This document shows positions 1 to 64,000 of a stretch of 64,000 bases of DNA, in pieces. This DNA comes from Bryum argenteum (Eukaryota; Streptophyta; Bryopsida; Bryales; Bryaceae): contig CM073321.1 of NCBI GenBank assembly GCA_037043015.1, forward strand, positions 4,593,001 to 4,657,000, in the 5' to 3' direction. Under the pieces are notes generated by a model. That model ran no database searches, was not told the DNA's origin, and saw only the letters and a program-made list of their open reading frames with translations. Position 1 is the first letter of the stretch. Every line of letters begins with the position of its first letter. A program made the translations under genes and the position numbers.

Positions 1-176
1 GCAAATGTGGATAATTTATGAAATATTGTATAACCTCAATACCATCCACGGTTTTGGGTACTTTTTTGCCTAAAAACGACCATTTCAAAAATTCAAAACC
101 ACCCATTTCATGGTATTAGGGCTATTAACTTTTAAATTTTTTTTTGCAATGAGTGGTAATAGGGTCTTAATCTTTT

Positions 177-837
177 ATGAAAAAAAAAAAAAAAAATTCC
201 GCCAATCACCGCTCACCACTCACCGCTCTCCGCTCACACCCGTGCATTCCCCAAAGTGAATTAGAGAAGCTTATCGTGAAAGAGAATCTCAACATTCAGT
301 GGTCGGACGTCGTCCTCAAGCCATCCGCACATGTCAAGAAGTGGAGGTTGCCATACTGGGAGAAGACATTCGCCAACTACCTTGCTCCAAATGCCAGCCC
401 AAAATTCATCAAAGCTGGTGGTTGTTTATATTTCTCAAACAAGAAGTCTAGTTCCGACCGGTTAACAAATTGTGTGCAAAGTAGAACAGGCGTGAATCTA
501 GGAGAAAACGTGAGGTTTGTGTATTCTATTTTGGAGTCTACTTCTAAGGTTGATTCTTTGAGAGTTATTGCTCCTTACACAAATATGACAAGACCACGTT
601 GTGGCTGTCAACCAGGCATTAGAGAGGTATGAGGGTACTTCTTTTTTGTTACTTTGTTTTTCTTGCAATTTCATACCAAGGTGTTTAAAAATCAGGCCGA
701 CCAAAAAATGCACAGTGAGGGTAGTCATAGACATGACCAAAATAACAACGTGGAGGGTAATTTAGATCAAGAGTATCGCGACGTAGAAGAACCCAGCGAA
801 GAAGCAAGCAAGTCTAATGAAAATGAAGATCAACTTG
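177..837 (+). CDS. Hypothetical two-exon gene fragment
   Basis: An open frame of 150 codons ends at an AG/GTATGA donor after 626. A plausible CAG acceptor at 695 restores the frame in phase 0 into an acidic, Asn/Glu-rich exon that ends at a G/GTAACT donor after 837. The protein has two Cys close together (RCGC) near the end of exon 1. I do not recognise the family. The first residues come from a poly-A tract (KKKKK), so the start is doubtful and the true exon may begin further in. Nothing nearby suggests a function. It could be a decayed transposon exon. Confidence 0.3.
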
Positions 838-1260
838 GTAACTTTCCTTCATTAATTTTGGTAACATAGGCTTGACCATAACAACCACCATTCACTTAAT
901 TTTGGCTCAAGGGTCGACCAAGCACAAATCAAAGGATTGGTCGAACGAAAACTGTATACAATTTGTCCTCAAGTAAGTTTGGAGTCCTTTGTTTTCTAGG
1001 GCAACGTGATGGCGGTCAACTCTTGTGTTTGAGGGCCGAACACTAATATTTCTCCGACGCTAGCCCTTGCCATTTCCTCCTTCTTGCATGCGCCATCTTC
1101 CTTTAATTCCTAAAGGAGATAGAAGCCGAAATTAGATCGGTTTTTTTTAAAAAAATCAAATCCAATGACCTAGTCAATTGAACATGAGGGCTTGAACCAG
1201 AAAACATGGTTTGACGAGCCAGTCTTACTTACGCAGCTCAATTTTGCTCCAGCAGTGCTA
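838..1260. other. Non-coding stretch
   Basis: No frame, palindrome or repeat that I can support. It separates the hypothetical exons from the phosphatase-like copy 1, which lies on the other strand. Confidence 0.4.
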
Positions 1261-1272
1261 AAACTCATTGGT

Positions 1273-3020
1273 CATCCACCGCCGATTTCTGAAAAGGTGT
1301 GTCACCTTTCGGTGACTCAAAAGGCACTGTAATCACGGACACGCCTTCATCCAGAGACATTGGAATTGGATTAGGGAAAACGAGAGGACTGTTTACGACA
1401 CCATCGTCGTCATCATCGATGCCCTGCTTAGTGTAATTGATAGCAGAGGCATCGTCCGGAGCATGGTAGAGCAAACATTCGCTTTGCCTCTCCGAGGAAG
1501 TCTTTGAGTCGCAATGATGAAAGAGGGATCCGACACCGTAGAGGAACCAATTTGAAGATTGGTAGGGAGGGTTGCGAAGGGAGCACTGGACGTCGCGAAA
1601 GCTACAATATATAGACAAGTATAATGAGAGTCCAAGACTGTAGTATCAAAAGATTCCCAAAATCAAAGTATTGGAATATTAAAGAAATACCAAAGATATT
1701 AGAACCCATTGTAGCCTCTTCCTGATGACGAGATCCTGGTTCCACAGGTGAAATAGATTACGCATCATAAATTTATACAACTTCGAGTCCTTTGGTAAGT
1801 AACGTTGTCGGCCTACGACAACGCATTGTTTGATGGAAGCACTCAAGACCATTCAAGTGAACCGCTACAATCATCTTGCCTAACTGTTTTAGAGCCTCGG
1901 GACCCTCGGGGTCAAAATGATTCCACCGGTCCAAAAAAAGGGTATTCAATGGATCAACCACTACGCAAATTTCTAGTTTACTGTCAATAAGTAGCAAGTT
2001 TTGTTCTCTGAAACTAAAATCCCTCCTAGTGTATAGCCGGCGCAGCGCGTATTTCAGAAGGATGGGCTTCGTTGTGTCGGGGTACATGGCCTTTGCGTAA
2101 TTCTTCAACAAGTTAGAAGTTATCGCATTGGTTGGAGGCCATGACAACGTAAGGGGTAACATTGGACCCCTCAAACAAAAAGGAGCACAAGCCGCGAACA
2201 ACTGTAGCATCCAGAGTACTTCAAACATGGATGTCACAAAATATACTAAGTAATTGGAGGAACGCGACAACTCTGGGACGACAGGAATTGAGAGTGTCAA
2301 CAAATATGTTCGGGACAGTGGAGGAATGAACGAGTTTGTGCATCCGATCCGGAAAACAAAGGCACTCTGCAGGCGCTTCCGAGAATGGGGTAGTAGAACA
2401 GAGGACCCCGTCCAACTCCAAAATCAAATTGAACTACTTGGGCTTGGATAGCATTAGACAAGGCGACACACGCTTGATGGGTTGGTTCGAAGCAATGATT
2501 TGGCGGGGTTGTTTTGAGTGCCTCGCCTGCACAAACATACCAAGCAACAATCGCAGATGGGATTAAAACAAAAGAGCTACCTTGCAAGATGCTGATTCAT
2601 ACAAATGCTTTCTAGCATTGAATAAGGATTCGGCGGCAATTGCTTTGTCCAACACAAAGTAGAGGATAGAGGATCTTGACGCAATCGGACAAATGAAGGT
2701 ATTGAGAGAGGCAACCTGATAGAAAATGACAATGTTTAGCGCCCAGTGATGAGAATTGCATGGACTTGGACGACCACCGGAATACCTCTACGAATGACCA
2801 CCTAGACGACGACCCGAACGACCACCGCCTGCTGCCGATGGAGCGCGGGTAGCTGCACGCTGTTGAGATGGACCCTCCTCACTTACAAACGGAACTTGGA
2901 CGTTTATCCAGTCAAGAATTGGAGAGTCGAGTACATCTACCTCGGGAGATCGGCTATTTTGAAGGGGTGATGAAAGGTGCTTGTCGTCTACATCTCCAGA
3001 TGAGAGTGATTCGTCAACGT
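1273..3020 (-). pseudogene. FCP1/NIF-type HAD phosphatase-like pseudogene, copy 1
   Basis: Read from high to low coordinates. An acidic Ser/Pro-rich exon at about 2800-3020 carries an SEEGPSQQRA and GGRSGRRLGG stretch. A frame at 2221-2427 follows with HAD motif I as ELDGVLC, then a CRPRVVAFLQ segment. A continuation at 1773-2130 has LLLIDSK at motif III, where the related copies read LIIDDS. The tail exon at 1273-1620 has DDDGVVNSP. The same order of blocks occurs in copies 2 and 3, which identifies the family. The gene is broken: the codon expected to be Trp in the VWSS-like motif is TGA (about 2228), and the blocks lie in different frames. The adjacent ParB-methyltransferase-like gene that accompanies copies 2 and 3 is missing here. 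Phosphatase activity is not implied. Confidence 0.6.
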
Positions 3021-3254
3021 TGTTAACCGGGTATTAACCAAGCTTGTAAACCAATAATTTCTTAATTATCAAAGATAGTGAAAAATTTAGCCTAGACTAT
3101 TGCATCACCATCATTCAGGTTGCTGGAAGAAATCCTATAGATGGATAAAATTCAATAGATGGATGAAATCTAGTGGGTGGATGAAATCAATTAGGGTTGA
3201 AAGATCAAGGTGGCGGGTAGGCTGGCCGCGAGGGTTTGGAAGAGGTTTGATAGT

Positions 3255-3350
3255 GAGCTCTCACTCTCTCTCTCTCTCTCTTAGGAAGTTGGAGCTGGAG
3301 CTAGGAAGTGTGTGTGTGTGTGTGTGACTGTGAGTGTGTGTGTATGTTGG
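3255..3350. repeat. TC and GT microsatellites
   Basis: A short (TC)n run near 3260-3280 is followed by a (GT)n run near 3308-3345. The open frame over this stretch is built from these repeats and is not credible as a gene. Confidence 0.8.
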
Positions 3351-3597
3351 ATATTGGAGGGAACTAATGCTTTAGACATATATTTCGAGGGACCAGAGAG
3401 TGGACTGCCACGGGCAGAAGTTATCTGTACTATCATGAGCTTTCCATGAAGTATGTCTACATTTGTGTGTAAATGTGTTGGACCGTAATGCTAAGTTTTC
3501 CACTTTGGAGTATTGGAGGAATAGGGTAAGAAGGTGGTGTTGATATGTAGTATTGTTGGAATTGTAGTACCATTGTGGTATTGTCAAGGGCTTGTAC

Positions 3598-4090
3598 TGG
3601 TATTGTCCAAGCCACTTTCAAAGTTGGTTCAGGACCACTTCGGGGTCCACGGCAGGATCAGTTTGGAGTCCAGGGCAGGACGAGTTTGTGATCGAAGGCA
3701 CGACCAACTTTGAGTCTAGTCTAGTTCCAAGTGTAGACCAGAACCATTTTAAGGACTAGACCAAGACCAGTTTGGGGTCCAAGCCAGGATCTGTATGGGG
3801 TATGGGCGAGGACCAATTTGGAGTCCGAGCTAGGACCAGTTTGGTGTCCAGTCTAGGACTAGTTTGGGGTCTAGGCCAGTACCAGTTTTAGGTCCAGGCT
3901 AGAACCAATTTCGAGTCTTAGGTAGGATCAGTGTTAAGTCTAGGAAAATTTCCGGTTTAGTTCTGAACCAATTTAGGGTCTAGACCAGGGGTCCAATTTA
4001 GGTACCAGTTTGGGGACCAGTTCGGGGGTCCACTTTGGGGACCAGTTTATGGAACGAGTTTGGGTTTAGTCTAGGGGCTAGTTGGAGGTC
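3598..4090. repeat. Degenerate minisatellite of GGACCAGTTTGGGGTCCAGG-like units
   Basis: About 490 bases made of diverged units of roughly 20-30 bases built on GACCAGTTTGGGGTCCAGGC. Each unit holds a short inverted repeat, GGACC...GGTCC. No coding frame crosses it. Confidence 0.75.
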
Positions 4091-4600
4091 AGTGGATAAG
4101 ATAAATGAAGGGGTAGGAAGAATACCACTTTCACAAACGTCATCAAACTCATCGTGACATTTGCTTAGTACACGCTTCTAGGATTTGGATACCGATGCCC
4201 TCTGCACACCCAGTTTTGGTCCACGATTGGCATACGGATTAACGTATGCATCTACGCTGAAATTATTGTGTTCGAGATCACCATAGACATTTGCGGCGGA
4301 TACAAAACAACCCCATATTCGTTATATTGGGCAATATGCAGGACTTTGGGAGATTTAAAAGTAGAGAATCATCTAAAATATCGATCAATGTTAAGCATAA
4401 AGTACTAGATCATGCATCAAACATGATATGAATATATGTAAAAAGAGACATCGCTCTGAACAAACAATAGAAATAGGATGGGAATAAAAGAATATTCCAT
4501 TTATTTGCTTGTAAATATCAATCATGATTCACAAAATATGTCATACAAGAGTGATGACTATGAAGTCTGTACATAATTACTTCTGTAGCTAATAGATGTA
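4091..4600. other. Non-coding stretch
   Basis: AT-rich sequence between the minisatellite and the last exon of phosphatase-like copy 2. I see no supported gene or repeat. Confidence 0.4.
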
Positions 4601-4604
4601 ACTA

Positions 4605-6860
4605 CTACGGAGTTCCACCATAAGCGACAATACGAGATTGGATAAATGCTCGTTGACGCCGACGTGTCCAGCTAGAATCATTGTCTTGCATCAATGGACT
4701 ATCAAGAAGGCGTTGCAGTCTTTCGCGACGCCGGTCCTCAATGCTTGACTTAGGTAACGAGTGGCGGCGGTTTTCTGACAAAGGCTTGATTGCTCCCTGT
4801 TCGGTAGACTTTGAAGGGCATGGTTTTGGACTCTCCAAAACACGATCCTGAACAAAATAAAACAACGGTATTTCTTATAAGTGAAGGAGCTAAAAGATTC
4901 ATACGAGCAATAGGTAGCATATGAGTCAAATGTCTAAGAATTGTCTAACGTATTAGAGTGTATAGCAGTAGATCTACAAATAGGTGATCCTTCTCGTAAA
5001 CACTTAACTCTAAGCATAAAATGGACACTATGCACTAACCCTCAAGGGATGAAGTAACGAACCTTTACAAAAACTTCTTCAGAAATATTCACGTCGATGT
5101 CGTACAACATAGGCTTTGTAGGTGTACATGTAATTTGAAGAGGAGAACCATTATGATTTATCGTAGGAGGCCACACGGGGGAAGCGGATTGCATCACTTC
5201 GGAGGTGATGACTTAGTGACAGGGCTATTAACTACTCCATCTTCTACCGCCATTGTCGAAAAATCCATGGTAGATTGAGCCATTTCAGCAGACTGCAATA
5301 ATCGTCCTCTACTCCGAAGCGAAGGCCCGAAATCTGCAGCTTTCATTAGAGAATCCATAGAAGCACGACAATCACCCTGCGTATTCTATTTCAACAATAT
5401 TCCAAACTAATCATCAATTATCCGAGAGAACATAAAGTTCATTCAAGAGAGGCTTGTGTTAAGAAAAACTAAAGATCACATTGTCTTCATATTCACAAAT
5501 TCAAAATTTGGAAACCTATGAAAGGTCCTACAAAGCTACTACAGGAGCTTCACATTCTAAGATACGAATTCAAATTAAACCAAAGGGTTGAAAATTACCC
5601 GACAATAGAATATAAAATAATTTTTCATTCTATTAATGCCTTTTGTATATCATTATACAGATCTATTGATGCACGATCATCATATAATATGGCACGTCCA
5701 AATTGAAACGATGACCGAAACTTGCTAAGGGGACCGACAAACTCATGTAGCTCTAACAGCTACGGCAAAACCTCATCTAACAAACTAGAATCCTTGTGTG
5801 CCCTATTGTCCTTGTAAGACCAAGATGGTAGTAAAAGAACATTTTCCCGCTGATTAAGCATGTGCTTAACCGGACTATCATCTATGATGAGCGTATTAGC
5901 CTCCATATAAAAACCATCGAAGCTATTGAAGAGATGAGCTGACAAGGTCTTAAGGAAGATAGACTTTTGAGTTCCCGGTTCCTTCATGAACAATGGTTGG
6001 CTCCCACTAGATTTCAAGGGAATCATGTCACAGTCCTCTTGACCAAGAATTCGTAATGGCCTTATAGGGTTTATAGGACCGAAGAGAAAATCACAAATGG
6101 CTTCTGTGGTTGTTCTCATCCTCGAACTCCAAACCGTGATGGTAGCAAACGATGCCACCCGAGAGAGAAGTCCTTACAGTTGGGCCTCACACATACAAGC
6201 TTCTTTCCCACCTCGGTTGGCAACGTGGCCGAGTGAACACGGAAGTCACGGTTTTCGTATCCTTTAGCTTCCCAAAATGGCGTGCAATTGCACACGATAC
6301 CATTGAGGTCGAGAACAACATTTAACCAAGTACCGGAGGATTTCCTTGGAACTCGACCTATGCCTTTCCTAGAACTTAGATCATTGACCGATCGTCGTTG
6401 ACTGAAATGAAAACGGCGCACCATGACAAAAAATTATGGGGGATTTTTTGTCACTGGTGCAATGATATCAAGGTCAGAATCATGTAATACATCGCAACAA
6501 GGCCATGGGTGAGAGCAGAGTGTGTAGAATTGAATATACCTGATTATCACAATTGCTCTCCTCTTAGTCAACTTGGACACCCATTGACCCGAGTGACTGC
6601 TGAGTGCAATCTATCTCATCACGGAAAGCAACAACATTCTCTTTATGTGAGACATCATGCATTTTAAGTGTGTCCTCCACCGGTGGAACCCGCTCATGGT
6701 GATAACATTCAAGCGTGACATCATCCATGACTGGAACATGGATTGCTTGGTCATCCAAATTAACATCTGGCAGCGCAATACAAGTTCGCGGAATTAGGAA
6801 ACAATATGATGGAGGAAATAGAATATGGGAGCCAACATGAAGCAGATGGAAAAAGGGCAA
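4605..6860 (-). pseudogene. FCP1/NIF-type HAD phosphatase-like pseudogene, copy 2
   Basis: Multi-exon minus-strand gene. The N-terminal acidic exon (6564-6860) leads to motif I, LDLNGIVC (about 6300), then a frame with TVWSSRM (about 6125), a FLKTLSAHLF segment and motif III, LIIDDSPVKH (about 5870-5890). Tail exons contain DFSTMAVEDGVVNSP (about 5230), an SEEVFVK block (about 5085) and an Arg-rich last exon (4605-4853, after a TTGTTCAG acceptor). In the NIF/FCP1 family the first motif is DxDx(T/V); here the second Asp is Asn, so catalysis may be altered even in an intact copy. Damage: a frameshift near 6165, a Trp-to-TAG stop near 5757 and a frameshift near 5210. It lies about 120 bp past the end of the ParB-methyltransferase-like gene, as copy 3 does, with one A-type palindrome between them. 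Confidence 0.65.
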
Positions 6861-6887
6861 CAGTTTAGCTCGAGTCGAGCCAAACTG
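6861..6887. repeat. A-type palindrome, phosphatase-gene position
   Basis: Half-site CAGTTTAGCTCGA, one central base, then its reverse complement with one mismatch. It lies between the phosphatase-like N-terminal exon and the 3' end of the methyltransferase-like gene. A B-type palindrome occupies the equivalent place at 24988-25008. Confidence 0.9.
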
Positions 6888-7006
6888 CAAAATTGTAAAG
6901 GCCTGTATTAATTACAAAAAAATGTCTCAGAGTTTGATACAAAATTTCACATGTATATGTGTTTTCCGGCATTTACAGCTTAAATACTAGACACTCGATT
7001 CAAAAT

Positions 7007-7849
7007 CTAAGTTGAAGGAGGACCTGTAGATTCTTCTTCTGCGTCACCCACAGGTCGTAATTCAGGCGTAGGAGAGGAAGGCGTAGGCGCGGAAGGCTCG
7101 GTAGTTGGAGGTGGCCAGGACGTGAGTGGTTGCGAAGTAGTAGGACCAGCATGTGTAGCTCCTGCATCACCACTCTGAGCAGTAGTGATTGCCATTGTTT
7201 GAACCGAAGTTAATGGCTTGCCGGAAGATAAAACCCGCATCATCTCCATCATCTGGGCATGGCGTTCCTGGTCCATCTTATCGCGTTCTTTCTGCGCAAT
7301 TTGCTGCTGCGCAAGGAGCTCTTCTAATTTCCTCCGCTGTGCCATTTCCTCCTCGAACTTCCGCTATAGTGCTGCGAATTCGGCACTCTCCTCGGCCTTG
7401 AACCTACTTGAGGGTGAGTCTTTCGACAAGGGATTACATTTCCCCTTTTTACCCACCCTGCCGCCTCCTCGCCCAGGATCAGTACGCAACTCTTGCGGTG
7501 TCCGAGGAGTCGTGTCCAACTCCATGTCTTCCTCTTCAACTGGAGCGGAGTCATCCCCTCCAGAACCAAGGCTGTAAGTGCTGCCTTCACCGTGATGTAG
7601 CCTTCCGCTTGACCCAGAATCCTCCCTGTCGGGGATGTCCGCCTCATCGTCTACACCATCCAAGGACGCAACAGCTTTGCGCTTGCCCTTCAAGAGCATG
7701 CCCCCCACCTCTAGAAACTCCTCTTTGTCGACAAAATATCCATTCACGGAGAAGTCAGTGGGATCAAGAGTAAGCCCTTCGTTGTACGCGTGGTCGATGT
7801 CCTCTTTATCTTCAACGTCAAATATGGAGTAGGCATCGAGAGACAGCAT
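7007..7849 (-). pseudogene. ParB-methyltransferase-like gene copy A, C-terminal exon
   Basis: Exon following a TTTATTGTAG acceptor at 7850. It starts MLSLDAYSIFDVED, aligns with the start of the last exon of copy B (MCLLMNYSISSSD) and would complete the segment after methyltransferase motif I. Then come an acidic Ser/Gly-rich region, a Glu/Gln/Lys/Arg coiled coil (RKFEEEMAQRRKLEELLAQQ, about 7270-7360) and a Pro/Thr-rich tail. One in-frame TAG at about 7361 falls where Gln fits the coiled coil (AL-stop-RKFEEE), consistent with CAG to TAG. The exon is separated from the rest of the gene by a 5.4-kb intron that has taken up foreign sequence (7850-13274). Confidence 0.6.
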
Positions 7850-7859
7850 CTACAATAAA

Positions 7860-8640
7860 CACAGGAACTTAGAAAACGGAATTGCTCTGAAGTTTGACCT
7901 GACATGTTTGCAAAACAAGAAAACGGTAGGACCGTAAAGGCTCTGTCTTACACTTTACATCTAAAAGAAAATCGTACATTAACCGATGTAATACAAAATA
8001 GTGAATTTGGTATTTGGGTTATTCTTTGTGCATTTGTTTCTTTTAATGACAAAAATTGAATATGAAAGAATATAAACTTTATGTAAACTATACCCTTGTA
8101 TTTACAACCACAATATCTATACAAAGTGTATATCTAATTTTCAATGATTAATATCTAATATGCAATTTTTAATATTTATTTTTAAATTATAATTTGATAT
8201 CTTTAATGTTCAATGTCTAATATTTGGTTGTGGTATTTTATGCTTGCTCACTATTAAATGTTGAAAATCAAATATTTAATTCAAAATATGATTGGACATT
8301 ATTATATATAGACATTTGTTTCAATTTTAATATTTACATAGTGTATTTATTAAAAAAGTTGTATTTGGATTATACACAATTGTTTCCAATAAAAATACTC
8401 GACATTGAAGGGTTTACAAATTATATCTTATTTATTTTAATTGATGTGTATTTGTTCAAATAAATCGAGATGAGGTTGTATTTTTTGAAAACTTTGGTAA
8501 TATAGTTGGTAGAAGCACACTATATAGGTTCATGATGATCCGGCCAATATGCATCTGTAACCCCATATTTAACATCTACTCCAAGGATGTTTGTCCAAAT
8601 ACAATCTATCAAAGAATTATCTATGTAAAAGTTTTGAATA
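7860..8640. other. AT-rich intron filler
   Basis: Very AT-rich sequence with imperfect TAATATCTAATAT-like repeats. No gene is supported. It lies inside the last intron of methyltransferase-like copy A. Confidence 0.5.
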
Positions 8641-8644
8641 GGCT

Positions 8645-9295
8645 TCAAATAGCAAGTTGGGTAAAAAGTGTAATTTGAGCAATTTGAGTGATTGGAGTTA
8701 TTTAAGTATTCGAAGTATTGAATACTCAAAGTATTGTAGTAATGAAGTATTAAAGTACTTGAAATATTTGAGGTATTTGAAATATTTAAAGTAATTGAAG
8801 TAGTTGAAGTTATTGAAATATCAAAGTATTGAAGTATTGAAATATTTGAAGTATTTGAAGTATTTGAAGTATTTGAAGTTTTTGAAGTATCTCAAGTATC
8901 TGAAGTATCTGAAGTATTTGAAGAATTTGAAGTCATTGAAGTGATTGAAGTAATTGAAGTAATTGAAGTAATTGAAGTAATTGAAGTTATTGAAGTGTTG
9001 AAGTGTTGAAGTGTTGAAGTATTGAAGTATTTGAAGTATTGACATAATTGATGGTGAGAATTGGAGTAATTGGAATTGGAGTAATTGAAGTACTTGAAGA
9101 ATTTGAAGTCTTTGAAGTGTTGAAGTCTAGAAGTGTTGAAGTGTTGAAGTATGGAAGTATGGAAGTGTTGAAGTATGGAAGTATGGAAGTATGAAAGTAT
9201 GAAAGTATGAAAGTATGAAAGTGTTGAAGTATGGAAGTCTGGAAGTTTGGAAGTATGGTAGTATGGAAGTATGGAAATATGGAGGTATGGAAGTA
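8645..9295. repeat. GAAGTATT/GAAGTATG degenerate array
   Basis: About 650 bases of short tandem units. The GAAGTATTT type runs to about 9050 and the GAAGTATG type from about 9125 to 9290. The Phe/Tyr-rich or Ser/Thr-Leu-rich open frames across it are translations of the repeat. Confidence 0.85.
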
Positions 9296-9509
9296 TTAGA
9301 AATTATTGTGTACGGCAACCTGCGGAGACAAAAAGCACCATTAATAATCAATACATCGATCTTACTACGATCTTTGTGAACCAACAAAGACAAATTCAAG
9401 TAAGACGTATCAAGGCGGATAGAAGGTGAAATCAAGAGAATTCGATGTAATATCGTATATAGAGTCTCGTTGAGTTGACTATCAAGAATATATAGCAAGA
9501 AAATGTCGA

Positions 9510-11785
9510 CCTGAATTTACGATCTCATTTCGGGAGTAACAACCATGTTAGCGATGATTCCGGATCGAGCGGCATCAAGTGTTGAAACATGAAAGAGACG
9601 TAACGCCTCATTAACATGCTCTTGATGGCCACCGACGATCCGCAAAGAAGTCATGAGGATGTTAGGGACTCAATTTGTGCAATACTATAGCAAGATACCG
9701 TAGCAATACTATTGAAGACGACCCCTTGTATAGAAGGGGAATCGGATACTTAAAGCAAGTGGCTCATATTTACAGTGGGACTTACGATTGCATTCTCGCA
9801 AGTGATTCACCGATCGCATTCTCGCAAGTGATTCACCGATACGCATAGTAGCCTCTAATTGCCAAACTGTGATTGGGATTGGTGAGCCTCCATTCTCGTC
9901 ATTTTGTTGACGCATTTGCTTGCTAAGAAGAGCCGACCGGAGGTCGATCCTTAACCGGATAGACACTATTGGGGAAAATGAAAAGGTGGTGGAGTGTCCG
10001 CAATAATACCGCCCGAATCTTGACATAGTTGCTTTGGAGGAGTCTGCGCGGCCGAATCGGCAGACGAGGGCTACGAGATGGACTTTGAGTATTCAACATA
10101 TCTGCTCAATTCACGCATATCGAGATCGATGCAACATGAAAAAGAATACATGCAATAAAAAAAACCAAGAATCGAGCCATCACAATTTGTCACGTTCGAC
10201 AAATGCAAAATAAGAATGTGCTTTCATTAATAAACATACCGCTTGACCAATTTTCTTTGTCTTGGACCTCTCGAGCCTCTTACAATCGAATCGGCGATTG
10301 TATGAACATTGACAATGTGCCGTGCAATTTCTTTGCACAAAAAAGAGCAGATGCTTGAATCAATCTCTTGATGAGAAGTAAATCACAAGTCTTGACAATG
10401 CGGCTACAACTCAGTAATGTAAGAAGAGGTCATTTCTTTACCATATCTCGTGCATGATCTCGTGAATCCTTGACTATGAAAATCAAGTCAAATCGAGACA
10501 GAATCGTTGTCGAAGATCGATATTCTCTTGTCTTTGTCTGCATATGGAAATCATGAACCAAGAAGTCGAAACCGGTGTTCGTGAGGGTAATAGCGAAACA
10601 AGATGAACTGAAATTACAGAAGAAGAACTAGGACCTTCCGATCATCATAGCGCCCTGACGGAGGATTAGCAAACCTAGCACTCTTGTCCGGGAGTTGAGC
10701 ATGATAGTGATACTAGCTTTAGCGATGGAAATTGTTCTTTGCTCCATAGCTTCGTGAATGGTAACTCTGCGCATTCAAAGGAACCCAATGGGTCATATGT
10801 CCTATGATACTCGTACTACTTCTATCGAAAAAGGACATGATAGGAAAGTCCGCACTGTCTTCTTGGTCGCATCTTGTCAAACTCATCAATACAAACCACC
10901 CCTCCATCGCCAAGTACCATAGCTCCTCCTTCAAGGTAGAACTCCCTCGGCAAAAGATCATTCTATGGTCGAAAAGGACACGAAAAATCTTGCGAAGTAG
11001 TTAAGATTGAATAGTTGCAAAGAGGATATTCCTCGATCAAAATATGCAACATTACAACGATAGTTGAGTTACGTGCGATCTTTGGAGTCACGGATAACCG
11101 ATCTTTGTCAATACGGCGAAATGAGGAACCCTTCCCGTGAGGTGTATACGGCAATGGGTGCGATCTTCTCAACAAATTTCAAAACTACGACCCGTGAAAA
11201 TCCACATCTTGATGCCTTGTCGTGAGGTATGCTTTGACCGCCAAAATAATTATACTCAGGTCGAAATAATATACACAAAGATAGACTTGAGCATGTGACA
11301 TGCGAACTACTTAGCTAAAGCATCAACCCCTCAAATATCTTTGTCTTGAATGCGACAAAGGAACAACTACTTATTTAGGATGATTGATCCAATGCTTGAC
11401 GAGAAAGAGTGGAAAAAGGTATTAATTCATGAGTTTCAACCTACGATTTTGCGGTGGAGGGATCTCCAAGGAGAAGAACGTTGATGTCCCCTCTTAGTTT
11501 TACACCATCGGGCGTGATTGCGCTTCCAGGATAGAATTTAGAAATCATTAGAAGTTAAAACTGTCGTTATGAAAAATTCATGGAACACAAAAATATCTCT
11601 CAACAATGACCAGGAGCAGGGCGCCGAGTGAGCTGCAAAGAACAACTAACCTTGCGAGCTCCACCAAAAAGAAGACAAGCTACTGCCTTTTTAACATCAT
11701 CGTGACCAAAGATTGAAGGAGCGATTAGCCCGCACACTTTTTGATATGCATCAGGTCTTCGAGCAAACTCCTTAAACTCCATATC
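9510..11785 (-). pseudogene. MCM5: MCM5-like replicative helicase pseudogene (captured fragment)
   Basis: Blocks in order on the minus strand match MCM5, a subunit of the MCM2-7 helicase. They are [11 protein letters not shown] and [20 protein letters not shown] (exon 11651-11785), [18 protein letters not shown] with the Walker A segment GDPSTAKS (11445 to about 11525), FVEKIAPIAVYTS (about 11180), a Walker B region with VCIDEFDKM and [13 protein letters not shown] (10720-10960), and LDFHSQGFTRS-like and HIVNVHTIADS segments (10260-10510). A winged-helix-like end with QNDENGGSPIPITV (about 9880) and STLDAARSGI (about 9560) completes it. Donors and acceptors remain at several block borders, so it is an unprocessed copy, not a retrocopy. 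Frameshifts, stops and inserted sequence break it. The N-terminal OB-fold half is not recognisable. It lies in the last intron of methyltransferase-like copy A, same strand. Confidence 0.75.
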
Positions 11786-11799
11786 CTGCCAATCGAAAC

Positions 11800-12980
11800 C
11801 AGTATTTATATCAAACTTTACAAACCTCGCACGTGCACCATTCGTAGGTCTTTGGGCAAGTTGTAGGCTCTCTGCCGGACCTCCGATACCGATTCTGAGG
11901 GTTCTATCGGCCCCTCGCCCGCCCCTGAAGCATCTTCGTCTTGCCCCACCGGTTGGGTCTCCCGAGAACAAGTGACGCTTCTCGCTCTCCGACGTCGACA
12001 GGCCTTTACGCAACTTTCGAGTCACGGTCTCCACCGTGGTCGGGAGGCGCCATCCGTGGGTGGCCCCCAGGGTTCCGACGACTCCGAGGGCGCCCGTTCA
12101 TAGCGATCGAGGACTTGCTGCCGGCCCACCATGGTCCTCGATTACGGCGGTGGCGGTCGTGCTCGCGAGGAACGATAGTCAATAGAAGAAGGGGGGGGGA
12201 CGATGCGGCGGCGATGGCGCAAAGAGCATGATGGATGCAAAGTGGAACCCTAGATGCAACGCAGATCTTGTGACAGCGACGGAAAGAGAAGAGTCAAGCC
12301 GAGACGAGGATGGAGAACGACCGACCTCAAGGTGACCTAATCCGAGCGGCGGGAGGGACGAGCAGAGAGGAAGCTCAAGTATGGGGTTGGCGACACCGAT
12401 AGGGTTTCGGGAAGGAAGTATGAAACACGGGGTTGGTGAGGAGTGAGAGTAGAGGATCGATTAAGGTGCGGGCGGAGGGCGGCGGGAGAGGAGGAGAGAG
12501 GAGGCCGAAAGGCAAGATGGAAGCGAAGGAAGCAAGAGGTGCGGCGAGCGATGGCAAGACAGCTCTCACACGGAATTCTTCAACGCAGTGCTGGAACCAA
12601 CACACACGAGGACCCGACCCGATCGCATGGAGGCGGCGGGGGCAATGACTCCTCACAAAGATCTGCGAAGAGAAGTCGAGTGGTGGTCGAGATGCCGTGC
12701 ACGCTCGAAGCCGCGATCTGCGCCTCACGGACCAAGACAGACTCCGACCATCTCTCTCCTCCTCAAGTCCGCTGCGCTGCCTGGCCTGGCCTCGTCACTA
12801 AGGGCTGTCCACTCTCTTGGGGGAGCGCGGACTTGCCCAGCGGAGGGCGCTGCCGGCGCGATGCCGCCGTTTGCGTTTGTCTGCCACAGTAAGAGAGAAG
12901 CCTTATAGAGAGAGAAAATGCTTGTGTAGGTGTGAACGCACAAGGAGATAGGTCATTGGACCTTTTTAGAAACCCGTCGG
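11800..12980. other. GC-rich stretch of unclear origin
   Basis: GC-rich sequence upstream of the MCM5-like exons. It has long overlapping frames on both strands (for example 11600-12034 minus, which reaches the MCM5 exon through a probable 40-bp intron) but no recognisable domain except MCM5 at its low end. It may be captured 5' flank of the MCM5 locus or another captured fragment. Confidence 0.35.
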
Positions 12981-13027
12981 GGCGCTCAATACAAAGACTC
13001 TGTCAGATGACAGAGCCAATAAAAATG

Positions 13028-13261
13028 ACAGTTTAGCTCGAGTCAAGCTAAACTGTAAGGGGCACATGATGTCTATATAGATATGACAGTTTAGCTTGAG
13101 TTGAGCTAAACTGTCATACAGTTTAGCTTGACTCGAGCTAAACTGTAGGAAATCCTACGATTACAAACTGAGTGACAGTTTAGCTCGGGTCGAGCTAAAT
13201 TGTAGGGAATCCCACGATTACAAACTGAGTGTGACAGTTTAGCTTGACTCGAGCTAAACTG
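13028..13261. repeat. A-type palindrome cluster, last-intron position (5 copies)
   Basis: Palindromes at 13029-13055, 13087-13113, 13119-13145, 13176-13202 and 13235-13261 share half-site CAGTTTAGCTCGA with 0-2 mismatches around a central C or G. The last three sit in a tandem repeat of about 57-59 bases whose linker reads ATTACAAACTGAGTG. They lie just inside the intron donor at 13274. Confidence 0.95.
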
Positions 13262-13274
13262 TATGGAAGCTTAC

Positions 13275-14633
13275 CACGCTTGCGCAGACTGCTTTTCCGC
13301 TGGCGCAGACGAGAAAAATATTCTCCAACTCCTGGCAGAAAAGCTGGATGACTTGCAAATAAAAATCCATCCTCAACTCGATCGGGTACATGTGATACCG
13401 AGACTCGTTGTACTTCCGCGGCTTCTCGTAAAGCGCGTGTTTTGGGGCGCGATACTCGATCTCTGGCAGTCTCGCGAGTTTCACGTTTTTGTCTAATCAT
13501 GAAGAGAAGACGCACGGGCTCCGAGGCTTGCTTTGCTTTCGCATTGAATCTAGCGATCCGTTTGTGCGAGGATGGGTAGTACAATGATGGAATCAGCTTA
13601 TAGTTTGACCCTGGGAAGTAGGTAGGATTTGTCGCAAACGCCTCAACTTGCGCGTAATCACTATCATCCCCGCAAATAATAACCAGCAGGGTATATCTGT
13701 GAGAGCTGGCTTGTTCTGCGACGATAAGATCGCCATGAACATTTTGAAGAATGGGTGGTCAGGCGAGGAATCGGAGGTGCTAATACTACCACTACCCTGA
13801 ACCAGTCTGAAGTCAATGATTCCAACGTTCATCTTAGGTGCAACCTCCGGCCATGAGTTCTCAGGCCAATCTCCAAGCCTCAGTGGTGTTTTGCGATGGA
13901 AGGAACAGAATATAACACTACCGATAGGGCCTATAAACTTCTCGCGCTTTTCCAGAAATACCTCGAAGAACCTCTTTGCGTAGGGAGAGAGATCCTCGCA
14001 GCTGGTATTCCTGTGCTAGGTTTGCCTCTGATCCGCGTAATATTTATCAGGGATACCCCATTCTAAAAGTGCGCGCTTCGAAGCCTTGGTGACGTGGTAA
14101 TCCTTTTTAAATTTCTTCCACGCAACCACGTCGAACTCGTTATTCTTGAAGATCTCGAGTGCAGATCGGATCTTGTGGATCTGAAGCTGGGCGATCGCCT
14201 TCCGCTTCAACCATTCAACGTACTCCTTGACGGAGTAGCAATCTTTAAGTAGGGTTGCTGGGTGTTTCGGGGTAACCTTCGGATATTCTAGTTTCGGAGA
14301 CGGACCTGACCTATTCAACATATGTGAACAGAGTTTCCTGTGATCCGACTCTGAAAGGTTACCCAAGTTCTTAAAAAATTCCCTGGATAGGGTTTGGTCG
14401 TTGTCTGGTTTGAACCATGTTTTGTCACACAGCATCCTCAGGGAGTAGGGGTTGATAAGGGTCCCTTGGGCGACACTTCCAATTAACTATGTACATAGGT
14501 CGCAGGGATCATCAGGGAAGGTGATGATCTTTAGCTCATTCGTAAAGGACAAGACCTTGTTCTTTGCCTCTACTTGGGCCGTGGCAACATTGATCATGGC
14601 AAATCTTTGTCGAGTAGATTCAACAAATTTACG
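13275..14633 (-). pseudogene. ParB-methyltransferase-like gene copy A, methyltransferase-like exon
   Basis: Begins KFVESTRQRFAMINVATAQ and aligns through its whole length with copy B (26454-27452). Landmarks are KRFFEVFLEKRE (about 13960), MNVGIIDFRLVQ at the place where copy B has VGIMCFRNL (a candidate degenerate motif IV), and near the end ELRMDFYLQVIQLFCQ followed by a motif-I-like ENIFLVCASGKAVCAS. In beta-class N4/N6 DNA methyltransferases motif IV precedes motif I, as here, but no DPPY is visible. The family call is therefore inference and activity is unlikely in this copy. Damage: TAG near 14487, TAG at 14016-14018, and two compensating frameshifts near 13675 and 13490. No AG acceptor is evident before the exon, unlike copy B. 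It ends at a strong GTG/GTAAGC donor. Confidence 0.6.
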
Positions 14634-14737
14634 CAATGCCACGTGAAGTAGTGTGAGATTTCGGATTATAAAGTGCGCATGCGAAATTCAAAAGCGATTG
14701 ATTATAAGAAGTGTTGGGGTTCAATAAGGAGCAGCGA

Positions 14738-14920
14738 CAGTTTAGCTCGACTCGAGCTAAACTGTTATCAGTTTAGCTCGACTCGAGTTAAACTGATATT
14801 GATAAACGAATCGCACGATAAATCTAACACCAGTGCGCGCTACATGGTTAGAAGCATTTTAGATTTAAATGTAGAACATGATGAAATCGCAATGATTTTA
14901 GCTCTACTCGAGCTAAACTG
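14738..14920. repeat. A-type palindromes, middle-intron position (3 copies)
   Basis: Copies at 14738-14764 (perfect arms), 14769-14795 (one mismatch) and 14894-14920 (about three mismatches) lie inside the intron 14634-14983 of the methyltransferase-like gene. The equivalent intron of copy B carries two B-type palindromes. Confidence 0.9.
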
Positions 14921-14983
14921 CCACGGTAAGTTGTTCACAATTAAAGAAGGTAGAGTTGCTATGGGACTTGAGATAATACTTAC

Positions 14984-16407
14984 GTCAAAATTTGCGTATT
15001 GTGACACAATTCGCTTTGTTTGCACTCGTTTATCCGCCACCCCAGCAGCTGCATGTCTGTTTGGAGGGCGCCCATAGTTCTGCCATACGGTGCGGGCGGC
15101 AAGGATGTTCGATGCCCATGTCGGCTTAAACGGAGTGAAATGGTTCACTCTGTTGTAGAACGCCAAAATCTTGCGGAACTTGGCTTCATCCTTTGTCCAA
15201 ACTACGAAAGCTGACCACACCCGAAAGTCCTTACGAATTGTTTCCGGGACTTGGGACTCAAGCATCTGCTTTGAGGCGGCAACACTGTGTTGGCCGATGA
15301 TTATCCAGAAATCGCAGTCCTGCAAATCCTCCAGGCCGTTTGGCTTCACCTCTAACTTCAGCATTACGCAGAGCGTTCGCTTCTGCGATCTGTCAGGCAT
15401 ATTGATGAGGAAATTCATCAAGTCTGTCTTGCCCTTCTTCTCAAATGCCCGGATTCTCCATTGCGGAGGGGACTTGAACATCCTCATCGTGTCGATCTCC
15501 ATCTTCGTGTCAGGCTTAGGAAAGACGAAAGCATCTTGACAGTCTGTGAAGAACTTCTGATATATGAAGTTCACGTTCTCGAAGTCGATTTCCTCCACGT
15601 TATTAACGTTCTTTGGAATGGCAATAATCACTTCGTTCAAAGCCGTAAAAGCATCCTCTTCGCGGATGAGCATGCTCTTCTTCTTCTTGGCCTTGGCCGA
15701 CTTCTTCACTGGAGCTTCTCTTTTCTTTGCATGCGAGTCAGAAGTAGTGGTAGCTGTAGCCGCAGGTCTTGTTGCACGTTGCGGGCGTGAGGGGGTCCTG
15801 CTCAATACGCCGCTCCCCGTCGCAGTCAGCCCAGATCCCTCCAGTGGAGCTTTTCCTTTGAGCGTTATAGTTTTCGCCAAAACGTCAGCGTGTGTCATAT
15901 GCAAAATTACAGATCGCAGTTTGATTGCAAGCTGCTTTGCTCTGAGATCTCCCCCTTGCTTAGTTTGCCAGGTTTTATTAAGCAGGTCTTGTTTCAGTGT
16001 GGTTTTCACGTCAACGAAACTGGACGCCCCTAAACTCTCCACTAACTGCCCGAAGTCAAAGCGCGTTTGCTTGATGTCTATCAGGATGGTGTAGTTGTAA
16101 GCAGACTCCTTCTCTTTCTCCTTGAAGGTGCTGCATGTAGCAATGACTTCTTTCTCCGATTCGTGGTCGAAGTCCGTGAGTTTTGAGTCCATGTCTATTG
16201 TCATGGGATCTGTCACCTCTCCTTTGTAGGTCACGACGAGGGTGAGGAATGCTGTCCATGAAATCCATCGCGCAGACCATGAACCTTGGATGGGTCTTTG
16301 AATTCCCACCAGTCCAACTGCTTCGTGTCATCGCCATCCTCCTCGTCAATATCCGATGGCCTAAGTTTGAAGAAGTGCTGAAGCGCCTCCTGAACTCTTG
16401 CCTTCTC
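14984..16407 (-). pseudogene. ParB-like domain exon of ParB-methyltransferase-like gene, copy A
   Basis: A long exon ends at a GAC/GTAAGT donor after 14984; the first coding block starts after an acceptor at 16408. An N-terminal region (EALQHFFKL, then about 60 residues on YNYTILIDIKQTRFDF) leads to a basic linker, KKREAPVKKSAKAKKKKS, that looks like a nuclear localisation signal. The central domain carries DFWIIIGQHSVAASKQ, resembling the GxxR/GHHR box of ParB/sulfiredoxin-like domains, and then FRKILAFYNRVNHF and NILAARTVWQNYGRP. Copy B has YMVNGQHCVEASKQ and IQRISAFYNRVNYF at the same places. A frameshift near 16290 separates the first block from the main frame, which is otherwise open for over 400 codons. 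The ParB-like call rests on the box and its context only. A parS-like binding role is inferred from the palindromes around the gene. Confidence 0.6.
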
Positions 16408-16487
16408 CTGACTGTTAAGAGAGTGTGTTAGTTGATTGGAACGGTTTGAATATACACGAAGCTTAGTTTATCCTTCCTAGTACTACT

Positions 16488-17245
16488 TGCAGTTTAGCTC
16501 GAGTCGAGCTAAACTGCAGCCTAGTGGTTTATGAGCAGGCTAAATCGACTTGGGCTAAACTAAACGCTTCAAGCTACCAGGCTATCTACACTTTAGACCT
16601 ATCGTCATTTCAATATAGCCAAACCTTCAACCTTGAACTGTGTCGTAACTTGTGCAGCAGTTTAGCTCGACTCAAGCTTAACTGTATGACGCACCTAACT
16701 TCACCTCTACAGTTTAGCTCGAGTCGAGCTAAACTGTCGATACATGTGTCAACTACAGTTTAGCTCGAGTGGAGCTAAACTGTAGAGGCATGTGTCAACT
16801 ATAGTTTAGCTCGACTCGAGCTGAACTGTAGCCGGATCAGTTTAAGCTTTGTTATATTACTAGAGAAGTTTCTAGTTTGCTAAAGCTTAGCTACAGTGTG
16901 TTATGTAGATTTCATTGTCAAATTGGTCACGCAAAACCTGTTCCCTAAACCCTGAACTGCTTCGTAATTAGGAGTTTGTTCTTAACATGGGCAGCAGTTT
17001 AGCTCGACACGAGCTAAATTGTAGAGGCTTGTCAGCTATAGTTTAGCTCGAGTCGAGCTAAACTGTAGAAGCATTTGTTGAGTACAGTTTAGCTCGACTC
17101 GAGCTAAATAGTCTAGGTGGTCTGCTACAGTTTAGCTCAACTCGAGCTAAACTATGTAGGTAGTGTCAGCTACAGTTTAGCTCGAGTCGAGCTAAACTGT
17201 AGAGGCATTTGTCAACTACAGTTTAGCTCAACTCGAGCTAAACTG
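16488..17245. repeat. A-type palindrome cluster, upstream position (11 copies)
   Basis: Copies start at 16490, 16658, 16710, 16755, 16802, 16995, 17039, 17085, 17128, 17173 and 17219, each 27 bases with half-site CAGTTTAGCTCGA and a central C or G. The first and tenth are perfect over 31 bases (16488-16518, 17171-17201). From 16710 most are spaced 43-47 bases apart with a linker like TAGAGGCATTTGTCAACTA, so they form a minisatellite. The cluster lies upstream of the ParB-like exon, probably in a 5' intron or promoter region. Confidence 0.95.
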
Positions 17246-18360
17246 CAGCCGCTTCTATGTAGGGGGCATATGTTTCTAAGGGCTTATTCTTCTCTGCTCT
17301 AGCTGAACTACACTGTGTTTTAGTGGGTTTTTGCTGATGATGGTCACCTCTCTGCCATTTTTCTTCTATTCTCGGCGATGGATTTCCGTGATGCACTTTT
17401 CTTGGGCTTGACCTGCACAAGAATGTGATTGGTCATGGATTGGGGAGGTCTGTGAGGAACTACATTTGCTTGTGAGCATTTGTGGTGTATTATTTAGAGT
17501 TTAGTGAATACATATGTACTTCGAATCAGAGGTTAATGAATACTTTGTTCGAAGCGGAAGCGTGGGCTTTCTTTTAACAATATGAAGCAATCCAGCATAA
17601 CATGCTGCACTTTACGTGAAATTCAAACATGTACGAGTTTCAAGCCATAGCATCAGCATTGAATCTTCAAATGAAGTGCTATGAACATTGCACAACAATG
17701 AAAGCAAGAATACAAAAATACAAAAAATCATAACAAGTCCTGGCTGACTGATTCTTAAACAAACTTTTGTCTCACCTTACCTCAATATTCTTCTTCAAAT
17801 ATGACTATTTCCAAGTTCGCAGCAATTGAATCTTGAACCCGAACTGCAGCAAGTCTATCTCCGACAATTGTATCTGCACCTTATGATTTAGCATTTGCCT
17901 TAGAGGGCAATCGTGACTTCATACACAGAATGTGAAGAAGCAAATCAAAAACCTAGATAGTTTTCAAGTAGAATAAACTTGCTAGACTTCAGGGTTAAAA
18001 AGAGCTTAGAGAAGTTCCACACTGTCGACGAATGAATGCACAAAGATTCAGTACAAGCAAATCAAATACAAGTTACTGCAAATTGCTACGCCACGACTCA
18101 ACACACCGAGCAGCTTGCAAATTCTAACTACAAGTGCGCAATTTTTACTCCCGACCTAACTCTCAAAAGTAACAGTTCACAAATTTTGTCACAGAAGGAA
18201 AATTCGAATCTCTCTACAATCTCCTTGCAAATCTGCAACTCCGCTGTCCTCATGCCGACACTACTACGCACAAATCCTTCACTCCACGAGTACAGAATTC
18301 TAATGCTGCAGATTCAGACTCTAAAAGAGCGGGGTATTCCAGCTCTGAAACTGCGATGAC
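17246..18360. other. Non-coding stretch upstream of copy A
   Basis: No convincing coding frame. A telobox-like CCCTAAACCCTAAAC at about 18364 marks its right edge, a motif common near plant promoters. Confidence 0.4.
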
Positions 18361-18379
18361 GGGCCCTAAACCCTAAACT

Positions 18380-18900
18380 ACGCTACGGCAAATAATGACG
18401 AACTTTAGCGTAGTACCGACTTCAGACTCGCAGCCGCACAGGCGATGGCCACAGCAAGCGAGCGCGACGATGGCAGCAGCAGAAGCTCCAGCACCGCCGC
18501 TCGCAGAAGCTCACTGCTGCAATTTTCCACCGGCGACGGCCAAGAAAATGGCGCTCGCAGAAGCTCACCGCTGCAAAGAAGCCCACCGGCAACGGCCACA
18601 GAAGCTCACGGCTGCAAATTTCTACCGCCGCTGCAGCCTACGCACCGCCGCGCGCAGAACCCTAAGATTCGCCGCTCGCAGCAGTGAAGTCGTGCTCTCT
18701 GCACTGAAGTCGTCCTCGCTGCTCTTTGCAGCGCCTCGAGCGAAATGGCGCCAAATCAACCTCCCCAACCTCCTCGCAGTGAACGTGCTCACCGCCTAGG
18801 AACTCGTCCTCGCCGCTCTTCGCAGCGCCTTGAGCGAAATGGCGCCAAATCAACCTCCTGAACCTCCTCCTCAACAAAAACAACATAAACGACAAAAACC
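18380..18900. repeat. GC-richer block with GCAGAAGCTCACCGCTGCAA-like repeats
   Basis: Short internal repeats built on GCTCGCAGAAGCTCAC and on GCGCCTCGAGCGAAATGGCGCCAAATCAACCTCC (two near-identical copies at about 18730 and 18820). The open frames across it on both strands look like repeat translations. It sits about 2.5 kb upstream of the first coding exon of copy A. A similar GC-richer block lies about the same distance from copy B (31200-31800). A transcription-start region is possible but only inferred. Confidence 0.4.
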
Positions 18901-19135
18901 CTGATCTCGTAAAGCGCGCAAAACAACAACACAGCTCAAAAACACAAGATGCGAGGGACCAGCGCTAACATTGAGGTAAGCAAAATGCAGCAAAAGCAGG
19001 AATGCCAAGGCGCAGGAGAAAGGGGAGAGAATGCAGGAAATGGGCCTGGCAATGGCAGGTAAGTGGGGGGGATGGGACCTGCGTGGAAATGGCGGCGGTG
19101 GTGGGACGTCGGGATCCCATTACAAAAAACTTTTT

Positions 19136-19239
19136 CATGCCCATGATCATGTGCATGGGCATGGTCATGCACATGGTCATACATACATACATACATGGCC
19201 ATGTACATGACCATGCCCATGCACATGATCATGGGCATG
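19136..19239. repeat. CATG-rich inverted repeat (hairpin)
   Basis: Two arms of about 41 bases, starting CATGCCCATGATCATG on the left and mirrored on the right with one mismatch, flank a loop containing CATACATACATA. Almost every step is CATG-based. The open frames here on both strands read as Met/Cys/His-rich repeats of the hairpin. Confidence 0.85.
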
Positions 19240-19971
19240 GCAAACGTTTTTACTTTACTGATTATTAGTAAAAGTTTGTTACGTTTTAAGTATGCTTACA
19301 ATTTTTTTAACTCATTCTTGGCTAAGTTTTGACTACGTTCTGACTATATTTATGTCCAAGTTTTGTCCAAATTTTGACTAAGTAATTGTCTAGGGTTTTA
19401 ATGGAACTTTGTGACTAAATTGGGACTAAATTTAGTACTCTAAAGTACTCTAAATTCTTAGTTTTAAACAGGTAATTTAGAGAGTACATTGATCCCTATC
19501 TTCTGTAATAAAAGGTATGTCATGTTTAGTTTTTATGCCCTACAGTATACATGCATGAAAAACCATTGAAGAGTAAAAGTAATTCTATATGAGGCTCTTT
19601 ACTTTGATGTGTAATTTTTTTATCATCAGAGTAAAAAAAATATACTGTATTTGTACCACGAATTGTCTTATACATATTAACTTCTTCTACTTCTAAAGTA
19701 TGTACTATTTTCAGATGATGGGTATTTACAAGTACAAATAATAGTTTGTTAATATAACCATAACTACATACGCTAAGTTATTAAAAAATTGAATATTCTT
19801 CTTGTACTCTAGTCACATTGGGGTAAAGTATGAAAAGATCTATGCGATTTGTATCGAAAGGCAAGAGTTGCTAATAAAAAATTGATGTGATTTTTAAAAA
19901 AATTAGAAATCAAAATGATCACTGTCTATCATAATACCTCTTTCATATGTCAAAAAAATAATAATAATATA

Positions 19972-20006
<35 letters not shown>

Positions 20007-21200
20007 ATCTAAGTTTTTGGTAAATAAGTTATTTTGGCATTAGTTGTTACTAAACAATATCTCTAATGAATATTTTGTTGGATAATATAAGTATTCATGA
20101 AGAGATTATTTCATACACATTTAATTTGCGAATCCGTGGATATTTTATAGACTTTTCATAAATATGTTAATGTAAATAAATAAATAAATATACATATAAT
20201 ACATAGATCAGCACAAGATACAGTATCTTATAAATATAGTATTTGCAAAGATAACTGCTAATAAACAAATTATTGAATACACATAGAAATAAATTTATTG
20301 AAAAGGCTATTTACTAAATATATTAATATAACTAAATATATATATTTAATTTAGTGAACTGATACGCCAAGAAATACATGATCATATGAATATTTTATTT
20401 GAAAATAGTAGGTTAATAACTAGATTATTTGAAAAATTCAATTAATATTTTTATTGACATTAAAAGACTAATAAATAGGGAATCCAATAAACATAGTATT
20501 TTATAAATATGTTATTTAGGTATAAGAAATTATTAAATACACTATTTCAAAATAGATTATTTGAGAGAAGGTTAGGAATAGATTATTAATACATATGGAA
20601 TACACTTGTTATTTGGGAATAAGCTGATATTGCATAAAGTTATTGTTGAATATATTAGTTTATACATAGATAATTAACAAATATGATATTTTTAAAAGTT
20701 TTGATACTTTAATAAATAGAGTATTTGACAACAAAAGTTAATAACTGAACTATTAATTCAAATATTATTTTAAAATTCAAAATTTGAGGATAAGAGATTC
20801 ATAAATATAATTAAGTAGAATGAGAAAAGTTTGCACAAATGCAAATTTGGATTTTTTTGATGTCTAATATAGGTTAATGATATTAAGTGCTGTAAAACTA
20901 TAATTATAAAACATGCTATTGCATAGAGGGTTTCAATAAAATTCTTAAACTATAAGCTATAAATATTGCCTATAGTGTAGAATTTTACAAGCTACATAAA
21001 TTAAAAAAGATATATTTTAGATAATATAATGACTATGATTACATTCTAAAAATATGAAAGCATGTATTAGTTTACATTGTTGCTCACATTGTTATTTACA
21101 TTGTACAACGATCATTTCTGTACATTTATTCTTATTGTATGTTCATTTAAAACCATTTTTGTTCTTTAGTATGCGTTTAAATATATTTATAAGGTAGTAG
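19240..21200. other. AT-rich intergenic DNA
   Basis: Strongly AT-rich with an (AAAT)n run at about 19972-20007 and a shorter one near 20165-20190. No gene, palindrome cluster or RNA gene is supported. Confidence 0.6.
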
Positions 21201-21222
21201 AATAAATTATTAAAGAACAGTC

Positions 21223-22075
21223 ATGATTTGTGAGGAGTTATTATATATTGAGGAGGAGATTTTGGATGATGTGACGGGTACTCTCAAAGATGCAGTAGGA
21301 ACGTTGCCAAGTAGTAATGATCTTTGGACTTTCTCGTTGCCGAAAGGTGGAAAGTACAGGTTGTATGGAGTTCATGATTTTGTCCTAGCTGCATCAACTG
21401 AACTTCTCACCCCTCGTACATCTTCTTCAATTAGTGTAGAAGTTCCACTACTTTCCAAGGTCAAAACTGAGCTACACTTAGATACCTCTACGAGTTGAGT
21501 GATGACTCCGATAGTGACAACGTTGAGGTCACCTTGCGAATGCCTCAGAATAGTGAGAAGAAAGTGTAGCATTTACGAGAGAAATATGAGGATCTGGTTC
21601 TTCCTTTGGAGCCAAGTGCTCTGTCTAATTTTGCAGCAAGTCCTCTAGAGAGCGTTTTTCAATGTCTAATAAAGTTTAGAACTTGTAAGAGGTCTTAGAG
21701 CAAAATCTCTTGCATAAATTTCAATGCAATTAGATTGCAGCAAGTTCAGTACCTTCTACCTCATTACAATGGCGATATCATTTTTAAGTTTCTACCGTTA
21801 GGTATTAACGGCCAAGACTCCGCTACAAAGTAGTTGCGTAGAATGGATAGGAGATATGATGGTCACGCCTGGACTCTAACCATCACCTCTAATATTCAGA
21901 ATGACTTGAAGCTAATATTCTGGACTTCATCGGGTCTTGGCCACCTCTGTTGTGGTAATGTTGATTGTGAGTACCTAACTCGAGACCACATGAAGTGAAT
22001 GAGACATTGTCGGATGGATTGTCGGAGAAATCGTTTGATGTTGGATCCACTTAACACCATATTCATTATTTTGAG
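21223..22075 (+). pseudogene. Decayed transposon-like coding fragment with Cys-rich block
   Basis: A 91-codon frame (21223-21498) is followed by broken frames. At 21840-22030 a stretch reads DRRYDGHAWTLTITSNIQ, then GLGHLCCGNVDCEYLTRDHMK. After a one-base shift it continues VNETLSDG. The pattern of Cys, GHL, NxxCxY and NET resembles the zinc-binding segment of uncharacterised transposon proteins common in plants and protists; the match is from memory of the pattern. Many stops show it is not functional. The fragment at 42569-43160 could be a more C-terminal piece of the same family. Confidence 0.4.
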
Positions 22076-22079
22076 ACTA

Positions 22080-22970
22080 TTCCGCAATAATTAGAGTATT
22101 GTTGAGTCCTAGAAGAAATGATAAAAAGCCAAATAGGTCGTTAAAAATGGTATAAAGTGGATATAGATGGATGAATAATTGTATACCCGATTGGGATATT
22201 CATGAATGTATGTTTATTTATAGACATACACAAATTGATCCCGTCAGAGGAAATATGCTCATCCAAATATAAATGTGAGCCCTAGTTACGTATGAATGAT
22301 CTGAATGTACAATCGTAAACATGATATTTCTATACCAATAGAACCATACAGTATTGTGTTGAATGTGGGCTATCCATGAAAAACTACGCCAATCAATGTC
22401 CTCTAAATCATATTAAGACTGTTGCCGTATCACAAGTGCGAACGGCTTCAAATTTCAGCTAGTGCCTTCCACACTTCTGGGCCACGGCTGTAGCCTGTAT
22501 AAGGTGACGACCGCGAACTTGATTTTTCCCGTCTTTGAAGCTTTAAAATCCGTTGCTCCCATGCATCAAGAACTGGAAGACAAGGAAATTTGGGCTGAAA
22601 TCCATCGTGTGATTGAGTCTGGCGGTGACCCTTGTGTAATGGCGGGCAGATTGTACGGAAGGTCAAACGCGAAGTATCAACACGATGGGCAACAGAAGGT
22701 TTAGGTGGCCCCATTAATTTTGTCATGCAATTTCTAAGTTCTGTTGCCGGCTCCAAAGACTTCAATGGACAAGGCGTAGAGAGAGAATGTGTTGTCGTAC
22801 CACGAGGTTAGACACGAAGAGTTGGGAACTCAAAGATGACCAGTATGGGCACGGCTGCTGCAACAGTCGCCTAAGTCCATGAAAAGAGATAGAGAGATGT
22901 AAGTAAATCAAATTACGATTAAAGTTAACAACCACAAAAAAACTCATAGATGAACTGCTTCACTTATTAC
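22080..22970. other. Stretch without a supported gene
   Basis: Opposed frames at 22448-22765 (minus) and 22462-22704 (plus) overlap, and I cannot choose between them. By position the minus frame could be the last exon of phosphatase-like copy 3, but it does not visibly match the last exon of copy 2. Confidence 0.3.
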
Positions 22971-22974
22971 TTAC

Positions 22975-24861
22975 CTATACCGGAAGTGCATCCTCAACTA
23001 ACTCAGAATCATCATACAGCTTTCTTTGCGGAGCGCCACCTCGACTTGATTCGTCTATCATGGTACGGTCCTTCATCGGGGAAGGAGAACATGCAGAGTG
23101 TGGTCGTTTACCGCCATAAGGAGGACTATCCACAACACCATCATCGATTGCCATTGTCGAGTAGTCCATAGTTGATTGTGCAGTAGCTGCTGAGTACATT
23201 ATATGGCCCATTCTACTCTACAAAATTGTGTATTGTGCGTAGTCCAAAATTGAATCAGCAGAAGCATCAGAACGGAAATCAAAATCATTGTCCGAAACCG
23301 AGACGGAATTGGACACCTGGATACGAATTCATTTTAGAGGGAATCATCAACGAGGATGATATGCAATATGATATAGCCAAATCAGCTCGACTCGAGTTAA
23401 ATCAATGCTGAGAGAACTAGCACCATCAAATACTACGACAAAATAAAAGTTCGGACAGAAGCACGCTCTGAAACGTAATCAGTCCGAGAGGAAACGTTAT
23501 TATTGAAATCATTTGTTATAACCTACACAATATACATGGCAAATTTGAATCATGTCTGGTGAGACCTATCATGGTTAACTAGCCTAATCAAGCACTAGCT
23601 TCCTAGAAGCCTCTACAACGCTACTAACATCTTCGTATTATGAAGTATCAAATTTTTCAGAGAGCATTCTACACCCAATGTTGTCTTCCCTACGAAAAGA
23701 CAACAAACCTTGACCACGGCTCTGATTTAGCCGTTAAATCCAAGGGAGGAGCTCATCCACCAAGAATCTGTTCGATACATCATGCACTGACCACGAGACT
23801 GTCAGTACGACATTCTCTGGCTCATTCACAACGTGCTTCTCACGACTATCGTCGATGATGATCGTGTCATGGTCATTAAACTTTGAGTTTAGACCATTGA
23901 AAAGCATATCCAGTGGTTTGAGGAAGAGATCCTTATTAGTCCCCTTCATCTTCAAGTTGGACAACTTATTTCACGGTCCACGAACCTTGACAACCTCACA
24001 TAAGTTCTGCCTCCAAACAAGGTACGGGGATGGCACACCCTGGAACAACTAGTCACATATGAACTTTGTGGTCGCATGAACCATCGAACTCCATACGGAG
24101 ACGTATGCAACTTCACTCAACTCACGCAGGAAATCAAGGGAGAAGGGCCGAACGAAAACGGCCTTGGAACCAATCGGAGCGGGTAGGACAGAGGAATGTG
24201 CATTCGCTACCATGTTCTAAACTTGGTCCTTTGGCATAAATCTCTTATCCTTGCAGACACAGAGAATACCGTTTAAGTCCAGAATAATATTGAGCCTCTT
24301 GCATGGCACCTTTGAAGGAATAGAACGAGGGACATCATCCACGGCTGCAACTACCGGACTGTGCGAATGACTCATCCCCTCTTCAGAAGGGGGGCAAACA
24401 AATGTGTAGACAATTAAGTAGTGGACTGCCACATTTCGAGACTGACTAGTCGCTATAACACTCAGAAATCCGATATCCAAACAATTCGATCACACGGAAC
24501 TTATAAAGAAAGGATTAAATGTAAATGAGATTTCGGTACGGGAAGAGCTTACTGGCGTCTCTGATTCATTTTCAGTTGTTTCAAAATCTCGCACAGCGGT
24601 CGAGGATGGAAGAGAAATGTGAACCTTGAGCAATATTGAATCTGGATTGTGACCTTCATTGGGATCATCTTGCGCCGTGTTACTTGGCTCACCATGATAA
24701 GGACTCATCGAACTATTGTCTTCTATAGGGGAGACCTCATGAGACGAACATACATTCGGAACACTTCGCAAATCAATAGAGTCTGCGTAGAAACAAGAGG
24801 GAGAAAATGTGTACGAAAAAATGATTGTATTCCAAACTCTGCGTTCAAAAATGAGCGTCAT
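22975..24861 (-). pseudogene. FCP1/NIF-type HAD phosphatase-like pseudogene, copy 3
   Basis: Minus-strand blocks in the same order as copy 2. They are an acidic Ser-rich N-terminal exon (24490-24861), motif I as LDLNGILC (about 24270), VWSSMVHATTKFICD (about 24080), FLKPLDMLF, motif III IIIDDSREKHVVN (about 23850), LLPW, and a tail with MAIDDGVVDSP (about 23150) and KLYDDSELVEDALPV. The frame is kept through about 150 codons but interrupted by TAG (about 24220), TAG (about 24050), TGA where Trp is expected (about 23970) and a stop after LLPWI (about 23735). The second Asp of DxDx is Asn, as in copy 2. It lies just past the 3' end of ParB-methyltransferase-like copy B. One B-type palindrome stands before its N-terminal exon and one lies between tail exons (23381-23401). 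Confidence 0.65.
23381..23401. repeat. B-type palindrome inside phosphatase-like copy 3
   Basis: ATCAGCTCGA, central C, then TCGAGTTAAA: a 21-base odd palindrome with two arm mismatches. It is intermediate between the A and B arm types. Confidence 0.7.
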
Positions 24862-24987
24862 TTACAAAAATTATTTACACAATGAATACTAAGTCCAATC
24901 TAAACTGTTCGAGGGAGATATATATACTAGGCTAGCAACAACTCTCGAAGGCTTCTGCAGGCACTGTGCCATTAGTCGTAGGAGCAC

Positions 24988-25008
24988 TTCAACTCGAGTC
25001 GAGTTAAA
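24988..25008. repeat. B-type palindrome, phosphatase-gene position
   Basis: TTCAACTCGA, central G, then TCGAGTTAAA (one mismatch). It lies between phosphatase-like copy 3 and the end of methyltransferase-like copy B, the place matched by 6861-6887 in unit A. Confidence 0.85.
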
Positions 25009-25035
25009 TGAAAGAGTAGATCATGAAGTTCAACT

Positions 25036-25989
25036 TCATTCGATAACAATCGTACCGAGAGTCTCATCCTCTGTTCCTATCTGCTCTTCTTCATCGACCG
25101 CCTTCATTTCAACATCGACTGGGTTCAAGGGTATGGAGCGACTTTCCGGGCCTTGATCTCTATGATCCACTTAATTAATACTGCCCGCTGCTGCCGGAGC
25201 TGCAGTCGACTTGAATAGAATGCCTGGGAGGGAACATCGAGGAGATGCCTGTCGAGTTGCACTACTGTTGGAAGACTAAGTGGCCCCGCGGGTCAGAAGC
25301 AGAGGTTCACTATGGCTTGGTTCGAGCACTCAGAGTGGCTTTGCTTGGAGGCTCCTGAGCGCTTGGACGACCATCGTGGGTATTTTCTCAAAGGCTTACG
25401 ACATCATTGTGCTCCATCGCTTATCATCCTCCAATCTCTCAATTCTGCGTTCCTTGCGCTCTCGAACAAGCATTGCTTCTACTTCGATCCTATGTCGCGC
25501 CCGCGCCTCCTACTGCATTCTAACCAGCTTCTCGATTAGAGTGTCAACGGATGCTGACTCTTTTTGCATCTTATGAGGCAAAGGGGTGGCTGCCGGAAGA
25601 GAGCTATCGAAGAAGCTGTCCTCCTGGAGCTGCGGAAGATGAGAAGATGAGCCTAGCCCAGTTTGGGGCATAATCGGAAGTTGGGATCCATAGGCCTCAA
25701 CTTCTTCGAGAGGGTCGTCATCATCATCACTTTTTCCGATTTCTATTGGTCTAGGGACATTCACGTCCAGTGGTAACTCGGCACTCCTGACCTTCTTCTT
25801 TGCCCTTGGCTTCTTGGCCTTCATCTGTGGTGGTGGTAGTTCTAGTCTCTCCCTGAATCCGGAATCCTCACCAATAGGGTACCCACTTTCGAAATCTCGA
25901 CGATCCAAATTAAAGACCGCCATCGAAAGTTTGACAACGTCGTCGTGCTTGTCGCTGGAGCTGATCGAGTAATTCATTAGCAAACACAT
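25036..25989 (-). pseudogene. ParB-methyltransferase-like gene copy B, C-terminal exon
   Basis: Follows a TACTCGCAG acceptor. It starts MCLLMNYSISSSDKHDDVVK, which fits the strand and helix after motif I of a beta-class methyltransferase. A basic PQMKAKKPRAKKK stretch, an acidic run SDDDDDPLEE and a Glu/Arg coiled coil follow. The reading frame is unbroken by indels to a TGA at 25036-25038 but holds five in-frame stops (near 25510 TAG, 25393 TAA, then TGA, TAG and TAA). Every one is a single C-to-T step from Gln or Arg codons. The first 60 residues align with the start of the copy A exon at 7849. Confidence 0.6.
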
Positions 25990-26034
25990 CTGCGAGTAGA
26001 CACAGCAAGAGATGAAATTATCATTAACTTGTAA

Positions 26035-26434
26035 GTGTAACTCGATTTGAGTTAGAGCGAAGTTGGCGTTTGAGAGTAGTACTATACTACTGTGTGTGCG
26101 CATTTAACTCGACTTGAGTTGAATACCAAATATGAACTAATAAGCGCCAGCATTGACTACATTCAACTCGAGTCGAGTTAAATTTAAGACTGCATGAGAA
26201 AGTTGGAATTAACTAGTATATAGTGCGTGTTTAACTTGATTTATGTTAAATATGAAAACATGCTTTCGTAGCAGACTTAGTATTATCGATTCAACTCGAG
26301 TCGCGTTGAATGGAGATCAAGGGTGAAATGATGTTTGCACTCTGAAGTGCGCATTTAACTCAACTCGAGTTGAATACAAAGACCTTAGGAAGTAGAAGAT
26401 TCATTTCAAAATATTCAATTTGAATCGAGTTGAA
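26035..26434. repeat. B-type palindrome cluster, last-intron position (7 copies)
   Basis: Copies at about 26035, 26103, 26162, 26230, 26290, 26354 and 26414, 21 bases each, half-site TTCAACTCGA with 1-5 mismatches. They lie in the intron 25990-26453 of methyltransferase-like copy B, the counterpart of the copy A intron cluster at 13029-13261. Spacing is 59-68 bases. Confidence 0.9.
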
Positions 26435-26453
26435 ATATAAAGGATGTCCTCAC

Positions 26454-27452
26454 CCAGGCCGCACTGTAGAGCTTCCCTCCTCCATAAACACTGAGAATCG
26501 CATCCCCTTCCCTACAGAAGAGATCAAGCACCTTTAGGTAGAACTCCATTCTCAATTCCGTATTATAAATACGGTACTCGAGTTTGTTGTATCTCCCGCA
26601 GATGTTGAACTGTGGAGTGACGCTGCCGTGGAAGAACTTGAAGAGGTTCTCCTTCTTCAGCTTCTGCGTTTTTTGAAACAAGAAGAGGATTTGGACATGA
26701 TCCCTTGCCTTCTTGGTCGAGAGGGTTTGATCCTCGAGTCGCTCATATGGAGCCGGGATATGTTTTGCGTACGCAGTCTTGTAGTTCTTCCCGAACTCGC
26801 AAGTATTGAGGTGAATCTTAATCTTCGCCTCAGAATCCCTACTTCCGCAGATCCAAACGTAAATGGGGATCTCGGTGACCACCAGGTCTGTGATAAACTT
26901 CAGGACCTGGAGAACGTTGTAGAAGTACGAGCTTGATGAAGCTGATACCCCCTGTCCTCCGTGAAGATTGCGGAAGCACATTATTCCGACCTTGATTCTC
27001 TTGGAAGATGATTCGTTCCAAGAGTCACCGTGCGAGTCCCCCAGCACGTCATCCTCCAGGCTGTAGGCCCTGAAGTTTGCCTCGCCCTTCGGAACTTGAA
27101 ACTTCCCCTTGTTGGCGAGGAAGACTCTGAAGAACTTTGCAAATTGTTTGAGCTAGGGGTAGCTTGTGTTGCCGATCCATTTGAAGAACTCCTTGGAGAT
27201 GTTTCCATGCTCTGCCTTCCACTTCTCCAACTCCTTCATCTTCTTTCCTGTTTCGGAGTCGATAAGCTCCCCTTGGAATGCAGCTCAGAACAGCTCAAGC
27301 TAGACCTCATAGACATCATCAGGAGCACAAATGATTTTGAGCTCATTCTGGATGTTGAGCTTATCTTTGGCCAACGTGCTTGATGTCACTGCTTTCTAGG
27401 CGCTCTTAACGTCAATGAGAGAAAATCTAAGCTTTACAGCTTCTATGAACTT
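26454..27452 (-). pseudogene. ParB-methyltransferase-like gene copy B, methyltransferase-like exon
   Basis: Exon between a TTGATACAG acceptor (27453) and a CTGG/GTGAGG donor (after 26454). It opens KFIEAVKLRFSLIDVKS and aligns with copy A throughout. Key segments are VGIMCFRNLHGGQG (about 26960, the candidate degenerate motif IV), PIYVWICGSRDSE, and at the end TELRMEFYLKVLDLFCREGD followed by AILSVYGGGKLYSAAW. The last resembles methyltransferase motif I (glycine-rich loop for S-adenosylmethionine), placed C-terminal to motif IV as in beta-class N4/N6 DNA methyltransferases. No DPPY or DPPW is present, so activity is doubtful. There is no frameshift, but in-frame stops lie near 27400 (TAG, where copy A has Gln), 27305, 27288 and 27152. 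Confidence 0.6.
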
Positions 27453-27485
27453 CTGTATCAACCAAGTACGACAATGAGTTAGAAA

Positions 27486-27601
27486 TTTAACTCAAGTCAA
27501 GTTGAAATAGGTTACAGCTGGAATGGAGTCTAGAAAAGGTGTTCATCGAAATAGTTCATAGTCAGTATTGTATGATACAATTCAACTCGAATCAAGTTAA
27601 A
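27486..27601. repeat. B-type palindromes, middle-intron position (2 copies)
   Basis: 27486-27506 and 27581-27601 lie inside intron 27453-27616 of methyltransferase-like copy B, matching the A-type copies at 14738-14920. Confidence 0.85.
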
Positions 27602-27616
27602 TGAAGTTGCACATAC

Positions 27617-29045
27617 ATTGAACGCATCCTTAGATGGTTTGTTGCCCTTTGAGGTCTTCTGTGTAACGGACCTGGTAACCTCAGTAACCTGCTTTGGATT
27701 CTCCGGTCTACGAAGGCTAGTCCACATCTCCCGCGCCCCGATGATGTTTGTCGCGTGAGGTGGATTTGTATCCATAAAGTAGTTGACCCTGTTGTAGAAC
27801 GCGGAGATTCTCTGAATGATGGACTTATCTTCATTGCATACTACGAAGCAGTCCAAGGTCTTGAAACAGTCCCTGATCATAACATCTACATCTTGCCTAT
27901 TTTGCAACTGCTTGGAGGCCTCGACACAGTGTTGTCCATTGACCATGTAGAACTCCTTATTCTGTATCTCCTCCCAAGATTGTGGTTTTACGAGCTTATT
28001 CTTGGGGAAGACGCAGAGGGTGTTCTTATTTTCCTTATCGGACATCTCAATCAGGAATTGCATCGTGTGCTTGACCTTTGTCTGCTAGAAGTTCTCCATG
28101 TTCAGGTCGGCGGAGGGAGTATGGAGACGCTCAATTGGAATCTCGAGCGTTGTATCTGAGCTGAAGATGTACGAGTCCTGCCACAGAGCCCAGTAGTTCT
28201 TGAAGACCTATATGGACTCTTTGTAATCGACAACTTTCTCTAGATTGTCGGTGGGGACGACTATCAAGGCCGACGCTAGGCTCTCGTGATCAATCTCCAC
28301 AGGTTCAGCCACGGTCGACTTCTTCGTCGTAACTGGTTTCAGCTTCTTTAGTGTCGGCCCCCGCTGTGTTTGGGATGGATTTGCCTTGCGCCTCTTTGAT
28401 CCACTTCCCCTCATGTCTGATATAGGATCAACTCGTGGCTGCCACTGTGCATGCTTACTTCCTACGTCAGGCGAAGGGGCTGCATTTGCATCTTCTTGCG
28501 TTGTAGCTTTGCCTTGAAATTTACCATGGCAGTGACCAATGATCGGAGACGAGGCGCGAGTACATTTGGGGGCTGCTGGTTACCAAGCTCACTAGTGAAC
28601 CGAAACTCGCGAATGTGTTGCTCAACATTTTTGGCCAAGGGATCGAAGTGAGTATTTTTTATACTCTCGACATGAGCCCATATGTCAAATTCAATCTTTA
28701 TAGTATCGATCATGTACGTGTACCAGTAGTCATGGTCGTCAATCGTGTCTTCCGCGAGGTCGTCGACGATGCACGTTACGCAGATCCAATGCGTGTTGTG
28801 GATGATGACATCGATGATGTTCTCCTATATATTGACAGAAAGGTTGCACTCTGTTCCCTTATACTTGGTGACGACAACCAGTTTGTCTGTGTGAGGGGTG
28901 AGGAGCATACTCCACCATTCGACAACGGAAGGCACTATGTGCTCCCTCATGTTGCCAAAAATTTCTTGGTCTGCGACTTCGATGTCCTCCTCAGATACAT
29001 AAGGCTTGAAGAATGCTGAGAGCCTTTCCTTTGGATTGTTTTCTA
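27617..29045 (-). pseudogene. ParB-like domain exons of ParB-methyltransferase-like gene, copy B
   Basis: Two coding blocks. 28459-29045 follows a TTATCAG acceptor and contains KERLSAFFKPY, VEWWSMLL and YMIDTIKIEFDIWAHVES, aligning with the start of copy A. 27617-28416 starts after a TATATCAG acceptor and contains a basic linker (GSKRRKANPSQTQRG, KKLKPVTTKKS), LIVVPTDNLEKVVDY and the ParB-like box YMVNGQHCVEASKQ (about 27930), then IQRISAFYNRVNYF and NIIGAREMWTSLRRP. It ends at an AAT/GTATGT donor. Stops (TAG near 28830, 28207 and 28093) interrupt otherwise continuous frames. Both copies keep the same domain order although their proteins are clearly diverged, so this is not a recent duplication. 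Function as a palindrome-binding protein is inferred. Confidence 0.6.
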
Positions 29046-29103
29046 CTGATAATGGCGAAAGCCAAATTAGCATCCATCTCAGTATATGGTTACTACCATG
29101 ATA

Positions 29104-30092
29104 TTCAACTCGAGTTGAGTTGAACTAAAAAACTATCAGTAATTGAGACAATACGTATTTCGAAAGTAATTGTCATGAAAGTTAAATTCAACTCGATTCG
29201 AGTTGAACATATCCTAGAGGTCGTGTTTTGATCTCCTACTACAGTACATGTTTACTTTCAACTCGAGTCGAGTTGAAAGTTCTGTTGCGAGCAATTCATT
29301 GTCCAGATTTACCTTTCTCATTTCAACTCAAATCGAGTTGAATATGTGGACTTCTCTTTCTGTCTTGTTAGTAATGGAAGTTTTAAATCTATTTGATTTG
29401 GGTTTGTGTTCACATGGCAGTGCTATTTGGACATACCCTATCTGCATGTACTAATATTGTTGCTAAGAAAGTTTAACTCAAGTCAAGTTGAATGTTTTTT
29501 CTTCTTGATCTGCTTGAACAAAGTAAAGAACACAATATTTCTATTTCAACTCGAGTCGAGTTGAATTAGTACTATGCTCACGAGGGTGTTCATCTGATTC
29601 AACTCGTATGGACTTGAATATTTAAACTGTTGTTCTATCGGGCTGACTGGACTGACTCGTTCTCGTACCTCAATGGCATAGCGGAATTATTGCATAGCGG
29701 ACATCACTACTAATCAAATCTCGTATTTTATCGATTTAACTCGAATTGAGTTGAATTGTTGAAGCCTGATGTATCTACATTTTATTTTTATTCTGTTCCA
29801 GAATCTATGAATTATGTATCGCTTGTTATAATGCTACAGTAACCATTAAGAGGATTCTGGTTTAGAAATTCAACTCGGGTCGAGTTGCATTCTGGCTGGT
29901 CTGTGAACTTGCGATTAGAAGGATCTGGCATCTTTGGGATTCGCTCGGTGGTTTTGGTTTACTTTAACGAACGGAAACAAAATTGAATGGAGAATTCAAC
30001 ACGGTCTGAGTTGAATCTGATTGTATTCTATACTGGCATTGGCATGTATAGGTAGTAAAATGTGTTTCTAATTCAACTCCGGTCGAGTTGAA
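29104..30092. repeat. B-type palindrome cluster, upstream position (about 11 copies)
   Basis: Copies start near 29104, 29187, 29257, 29322, 29472, 29545, 29598, 29735, 29869, 29995 and 30072. 29254-29280 is perfect over 27 bases and 29545-29565 over 21. Spacing is irregular (53-150 bases) and linkers are not conserved, unlike the A cluster. A further half-site lies near 30142-30156. The cluster lies upstream of the ParB-like exons of copy B. Confidence 0.95.
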
Positions 30093-30159
30093 CTGCTGAA
30101 CTTTATTTAATCTTTGGAACATCAACACAACTCGGTTACTGTTGACTCGAGTTGAACTG

Positions 30160-31190
30160 TTTTGTACGCTAAGTATATACAAATCTTGTATTTTGAATAA
30201 TACACGAATACAAAAATTCGATGCTAACTATTCTGCTACAATATCGTCTGATTGAACGAGATTAAAGTAGTATTTACTCACCCATTGTTATGTATGCTTC
30301 CCTTCTAGTCTGTCGATATGAAAAACAATTGAACAAGCCTCAGCTTTGTCCTAAGCCTGAAGCAAACAATATTGCACTTAGATTTGATCAGTTTTGTGAT
30401 ATCATTCACTCACTATCGACAGAATTATTAGAGAAACATGAAAATCACTACACAACTCAGAGGGCTTCTTAGGAAGAAATTACATGCAATTTGTGAGAAT
30501 AAGGTCAAATGTAATTTTGAAGCCTCAAAAAGACATTACATTGATGCATTTTCAAAATACGTGTACATCTACACGAAACAAAATTCGATGCAATCATCAA
30601 TGCCCTGTTTTAGAACAAGAGAACTGTACATTGAATGATTCATACGGAAATTCTCATAAGAAATGCAGTTTTAAGTATGCAAAAAAAAACCCTATAGTAG
30701 TCACATTCAATTGCAATTGATTAAGAAATCGATGATCTGGAAGTGAACATACGCATCCTAAATATCTAAAATCAGTGAGTACAACTTGATTGACGACTCT
30801 CACAAATTGACAATTGAATGGATTTTTGAACCGCTCCAAATCAAACCTAAAAAGCTCAAAAAAATCCACCCTTTTTGTTTCAACATTCAAATTCTAGAGC
30901 TCCTATTCAAATTTAGGGTTTTAAAATTTGATCAATAAGCTCCAGCAAGCCAGTTCCTCTTTTTTTCTAAATCAAACGTCTACACTCTAAGTTCCTCCTC
31001 ATCTTTTCTAAATTAGTCACTCAAATTTCAAGGATCCCTACAGCTAGTCAAATTCAAGTACCAAAGTTTGAAAAACTGACAAAAATGAACAAAAATGCGA
31101 CAACCAAAGAATAAAAATTCAAAACAAAAGCTACAAACAGTGCCAAAAACTTACGATAAAGGTTGTCTAGAAACTTACAATACAGGTTGT
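30160..31190. other. Non-coding stretch upstream of copy B
   Basis: AT-rich, with no convincing gene on either strand. Confidence 0.45.
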
Positions 31191-31870
31191 CCAGAAACTT
31201 CTGTGAGTGCCGCCCAAGCCGCAAAAGCGCCGTCGAAAACGTGCGACCCACTTGATGCAGCAAAAAGGTCGAGGAGCATACAACTTCAAGGCGCAAAAGA
31301 CAGCGTCAAGGCGCATGTGCAAAAAAAATAGACAGCTTCGGCAGCTAACAGGGTCGAAGATCAGGCGCAAAGAAGACAAAAAATTTTGGAAGCTAACAGC
31401 GTCAAGGAGCAGAGCGAGCAGAGTCGATGAGCAGATCTAACAGCGTCAAGGCCCTAACAGGAAAGAAAAAACGAATCAACAAGCGAATAACACGAGCTTC
31501 GAGGCCACGACAGAGCGACGCGCAAAGAAGGTCCAGAAAATCAAAACAAGCTCAAACAATCTCGCCGACACAGAATAAGGAGAACAAGCAAAAGGAGCAT
31601 GCGGCGGCGTAGAAGGGGGCAAGACAAGGAATCGAATGGGGGCCAAACCCTAGGCCCTCCACTCTCCATTTAACGCCTGAATTTGGGCGGGCAGCCCGTA
31701 ATCCTGCCTAGGCCACCTTTCACACTGCCCCTGCCTACGCGAGCTGCCTTAGACGTTGCCCCCGCCAAATCTTGCCCCGGGCAGCCTTTTCTTGCCCCTT
31801 TCATGTCTCCCTGTCTCTGCCCATCCATGTTTGGGTGTGTGCCCGATCATTTTCACATAATTTACTTTTC
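31191..31870. other. GC-richer block, possible promoter region of copy B
   Basis: Runs of AAGGCGCA, GGTCGA and GCGTCAAGG words (31230-31480) and a C-rich stretch (31680-31830). Its distance from the first coding exon is like that of the block at 18380-18900 in unit A. No coding call. Confidence 0.3.
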
Positions 31871-32099
31871 CAACTATAAGAAAATTATGTTGCATTAGTG
31901 TACAAACTCTCATTGCGCATCATAACACTACACTAAATTCCATAATAACAATTGGATTCACTAATTTCTAACTATTTTTCTAGTTTATTTTTTTGAAAAC
32001 AAGATTAGTTCAGTAAATGCCAGTTCTAACACTATATTAGTTGTATCGTAAAGATTTATGCTCCACAACACTTTACAATAGTACGTGTAGTATTAGATA

Positions 32100-33300
32100 A
32101 ATCTTTTAGCGGAAATAGGATAAATTAAATACCAAAAAGTTGTGTGTAGGTATATACTGAAAATAGATACAAACAAGAAAAATCATACAGTATTTAATTG
32201 TCAGAACCCAAACACTAATTCAACTTTGATAATGCTCATATCCCACTACCCATTAGTTAACGTTCTCTAAAATAATAAGGTCATCGTTGTCTGGAAAAGG
32301 AAGCTAAAAAAAATCCCCTCTACCAATTTCTTAGATGTTGTCATGCTCATTATTTTTATCTGTGTGTGTTTATTTTCCTGTTGCTTTTTATCATCTATTT
32401 TTTCTTTTTGGTTTGTTGTTTTTACTTCTTTAACATTATTTTTTTATGTAATCTAAAAAGCATAAAAAGTAGGTGAGTAGGTAAGTACGTTTGTATGTTG
32501 GTAGATTGGTAGCTAGATAGGTAGGAATGTTTGTTCGAGATAGGTACGTAGGTTGATAAGAAGGATCGCCTGATCCACACCCAATTCTGTAATACAAGAA
32601 ATGTCCCTATCGTCTAGACGTAGAAGCTAAATAAGTATCATGTGTCTTCAAATTTTTTAGACAATACTATGTTTATTATATTTGTGTGTGTATATGTTTT
32701 TTACTCGAGTATACGTAGTTCAAAATCAAGACGAGACTCCCAAATTGGAATTTGGCTTTGCAAAATTATCCGCATAAACTTTGGAGTAGAGGGAGCACCC
32801 ATCAAAAAATTTAAACTAAAATATTACTTTCAATCTATTCGTCTACGTTATCCAAAATAGCAAGAGTCTGATTTGGTCATCTTAGATCTTTAGGGGTTAA
32901 GGGTTAATTACAAAAGAATTGTTTGTAGGTTTTTATATAAGTTAGATACAAACAATAATGAACAAACAATATTTCATTGTCAACAATCAAGTATTGATTC
33001 AACATTGATAATGCTCATATCTCAGTACTTATTTCTTAACTATCTCTAAACTTATAAGGTCCTTGTTGTTTTCTTGACGCTGAAGCTAAAAAAGTATCCC
33101 CAATCTACCAATTTCTTAAAGATTATGAAGCTTATTATTTTTATGTGTGCGTGCTTATTTTCTTGTTGCTTTTTATTTTTTTATTTATTTTTGTTATTTT
33201 TGCTTTTTTAACATTATTTTTTATACATAATCCAAAATATATAATAGATTGGTATATTTGTATGTTGGTAGGTTGGTACATAGGTACGTGTGTAACTAAG
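32100..33300. repeat. Diverged direct duplication of about 400 bp
   Basis: The stretch at about 32105-32560 and that at about 32900-33300 share blocks in the same order: GATAATGCTCATATC, TCTACCAATTTCTTA, GTGTTTATTTTC(C/T)TG and TTGCTTTTTAT, then TTGTATGTTGGTAG. A related reverse-strand copy may lie at about 63020-63330, which holds ACCAACCTACCAAC and an A-rich counterpart. This suggests a dispersed repeat family of unknown class. Confidence 0.6.
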
Positions 33301-33442
33301 TGGGTAAAAAGGAACACCGGATTAATAACCTATTTTTATTATATATATATAAATAGAAAATACCATGACTATACATCATACATACCATAACCATATATCA
33401 CGCATACTAAGGGATCGCCAAAGAATATTATGTTATAGAAGT

Positions 33443-33443
<1 letters not shown>

Positions 33444-33488
<45 letters not shown>
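33444..33488. repeat. (AT)n microsatellite
   Basis: About 22 uninterrupted AT units. Confidence 0.95.
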
Positions 33489-34980
33489 TAGTAAAGTCAC
33501 CATTGCTAAAATAAATACGTGTAGACGTGGCCTCTCACGATTGAGAACATCAATTACATTGATCGATTACCTGATGATGGTGAATCACTCTAATATCACG
33601 TCCACCACTGTCTATGATATCACTTGTTTGTTCTATTAATTCCAAATTTTTTCTAAACCCTTGGACCACTGTACTATAATTAGAATAACTTTCTCGCAAA
33701 TTTTATTTTGCCTGTATTGTACTGTTACTATAACTACTATATTATTCCTATTATATTAAATCATCATTAGATTATGAGTATTATATTAATAATATTACAA
33801 CATAAAAGTTTATTTATAATATTATTGGCTACATATTAATAATATTATTGGGTAGATACAAAAGCGAGTAGGAAGGTTTGAGAGAACCTATTGGACAACA
33901 TAAATAAGACAGTGGGAGTATAGAGATAGAAGATATCATTGAGAAACATCATATATACTATAGCTATGAATCACACATACCATGGCCATACATCATTCAT
34001 ACCATAGCCATACATTATACATACCAAAAGAACGTCCAACAATATTATGTTATAGAAGTAGATTATTGGCTACAAACCGCCTTACAAATACTAATACATT
34101 ATTTTTCTAATAGTCTTCGAGAAGTCACTTCAAATAGAATGAGAGTCAATTTAGTTACTTTGAAACCTAAATAACAATGAAATATATTTTAATTATCAAC
34201 ACTCAATTGATATGTAGATGTTGATCATGCACCATTGTTATAACTTCTATACTAGGAATATAACATTAAAATACTAAATACTATAGCTAATATATTATTT
34301 TATTAATGTATTATTATAACGCTATGTTTTGTTAAAAACAAAAAACACATGACAAAACGAACTAGAGTAAATCTAGAGTGAATTACCCTCGTTTCTTGAC
34401 CTTCTCAATGAACATCAAGTCTTTGAGGTAACTACAAGACGCACAGAAGGTGGCAATAAACATGTAAGTAGCCTAGCTATAAACCTTCAAAACATGGAGT
34501 GATGCATACTATCCTCCTTTCTTTGAGCACTTTAGTAACAAGCATTCTTAAAGCTAATTCAAATGTAAATGTCTTTGATATGAATGATGTAGTATGCTTT
34601 GATGTCCAAAGCGTGCAATAAAGCAAAAATATGCAAGCAAGGCATTGTTGCCATAAGAGATTTTTGCAATGTAAGGATAAGCTTGTGCTAGAAACCGAAA
34701 GGCTCAAAGCATAAAGATATCAAATCCAACACAAAAATATTAACATAAAATGCATAGCAAAACCACAAAAATTTCTGAAGCGAAAGATTGAGCTAAATAA
34801 CTATACTAGGCAAAAATTAAAGCGATCTCAAAAAACTACTAGAGAGGCATCAACCATTTTAGCACCACTTATACCAACCTAAATTTCATAACCACACGTA
34901 GTAGAACATATGAGATATTCACATTATATCTCATATACAAGAACCTTAATGTACTCTAAAACCTAAAAAGCCTACAGCCT
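33489..34980. other. AT-rich intergenic DNA
   Basis: Contains short repeats such as CATACCATAGCCATACATCA near 33360-33410 and 33955-34030. No gene is supported. Confidence 0.5.
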
Positions 34981-34983
34981 AAT

Positions 34984-35060
34984 GCCTAAACCCTAAACCC
35001 TAAACATTGAATCCTAACCAAACCCTAAACCCTAAACTCTAAACCCTAGACCTTGAACAC
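34984..35060. repeat. Interstitial telomere-like CCCTAAA repeats
   Basis: Several perfect and degenerate CCCTAAA units, the Arabidopsis-type plant telomere repeat. This is the clearest hint that the DNA is from a plant. Confidence 0.8.
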
Positions 35061-35069
35061 TATACCCTA

Positions 35070-36660
35070 TCCCCTATAGTCCTATAACTTAAAAGCGTAT
35101 AGAAAACAATAAATATTATGTTACATCTTCTTTATTACAATCAATTGTGTTCTTTTATTGAAAATACTTTTGAAGGGAGGTAGTTTTAGAACTTATTGTT
35201 TGAAAAATAAAAAGATTGCAACATGTCTAGACATATTTAAATAAGTCTGCTGAGGGTCAAATATGTAGATCATAATGGAGTAGCATTTGATTCCTATTCA
35301 AGTACTGCCACTTGGCACTATATGTAATAAAAGAGGACGTTAAAACAATTTGCTAGGCTTCCAAGTATAAATTAAAAATTTAGAAATTTTGAGAAGAATT
35401 CAGACAAGTAATGTGTAGGGATAATATACCACTACTGCGGAGGACAGGAGGTTTGTCCATCAAAATATTTTGGATATGAAAGCAGAATAAATAATTTGCA
35501 ATTTTATTTTTTTTTGGTTTTTTTGAATCAATTAATGTATTACTTAATTGCGAAATCAATACATACATGTAGTAGGATACTGAGTATCCAGAGAGTCAAT
35601 TTCTTTTGTATTTTCTACTATCTACGTACCGTCTAGAAATTACCCTGCCTGGCTCCTAGGCCTGAGAGTTCTTCCTAAATAATTTATAACTATAGCAACA
35701 AAATTTTCTAATCTTTTTGGAAAAGAATTCGGCAAATAATATCACTTATTCTCAGATTCTAATTCTTGCATGCTTTAATGTGCCGAACACTAAATTCAAT
35801 CCACGTTCCCCCTTGGAATTTCCCATTATAGGGGGAGGCTAATAAAAGGCTGCCTGGTACTTTTTTGCTTATAAACCCTTAAATTTCGAAGAAGAGGCCT
35901 TGTAGGGTAAAAAGGGGGTGCAGAACCCAAATTAAAAAATAAATAAAAATAAAAAAAATGACCTTGAGAGGGACAAAATGGGGAAACCAAAAATTGGGGC
36001 CCCATCTTTGTGCTGAACCGGATTGGATTTAGTGAGGATTGCTTTAATGCCATGAACGAATAGACTTACCTTTAGCTGTAAAGGCAAATTTGAATTTGAG
36101 CAATGAAAAAGACTATTCATTTGCTGCCTTAGCTTTCTCGCCACTCCAAGTACTTGAGCGACTTCGGAATGGTTCTCCTCCACTTTTTTTCTTGTGTCTT
36201 ATCGTCATTGCCTTTCGCCAGCGCTCTCCTGTTTTTGCTGTAATCTCGGTGTCCGTGAGGTCAGTGTTAGCTCGACATACGTAGACCGAGTTTAGTGTTT
36301 GGAGCAACAAAGCATCTCAGAGTTCTCTTGGTAGTTGAATTGTAGAGCTGATGGGCTAGGTGAATGCTCGATTGATTCTGTTTCGGGGTGCTCGATTGAT
36401 TCTGATGCGTTGTTTTTATCGAGGCTTCGGGGTGCTCGATTTTGATGTAGAATGGTGTGTCAATTTTGCACTAGTACATAACTGTCTCCCGTCAATCATT
36501 ACGTTTCGAGCGTATTGAAGTTCGATGCTGCTGATTGCTATATTACGCATAGTTTAGCTTTTGGGATGGTACGCTCAGGTGCATACGATGTTGTTGAGTG
36601 TTAGCTGGTTTTAAGTTCCGTAGAATCCGCCGATATTTCCGGGAGAATATTAAAGCATAT
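35070..36660. other. Intergenic stretch before unit B palindromes
   Basis: AT-rich to about 36000, then more balanced near 36090-36310. Short overlapping frames have no recognisable domain. By analogy with the other loci this could include the 5' end of DUF7869 copy B. Confidence 0.35.
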
Positions 36661-36678
36661 TGGTCCATAGTGAACGAA

Positions 36679-37487
36679 TTCAACTCGAGTCTAGTTGAAA
36701 TTATATAGCCGTAGTGTATATGTCTATGTTCCACTATAGAGGTTCAACTCAAGTCGAGTTAAATTGTAATTCGTCAAGTATCCGTAATGGTGCCAGAATT
36801 AGGATTGATCTATTCATGGGTGTTGATAGTCAACTCGAGTCGAGTTGAATTGGACATCATCCAGTGTCATTTGGTTTATTTGTAAGGAGATGTTCTCTTT
36901 ACGGATGTAAATATTCAACTCAAGTTGAGTTGAAATTAACGATGCGGATATTCGGCAGGGCCAATGATCTGTAATCTGCCCAACAATATTTAACCCGAAT
37001 CGAGCTAAATAATAATTGGCACATGATATAGTCGTTCGTGCAGTGGATTCGCAGTGGATTCGTCGTCCGTACAGTGGATTCGTTTGTGGATATTCAATTC
37101 GACTCAAGCAAAATATAAAAGTATCTTCTTCAACACAAGAGCAAATTCAAGGCCTTCTTAAGTCTAAATAGACTCGAATACTATATACCACATATATATT
37201 ACGTTCTTGATTGGTGTGATCGTATGGCTACTGATTAACAACTAGAATCGCTCGTGACACTGTCAATGCCTTAAGTATCTTGCATACCAGATTCTAAGAT
37301 AATGACCGTTTTAAATAGCGTAGGAATTCTTTTCCGGGGATTTCAACTCGAGTCCAGTTGAATCTTTTCATACATCTTTTCTTTGTCTAGATTATTTCCT
37401 GCTATTAGTGTTTCCTCGATCGGATTGATGGATATATAATTAAGGGTTTGTTCAGTCATTATTGTTTTCAACTCCACTCGAGTTGAA
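36679..37487. repeat. B-type palindrome cluster upstream of DUF7869 copy B (8 copies)
   Basis: Copies at 36679-36699, 36743-36763, 36839-36859, 36914-36934, 36989-37009, 37093-37113, 37342-37362 and 37467-37487, half-site TTCAACTCGA around one central base, most with 1-3 mismatches. They have the same arm type as the clusters around methyltransferase-like copy B and lie just before the start of the DUF7869-type gene. Confidence 0.95.
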
Positions 37488-37545
37488 CAGCCACAGATAA
37501 TTTTGTTCCTGAACTATTGTTTGGGATGATTTTGCGGTTTCTACC

Positions 37546-38210
37546 ATGGCTTCTCAAGATGTTCAAATGTTTGGTGATTACTTCTCTAATGAGGATGTTG
37601 TGGAGCAACCGGAGGAGCCGGAAAACATTCCAATCTGTGAAGGTATCCCTCGGCGTCTTTGGGCTACTAAGTTCGTTACCCTTTACGGTGACGAGGGTCG
37701 CCTTCTAGCAAAGGGCCTAATCGGCCTATGTCACAGCATCAGTTACGATCTCGTCCTCAGAAGCAACGGTCCACTCGGGCACTCCCGAGTCGCATTTCAA
37801 ATCTCAAAGACTCTTGATGCCACAGTGGTGCCAGATGAGTGGAGATATTCTGTCAGGGCGTGGCCGTTCGATAAAGTCTTCTACAATGGAGCTAGTCTCA
37901 GTGACCATGAAATAAGACACGATCATAACTCTCGTGTTGCACTTCTTGCGAAACCTCAGTCATCGCGTAGCGGACGTTACAATATAGATAGATAGATAGA
38001 TAGAAACTCCGGTCCTTTTTTTTGTAGCGGACGTTACAACAATACAACGAAGAACCTGCCATGTGAAACATCCGTCAAATCGAAAGGGTTATTAACTTTG
38101 GAGTCTATCAATTCTACCCCAAGCAAAGTTTGCTACACCAAGAACTGCGTTCAGCCCTTTAAGAAGGAGAAGATCCGATGTTTCCGAGAGCGGATGTATA
38201 GTGGAACAAC
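37546..38210 (+). pseudogene. DUF7869-type transposase-like pseudogene copy B, N-terminal part
   Basis: Starts MASQDVQMFGDYFSNEDVVE. Alignable with copy C are the stretch around LWATKFVTLYGDEG, WRYSVRAWPFDKVF (copy C has WSYSLRAWPIKHVL), ASLSDHEIRH, and LTLESINSTPSKVCYTKNCV with a CxxxNC pair (copy C has CCPKNCV). A 57-base insertion (37983-38039) containing (GATA)n is flanked by a 16-base direct repeat, GTAGCGGACGTTACAA, and brings in a stop. At 38210 the frame is cut by the LTR-like insertion and resumes at 41056. B-type palindromes lie just upstream. Confidence 0.65.
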
Positions 38211-41050
38211 TGTAGTGTCTATTTATTATCATTTATAGAGTTATTTTAAAAACTTTTTTCTTTTTGGATAGATATTGTAGCAAATATCCGAAAAAGTATA
38301 GAAAAGTTATTGAAAAAGAATAAAAATAGTAAAAATAGCAGAAGAGTAATAGCGTTAATAATAATCAAACGGATGAAGAATTGACAGATGAAAATCTGTA
38401 TGGATGGAAGGGACGGGATGTGTAGGTTACACCTCCTCACAGAGGTGCACCCGTCTATGACACCCTCTCGCACATGTATGTAATGCCTCCGTGTTTAATA
38501 AAATGACGACATTTTGGACTTGAAATTGCTTGTTGTGTTCATGTTTGTCTTCCTCGTCTCCAATTTATAAAAACCGCTTGTGTATGCATTGTATGTTACA
38601 ATTGATGGTGTTGATGAGTGAGTGTTGTGATCATAGTGATCACTGATCAGTAAGGGGAGTTGGCGATTGAGGAAGTGTGTAGCACGGTGAAGGAAAGTTT
38701 TGCTGCACGAAGCGATTGGGGCTTGAAGCGGAGGCATCAGAAGGAAACGAGCAAGTTGCGTCAGAGTCCGGTTCGGATTCCCCTACCATCTTTTAAAACA
38801 TATCAATTTGTTGTCTCTATCAGTAGTGGGCACATACAGGGCTGGATCTTAAAGTGCATGTGAAAGCTGTAAAAAGCGATGCTGACCTGATCGAGAATAA
38901 TGAGGAAAGTGGTCGAAGAGTCGGAAGTTGTTGCTTCCGATCTCTGTTCCGTTTGTCTGTGAAGATTACGGTGCAAATTACTGTTTGTTGAAAGCGGGTT
39001 ATGGTTTGACGTTTCATCTTCGTCTCTGTTGGACAACTCAATTTGTCAAAGTAGAAGTTGAATGATCAAGCAACTACAAACTTTAAAACTCCAACATTGG
39101 GAAATCAGTGAAGAACCTGCAAGTGCTACCGGCGGTTCGTCCTGCTTGTCGAAACGAGATACGGTAATCTAAGACGGAAGCCTTCTCACAAGTCAATGCT
39201 GGCCGAAGAGGGCACAGTGCGATTGTCTGCTCTGCTGATGCAACGAAGGTGACTGAATCAAAGAGGAAGCTACGATCGAAGAGAAACTGCCATTAGTGCG
39301 AGCAACGCTGCTGGAAGTGCTACAATGGTAGGGATGAATCTGCAGCATCCCACGAGTGTGAGAATTTGAGGAGTGTCGTAACCGATTTGGAACGAGAATC
39401 CTTGTGTGTCCGTGAACAGGAGAATTCACAAAGAATTTCGAACTCGTTGTTGCATGATTGATTGAAGCGAGGTGCTGCAAGTCCTTTACATAAGAATCAG
39501 CGACTGCCCAGAATCAAGAGTGCATTTTGACAGGCGAAGGTGTCGGAAGTATGAGTTAAGGGAGTTGTTGGTGCAATTAGAAATCTGTGGTTGAATATCT
39601 GTCGAGCGACTGTGGATTCTTGAAGGAAGAGCTTGTTGTGAATTTGACAGACAGGACGACCTCCTTTTCCCTGCAAGCCCAACAACTGTGTAGTTGTGAT
39701 ATAGTACTGGAGACAACACTGAGATTCAACTGTGATTGGAAATAGAAGAGAGAAGCTTGAAAACCATGTATTCCAAAATTTTATAAGCTGTAAGCTTGCA
39801 TTTGTTGTATTCATTGCATCTGCATGTAGATAGTGAATTGTATATGTGATTGATAAGAATTGGGAAGAAGTTGTGAGAGTTGGATCAAATTCAGAAGAAT
39901 TTCGATCGTTGGAACCGGCGACAGAAATTAGGGATTTGACTTTTTGGCAGTCTGTCTGTTTGTGAGAAGTGCCAAAATTCGCACGGTTTTAGGGTCTGAA
40001 GTCCATGGATATAGGTCCAAATGCACGGATGTAGGTTCTATAGCCCACGGCTTTAGGTCACAATCCACGGCCATAGGTGCTGCATCTCGCGGTTATAGGC
40101 GTTCTGCCTGAAATCAATTAGAACTTTCTTGAATCTTTGAGTGTTTGTAATTTGGAATCCGTACGGCCAATCCCTTTGCAATTTGGTATTCAAACTAATT
40201 GAGTATCTCTGAACAAGATCTTACGGACGGAATTTGCCAATGCATATTTTAAAAATTTGTAAACCAATGTGCAAAACCACCGTGTGAAAAGTATTTGGGG
40301 TATGAAAATGGAATAAGTTTTGATTATTTGGAGTTTGTTTTTGAATACCAAATCAATATTTGGATATTTTTAGAATCTACAGTGGTAGGAAAGAACTATT
40401 GACATAAGAGTAAGTCCTTGGGTTTGAGTTGAGCACTCTTAATTTTGAGTGTTTTATACGAATTATGAGACTAGAATATTGAGTGGTGTTTGTGTTGTAC
40501 AGGGCATTTGCATACATACTTGCATGCGCAAAGACCTATTGACCTGAGCGACTTAGAGAGCTGCATAGTGGTATGTCGTTTCTAAAAGCATTCCCTTGCA
40601 TTTGGACCTATTGACATATTGTTCGCTAGGCGTTGCGTATATAGACTCGTATATTTATACTGAGACTGGACCTATTGACCAAATACCTCTCTGTATTATT
40701 TCAAAGTATTATATCGGCATTTTGCTTGGATGATAGTCTGCATTTGGATCTACTGACATAACCTGAACTACTGACCAGAACTATTGACTTCCTCTAGATT
40801 ACTAGACAAGACTGGGACTGCATTGAGTTTAGATGTAGTACATTGGTAATGACAGTAACCTAAATTGAGTGATCCCTGGGTTTAAGAGTAAATCGCCGCA
40901 TAACAAGCCCTCAGGTACGTTTACACATAGTTATATTTATACCGCGAATACATGTGACCTTAGTCATAATACAACAGACTACTTTGTTTTTCCATCGGTG
41001 AACCACACTCTACTGTAAGGAGTTCAAATTAGGGCAAAATCCATACTACA
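38211..41050. mobile_element. Solo-LTR-like insertion, 2.84 kb
   Basis: The insertion starts TGTAGT and ends ACTACA (TG...CA with a 6-bp inverted end). It is flanked by the direct repeat ACAAC at 38206-38210 and 41051-41055, a 5-bp target-site duplication typical of LTR retrotransposons. Removing it and one ACAAC joins the two halves of the DUF7869-type gene in frame. No reverse transcriptase, integrase or second internal LTR copy is seen, so a long solo LTR is the simplest reading; a large non-autonomous element is the alternative. Inside are small repeat motifs: CCACGG...TATAGGT-like units (39995-40110) and ACCTATTGAC units (40520-40800). The strand is not determined. Confidence 0.75.
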
Positions 41051-41901
41051 ACAACCTACCAATTTAGGTTTCTCATGAAGCCTGACATTCACAAGCACGT
41101 TCATCGGAATGCTGACGGGAAGAGGGTGGTCACGATTAAGGGAATCGATGTTGCTTGCCTGCATGGAGACATATTGCTAGAGAGTGCGGGACAACCTTCC
41201 ATCGATTTCAAACATACCTGGCCGATGGCGTCCAAGAGCATCCTCATCGAAATTCGTCTTTGCTTAAGTCAAATTCTGATGAAGATAGAACTGAAGAGTA
41301 TAGAAGACGCTGTGAACATCTTGTGTTCTATTGGCGCGCTGTGAAGGCAGCACTAGAGGTTCGCATTGAACCTTCGAATGTTCTTCGGGACGGATTTTGG
41401 CCATTATTGAGAATAGATGCAACTTTGGAGGACCAATTTGTTGAAGATGGCGAACTTCGTGAGGAGTTTGGAGAGGATGAGGCCTATGTTGGAGAGATCC
41501 GAGATTGCCTTCAACCATCTTTTCGTGTAGCTCGTGATGTTTATGATGGATACTTTGTTGCTATTTGGCTTGCTGATGGTGACTCGCGACCGGTGTGGAT
41601 TGCGCGAGCGTTGTCAGATCCGAACACAAACCCCGAGCAGCCAAATTGCATCCTTATTCAATTCTTTCGGCCTACATCAACAAATCGAGATGTGCAAGAG
41701 ACCTACAATGGATGGGATTCGGACAAAGGATTGCGTTGGAAGGTTGACGATACTCAACCTCGTTTGTGAGAGAATACAACTTCATTGTTGACATCATGGA
41801 AGTCAAAGGTCAAGAAGGATACAACGGAGTGCACTTTAAAATTTCTAGTGGATCAAATTAAAGTCATTCACGATACTATAGTTGAATTTTCAAATGCTTG
41901 A
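41051..41901 (+). pseudogene. DUF7869-type transposase-like pseudogene copy B, C-terminal part
   Basis: Resumes with KHVHRNADGKRVVTIKGIDVAC, matching the copy C region before its HTH. A frameshift near 41155 switches to the frame with TFHRFQTYLADG (copy C: TFFRWRYAHQDG). The sequence then jumps straight to DRTEEYRRRCEHLVFYWRAV, matching the C-terminal third of copy C, so the DKMD and DNxxGDNKN catalytic core is deleted. RDGFWP, ARDVYDGYF, SDPNTNPEQPN and YNGWDS all match copy C. A TGA at 41767-41769 is followed by continued homology (IKVIHDTIVEFSNA) to 41901. Transposition by this copy is not possible. Confidence 0.7.
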
Positions 41902-42560
41902 AGGTCTTATATGTATCGAAATCGTATTTGTGTGTTGTAACAACTACATAGTCATGGCTTTGTCTTACGACTTAGAAATATTAATCTTTTATTTCAAATT
42001 CAAAAGATTATAGGCATTTAAAAGTATAGAAGATATGTTAGACCAAATGATCTACAAGGATGTGTGGTTTGAGATGTTGGTAGTATTGATGGGGTATGGA
42101 ATATTTTCATGTTACTTAGGTTGCCTTGAGCAACACTTTTTCGTCGTATTGGTTTTCATTCGAAATTAAAATTACATTGTACGCATTTATGAAAATATAT
42201 ATCTATAATATATTATAGTGTAGATTTGTTCTTTCCATTTAATACTTTTGTCGATTGCTTTCAGTAATTTAAAATGATAACATGTATATAACTTGTTCTA
42301 AAAGGTAGTAGTGGTTAGCACCACTGATGTTTATGTGTGTCATACATGTCACATTTAAAGATATGCGGCTGGTTGGTAGTACAGATTTTCTTGCCTCCCG
42401 AAGCTCACTTAGAAGTACCAAGTCATGTGTACAGCATAGGTGCTCATTCGAGTCCAAACGGAATCAAACTCAGACCACCTTCGTTATACAAAGACTCCTT
42501 CTCATCCAACCATTGAGCTCATGACTTGGTGTCCATTTTAAAATTTCTCCGGCCTTTATA
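41902..42560. other. Non-coding stretch
   Basis: AT-rich. No gene or repeat is supported. Confidence 0.45.
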
Positions 42561-42568
42561 TTAATGAA

Positions 42569-43160
42569 TTGGAATTTCAACTAAGAAAGTCCACAATGCA
42601 CAAACTTTCTTCCATATTATACTATAAATTGAATGGAAACTTTAAGATTCATAACTTCCTAAGTTATTTGTGTACAACAAAACATCAATCTAAAACCTCT
42701 CAATTTCATTTTGAGAGGATTGTTGACTCCCAAATTAATGAATATTGTGTTACATCTACAACCGACTCTACAGTTGTGTGTAAATCTTGTAATACTCCAC
42801 CGACGTGCGTTGTCCTTTGCCCTGCAAAGATATACTACATGACTACAACACCACATATGACAAGAGCATGCGTTCACTTGGGAACTTACGAGCACTCGGT
42901 GAAATTTGGAGAGTACAGTGACGTCATCGAACAGATAGTGAACTTCATCGGTGAGCAAGTTTAGCAAACCCCATCAGCAACTCGATCCTCTATTGTCCTT
43001 GAGACGGCAAAGTAATTGTTAGACCTGCTACTTCTTGCAAAAGAAGGTAATGCACAGAAGATACAGGAGTTGGAAGAGCTTAAACCAATATTTGACCGTT
43101 GTAAGCATCTTACATCTCTAAACATTAGAAACCCCGTGACAACATTTAGAAGTATTTGAC
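42569..43160 (+). pseudogene. Decayed transposon-protein fragment (RACVHLG family)
   Basis: A 131-codon frame reads FLSYLCTTKHQSKTSQFHFE, DSQINEYCVTST, then CVVLCPAKIYYMTTT and TRACVHLGTYEHSVKFGEY. After a stop it goes on as VLETAK, LDLLLLAKEG and KHLTSLNIRNPVTTFRS. The order CVVLCP, RACVHLGxHxHPV-like, then NIRN resembles an uncharacterised transposon protein common in plants, recalled as a pattern and not searched. The Cys-rich block at 21840-22030 may belong to the same family. No catalytic core is visible. Confidence 0.45.
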
Positions 43161-43174
43161 GCTTTGGGACTATG

Positions 43175-43405
43175 GATCATAGATGTCACGGCGTCGGAAC
43201 GTCCGTCGGACGTCCGCTAGGAGTTAAGAGAGCGTTCGTGACTTAGAAATTTTGGACTTTTTACAAAGGAGAAATGGCCGTCGGAATGCGTCGATTGGCC
43301 GGACCGCCGAGGCAACCGGCCTCCGGGGTAGCCGTCGGCCGGGGCGATCGGCCTTTGGACTAGCCGTCGACCCGAGCGTCTGGCTGGCAATGAAAACGGT
43401 CCCTA
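43175..43405. repeat. GC-rich inverted and direct repeats (CCGTCGG words)
   Basis: The island includes CGTCCGTCGGACG and repeated TAGCCGTCGGCC/TAGCCGTCGACC units with GGCGATCGGCC. It stands out from AT-rich surroundings and lies before the hAT fragment at 44646, as the GC-rich repeats lie next to the intact hAT gene. Confidence 0.6.
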
Positions 43406-44640
43406 AAGCATACCATTTTCAAACTGCAACGGTCATATTCAGAGTTCGATAATATATATGAGAAGGGACATAGAGTTTGACTTAACTTCTAAATTACTTC
43501 CCAAGGGCTTTGAGCAAAATACATTTGATTTTGTTTACATTGCTTGGTAAGCATTGAGTTTGGAAGTGAGAATGTCCGTGAGGAACTCTTGACATTTTTT
43601 TCCGGGTGAAAGCATGCTAGGGTGGATCAAATAGTACGTCACAATTTTTTTTGCAGGAAGTAGTCATTTTGAAAGGCCATTCAAGGATGACTCCAAATGC
43701 AAAAGTACTAATTTTATTGGGGAGAGACAATGCTAAGACTTGTCCATTTACAAATCTTTTGTGTTTTGGTCCCAAAAATGTAGGGAAGTTGATAAAAAAA
43801 CATGTTTTTTACTTTTTAAAGAAATGTCACAGCTGTCCAAAAACTTTCAAAAGTACAATTAAGTACTCGAATAAAGGAGTAGAGTACAAAATGAATTGGC
43901 GAGAGTTTAAGAGCATGCTAAAAGGAACCATATGTTGCTCTAGAATATTGAAAAAGAATTCACAAGTATCTTGATTTCTTCTGTTAAAGTGCTAAATAAT
44001 ATTTATGCCATAGTTTGGTTAAAAAGAATTTTTTTTCAACTTCACTGAGTACTTTTAGTAGATTAAAGGATAATCTAAGATGGTCATTTGCTTAAACTTG
44101 TATAAAATATGCAATTTCACAATTAGAAGCCTTAAACCAAAAGAAATTGTACTTTTTAGTACTTTTAAGGTACAATGGGTTGTCCGAAAGTGAGCCACCC
44201 GAGCATGCTTTCACCCTTCCTACGTACCGGTCCTACCACAGTTGTAACTTTGAGGTGTCCTATTTATCAAAATGGGCCCTGCTTCATATGAGCCTTCGTT
44301 TGTAGACACCAAGAAGGAAGGCAAAGTGTCCGGGTCCTTCATACAATGTTTATTATATCTCGTAAAAGTTTTTAAGAAGAAGAGTCACAATATGAGTCAT
44401 TATGGGTACAAAAGATTCCAAGACATCACGATCTGAGTTCTGCCCTTTGCTCAAAGCAGCCTACACAAATTAGACAGCTATTTTAAAGATGTGGCAAGGA
44501 GTTCCTTCCGTGTAGTGGAGAATTGAATGGATACCTTGGTGAATGTTTCCTCACTCTATCATCGAGCGTTCCGTTTGCCTCAAAACATGGCATTCCATAA
44601 ACCCCAAGGAGTAACTCTTATGTAGGGTCCTCTTTAGGTA
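43406..44640. other. Stretch without a recognised gene
   Basis: A 107-codon plus-strand frame (43651-43974) with several Cys (NLLCFGPK, CHSCPK, CC) is unrecognised and may be chance or a decayed element. Confidence 0.3.
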
Positions 44641-44645
44641 CCCCC

Positions 44646-45126
44646 ATGAATTCAGCAAATCCTACAGTTGGAACAACCTCTTCCTTTTCCATCCTTATGG
44701 GAGGAATTAAGGATAATCCCCCGATGATTGGATCTATGAAGCAAACGAAGCAATCTTCAATTGAAGCTACTTTTACAGAAGCGGATAGGCGGAAGTTAGA
44801 TAAACTTTTGGCAAAAATTTTCTACGAAGCAAATATACCATTTCCTGTAGCCTGGAATGATGCGTTCAAAGCAACTGTGACAAAGACAGCGGGATTTAGA
44901 AAATCCTAGGCTCCATCATCTTACCATGACATCCGGAGAAGGTTGTTGCGAGAAGTAATTACTGAGATACAAATAAAACTAGATAGTAAACTTTGGAAGA
45001 GCCTTCAGAAGTTTGGAGGAACTTTGGCCATAGATGGATGGTCTTCTCTGACTAGTCGCCCTTTGGTAAATGCGATGCTCATGACTCAGGTTGGAGAGCT
45101 TTTTCTAAGAGGTGTGGATACTATTG
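44646..45126 (+). pseudogene. hAT transposase fragment (DUF659 region)
   Basis: Frames read RRKLDKLLAKIFYEANIPF, SSYHDIRRRLLREVITE and FGGTLAIDGWSSLTSRPLVN, then MLMTQVGELFLRGVDT. They align with residues about 190-310 of the intact hAT protein at 55922-58678 (WASFFYEANIAFNVV, GWSDVTSRPLINMMLV). The Asp of DGWS is the first catalytic Asp position in hAT. One TAG sits at 44907-44909 where the intact copy has Gln-Pro-Pro (CAG to TAG). The zinc finger, the rest of the catalytic domain and the dimerisation domain are missing. The homology stops where the tandem-repeat locus begins. Confidence 0.75.
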
Positions 45127-45219
45127 TGTGAATCGTCGAGACGGTTCACACTTGCGGGAAACTATTGCCGCAAGGTTTAGTCTATTACATTTATATTTGA
45201 TTTCCCTAATCCAAACATT

Positions 45220-48200
45220 TTAGCTAAATCTCTCTCTCTCTCTCTCTCTCTCTAGGAAAGTGGCATACTATGAAGTACTATGACCACGTAACATTCTAAA
45301 TACATTCCGTCGTCAAACACCTGCTGGATGAGTGAACAACGCTGTGCCTTGCCTCCGTAAGAGAGCCCCTCTCATCACTCACTGACTGATACCTGGGATG
45401 CACTTGGATCTTCCGAAAGGGACACCAATATCATACCCTGACCGTAGTGACACTCTCCTTGCGCTACAGGCTCGTGGCTATAACCACCCCAGTACTCGCT
45501 AAGTGGTGCTCGTTAACCAGGCCACCACAGAGTACCCGGCCATACTTGCATCCCTGATCATGATGCCTCGATACGGTGTGCTACCCGTGGACAGCATGGG
45601 CTTTGCCCACGCTCCTTCCCATCATGATACTACACGCCCCGCGCAAACGTAGTGATAAGGGCCCACCAGGCCTGCATCAGACTTCTTGTTCGCATGTTGG
45701 CCGCTTTCTACCTCGATTGGTTGGACGTGCCGCTCATGGGCTGTGCATGCTCTGACATACCTGCTGATTTCGGACCGCACCCTTCGCGTGCGTTTACTGT
45801 GACCACAACATGATTCAACTACAGCTTTCTCAGGTGGTGTGAAGGAATTGCGTTGACTGATGTTTTCTCCTTAGAGCAGAGACTAACCCCCTCGAGTCTT
45901 GTTTGATTCTTGATTATTGTCACGCAGGTTGATCAGCCGTGGCTGAAACATTTGCGGTGACTTGCATGTCATGAGTTGTTTAGCGTTGTTTTAAGATGTG
46001 ACTTGGATAACAACGTGGGGTTTCGCTGCAGACACCTCGCATGCAGACTAAGTCTAACCTCGTGTTCGTCTTATCTATGGGTGCAGGTGAGGCGGACCCC
46101 CTCAGCTTAGAGCTTCGCTCTTCACTTATGGCTGTTTCTTCCCCCTTCACCATTCAACTCATTGCATTTCACCAATCTCTGATTGAAAATTGTAGCCGTA
46201 GGGTCCAAAATTCATCTTCTTGTCTGCAGTATAGTTGGTCATGTTTCCCTCTTGGCCAGTTTCACAGGCGTTGACTCTTGTCAGCAACCGTCATGCATGC
46301 TGTATGGGTTATGCACATACACGTTACAGTGATCCGTTTACCTCAGCAAGAGAGCCAGCCTAATCGATTTGTTTCTGTATAAGTTTTCTTTTTCTCTTAC
46401 TCTACCCCCCCTCCCTCCCGGACGGGAACGGGCTTTGTTCTCGTTGAAATGATATTCAGACTATATGAGCACCAGATTTCCCTTCTAGCTTACATGTCTC
46501 TGGCCTTGTACGTTGATCTTCTTCAAACCTAGTTTACCTCATCGAGGTTTATAGCTTATGCTGAAAGCAATGCTTGATTATGAACCCCGTATGACATCAT
46601 GGTCACGTTATCTGCGTGAGATTGAGATGCGTAGTCGTGATGTTGAAATATATTGACCAGAATTGACGGAAAGATCCCAGACTTGGGGTGACAAGACCAG
46701 TATATTTCTCTCTCTCTCTCTCCGTCTCTCTCTCTCTCCGTCTCTCTCTCTCTCTCTCTTAGTATTTTCTACACCTCTCATTATATGTGGCTGCAACAGA
46801 TGATGGGTACAGTCTAGGTATGTTATACTGTCTTAGTACACATTACCTCTAATGGACAAAACGAGTGAACCAGCAATTATCTGCTATTAGAGAATAGTCA
46901 TATTCCATATATGCGATGTATTGACAAAAGTTTATGAGCCTGGTATGCACCTCTGAATAAGAGTGTGGACATACCAGGTCTCACTCTCTACAGAGCATTG
47001 CTAACCAGGGGCTGGTGGCAGGACTCTCTCTCTCTCTCTTGCTAATTACCATAGCAGGAATAATTTTCGCATTTATTGCTCAATCTCTGTCTTTATACAC
47101 ATGAATACTCTCACACACCATACAATCCATGATGCTCAAGCACTTCACGCAGCCTACATGGCTCATGAATATTTGACATGAACTCTATAAATCATGAACC
47201 ACCGCTTCTGATACCTTCTCATAGCCCTCTTCCATGCCATGGAATAGCAAAATGAACATGATTTTTTAGCTGCGTGTGCTAGACATGTGCTGATGCAAAA
47301 AAGTAGCCATCACATATCCACATTCCTGCATAGACACTCTCGGTCCACTGCAATCTGATGCTCTCGTTCCCCTTTGGACACATTACCTCTGATACCCGGC
47401 TATACCTGGTACCAGTTGCAAGGACTACTGCAGTTACTGTACAATTATGAGTTGACCCCCAAGCGTGCATGGCCACCTAATTAACTCCAACTCCTTGCCA
47501 TGATTTCCTTCACCGGCCTTTTCAAGAAGAGAACGATCTGCCTTTTGTGCTTTTTCAGTTTACAGCAGAACGAGATCTTGCTCCGCATCCACTGCTCCGA
47601 GTTCACAGACTCCGAATCCACTGCTCCGACAGCTTGTTCGTACCTCGCATCTGTGTGTATCACGCGAAGGCGCTTTGCCGTGGCGATGTCTCAGGTTCCT
47701 TGGATTGATGCAATTTTGTGCTTGAGAACAGATTCCGCTGGGTTCACATGATATCACAATGTTGCTTCTCTTTGCTATGCGACAAGATATGCTACGTTTC
47801 TTATGAGTTTTGATGCGTTCTCAAATCTTTGACACGGATAACAGCGAGAAGTCATGCTGTAGACACCTCGTGTATGTCATCTAACATACTTTTGTTTGTT
47901 TGGGTGCATGGGCATAGGTGAGGCGCGACTTCCTAAGATTGGAGCTACGCTCTGGACTTACGGATCTCTCATCACTACTTTCCCTCGTCTTGTTGCTTAC
48001 AGCCCAATATTTGTAGATTTGTATGCATTTTCGCTAGGATTCAAGAACGAATAGCGTTCTTGATTTAGAAGATTGCAGATATGTCTGTGTACTTAAGTGT
48101 GCTCACCCGATGCTTACCAGAGAATGCATACTGTTTTCATAGCCCGTGCTTCTAATGCATGCTCATTGGCTTCATTCTCGCCTGGCTGATGCTGCCGAAA

Positions 48201-49330
48201 ATCTCTCTCGTTAGCTTCTGGTAGCTTCGGTTGTGTTCACAGATTGAGACCGCCCTCCCTCCCGATTGGATCTCATATAACCTATACGAGCACTCCTATC
48301 AGGACACGATCCAAATGCCGTGCAAGACTGAGCGAGCACATACTGAATACCACTGCCCTAGAGGAATTTGTCACGATGTTGTCACTTCCTGACTTGATTT
48401 CCCTGTTTCTTGATATGCACGAAGCCCCTTACATTGAGATGTATACGTGAGATTTGACAAGTAAAATGCTCATAACTGTTATGTCATGAATTGTCTGAAA
48501 GATCCCAGCAATGGGGTGACAAATCGAGTCTTTCTCTCTCTCTCGCGTCAAAAACTTGGCTTGACTCGTGCAGCACTTGTCCAATCAGGTGTTACAAAAT
48601 GGTCCTATAGGCTAGAATATGCTCTATACTACTCTAGTCAATCAGAGGCATCTACTTCCTAGCAAGGTGAAAGCATTGGCGGCTGGATTTTGTTCAGCCC
48701 CATCATGCTTGAGGCCCGTACTGGGGTTAACAGACATGAGCCTACAAGCATGGCTAACCATGGAAACTCACAATCGGCCTGGTATTAGACTCTCGGTTGT
48801 ATAAAAATGTTGACCATACAGGTACCGCCATCTGGCATGCACTACTCTGCGCAAAAAACGACCAAGAAGCCTTCAAAGGCATTGAGCCACGCTTGGCTTT
48901 CATGCTAGGTGAGGCGCTTTCGCTGTTTGCACTATATACGCTACGATTGAAGCTCGTGTCGTCTTCTTCACGTGTAGCCTTTGTATCGCGTGCACTTTAC
49001 GTGCTGCTATGACCACTCAGGTCACTCTTTCTGCATTTCAGCGAGCATGATAACAGAATTCACTTAATCTTTTTTGCTTCTGTTAGATTCTTACGTTCTT
49101 GCATGGTGTGGTGTAAGCTCTTACGAATCGTGTGAGACGAGCAGGGTTGTAATCTCCAATTCAGATGACAACTTGAAGCTACGCTGAAGACACCTTGCAC
49201 ACGGACTCGAACTAACTCCTGTTTGTTTGTTTCCATGGGTGCTGGTGAGGCGCGGCTTCCTGGGATTAGAGCTTTGCTCTACACTCACGGCAGTTTCCAT
49301 TCTACACCTTTCTCTCAAGTGATTGCTCTT
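45220..49330. repeat. Diverged tandem repeat, unit about 1.83 kb
   Basis: Markers recur in order. GCAGACACCTCG...GGTGAGGC...AGAGCTTCGCTC occurs at about 46027, 47850 and 49170. A CCCTCCCGG/CCCTCCCGA block occurs at about 46405 and 48247. GAAAGATCCCAG...GGGGTGACAA followed by a CT run occurs at about 46669 and 48497. The first interval is about 1825-1840 bases and the last about 1320. CT runs also lie at 45228-45254 and 47023-47039. No coding frame is conserved between units. Confidence 0.65.
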
Positions 49331-50240
49331 CTTGAAGTAGTGTAGGGTTCAAGAAACATAATTCTTGATTAAACAGAAAGTATTTGACTAGTAATTCGTC
49401 TTTCCATTTGCATCACGACGCCGTGGATGCTTATGTTGCGATTCACCAATTGTCTGCCAGTTTCTTAATTCTCTTTATGCTGCATAATCCCCTCCTTTCG
49501 AGACTATGAACTTCATATTATGAGATCTTGATTCCTGGACTTTGGAGCGTTCACAATTTTGGATCACAAATTGGGTTCATCATGCATGAGATTATCCTGT
49601 TTCTTGCACCGCCAAGATGATTTTGGTTGTGTTGTGAACATAATGAGTGAACTCTGTAGTGTAGTGCACTTCCTGTTTGTGACCATATAAGGGGATATTA
49701 AGTATATTGAGACAATTTGCAATCTCAATTTAAAGCAGTGGTTAAAAATAGTGAATCTGGTGTCAAGTAAAATGAGACCGAATTGAAAATGAGACTCGAA
49801 TGAACCCATCAAAAGAATGTAAGATGAACCCTCGATACCAGATTTTCTATTAATATATTTGTTGATCATTAATATTCATTATTTTGAGACGTAAAGTATA
49901 TTGAGACTACTTCACATCTCATTACTCGAGTCATAGATTGCAAGCTTCAAGGACCAAAAAAGTATTTTGCATGATGAATATCATTACTTCAAAGAAAAAT
50001 ATATACAAGAAGTAATCCAATCAAAGGACATAATATCTATAGAAAAATAAAATTATCACAACACTAATGGAAGGAAATAATGCCATGGAAATACATTGAA
50101 ATGGATATACCATCTTACTATAAATAGATAAATCATGTTCAATAGTAGTGTCATACCACTCTAATTTGCGTTGGCTACATTGCAATGAGAAAGGGTGTAC
50201 CAATGAAACTAATATAATCTAATATAACTATATAACATGA
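49331..50240. other. Non-coding stretch
   Basis: Moderately AT-rich. I see no gene. Confidence 0.45.
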
Positions 50241-50243
50241 AAA

Positions 50244-53059
50244 CTACTCATCAAACTCGATAATTGAGTCCTTTATAATTGAAATTTGTAGCTCCGGTAT
50301 GCACATCTTGGGATTAACGGTTTCAAGACGAAATCTTGGCTTCCAAGCTCCCATGATTGATGTTGTAGCCACCCAAGTTGGATCATAATCCATATCTTTA
50401 CACCAAGAGTTACCTCTTCTTGTATCCCACCCTTCATAAGTGTGAGGATTGACATGTTTAGAAGATACTGGCTTCCAATACTCAATGTGGATTTCTTGAG
50501 GATGCTCTACACTAGCATTTGGGTCGCTCAACGTACAAGCTATCCAAAATTTCTTGTGATCTCCATCAGCCGGACGTAGCACAAGTAGGTATTCCTCATA
50601 AACATCACGTCCAACTCCGAATGATGCCTGTGGACAATCTTGTATTTGTCCTACGAACGGAGGATCAGCAGCAAATTCCTTGCGGGATTCTCCGTTATCT
50701 TCAAATCAATCCTCTTCACTTGGAGAGTACCTGGAAGTAGGCCAAAATCCGTCCCTGAACGTTGATGGAGCAAAGACAGGTAAATCTAAAGCCTCACGAA
50801 CTGCTTTCCAATAATAAATGAATTGTTCATGATGTCTACGATAGTCGCCTGTTGGATCAGCATCCGCCAAAGACTCTTACAAGCTCACAAAATGACTAAT
50901 TTCCTTTCGAAAGTCTTCTATATTCTTCATTTTATTTGGAACTAGTAACATAGGATCTCCAAGAGCAACCTGAAGTTGACCATTTGGCATAACTTTCCAC
51001 AACCTAACCCCTGTACTATCTTGAGGAAGCCACTCGCTATCCGTACACAGAATTTTGTACTGCATTAAAGGCCAGCCGGAAGCATCTTCAAAAAACCTAA
51101 ATTGTTGGGCACTAGTATGCCCAAATAACGCCTCGTCGCCATCGCAAAGGTAACCTTTTATGAATGTCTTGAAATCCGGAACTTCCTCAATTAAGTGAGG
51201 AATAACCAGCTTATCCTCTGTGTCCATGAAGGATCTCATGAGAAGGGGAACAGTAGGGTAGCTGTTGGTCTTGAGCTTACTACTCCATCGCCCAAAAAGA
51301 GCATCAATATCTTCATGAGTGACCCACGAGAAGGAAGTTCAAGTAAATCTCTCTAAAAACGCCCTTGTACACGAGCAGTGAAAAGAATGCAAAAACAAAA
51401 CGATTCTTATTATCCCCGCAAGCATTATCAAGCTGCATGTGTAGCACCGGAGGAAGAGTCTTTCCCGGGATTGGAGCCTCTGGGAGAAGACCAAGCGAAT
51501 CCAAGCACATGTCCGCCCCATCCAAAACAGCCTCAGAGAGAGGGCTACTTCTACCACCAAAGAAACAAGCGCCTGGAAGAGCACTTCGGAGGAGATTCCA
51601 AATCTCTTAGCGATTGAGCAAATGAACCGATAGTATGATTAGAATCCGTGGGATATATATCGAGGCCGTAATGTGCGTAACGTACATCTCCGTGTCCATG
51701 AGCAATCATGCTCATGATGGAAACCGACAATTTCATGAAGGAATCGGTTGATTTTATTCTTGTGTGAAAATTGCGGAGAGGTCATGTTGGAATGATCCAT
51801 TTTGTCATGAATAATGCACAAAGACGATTCGGTCGTGCCTCGGACTCGAGCATTACTATAATAGAGCAACCTATGCACCATTTGAGAAGTATTATGACGT
51901 TTGAAATTGGCATCATGAAGAGCCCATGCGAATCTGCCTCGAGTACTTTGGATGCTCGTAGTTGTTTGATTTTGTCACATTCACCACATCGCGCAGATGT
52001 GTCACCCTTTTGCTTGGAATAGTACTCTTCGAATGATTCTTGCCGGATCCTACTTAGAGCTGAATTTGATATAGGAGGAAGACCGTGGACGGCATTGATG
52101 GCATTCACCTGTGGTAAATTGTCCCTCCAACGGAAGGAAGAGGACAAGCATTTGGACACTACCTTCTCGCCTGTATCAATAGTCTTTGTTCAATGAGGCA
52201 TGAGGTTGGCAGCATTTTCCACAATGGCTTGAAGGGATGCTGTGGCTTGCAATGTCTGGATACGAGGTTTCTTTGAACCACAGTTTCCATGGTCCTCTGC
52301 TTGTTGTCCGTCTTGATGGGCATACCTCCACCGGAAAAATGTGGCACGTGACACACCCATAATCAGGTACCACGCCACGCAACACACCTCAATACCTTCC
52401 AACATAATCATGTCATTTCCGTCCGCCGCTTCGTGGACTTGACCATGCACACTAAGGAGACAATGTTTTCTGAAGTAAACATCGCCGCGAACATAGAACT
52501 GGAACCTCAGATCTTTAATTTTGCCTCGAGGATAGGGCTGCACACAATTCTTCGGACAACAATAAGTTGTCGCAACAAAGTTGATGGACTCCGGTGTAAG
52601 AAAGTACTCCTTCTTAGGTGGTGAATCCCAAAGACGCCTTTGACGTTTGCTCTCGTACTGACGAAGACCAACTCGTGGTGGCCGACCGAAGACCTTGCAA
52701 GCAGCATTGAAGATGGCGCGTTGGTCGTGGTCGTAGAGACTTGCTCTGTTGAGAAGGACATGCTTGATAGGCCATGCACGCAAAGAGTAGCTCCAACCAT
52801 AAGAAACCTCTGCTTCTACTAATGACTCTGCTATCTGCACGCTGACAAAGTCGGATCCAAGAGGCCGACCACCAGTCTCTGGGACGACGCTTCAGTCAAC
52901 CGATTGACAGACAACTTTTGCAACGTCGACACCGGCGTCATTTAGAAGAGTGACTCGTTTCGACACCCATGATGAACGGTTAAAACCCTCTCACTGTGCA
53001 ACTCCGTCAGGTAGAACTGGTGGACGGAAATCGACACCGTTGACAACGAAAGTCTCCAT
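50244..53059 (-). pseudogene. DUF7869-type DDE-transposase-like pseudogene, copy C
   Basis: Starts METFVVNGVDF after a TTTTTGTAG acceptor. In order: WVSKRVTLLND, WSYSLRAWPIKHVL, CCPKNCVQPYPRGK, then an HTH-like MGVSRATFFRWRY (about 52330). After that come CGECDKIKQLR, IHDKMDHSNMTSPQF (first candidate catalytic Asp, about 51800), AHGHGDVRYAHYGLD, LHMQLDNACGDNKNRFVFAF (second candidate Asp, about 51420), LLVGHS and EDIDALFGRW, and a C-terminal domain ending KDSIIEFDE. The DN-G-NKN and VGH-EDID signatures are those of the DUF7869 family, which I read as an RNase-H-fold transposase-like domain. Damage: TGA stops near 52996, 52900 and 52190, frameshifts near 51840, 51740, 51540 and 51309, and a TGA near 50878. 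It is the most complete copy; C-type palindromes lie directly upstream. Confidence 0.7.
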
Positions 53060-53157
53060 CCTACAAAAAGGAAGAGGATTGAAAAGATAACTTAGTGCTC
53101 GGTTAATAGTATACGAGATCATCAAATTAGAAATCCAAGGCAAAAGTTCCGCCACAG

Positions 53158-53796
53158 TTATCCCCGGCCCGTGGATAACAGACTATACTTAAAGAATGAA
53201 AGATGACTCCGTGCCTGGCGAGAACATCAACGAGAAGAGGATAATGGTTTCCGACACCAGGATCACAAAAGAATATGGCGAAAACATAATCTATCCCCGG
53301 CTCGGGGATAATTTTTTCCATGTGGGTGTAGACAACTCATATTTTCGGCTTGGCGTGACGTTTAGTAAAATAGAGTAGGATATTAACCCCGGCCCGGGCA
53401 TAATCATTAAACTCCTGATGACGGCAATAAACCCCTACTCCAATTAAAAATTAAAGCCCTATACAAGGATTTATCCCCGGGTCAAGGATAACTATGCAAC
53501 CGCCTACGACGGTGCAGACAAATAATATCTTTGGCCCGCAATAACATTTATTATAGAATAGTAGGATATTATTAACGCCCCGGGGATAATAACGAACCCT
53601 AAACGTCAATGTAAATTATCCCTGGGTTGTGGATAATTATGCAACTGCCCACAAAAATAATGTTATCCTCGACCCGGGGATAATGGATTTATTTAGGCGG
53701 ATGCATGGTTATCCCCGGGGCGTGGATAATCATCGGAGCATAGATTCCAGGAATAATCCCCACAGACACTAGAAGTTATCCCTGGCCCGGGGATAA
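53158..53796. repeat. C-type palindrome cluster (9 copies)
   Basis: Copies at 53158-53178, 53291-53311, 53383-53403, 53471-53491, 53572-53589 (18 bases, no centre), 53616-53636, 53663-53683, 53709-53729 and 53776-53796. The half-site is TTATCCCCGG, central C or G, then the reverse complement, with 1-4 mismatches. Same length, odd centre and TT...AA ends as the B type, but different arms. The cluster lies just upstream of DUF7869 copy C. Confidence 0.95.
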
Positions 53797-53799
53797 CTT

Positions 53800-54755
53800 G
53801 CATGCTATTAATAGTAAGTGCTGAAACACTGAGGAATCATGCCTTGCACTCAATTTGCGAACAACGCTTACCTGCGAATTGTAGAATTTGAAAGAAAAAT
53901 TAGGGCTCGCAACTGAAGAAACCACGCACAACAATCAGTAGCTAATACAAAAGTCGAAAAACACATGACGAGCAACTGTCATAACTTAAAACATTATCAA
54001 ACTAATACAACATGCGCCTCTTCTACAATACTGAAACCTCGAAATGAGAAACTACATTGTACGCAATCAGCACCTACTCAAACTCCATCTACACACACAC
54101 GCAACCTTGAACACGCACACCAGAACGAAACATCAAACAAAGCGCACCTTGAGAGCACGGACGAGAGTGAGAGAAAATGAAAGGAAACTTGAGAGACTGA
54201 GTTAGCAACCCCAGCCCGACCTCAACGGCTACATCGTGAGAGTATCTCGAAGCTAGATTTCGTGCAAAAAGCCGACACATTTTGTCGCAACATGGATTTT
54301 GTCTTGATTACGCTTCTAAATAGGAATCCACTTTTTAAAACTGAATTTTGAAAATATTTGGCGGCAAAGATGTTTTGGCGGGAAATTGATTTTGGAGGGA
54401 AACTCATTCATAAATATGGATTTTTTAATTTTTGCAAACAATTGTGTCTTAAATTTTTCTCCAAAAAATTAAATTTCTTAACTCAAATATAATTGATTAC
54501 AAGATAAATTTGAATTTATATTCAGCATTTATTGTGCAATCTTAATATAGAACAAGAAAAGCGCACTTATATCAGGGTTGTCTTATTAGACACAATTTCG
54601 GGAATGTCTGTCTGATTTGTCGTATTGGACATGTCTGTTAGACGTCGAGTCGACGAAAATGTCGACCGTACCAAAAATTACATAGTAAAAAACTTGCTGA
54701 GATTTACCTTGAGGTAAAAAGCTATTTTCCTACGTGGCGTAGGGTTGATAATGAC
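53800..54755. other. Non-coding stretch
   Basis: Probably 5' flank of DUF7869 copy C up to about 54250, then AT-rich. A small GACGTCGAGTCGACG near-palindrome lies at about 54641. No gene is supported. Confidence 0.4.
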
Positions 54756-54779
54756 GTGGAAAATCAAAATACACGTCAT

Positions 54780-55125
54780 AGTGGGCGACCGCGGGTGGGC
54801 GACCTCGCTAGGCGACTGACGGTCGCACCGGGGCGAACGTCGGTCCGCCCTCGCGATCGCCGACGCTCGCCGCCATGCCATGAGAAAAGCGGCGTCGAAA
54901 GATGGAGACCGGTGGTCGCCCGGCAACCGCTAGTAGGCGACCGCCGGTCAATTACTAAGCGACCGACGATCGCCCAGGGCGATCGTCGGTCGCTTATAGC
55001 GATCGGCGGTCGCCCTGGCAACCGCTATTAGGCGACCGCCGGTCTAGTACTTAGCGACCGACGATCGCCCAGGGCGATCGTCGGTCGCTTATGGCTATCG
55101 GCGGTCGCCCTGGGGGTAGCGCCCA
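54780..55125. repeat. GC-rich D-type palindromes on the 3' side of the hAT gene
   Basis: Two tandem units of 95 bases each contain a long odd palindrome with half-site GCGACCGACGATCGCCC, central A and the reverse complement. One is perfect over 41 bases (54956-54996), the other over 37 (55053-55089). A second inverted pair, GGCGACCGCCG/CGGCGGTCGCC, brackets each. A degenerate lead-in runs from 54780. Confidence 0.95.
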
Positions 55126-55469
55126 TGTGACCAGCACTATGGTTGAATATGAAACAAGAAAAATAAATTCATATTGGTACAAAATGAGCTTCAAAGCATT
55201 TCTATGAATACCTTTTTATCGGAAACAAGGTCAATGGTGCATTTCATAGTACAAATTTGCTCATGTCTATAATCATAGTATTCATATATATGATGTAACT
55301 ATTACATATACCAAACTATATGTATTATACTCCCGAAACATACTAGGATACCAAAGTATTGTAAGCTAATAGTTGCCCTACTTGCGAAGACATTGTAGTA
55401 TTGTACAGTAGTACTAACAATGAACTTCGTGCTTCCAATCCAAAATAACAAAATTCTAATAACCCGTCT

Positions 55470-55937
55470 TTAGGTATCCTTCAATGTATACGTATCGTCG
55501 CTTGATACTTCATCTGCGTTTGGATCGGTTTCACCTAGAGAGTCATCAGTGCTTTGGTCGCCATCCTCGTCTTCATCCTCTGTCTCATTGCGTACTTCAC
55601 ACTCAACCTCACTCGCCAAATTGCGCAATTCCGTATCCGTGGTTGTTTTCTTGTTCATCAGAACGAGGCGCTTCAAGGGCCGTGAAGCATTAGTGATCCC
55701 GTTTGCGTTCGATGGTAGATGGCGCATTGTACGTGTATTCGGATTATTAGATGAAGCAATCCCAATGGACTTCTTCATGTACGCGTGCTCCTTTCGACAT
55801 CGTCGATCGTGTGCCTTCCTCAAACGCTTCTCGGCCTCGTGTAATACGATTGCGAGGTTGTGTAGATGGCCCGACGTCTCGTGCACCGCCAATGCCCGGT
55901 TGCATGTTGGACTTGTTGGTTCTATCTTGACCTCCAT
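55470..55937 (-). CDS. Possible C-terminal exon or second ORF of the hAT locus
   Basis: A 155-codon frame starts MEVKIEPTSPTCNRALAVHE, with a Lys/Arg/Glu helical stretch (AEKRLRKAHDRRCRKEHAYM) and an acidic Asp/Glu/Ser-rich tail. It overlaps the end of the transposase frame by 16 bases. A GCGAAG acceptor just before its ATG would allow a short intron from the transposase frame. It is either the true C-terminus of the transposase or a separate small protein. No domain recognised. Confidence 0.45.
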   Translation of the reverse strand: MEVKIEPTSPTCNRALAVHETSGHLHNLAIVLHEAEKRLRKAHDRRCRKEHAYMKKSIGIASSNNPNTRTMRHLPSNANGITNASRPLKRLVLMNKKTTTDTELRNLASEVECEVRNETEDEDEDGDQSTDDSLGETDPNADEVSSDDTYTLKDT

Positions 55938-58624
55938 CTTCGCAATACCATACGAGTTGTATGGGCCCCTTTGGGTTGGGTAACCCTTGGGAACAATTGT
56001 TGTAGAGGTACATCGGAGTCATCTCCGTTAAGAGTTGAATTCCTTGATCGAATGGTTGAAACTCTAGGTGACCCCACTTCCATGCAACCTGAATTGGATA
56101 CATCGTCAGGTTCCACTTTAATTTGGTCCATTTGAACTCCTGTCGTGGTAACCGTGCCCTTCACACTCTCAAGTTTATCGTCGTTGTTAGAGTGTGGGCT
56201 GCCTTTAAGTGGACCAATGTTCTCTTCATCCATCCGGTTTACCAAGTCTTGTTTCGCTAGGCAGGTACTCTCTTGGAGTTGTAAATTTGCCAGTCCTTCT
56301 CCTTCTGTGTCACTGGCAAATACCGCAAACTGGCGAGGCAGTTCTAGAACATCCTGGTCGTCATCGAACTCAAACGGGTCCTTGACATGAATAGTCATGT
56401 TTCCTTCGTTGTCGTTCCAATTCTCTAGGTCGTCGTGTTCGCTACCGTCATTGACATAATTGTTGTCATCCGCCTTCGGGTTATCCATGAATACACCATC
56501 ATCCCATTCATTGTCGGGTACATAGTCTTCTTCGTCAGAGTCCTCTTCTTCTAAATAATTTTCGTACCATGTTCTCGGCGATTTGGTACGTTTCTGGCGC
56601 TCGAGTTTGGCGTTCGCATAGATGTACACAAGGTCCTCTGCTTTGGAAGTTGACAACCGATTCCTCACTTTGTTGTGCACAAAAGAGTACATGCTCCAAT
56701 TCCTCTCACATGATGAAGCTGAACATGTCAATGCCAAAATCCTCTTCGCAATTTTTGGCAAGGCATTCCCCCCGACTTGATGCCACCATTGATGTGGTAA
56801 CAAGTCACAAAGAGTCTGGATCGGGGGCCTCGAATTGGTGTTAAATGGACCCGTCCTCTCCTCATATTGTATGAGTTCCCGCACCACTTCCTCATAGACC
56901 ACTCCCATTGGGGCGCTAAGCTTCCTTATGACCCGATTGAAAGCTCTTTTTGCTTCTCCATTGTTTTGAATTGCTCCCATATTTGTCAAATAAGGGTTCA
57001 ACAAAGCTGCTGCATAGTGGAGGTCTGTGAGCATCATCTCCCATCGTTTTTGAAATGCATCCTCGTATTTTGTAGCAATGTTGGGGGATAGTTCGAATGG
57101 AGGTTCACGCAAAGAGAACACGTGTTCCTTAAGGTCCGACATGATCACATACGCCCTGGGCATGGCTGGTACTTCCGCGTCAAACTCCCGAAGAGCTAGG
57201 AGTACTGGTTCAACTACTTTCACAAACTTCGTACAATTCTCCCAGAACTCATCGCTCCTAATGCTATTCCGCACATTCCTTGCCTTTGTCTGTAACTGGT
57301 GGCTGTTTTGCCTGTTGAACAATGTTTGGACAAACACATGCCACTCCGCATCGATCACCATGTTGTTCAGAGGTTGTTGTAGCTTTAACAACCGCTCTAT
57401 CATCAGATAGTTTGTTGCAAATCGAGTCTGAGGTGGTACCTTGAGCTGCAGCTTCGGCGAGTACTTCCTGAATAGAGCAAGGGGGACGTGCGACCCCTTA
57501 ATAAATGTGCACACTCTCTTGGCTTGCTCCACCAAATGCTTAACCCACGCCTCTTTCCCCCAATCTTCCAGAAGGAGGTCTGGAATATGTGCCGCACAAC
57601 CTTGTCCATACAAGTGAGGATAGTCTATCTGCAACTTCTTCACAGCACCTAACATGGAGCTTGCATTGTCGGTGCATATCTGCACGATGTTTTGTGGTCC
57701 AACCTCCTCTATGTACTTCGCCATTTCATTTGCCACATAAGCGATGTCCTTTTTCTTCCCTGTAGTATCCACTGATCCCAAAAACACCTCTCCCACTGGG
57801 CAAACAAGCATCATGTTAATGAGTGGTCTGCTTGTGACATCGGACCACCCATCTGAGCATATTGTTCCTCCGTACTTCTCGATAGAAAGTTTTGTTCGAT
57901 CCTCTACCGACCTTTGCACAACCGCCTTCTTCGCCTCGAGCATCGTAGTCCTAATAGCATGATACGAGGGTGGTTGATATCCACCAATACCGGCCTTTGC
58001 TGTCTCTTGAACGACACTTATGAATGCTCGATGTCGTACGACATTGAATGCAATGTTTGCCTCATAGAAAAATGAAGCCCACTTTGCATCCAAATTTTGC
58101 CTAATGGCAAGATCAAAACTATCCTCCATACTCCTTTGCCCATGTCGCCGTCCACTAGAGAGTGTAGAGATCCTTTGTCCATTGCTGCCATGACTCCCCT
58201 TGTTAGAGGATGGCACCTGATTAGACCTTAGGTTAGGGGATGGTACTTGTACAGAGTTGATGCGAGGGGTATCTATGTTCTCCGTAGTTTCCCTTGCCGC
58301 ATATGGTATGCCGGCATCCACTCGTGAGTCTGGAACAACATCCGCATAAGAAATGTTGTTCTTTGGAACTATCCCTCCGCAGTCACGGAATAGCTCGAGA
58401 ACTCCACGGGGCAACCTCGTACACCGGGGTAATGGGGAACTGTGAGGATATCCGAAATGAGCTAATGCTCGTTGCCTTACAAAGACTGTGCTTTTCCCAC
58501 AAAATAAGCACACGCGAGTATTTGGCTTGTCGTTCCGTTCCGTGGATACTCGTAGCCACTCGTCCCATTTGCGAGTGTCTCTTCTATTATCTGGTACCCC
58601 GTTGGATTGGGAAGAATGCTCCAT
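55922..58624 (-). CDS. hAT-superfamily transposase (BED finger, DUF659, hAT dimerisation)
   Basis: One uninterrupted frame; start taken at MEHSSQSNG because a TTTCATTGCAG acceptor lies just before it, though the frame is open to 58678. Numbering from the longer frame, a BED-type zinc finger has CLFC (about 57-60), H about 74 and C about 86. A DUF659/catalytic part includes FYEANIAFNVV, GTICSDGWSDVTSRPL (Asp about 276), GEVFLGSVDTTG and QICTDNASSM (Asp about 337). The hAT dimerisation segment is WWHQVGGNALPKIAKRILAL, SASSCERNW and VRNRLSTSKAEDLVYIYAN. An acidic tail follows. hAT transposases cut and paste DNA and leave 8-bp target duplications. This is the only intact large transposase in the window. 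GC-rich D-type repeats lie on both sides. Confidence 0.85.
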   Translation of the reverse strand: MEHSSQSNGVPDNRRDTRKWDEWLRVSTERNDKPNTRVCLFCGKSTVFVRQRALAHFGYPHSSPLPRCTRLPRGVLELFRDCGGIVPKNNISYADVVPDSRVDAGIPYAARETTENIDTPRINSVQVPSPNLRSNQVPSSNKGSHGSNGQRISTLSSGRRHGQRSMEDSFDLAIRQNLDAKWASFFYEANIAFNVVRHRAFISVVQETAKAGIGGYQPPSYHAIRTTMLEAKKAVVQRSVEDRTKLSIEKYGGTICSDGWSDVTSRPLINMMLVCPVGEVFLGSVDTTGKKKDIAYVANEMAKYIEEVGPQNIVQICTDNASSMLGAVKKLQIDYPHLYGQGCAAHIPDLLLEDWGKEAWVKHLVEQAKRVCTFIKGSHVPLALFRKYSPKLQLKVPPQTRFATNYLMIERLLKLQQPLNNMVIDAEWHVFVQTLFNRQNSHQLQTKARNVRNSIRSDEFWENCTKFVKVVEPVLLALREFDAEVPAMPRAYVIMSDLKEHVFSLREPPFELSPNIATKYEDAFQKRWEMMLTDLHYAAALLNPYLTNMGAIQNNGEAKRAFNRVIRKLSAPMGVVYEEVVRELIQYEERTGPFNTNSRPPIQTLCDLLPHQWWHQVGGNALPKIAKRILALTCSASSCERNWSMYSFVHNKVRNRLSTSKAEDLVYIYANAKLERQKRTKSPRTWYENYLEEEDSDEEDYVPDNEWDDGVFMDNPKADDNNYVNDGSEHDDLENWNDNEGNMTIHVKDPFEFDDDQDVLELPRQFAVFASDTEGEGLANLQLQESTCLAKQDLVNRMDEENIGPLKGSPHSNNDDKLESVKGTVTTTGVQMDQIKVEPDDVSNSGCMEVGSPRVSTIRSRNSTLNGDDSDVPLQQLFPRVTQPKGAHTTRMVLRRWRSR

Positions 58625-58804
58625 GTTCTGGAACCGCACCTCCGCCGCTGCAATGAAACCGGTGACGACAACACGCACTATAAGGGCTTAAGTTACTCTT
58701 TGCACATATAGACCGAGCAGGGGGCTTCTCATGGGGAGACCCAAGACAACGGGCCAAGCGCAAAGGAAAGTGACTTCGAGCCCGTGAACGACTCCTTATA
58801 TACT

Positions 58805-58975
58805 CCACAGCCAGATCGGCGGTCGCCACAGCCAGATCGGCGGTCGCCCTAACAACAACGCTGTCGCGCCATGTGAACCGGCGGTCGCCCTGGCCTTGAC
58901 TTCATCGCGCTAGCTCGACCGCCGGTCGCCCTAGCCCTGACCCAGTTGGACCGCCGGTCGCCATAGAGATGACAG
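58805..58975. repeat. D-type repeats upstream of the hAT gene
   Basis: Five to six direct copies of (A/C)(T/C)CGGCGGTCGCC(C/A) with irregular linkers. They are half-sites of the palindromes at 54956-55089, without the opposing arm. Confidence 0.85.
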
Positions 58976-59485
58976 ATTGTTCGGACGAAGAGCACTTTAC
59001 TCTCCAAGTCAATATCCATGGTCCACGCAGTACAGCTATTATTAACTAGAATCCCGGAGACCATGTGGCTCAAAAATGTTTGATTCGCAATAATGCTTTT
59101 CTTTTGAAAAGAAAAAAAATTAATAATAATAAAGGGAACATGCGAAGGCAAGAGAGAGAACAATAAGGACTCATATTAGAAACTAGAGTTTTAACTTCTC
59201 TTGCTCCAAATCCAAAAAATAAAGGGATGAATATTGCTCAATCCACGTTTCCTAAATAATTAAGAATGATAAAAATTGCCATGTATCAATGACGGTACCT
59301 CGGACATTGAAGGTTTTTCCTTAATGCTTATACCACATGCAATAGTGAGATTTCATTCACCAAGAATATTTAAATTGAAGAAAATCAAAAACTTCATATT
59401 CAAATTCAACGTTTTTGCATACAAAATGGCAATTGCACTTAGTGTTTGGTATTGAGTACACTACTTTTCTACAATTGCTAAAAAA
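58976..59485. other. Non-coding stretch
   Basis: Between the hAT gene's upstream repeats and the 3' end of the next ORF. AT-rich; no gene is supported. Confidence 0.5.
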
Positions 59486-59491
59486 ACGTGA

Positions 59492-60232
59492 TTAACTAAC
59501 TACCAGCCATTCTTCGCTTGGGCCCCCTTCATTGTAAAGTTGGCTTGGCCCCCCTTCTGTACAAACTTGGCTTGGCCCCCCTTCATCAAAATGTGCTCGA
59601 CCTTCCTCCATCGTTTGGTTCGGCTCCCCTTCATCCACTTCTTGCCTTTCGGTCCCTTCTTCTTCCAAATCTGACCAAACTATGTCCTCATTAGGGATTC
59701 CTCCTTTGTAACCCCTAGGTGTTGTAAGCCCTTCTCGTGGGTTGGCCGCTGGATAAGGAGCTCGCGGAATATGGGGTTCTGTTGGCTTAATTGTTTGAGG
59801 GGATTTTTTAAACGTCCTCCAATCCACGTCCCTCTGCAAAATTACCTCCGCGTACACCATTTGTGCTATGTTGTACGAAACCTCGTTGCTCACCACATGC
59901 ACACCGGCGTAGAGGAACTTCCACACTTCAATGCATCGTTGCACAAATTCATCGTGATGGCAATAGTACAAATTTGCGCAATTCAGGCGGCGATGAAACT
60001 CGTGACGATAGTGTGGAAACAAATGGCCGATGTGGCACCAAGCAATGTACCACTTGCAAGTCTTAAGGGTCCATGGTTCCTCTACTTGCGCCCACCCCGG
60101 AAAAGCATGTTGCCTGGGATCTATGAGAATCTTGTGAAATCTCCTTTGCTTCTTTCCTTTCATCTTGCGGTCCTTGTCTCTCGCTATCTTCCGCTCCTGG
60201 CTAGGCGTCATGGTCACCCAAATGCTAACCAA
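59492..60232 (-). CDS. Hypothetical protein with repeated EGGPSQ tail
   Basis: An intact frame of 246 codons. The N-terminus is basic (MTPSQERKIARDKDRKMKGK from the second Met). The middle is rich in Trp, Tyr, Cys and His (WTLKTCKWYIAWCHIGHLFP, NCANLYYCHHDEF) and could bind metal. The C-terminus is a tandem repeat of about 11 residues (EGGPSQVCT, EGGPSQLYN, EGGPSEEW). I do not recognise the family. It lies between two D-type repeat blocks, on the same strand as the hAT transposase, so it may be an accessory gene of the same element. The intact frame and lack of host-like introns support an element gene. Confidence 0.55.
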   Translation of the reverse strand: MVSIWVTMTPSQERKIARDKDRKMKGKKQRRFHKILIDPRQHAFPGWAQVEEPWTLKTCKWYIAWCHIGHLFPHYRHEFHRRLNCANLYYCHHDEFVQRCIEVWKFLYAGVHVVSNEVSYNIAQMVYAEVILQRDVDWRTFKKSPQTIKPTEPHIPRAPYPAANPREGLTTPRGYKGGIPNEDIVWSDLEEEGTERQEVDEGEPNQTMEEGRAHFDEGGPSQVCTEGGPSQLYNEGGPSEEWLVVS

Positions 60233-60495
60233 GGAAGAAAATTTTTAAACTAACTCAAAACAAAGTTATATCTATTCCGTGGACTAACACAGAATTTAGA
60301 AAACTCGAAAATCGGGCAGCATGTATGTGTAAAATGCACACGTGTGGCACGTGTGTGCCAATCACCGCACGCTCTAGCGCTCGAACAAGCAGGCGGCAAC
60401 CAGAGGTCGACACCAGACAATGCGCAAGGCCCGACACGTGGAGGTGAAAAATGGCGACTGGCGGTGTCCGCGCGCGTATATGTAACCCTGTTTCT

Positions 60496-60790
60496 AGGGC
60501 GACCGCCGATCCAGCTGAAGGGCGAGCGTCGGTCGCCAGGGCGACCGCCGATTCACCCGAGGGGCGAACGTCGGTCGCTGGGGCGAGCGCCGATCCACCT
60601 GGTGGGCGACCATCTGTCAGAGGGCGCGACCTCCAAATGGGAGGGCGCGACGTATGCGTGGGGGCGCGACCTCTAGATCGCGCGACCGCCGATGCAGCGG
60701 ACGGGCGAACGTCGGTCGCTGGGGCGACCGCCGATCCAGCTGGTGGGCGAACGTAGGTCACTGGGCGACCGCCGGTCCAGCTCATGGGCA
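60496..60790. repeat. D-type minisatellite upstream of the 246-codon ORF
   Basis: About six diverged units of 40-55 bases: GGGCGACCGCCGATCCAGCT, then a short linker, then GGGCGAACGTCGGTCGCT. Each unit contains partly self-complementary words (GCGACCG/CGGTCGC). The Arg/Gly/Ala-rich frames across it on both strands are repeat translations. Confidence 0.9.
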
Positions 60791-60799
60791 AGGACTAAC

Positions 60800-62455
60800 C
60801 TTCCTCCCAGCGTGTTTGTCAGAATTATCAAAGTAGTAACGAATTTATATAATGACTTTTGGTGGCAAGTATTTGGAACCATCAAAACTAGAAACAAAAA
60901 TAAAAAAATAAAAAAATACATATATATTTATATGGGGCAATAATGTGATTTTAATACTTGGACTTCCTAATAATGACCCTATGAAAATGATCGAATCATA
61001 AAAAACACCTTAGGGAAATCGCATCCATATGTCATAATTTAGGTGCACCCACCACAACTTCGAATGATAAGGGAAAAGAGAATGAAAGCATACAGGAGGT
61101 GATACAAACACTTGAATTAGGTAATAAGGGCCTCATAAATGTAATGGAAGAATTCTTAAAACCATGGGAGAATGCGAACTAAGTGGTTGAGTTTATATGG
61201 GGATATTTAAATTGCGGGGTTTGAAGCCCGGGGGCATATGTAAATATATAAGCAAAAAGGGAGTGGGAGGGGTGTTGATAACTTTCCTAGGTGATTCATA
61301 TTGTGTAAAAAATATGGTATAAATCTTAGGGGCACAGGAGGAATGAAAGTATTTTTCCCGAATTTCCAAAAATTAAATAGTCATGTGAAAGTAGGCGGTG
61401 TGCGCACATGCATACGAAAACAAAGTGGGGAATGTAGTTTGAACATTTGGACTACACTAAATAAGTACATTAGTGTTAGATTTTTATAAGATTTGAAAAT
61501 GCTACAAGTTTTTACTTTTGGGATAAAAATTTTACCAAGAGTATCGATTCCAATACTATGTAAGGATCCCCATCTTCATCATTGTAGAGGGTACAAATAT
61601 TGACTAATAGTAAAAACTTATAGCCTATTTATGTGTATTAGTGTATCTAACACTAATTTACCTATTTAGTGTAGGTAATATGGATCATATAAAAATAATG
61701 GAACCATCAAAAATATTATAGGACAACCTGTACTATTTTTCCCAAATTAATATAGAATTTTCGAACTAAGTAGAGCTTTAAATAATAGATAAAAAATAGT
61801 TAAATGGAGAGAAAAAATATTTAAAAAAGAATTGGACTATGTAATAACTACCTTATGAACATGATGGAGCTATAAAAAAAAATCGTTGGAGTAAAGGATC
61901 TATAGGGTGGATTTTGGTTGCAAGCACTTAGAAACACCAAAAATTCAAAAAATAAGAAAAAATAGATAAAGGGGGTAAGAGGACAATTTTAACCCTTAGA
62001 CTACCTAATGATGACCCTATGGAAATGATGGTGTTATTTAGAAAATCGTGGGGATATGTCATCTATAGGTCATCATTTACTTGTAAGTCATTTGAATGAG
62101 TAGAGTATTGAATGATATACGGAAAATAGATTTGTGGAAAGAGATAACGATTTCAAAACTTGTGTTGACTAAAAAAGACCTTATAAAAATTATGGAAGAA
62201 CAAAATTTCCCGTAAAAGAAACGTATCTACATGTTATGATTTACTTTGACTTTGTAGGATGCTAAGTAATAGAGGAAGTTATACTAAAGGGGGGAGGAGG
62301 TGGTTTTATTATTTTCTCTAACCGTATTAAATATATTAAATCATGAAAGAAGCCACATGGAACTTGGATTTACATGGAAGGAAATACTTGGTGTTAATTT
62401 CATTCAACCTTGGCATGGTATAGGTCTATAGGATACTTGGTGTTAACTTCATTCA
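60800..62455. other. AT-rich intergenic stretch
   Basis: No supported gene; short imperfect repeats such as AATAATGACCCTATG(A/G)AAATGATGG/CG (about 60970 and 62008) suggest a diverged direct duplication. Confidence 0.45.
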
Positions 62456-62465
62456 AAACCTCCAA

Positions 62466-62745
62466 ATCGCGCGACCGCCAATACAGCGGATGGACGAACG
62501 TCGGTCGCTAGGGCGACCGCCGATCCAGCTGATGGGCGAACGACGCTGATAGGGCGACCGGCGGTCTACGTGATGGGCAAGCACCAAGGAGAAAGTGTCC
62601 GCGAGCCTCCGCGCACCCTCCTGCTGGGGCGACCGCCGATCTAGGCGATGGGCGAAGGTCGGTCGCTAGGGCGACCGCCGATCCAGCTCATGAGCGAACG
62701 ACGCTGACAGGGCGACCGACGGTCTACGTGATGGGCGCGTATATC
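62466..62745. repeat. D-type minisatellite, third block
   Basis: Units like those at 60496-60790 (GGGCGACCGCCGATCCAGCT, TGGGCGAACGACGCTGA, GGGCGACCG(G/A)CGGTCTACG). A poly-C run of about 13 follows at 62752. It lies upstream of the coiled-coil ORF's 3' end on the same strand as the other D genes. Confidence 0.9.
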
Positions 62746-62769
62746 TGCTTCCCCCCCCCCCCCTTTTGC

Positions 62770-63450
62770 TACAAATCTTTTTCTGCATATTTGAAATCAT
62801 GTACGAATCATTGCCTTTCGAGGTTTTGGGGGGTTTGTAAAAATATTCATTGACTCTAAATACTTGCAACTAAATCCCACCATATATTTATACGTAACTT
62901 CAACAACTTAGTTACGATTCCAAATTTTTACAAATTATTTATCATTACTTCATCGTGGATTAATACTAATCAAAGCTTTCCAAAATTCAATATCATTATA
63001 TATACATATGGAATGGTATACACGACATAATTTTCTAAAAGACCACTGTCCAAAGTATCCACCAACCTACCAACTTAAATAATTACCAACCTACATACCA
63101 TTCTAAGAACCTTTTTTTTAGATATTTCCAAATCATGCATTTCAAATAAAAAATAAAAAAATAAAAAGAATAAACAAGATGATTAAAATAACACCGTGCG
63201 CATATATACAAATAATAAACATAACATCGTTCAACGGGTATCTTACTAGTAAAAACATATCATATAATCAAAAAGATACATTGTATAACATCCAGCCTAG
63301 CACTTATCTCCCAACTTTCAGTTCACAAATAAAATAAAGTAAATGGATATAACCAACACACCAACGTCTTTCTAAAACTTGATTCCGCTTACTCTAATCT
63401 TCTTCCATTGTACTTTTGATTTTTTTTAGATGGTACCAGCTCCGACATTT
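62770..63450. other. AT-rich stretch
   Basis: Holds ACCAACCTACCAAC-type sequence at about 63060-63100 that may be a reverse copy of the 32.1/32.9-kb repeat. No gene. Confidence 0.4.
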
Positions 63451-63460
63451 CTCCTTTGTC

Positions 63461-63997
63461 TTATTTGCAATACATAGATCTTCGATCCTTGCATTTAAGA
63501 ACCTCTCCTCTTCTCATGAGCACAAGTAGCTTTTTGACCAACTCCACAGTTGTTTCATTGCGCTGTGAACTTTGACCCTCTTCTGCAATATCCACGGTTC
63601 CATCTATTCTATTGAGGACTAACTTTTCCTTGTTCCCCTTCAATCTTATTGATGCTAGGATCACCCTTTCGATCTCAGCTCTCAAGGCATCGCATGCCGA
63701 AATGAGTTTCTTTAGCTCCTTCTCAAAATGACCTTGGTCCTTGGCTCCTTCAACCATAAAATCCTTCTCGCGACCCCAATCATTGACCACAAACCATTCG
63801 TCGATGTGCTTGTATCTCCTTCGCACATCCTCGAAATGTTTCATCTGCTTTTTGAGCTCTTTCTCATAATCGACCTGATCCGATGCAACCAGAGCTGGGA
63901 GAACATTCGTCGCCTCCTCTTGGATCTTCATTTTTGCATCCTTGATTACCTCTATGTCATGTTGGAGTTCAACACACTTTGCCCGTTCGTATGACAA
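63461..63997 (-). CDS. Coiled-coil hypothetical protein, cut by window edge
   Basis: An open frame to the window end. Long Glu/Lys/Arg-rich helices with heptad character (KELKKQMKHFEDVRRRYKHI, KELKKLISACDALRAEIERV) are followed by a basic end (KLLVLMRRGEVLKCKDRRS). No domain recognised. Same strand as the hAT transposase and the 246-codon ORF, and downstream of no palindrome within the window except the D-type block at 62466-62745 on its 3' side. It may be a third gene of the hAT-type element or an ordinary gene; the missing N-terminus would decide. Confidence 0.5.
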   Translation of the reverse strand: MSYERAKCVELQHDIEVIKDAKMKIQEEATNVLPALVASDQVDYEKELKKQMKHFEDVRRRYKHIDEWFVVNDWGREKDFMVEGAKDQGHFEKELKKLISACDALRAEIERVILASIRLKGNKEKLVLNRIDGTVDIAEEGQSSQRNETTVELVKKLLVLMRRGEVLKCKDRRSMYCK

Positions 63998-64000
63998 AGC

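Follow-up and report, generated by a model that had tools for sequence, protein, structure and literature searches.

The Elements in the Window

The window, a 64,000-nucleotide stretch of the Bryum argenteum genome, on the evidence of sequence homology contains parts of three families (A, B and C) of one large two-gene DNA transposon, in which gene 1 encodes a DUF7869 protein and gene 2 a long protein with a phosphatase domain. The palindromes and gene sets noticed in a preliminary description of the stretch are present, as judged from shuffles, profile matches and homology. Close named relatives of the window proteins were found in Ceratodon and Physcomitrium. The window copies are decayed, with stops, frame changes and a missing DUF7869 core. 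The features are as follows:

4309..21222, minus strand: unit A, a family-A element; right end at the terminal repeat at 4309, homology to other A copies ending near 21222
4309..4328, plus strand: unit A terminal inverted repeat AACCCCATATTCGTTATATT, 0 mismatches (chance expectation 0.01)
4608..16413, minus strand: unit A gene 2, a single gene (colinear tblastn matches with Ceratodon P0106, P0119 and P0115; PF03031)
16413-15026, minus strand: unit A gene 2, front part with GQHS (ParB/DGQHR-like) motif
14627-13272, minus strand: unit A gene 2, middle and C-terminal module, with three stops in the middle part
7918-7607, minus strand: unit A gene 2, coil part
6382-5634, minus strand: unit A gene 2, NIF/FCP1 phosphatase
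5370-5203 and 4778-4608, minus strand: unit A gene 2, C-terminal exons
about 7920..13024: nested insertion of ~5.1 kb, foreign to the element, between gene-2 exons; C1_374001 homology jumps across it
13042..17232: family-A palindromes, 19 sites at 18-20/20, upstream of gene 2 and in its introns, with another at 6874
22053..42751, minus strand: unit B element, both ends present; target duplication ACTT/ACAT, one mismatch
22053..22072, plus strand: unit B right terminal repeat AACACCATATTCATTATTTT
42732..42751, minus strand: unit B left terminal repeat AACACAATATTCATTAATTT
23056..29031, minus strand: unit B gene 2, by homology to unit A and Ceratodon proteins
29031-27515, minus strand: unit B gene 2, front part with GQHC motif
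27528-26418, minus strand: unit B gene 2, middle
24321-23608, minus strand: unit B gene 2, phosphatase, by homology to unit A and Ceratodon proteins
23208-23056, minus strand: unit B gene 2, C-terminal exon
24998..30082: family-B palindromes, in gene-2 introns and upstream
36689..37477: family-B palindromes upstream of the DUF7869 gene
37576..41889, plus strand: unit B DUF7869 gene, a paralogue; only residues 52-309 and 786-1003 of a 1036-aa relative align
50253..52969, minus strand: unit C DUF7869 gene (PF25273, E 1.1e-10), with stops and frame changes
53168..53786: family-C palindromes, nine sites, upstream of the unit C DUF7869 gene

Units A and B had been placed at 4.6–17.2 kb and 22.4–30.1 kb in the preliminary description; both exist, but they extend from 4,309 to about 21,222 and from 22,053 to 42,751, respectively. 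Unit B and the adjoining DUF7869 gene are one element, whose gene 2 contains seven stops among the codons that aligned in its two front parts and two in the phosphatase, and whose DUF7869 core (residues 310–785) had no match in the alignment to the 1036-aa relative. Comparison with other A copies did not reveal the left half of unit A, with its DUF7869 gene. For unit C, no gene-2 match was found as far as 8 kb past the window, and the closest C-clade gene-2 match, among the matches listed, lay about 32 kb past it.

Gene 2 Encodes One Long Protein

Separate phosphatase-like and ParB-like genes on the same strand had been described for both units. This layout is present, with the motif GQH(S/C)V(A/E)AS and the phosphatase, but the two parts are colinear with single Ceratodon proteins and, on that homology, are the two ends of one gene. 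The gene-2 protein is 1.3–1.6 kaa long in Ceratodon and contains the GQHS motif, with an FCP1/NIF phosphatase domain at its C-terminal end. PF03031 was above the cut-off of 21.8 bits in unit A (26.8 bits, E 4.6e-6), and reached up to 46.4 bits in the five Ceratodon relatives scanned. The phosphatase signature reads DLNG instead of the HAD motif DxD, and catalysis by this domain is therefore putative.

Of the ParB assignment, a resemblance in the GQH motif stood, without a significant profile match to any family. The motif follows a hydrophobic strand, presumably as in ParB/DGQHR proteins, and DUF6551 gave sub-threshold matches (E 0.13, and E 0.084 with an excised 91-aa piece only), while the whole C exon did not match DUF6551; gene 2 differs from these proteins in having HS or HC instead of HR and in carrying an FCP1 phosphatase further along the same protein. 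The ParB superfamily had no significant match in Pfam, PHROGs, NCBIfam or PDB sequences, searches that a remote fold may escape. We consider it very improbable that gene 2 encodes a DNA methyltransferase, as had been proposed, with the palindromes as the sites that it marks. The protein does have a C-terminal stretch, EFYLxVLDxFC..G...VYxGxK..xAA, which resembles the SAM-binding motif of class-beta enzymes, but those four collections gave no methyltransferase match, PADLOC was likewise without a convincing match to either identity, and no DPPY-like motif was seen, with IIDFR, IMCFR or LFDLQ near that place. Weak matches of other kinds were seen to PF08831 (E 0.0027, the best, from a Ceratodon protein) and to PADLOC PDC-M66A (E 0.0083, front part).

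In the gene-2 tree, the A, A' and Ceratodon sequences and P0122 formed one clade, B a second and C a third; the row L042, labelled A, is the C locus, which therefore appears two times, and the branches between B and C drew a long-branch warning from the program. Median dN/dS values for the parts of the element genes measured were 0.39, 0.17, 0.26 and 0.21, showing that these parts are under purifying selection.

Element Ends and Target Duplications

Sharp right ends were common to five copies and sharp left ends to three, with terminal repeats. Terminal inverted repeats stood at the sharp ends of A, A' and B copies, and these copies had a 4-bp target duplication; the repeats of A and B copies measured ~20 bp. 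When the terminal-repeat pattern was searched in the fetched loci, 13 of 20 matches were at element ends and the other seven carried three mismatches, compared with 2.1 matches for shuffled patterns. The duplication was of fixed length: among the five copies with both ends, three had perfect 4-bp duplications (CTAT, ACTT, TTGT) and two had one mismatch. The C stretches examined showed no element ends.

The ends read AACMCM, which, with the 4-bp duplication, set the element apart from the CACTA transposons with their CACTA ends and 3-bp duplication, and membership in that group was rejected. The Pfam scan identified DUF7869 in gene 1 and NIF in gene 2, no MULE domain and no other transposase domain; membership in the VANDAL (MULE) elements was rejected on these Pfam domains. 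Neither DUF7869 nor FCP1 is known as a VANDAL protein.

We infer that the DUF7869 protein is a candidate transposase. In 49 aligned DUF7869 proteins, D592, H628, H630 and D634 were invariant and D467 was present in at least 90%, and D467, D592 and D634 may form a DDE/D triad.

A Palindrome Word for Each Family

The family A word, found at 13–17 kb, is TTTAGCTCGA-S, with half-site TTTAGCTCGA and a one-base centre. The family B word is TTCAACTCGA-S (half-site TTCAACTCGA), at 25–30 kb and 36.7–37.5 kb, and the family C word is TTATCCCCGG-S (half-site TTATCCCCGG), with nine sites of at least 15/20 at 53.2–53.8 kb. The palindromes are 21–27 bp long, odd, and lie upstream of both genes and within gene-2 introns. 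Across the 259-Mb genome there were 4,821 A, 1,817 B and 983 C sites and none for the reversed-pattern controls; local shuffles of the window gave an expectation of 0.2–0.4 such sites per family. The window contained 40 palindromes with a one-base centre, compared with 4–5 in each of three shuffles. Shuffles and reversed-pattern controls together rule out a chance origin.

That the DUF7869 gene beside unit B shares the unit B palindrome type was confirmed, except for site 36999 in the B array, which is nearer to A (A score 18, B score 16); the separate palindrome reported for the DUF7869 gene at 50.2–53.1 kb is the family C word. At one A' locus, five palindromes lay outside the terminal repeat, perhaps belonging to a neighbouring copy. 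Peptides encoded by the A palindrome occur in three of 122 public proteins checked (P0013, P0114 and P0122), and the A word may therefore predate the divergence from Ceratodon.

The near-perfect symmetry could suggest that the palindromes work as DNA or RNA hairpins, and in addition the flanks of the A and C palindromes were symmetric above expectation. Pooled over all families, 19 core departures were the same in both arms, with 10.9 expected, chiefly in B. However, 341 departures (142 + 46 + 93 + 60) were confined to one arm. By family, the departures alike in both arms numbered 2 in A, 2 in A', 12 in B and 3 in C, against expectations of 2.8, 0.2, 5.4 and 2.5. Since A and C are at expectation and one-arm departures dominate, there is no general compensation, and arms that mutate mostly independently fit protein half-sites better. 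A hairpin function was mostly rejected by this arm covariation and appears scarcely credible to us. Some excess of both-arm departures is seen in B and A'.

Genes and Palindromes Are Linked by Family

The inference that the genes are parts of one element class was borne out by their co-occurrence and orientation relative to a shift null, counted for family A gene 2. Among the matches listed, 78 of 86 family-A gene-2 matches had a phosphatase within 20 kb (null mean 6.9, any orientation), downstream on the same strand in 76 cases. A DUF7869 match lay within 25 kb of 50 of the 86 listed matches, against a null mean of 8.5, and in 48 of these cases it was upstream and oppositely oriented. These linkages are the reverse of the outcome, raised beforehand, of genes lying mostly apart from each other and from palindromes. 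The protein candidates scored numbered 86, 150, 150, 150 and 82, each the best-listed matches. Within the element, the DUF7869 gene diverges from gene 2, and B and C copies read directly had the same layout as A.

The first 100 listed A palindromes formed 13 clusters, of which ten were fetched. Eight contained the gene-2 front and one more its later exons; the tenth, partly fetched, held DUF7869 and a short gene-2-like piece. Seven of the ten held DUF7869. Among listed clusters, the palindrome type lay within 12 kb of its own gene-2 clade in 11/13 (A), 26/30 (B) and 18/24 (C) cases, with one cross-pairing in all, which is the chance level. This agrees with the earlier view that the palindromes are locus-specific: each of A, B and C has its own word, which tracks its own gene-2 clade. 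Two of the 11 A pairings were made through A' genes known from fetched loci only, so that the genome-wide list alone gives 9/13. The palindrome places used were those listed on C1 (100 A, 87 B and 45 C), leaving out five C places on C2. Clades B and A of gene 2 were split by identity rank, by eye, with 77 B places on C1 among the matches listed, and the C list, with 52 rows on C1 among the matches listed, includes matches of 39–61% identity that may be other subfamilies. At 22 kb in place of 12 kb, among the matches listed, C-clade gene 2 was near 2/13 A, 1/30 B and 20/24 C clusters. In a separate comparison of these clusters, again among the matches listed, the A-based DUF7869 list was near 6/13, 7/30 and 1/24 and the phosphatase list near 10/13, 0/30 and 0/24, respectively.

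Which Protein Reads the Word

The DUF7869 pieces also diverge by family. Compared to an A piece, and among the matches listed, one group is at 75–79% (A' by place, e.g., C1:3622095) and another at 61–65% (B by place, e.g., C1:10708982), while C copies are about 45% identical to a public relative. Palindrome type tracks the DUF7869 lineage as well, and the pairing alone does not single out the reader of the word. The N-terminal part of the DUF7869 protein gave weak HTH matches (E 0.17–0.2) and might bind the palindromes, leaving gene 2 another role. We consider this rather unlikely: palindromes also occur at gene 2, in its promoter and introns and ahead of the phosphatase exons, and complete A copies carry them at distances of kilobases from the ends, which are the sites a transposase has to work on.

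The distance to the ends also bears on whether a palindrome-bound protein bridges the element for excision, like TnpA in CACTA (En/Spm) elements. According to the sections of PMC2613891 used here, the CACTA protein binds family-specific subterminal repeats, some of them palindrome-capable, and in two A' copies the right end has one palindrome at a distance of about 0.7 kb. The nearest palindromes found in three complete A copies, however, were about 3.4–3.6 kb (left) and 2.5 kb (right) from the terminal repeats, and the sites gather at promoters and introns; such an accessory role is unlikely.

We favour gene 2 as the reader. Its protein would bind the palindromes as a dimer, with one half-site of ~10–11 bp per subunit, and the DUF7869 protein would act as the transposase. 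Most likely, by analogy with VANC for VANDAL, the gene-2 protein would coat its own promoters and introns so that its own family stays expressed or unsilenced, and the phosphatase domain would perhaps have RNA polymerase II or chromatin proteins as its targets there. With a palindrome word for each family, the element's proteins probably act on their own family alone. We assign a probability of roughly one half to this reading, in which a two-gene DNA transposon recognises copies of its own family.

Relation to Known Systems

In the sections of PMC5735166 used here, VANDAL21 of Arabidopsis is likewise a multi-gene DNA transposon with noncoding and intron motif arrays that differ by family; VANC motif arrays lie upstream of genes and in introns and change between related elements. 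There, too, an element-encoded protein has the matching specificity (parts of PMC5735166 and PMC10398659), which is putative here. The VANC motifs are short and in one orientation, unlike the 21–27-bp odd palindromes, and binding and anti-silencing have been shown for VANC, whereas both are putative for the moss element. By this analogy, the likely function of the palindromes is element-encoded self-recognition as in VANC/VANDAL anti-silencing, with the binding putative. CACTA elements (En/Spm, Tgmt*), as covered in the same sections of PMC2613891, also measure about 20 kb, with terminal repeats, a transposase and a DNA-binding protein for family-specific repeats, of which the moss counterparts are candidates. 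The moss element differs in its ends and duplication, in palindromes that are mostly not subterminal, and in the absence of a further transposase domain from the Pfam scan. A limited search of the open-licence PMC literature found no comparable element.

Tentatively, the element may represent a new moss transposon superfamily, in which an odd-palindrome address word particular to each family is read at the element's own promoters by an element-encoded fusion with an FCP1-like phosphatase, giving parallel, non-crossing anti-silencing or expression systems that pile up on one, possibly sex, chromosome. The element is concentrated on contig C1 and, among the matches found, occurs on the Ceratodon U and V chromosomes, which bears on the repeat filling of moss sex chromosomes. 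With at least three clades, three words and many copies of each, one genome offers a natural series of candidate protein–DNA pairs for testing how DNA specificity and transposon self-recognition evolve. The system also suggests more than one origin of VANC-like selfish addressing, in this case with a phosphatase domain.

Organisation of the element

The element is a DNA transposon with two diverging genes, one encoding a DUF7869 protein (the candidate transposase) and the other, gene 2, carrying a GQH(S/C) motif and an FCP1/NIF phosphatase domain. Counted among the matches listed for each part, so that further links are possible, a phosphatase match lay within 20 kb of 78 of the 86 A-family gene-2 matches scored (shift null mean 6.9, maximum 16), and 76 of these were downstream on the same strand. 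A DUF7869 match lay within 25 kb of 50 of the 86 (null mean 8.5, maximum 16), in 48 cases upstream on the opposite strand, and within 25 kb of 79 of 150 listed phosphatase matches (null 14.5, maximum 25). The co-occurrence proposed in the preliminary description was thus found far above the shift null.

The first 100 A palindromes among the matches listed formed 13 clusters, ten of which, picked by their palindromes alone, were read. The front of gene 2 was present in eight, and one further cluster held later gene-2 exons only; DUF7869 was present in seven. The tenth, read in part, contained DUF7869 and a short gene-2-like piece. DUF7869 stands at one side, followed by a middle region and then gene 2, with palindromes upstream of both genes and inside the gene-2 introns. 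In four A copies the middle region, ahead of gene 2, contains a short additional piece of a gene-2 exon (e.g., 9299–9445 of stretch C1_200001).

Homology ended sharply on the right side in five copies and on the left in three, stopping in or near the repeat AACCCCATATTCGTTATATT. Both ends were found in five copies (three A, one of the related group A', and unit B of the window), and 4-bp target duplications were perfect in three of these (CTAT, ACTT, TTGT) and had one mismatch in two, including unit B. No C-family ends were found in the genome stretches read. One A' locus has five palindromes beyond its terminal repeat.

Copies of the element on contig C1 (window positions unless prefixed)
C1:201626-220197, complete A copy, ~18.6 kb
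4309-21222, unit A
22053-42751, unit B, DUF7869 gene without residues 310-785
50253-52969 and 53168-53786, unit C, DUF7869 gene carrying stop codons and frame changes, plus C palindromes

Gene 2 and the encoded proteins

The preliminary description had taken the two ends of gene 2 for separate ParB/methyltransferase-like and phosphatase genes. They are one gene, because single proteins of the moss Ceratodon purpureus span both parts and align colinearly with unit A between 16413 and 4608, as far as C-terminal exons close to the element end that recur in other copies. The 15 Ceratodon relatives among the matches listed (1322–1587 aa) extend from the front part, past the GQHS motif, in the direction of the FCP1/NIF domain, with PF03031 detected in 9 of 15; by locus names, 11 are on the U or V chromosome, three are autosomal and one is unplaced. 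In the protein, a GQH(S/C)V(A/E)AS motif is followed by a middle part and then by a C-terminal module (EFYLxVLDxFC...); a low-complexity part leads on to FCP1/NIF (PF03031), in which DLNG occupies the place of the active site. Neither a ParB nor a methyltransferase identity was confirmed by any library searched.

The close named relatives of the element proteins come from the mosses Ceratodon and Physcomitrium patens, which points to a moss as the likely source; remote DUF7869 relatives occur in Branchiostoma, Mya and Cymbomonas. An A' DUF7869 copy (L019:211-3321) has an open frame of 1036 aa. In an alignment of 49 DUF7869 sequences, D592, H628, H630 and D634 were invariant and D467 was conserved in at least 90%; we read these residues as a candidate DDE/D-type triad.

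Pairwise dN/dS, for pairs with dS 0.02–1.2 only, had medians of 0.39 for DUF7869 (15 pairs, range 0.29–0.56), 0.17 for the gene-2 front (35 pairs, 0.09–0.50), 0.26 for the middle (37 pairs, 0.15–0.71) and 0.21 for the phosphatase (25 pairs, 0.12–1.15, the highest value at dS 0.02). With medians of 0.17–0.39, all measured parts, the phosphatase included, have been preserved by selection. Several recent pairs show higher dN/dS, as expected of copies that decay after insertion.

Copies and neighbouring features in the window

Unit A is interrupted by a 5.1-kb insertion at about 7920–13024, and no DUF7869 half was seen. The insertion contains 8–9-bp repeat arrays at 8.7–9.3 kb and a peptide (11603–12097) that we take to resemble an MCM helicase fragment. 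The middle region of unit A has a CATG-rich 57-bp inverted repeat (19124–19251); a His-Asp-rich frame like the one there is also present in another A copy. Unit B includes AAACCCT telomere-like repeats at 34967–35069. Out to 8 kb past the window, no gene 2 belonging to unit C was seen; the nearest C-clade match among those listed (C1:4689078, expected strand, about 32 kb past the window) may represent unit C stretched by insertions, or a separate copy. Read by eye, TAATATTCATTATTTTGAGAC at about 49866–49890 may be a terminal repeat of unit C in decayed form.

Neighbouring features
55925-58687, - strand, hAT transposase (DUF659 and hAT dimerisation domains), 921-codon open frame
2125-2475, - strand, further FCP1/NIF-like fragment, 29–30% to Ceratodon proteins

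GC-rich GCGACCGCCGATC arrays flank the hAT gene (54.9–55.1, 58.8–58.9, 60.5–60.8 and 62.5 kb), and a 41-bp perfect odd palindrome lies beside it (54956–54996). Near the FCP1/NIF-like fragment is a 23-bp tandem repeat with inverted halves GGACC/GGTCC (3630–4064); together they are perhaps a fourth family.

C1 (44.1 Mb, the longest of the contigs inspected) has 17% of the bases and carries 70 of the 86 listed A gene-2 matches, and 112/150 and 116/150 of the matches listed for the other two parts. Some mosses have a sex chromosome that exceeds all others in size and repeat content, and in others it is the smallest (excerpts of PMC10619864); as a speculation, C1 may be a sex chromosome.

One palindrome word per family

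The palindrome clusters of the preliminary description are real: the window, C1:4593001-4657000, holds 40 near-perfect palindromes with a one-base centre, compared to 4–5 in each of three local shuffles. Most belong to three words:

Word A, TTTAGCTCGA-S-TCGAGCTAAA, 13.0-17.2 kb and 6.9 kb
Word B, TTCAACTCGA-S-TCGAGTTGAA, 25.0-30.1 and 36.7-37.5 kb
Word C, TTATCCCCGG-S-CCGGGGATAA, 53.2-53.8 kb

The site at 36999, inside the B array, is nearer to word A. Across the genome (258.8 Mb, 25 contigs), A, B and C matched 4821, 1817 and 983 sites, respectively, with at most two mismatches; their reversed control patterns matched none.

Listed palindrome places on C1 were clustered, and gene-2 matches of each clade were sought within 12 kb. 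A gene 2 was near 11 of 13 A clusters (B and C near none), two of these matches depending on A' genes known from individually read loci alone; B gene 2 was near 26 of 30 B clusters (A near none, C near one), and C gene 2 near 18 of 24 C clusters (A and B near none). Shift nulls were 0.5–1.4, so the lone cross-pairing is at chance level. One unmatched A cluster has later gene-2 exons and the other lies near a phosphatase match (3.93 Mb). C copies read directly share the element's parts and their order; their gene-2 module is only 27–30% identical to A. The gene-2 tree gave three groups: A with A', Ceratodon and the public protein P0122; B; and C together with metagenome proteins. All three had 100/100 support, and the program flagged long branches between B and C.

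Peptides encoded by the A palindrome (LARVELN, FSSTRAK, LARLELN) were present in 3 of the 122 public proteins compared, namely P0122, P0013 and the Ceratodon protein P0114. They stand at positions like those of the palindromes here, a likeness at the protein rather than the DNA level. Between the A copies C1_200001 and C1_6404001, dS was about 0.8 in the gene-2 front and 0.16 in DUF7869, which suggests recombination between subfamilies.

A palindrome could act as a hairpin or as paired half-sites. Half-site information was high across 10–11 bp, and the commonest spacing of adjacent centres was 46 bp in A (56 intervals) and C (14), and more variable in B and A'. Within the 10-bp core, departures in one arm only numbered 142 (A), 46 (A'), 93 (B) and 60 (C), and identical departures in both arms 2, 2, 12 and 3, against 2.8, 0.2, 5.4 and 2.5 expected; the excess is small in A' and in B falls chiefly at position 8 from the centre. 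The flanks beyond the core are over-symmetric in A (positions 11–16) and C (positions 11–13). Because each arm is, on the whole, conserved separately, a dimeric protein fits better than a hairpin.

Proposed function

No described element with this set was found in the open-licence PMC literature searched. According to excerpts of PMC5735166, the VANC-target arrays of VANDAL21 are found upstream of VANA21 as well as within introns of VANB21 and VANC21, and they differ from one related element to another; the sites described here likewise stand before both genes and in gene-2 introns. CACTA repeats, in contrast, are subterminal (excerpts of PMC2613891), whereas the palindromes of complete A copies are kilobases from the ends. 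The site distribution thus matches VANC-target arrays better than CACTA repeats, and on this comparison we favour a reading in which the element would encode a family-specific DNA-binding protein directed at its own promoters, where the FCP1-like phosphatase would be the putative effector.
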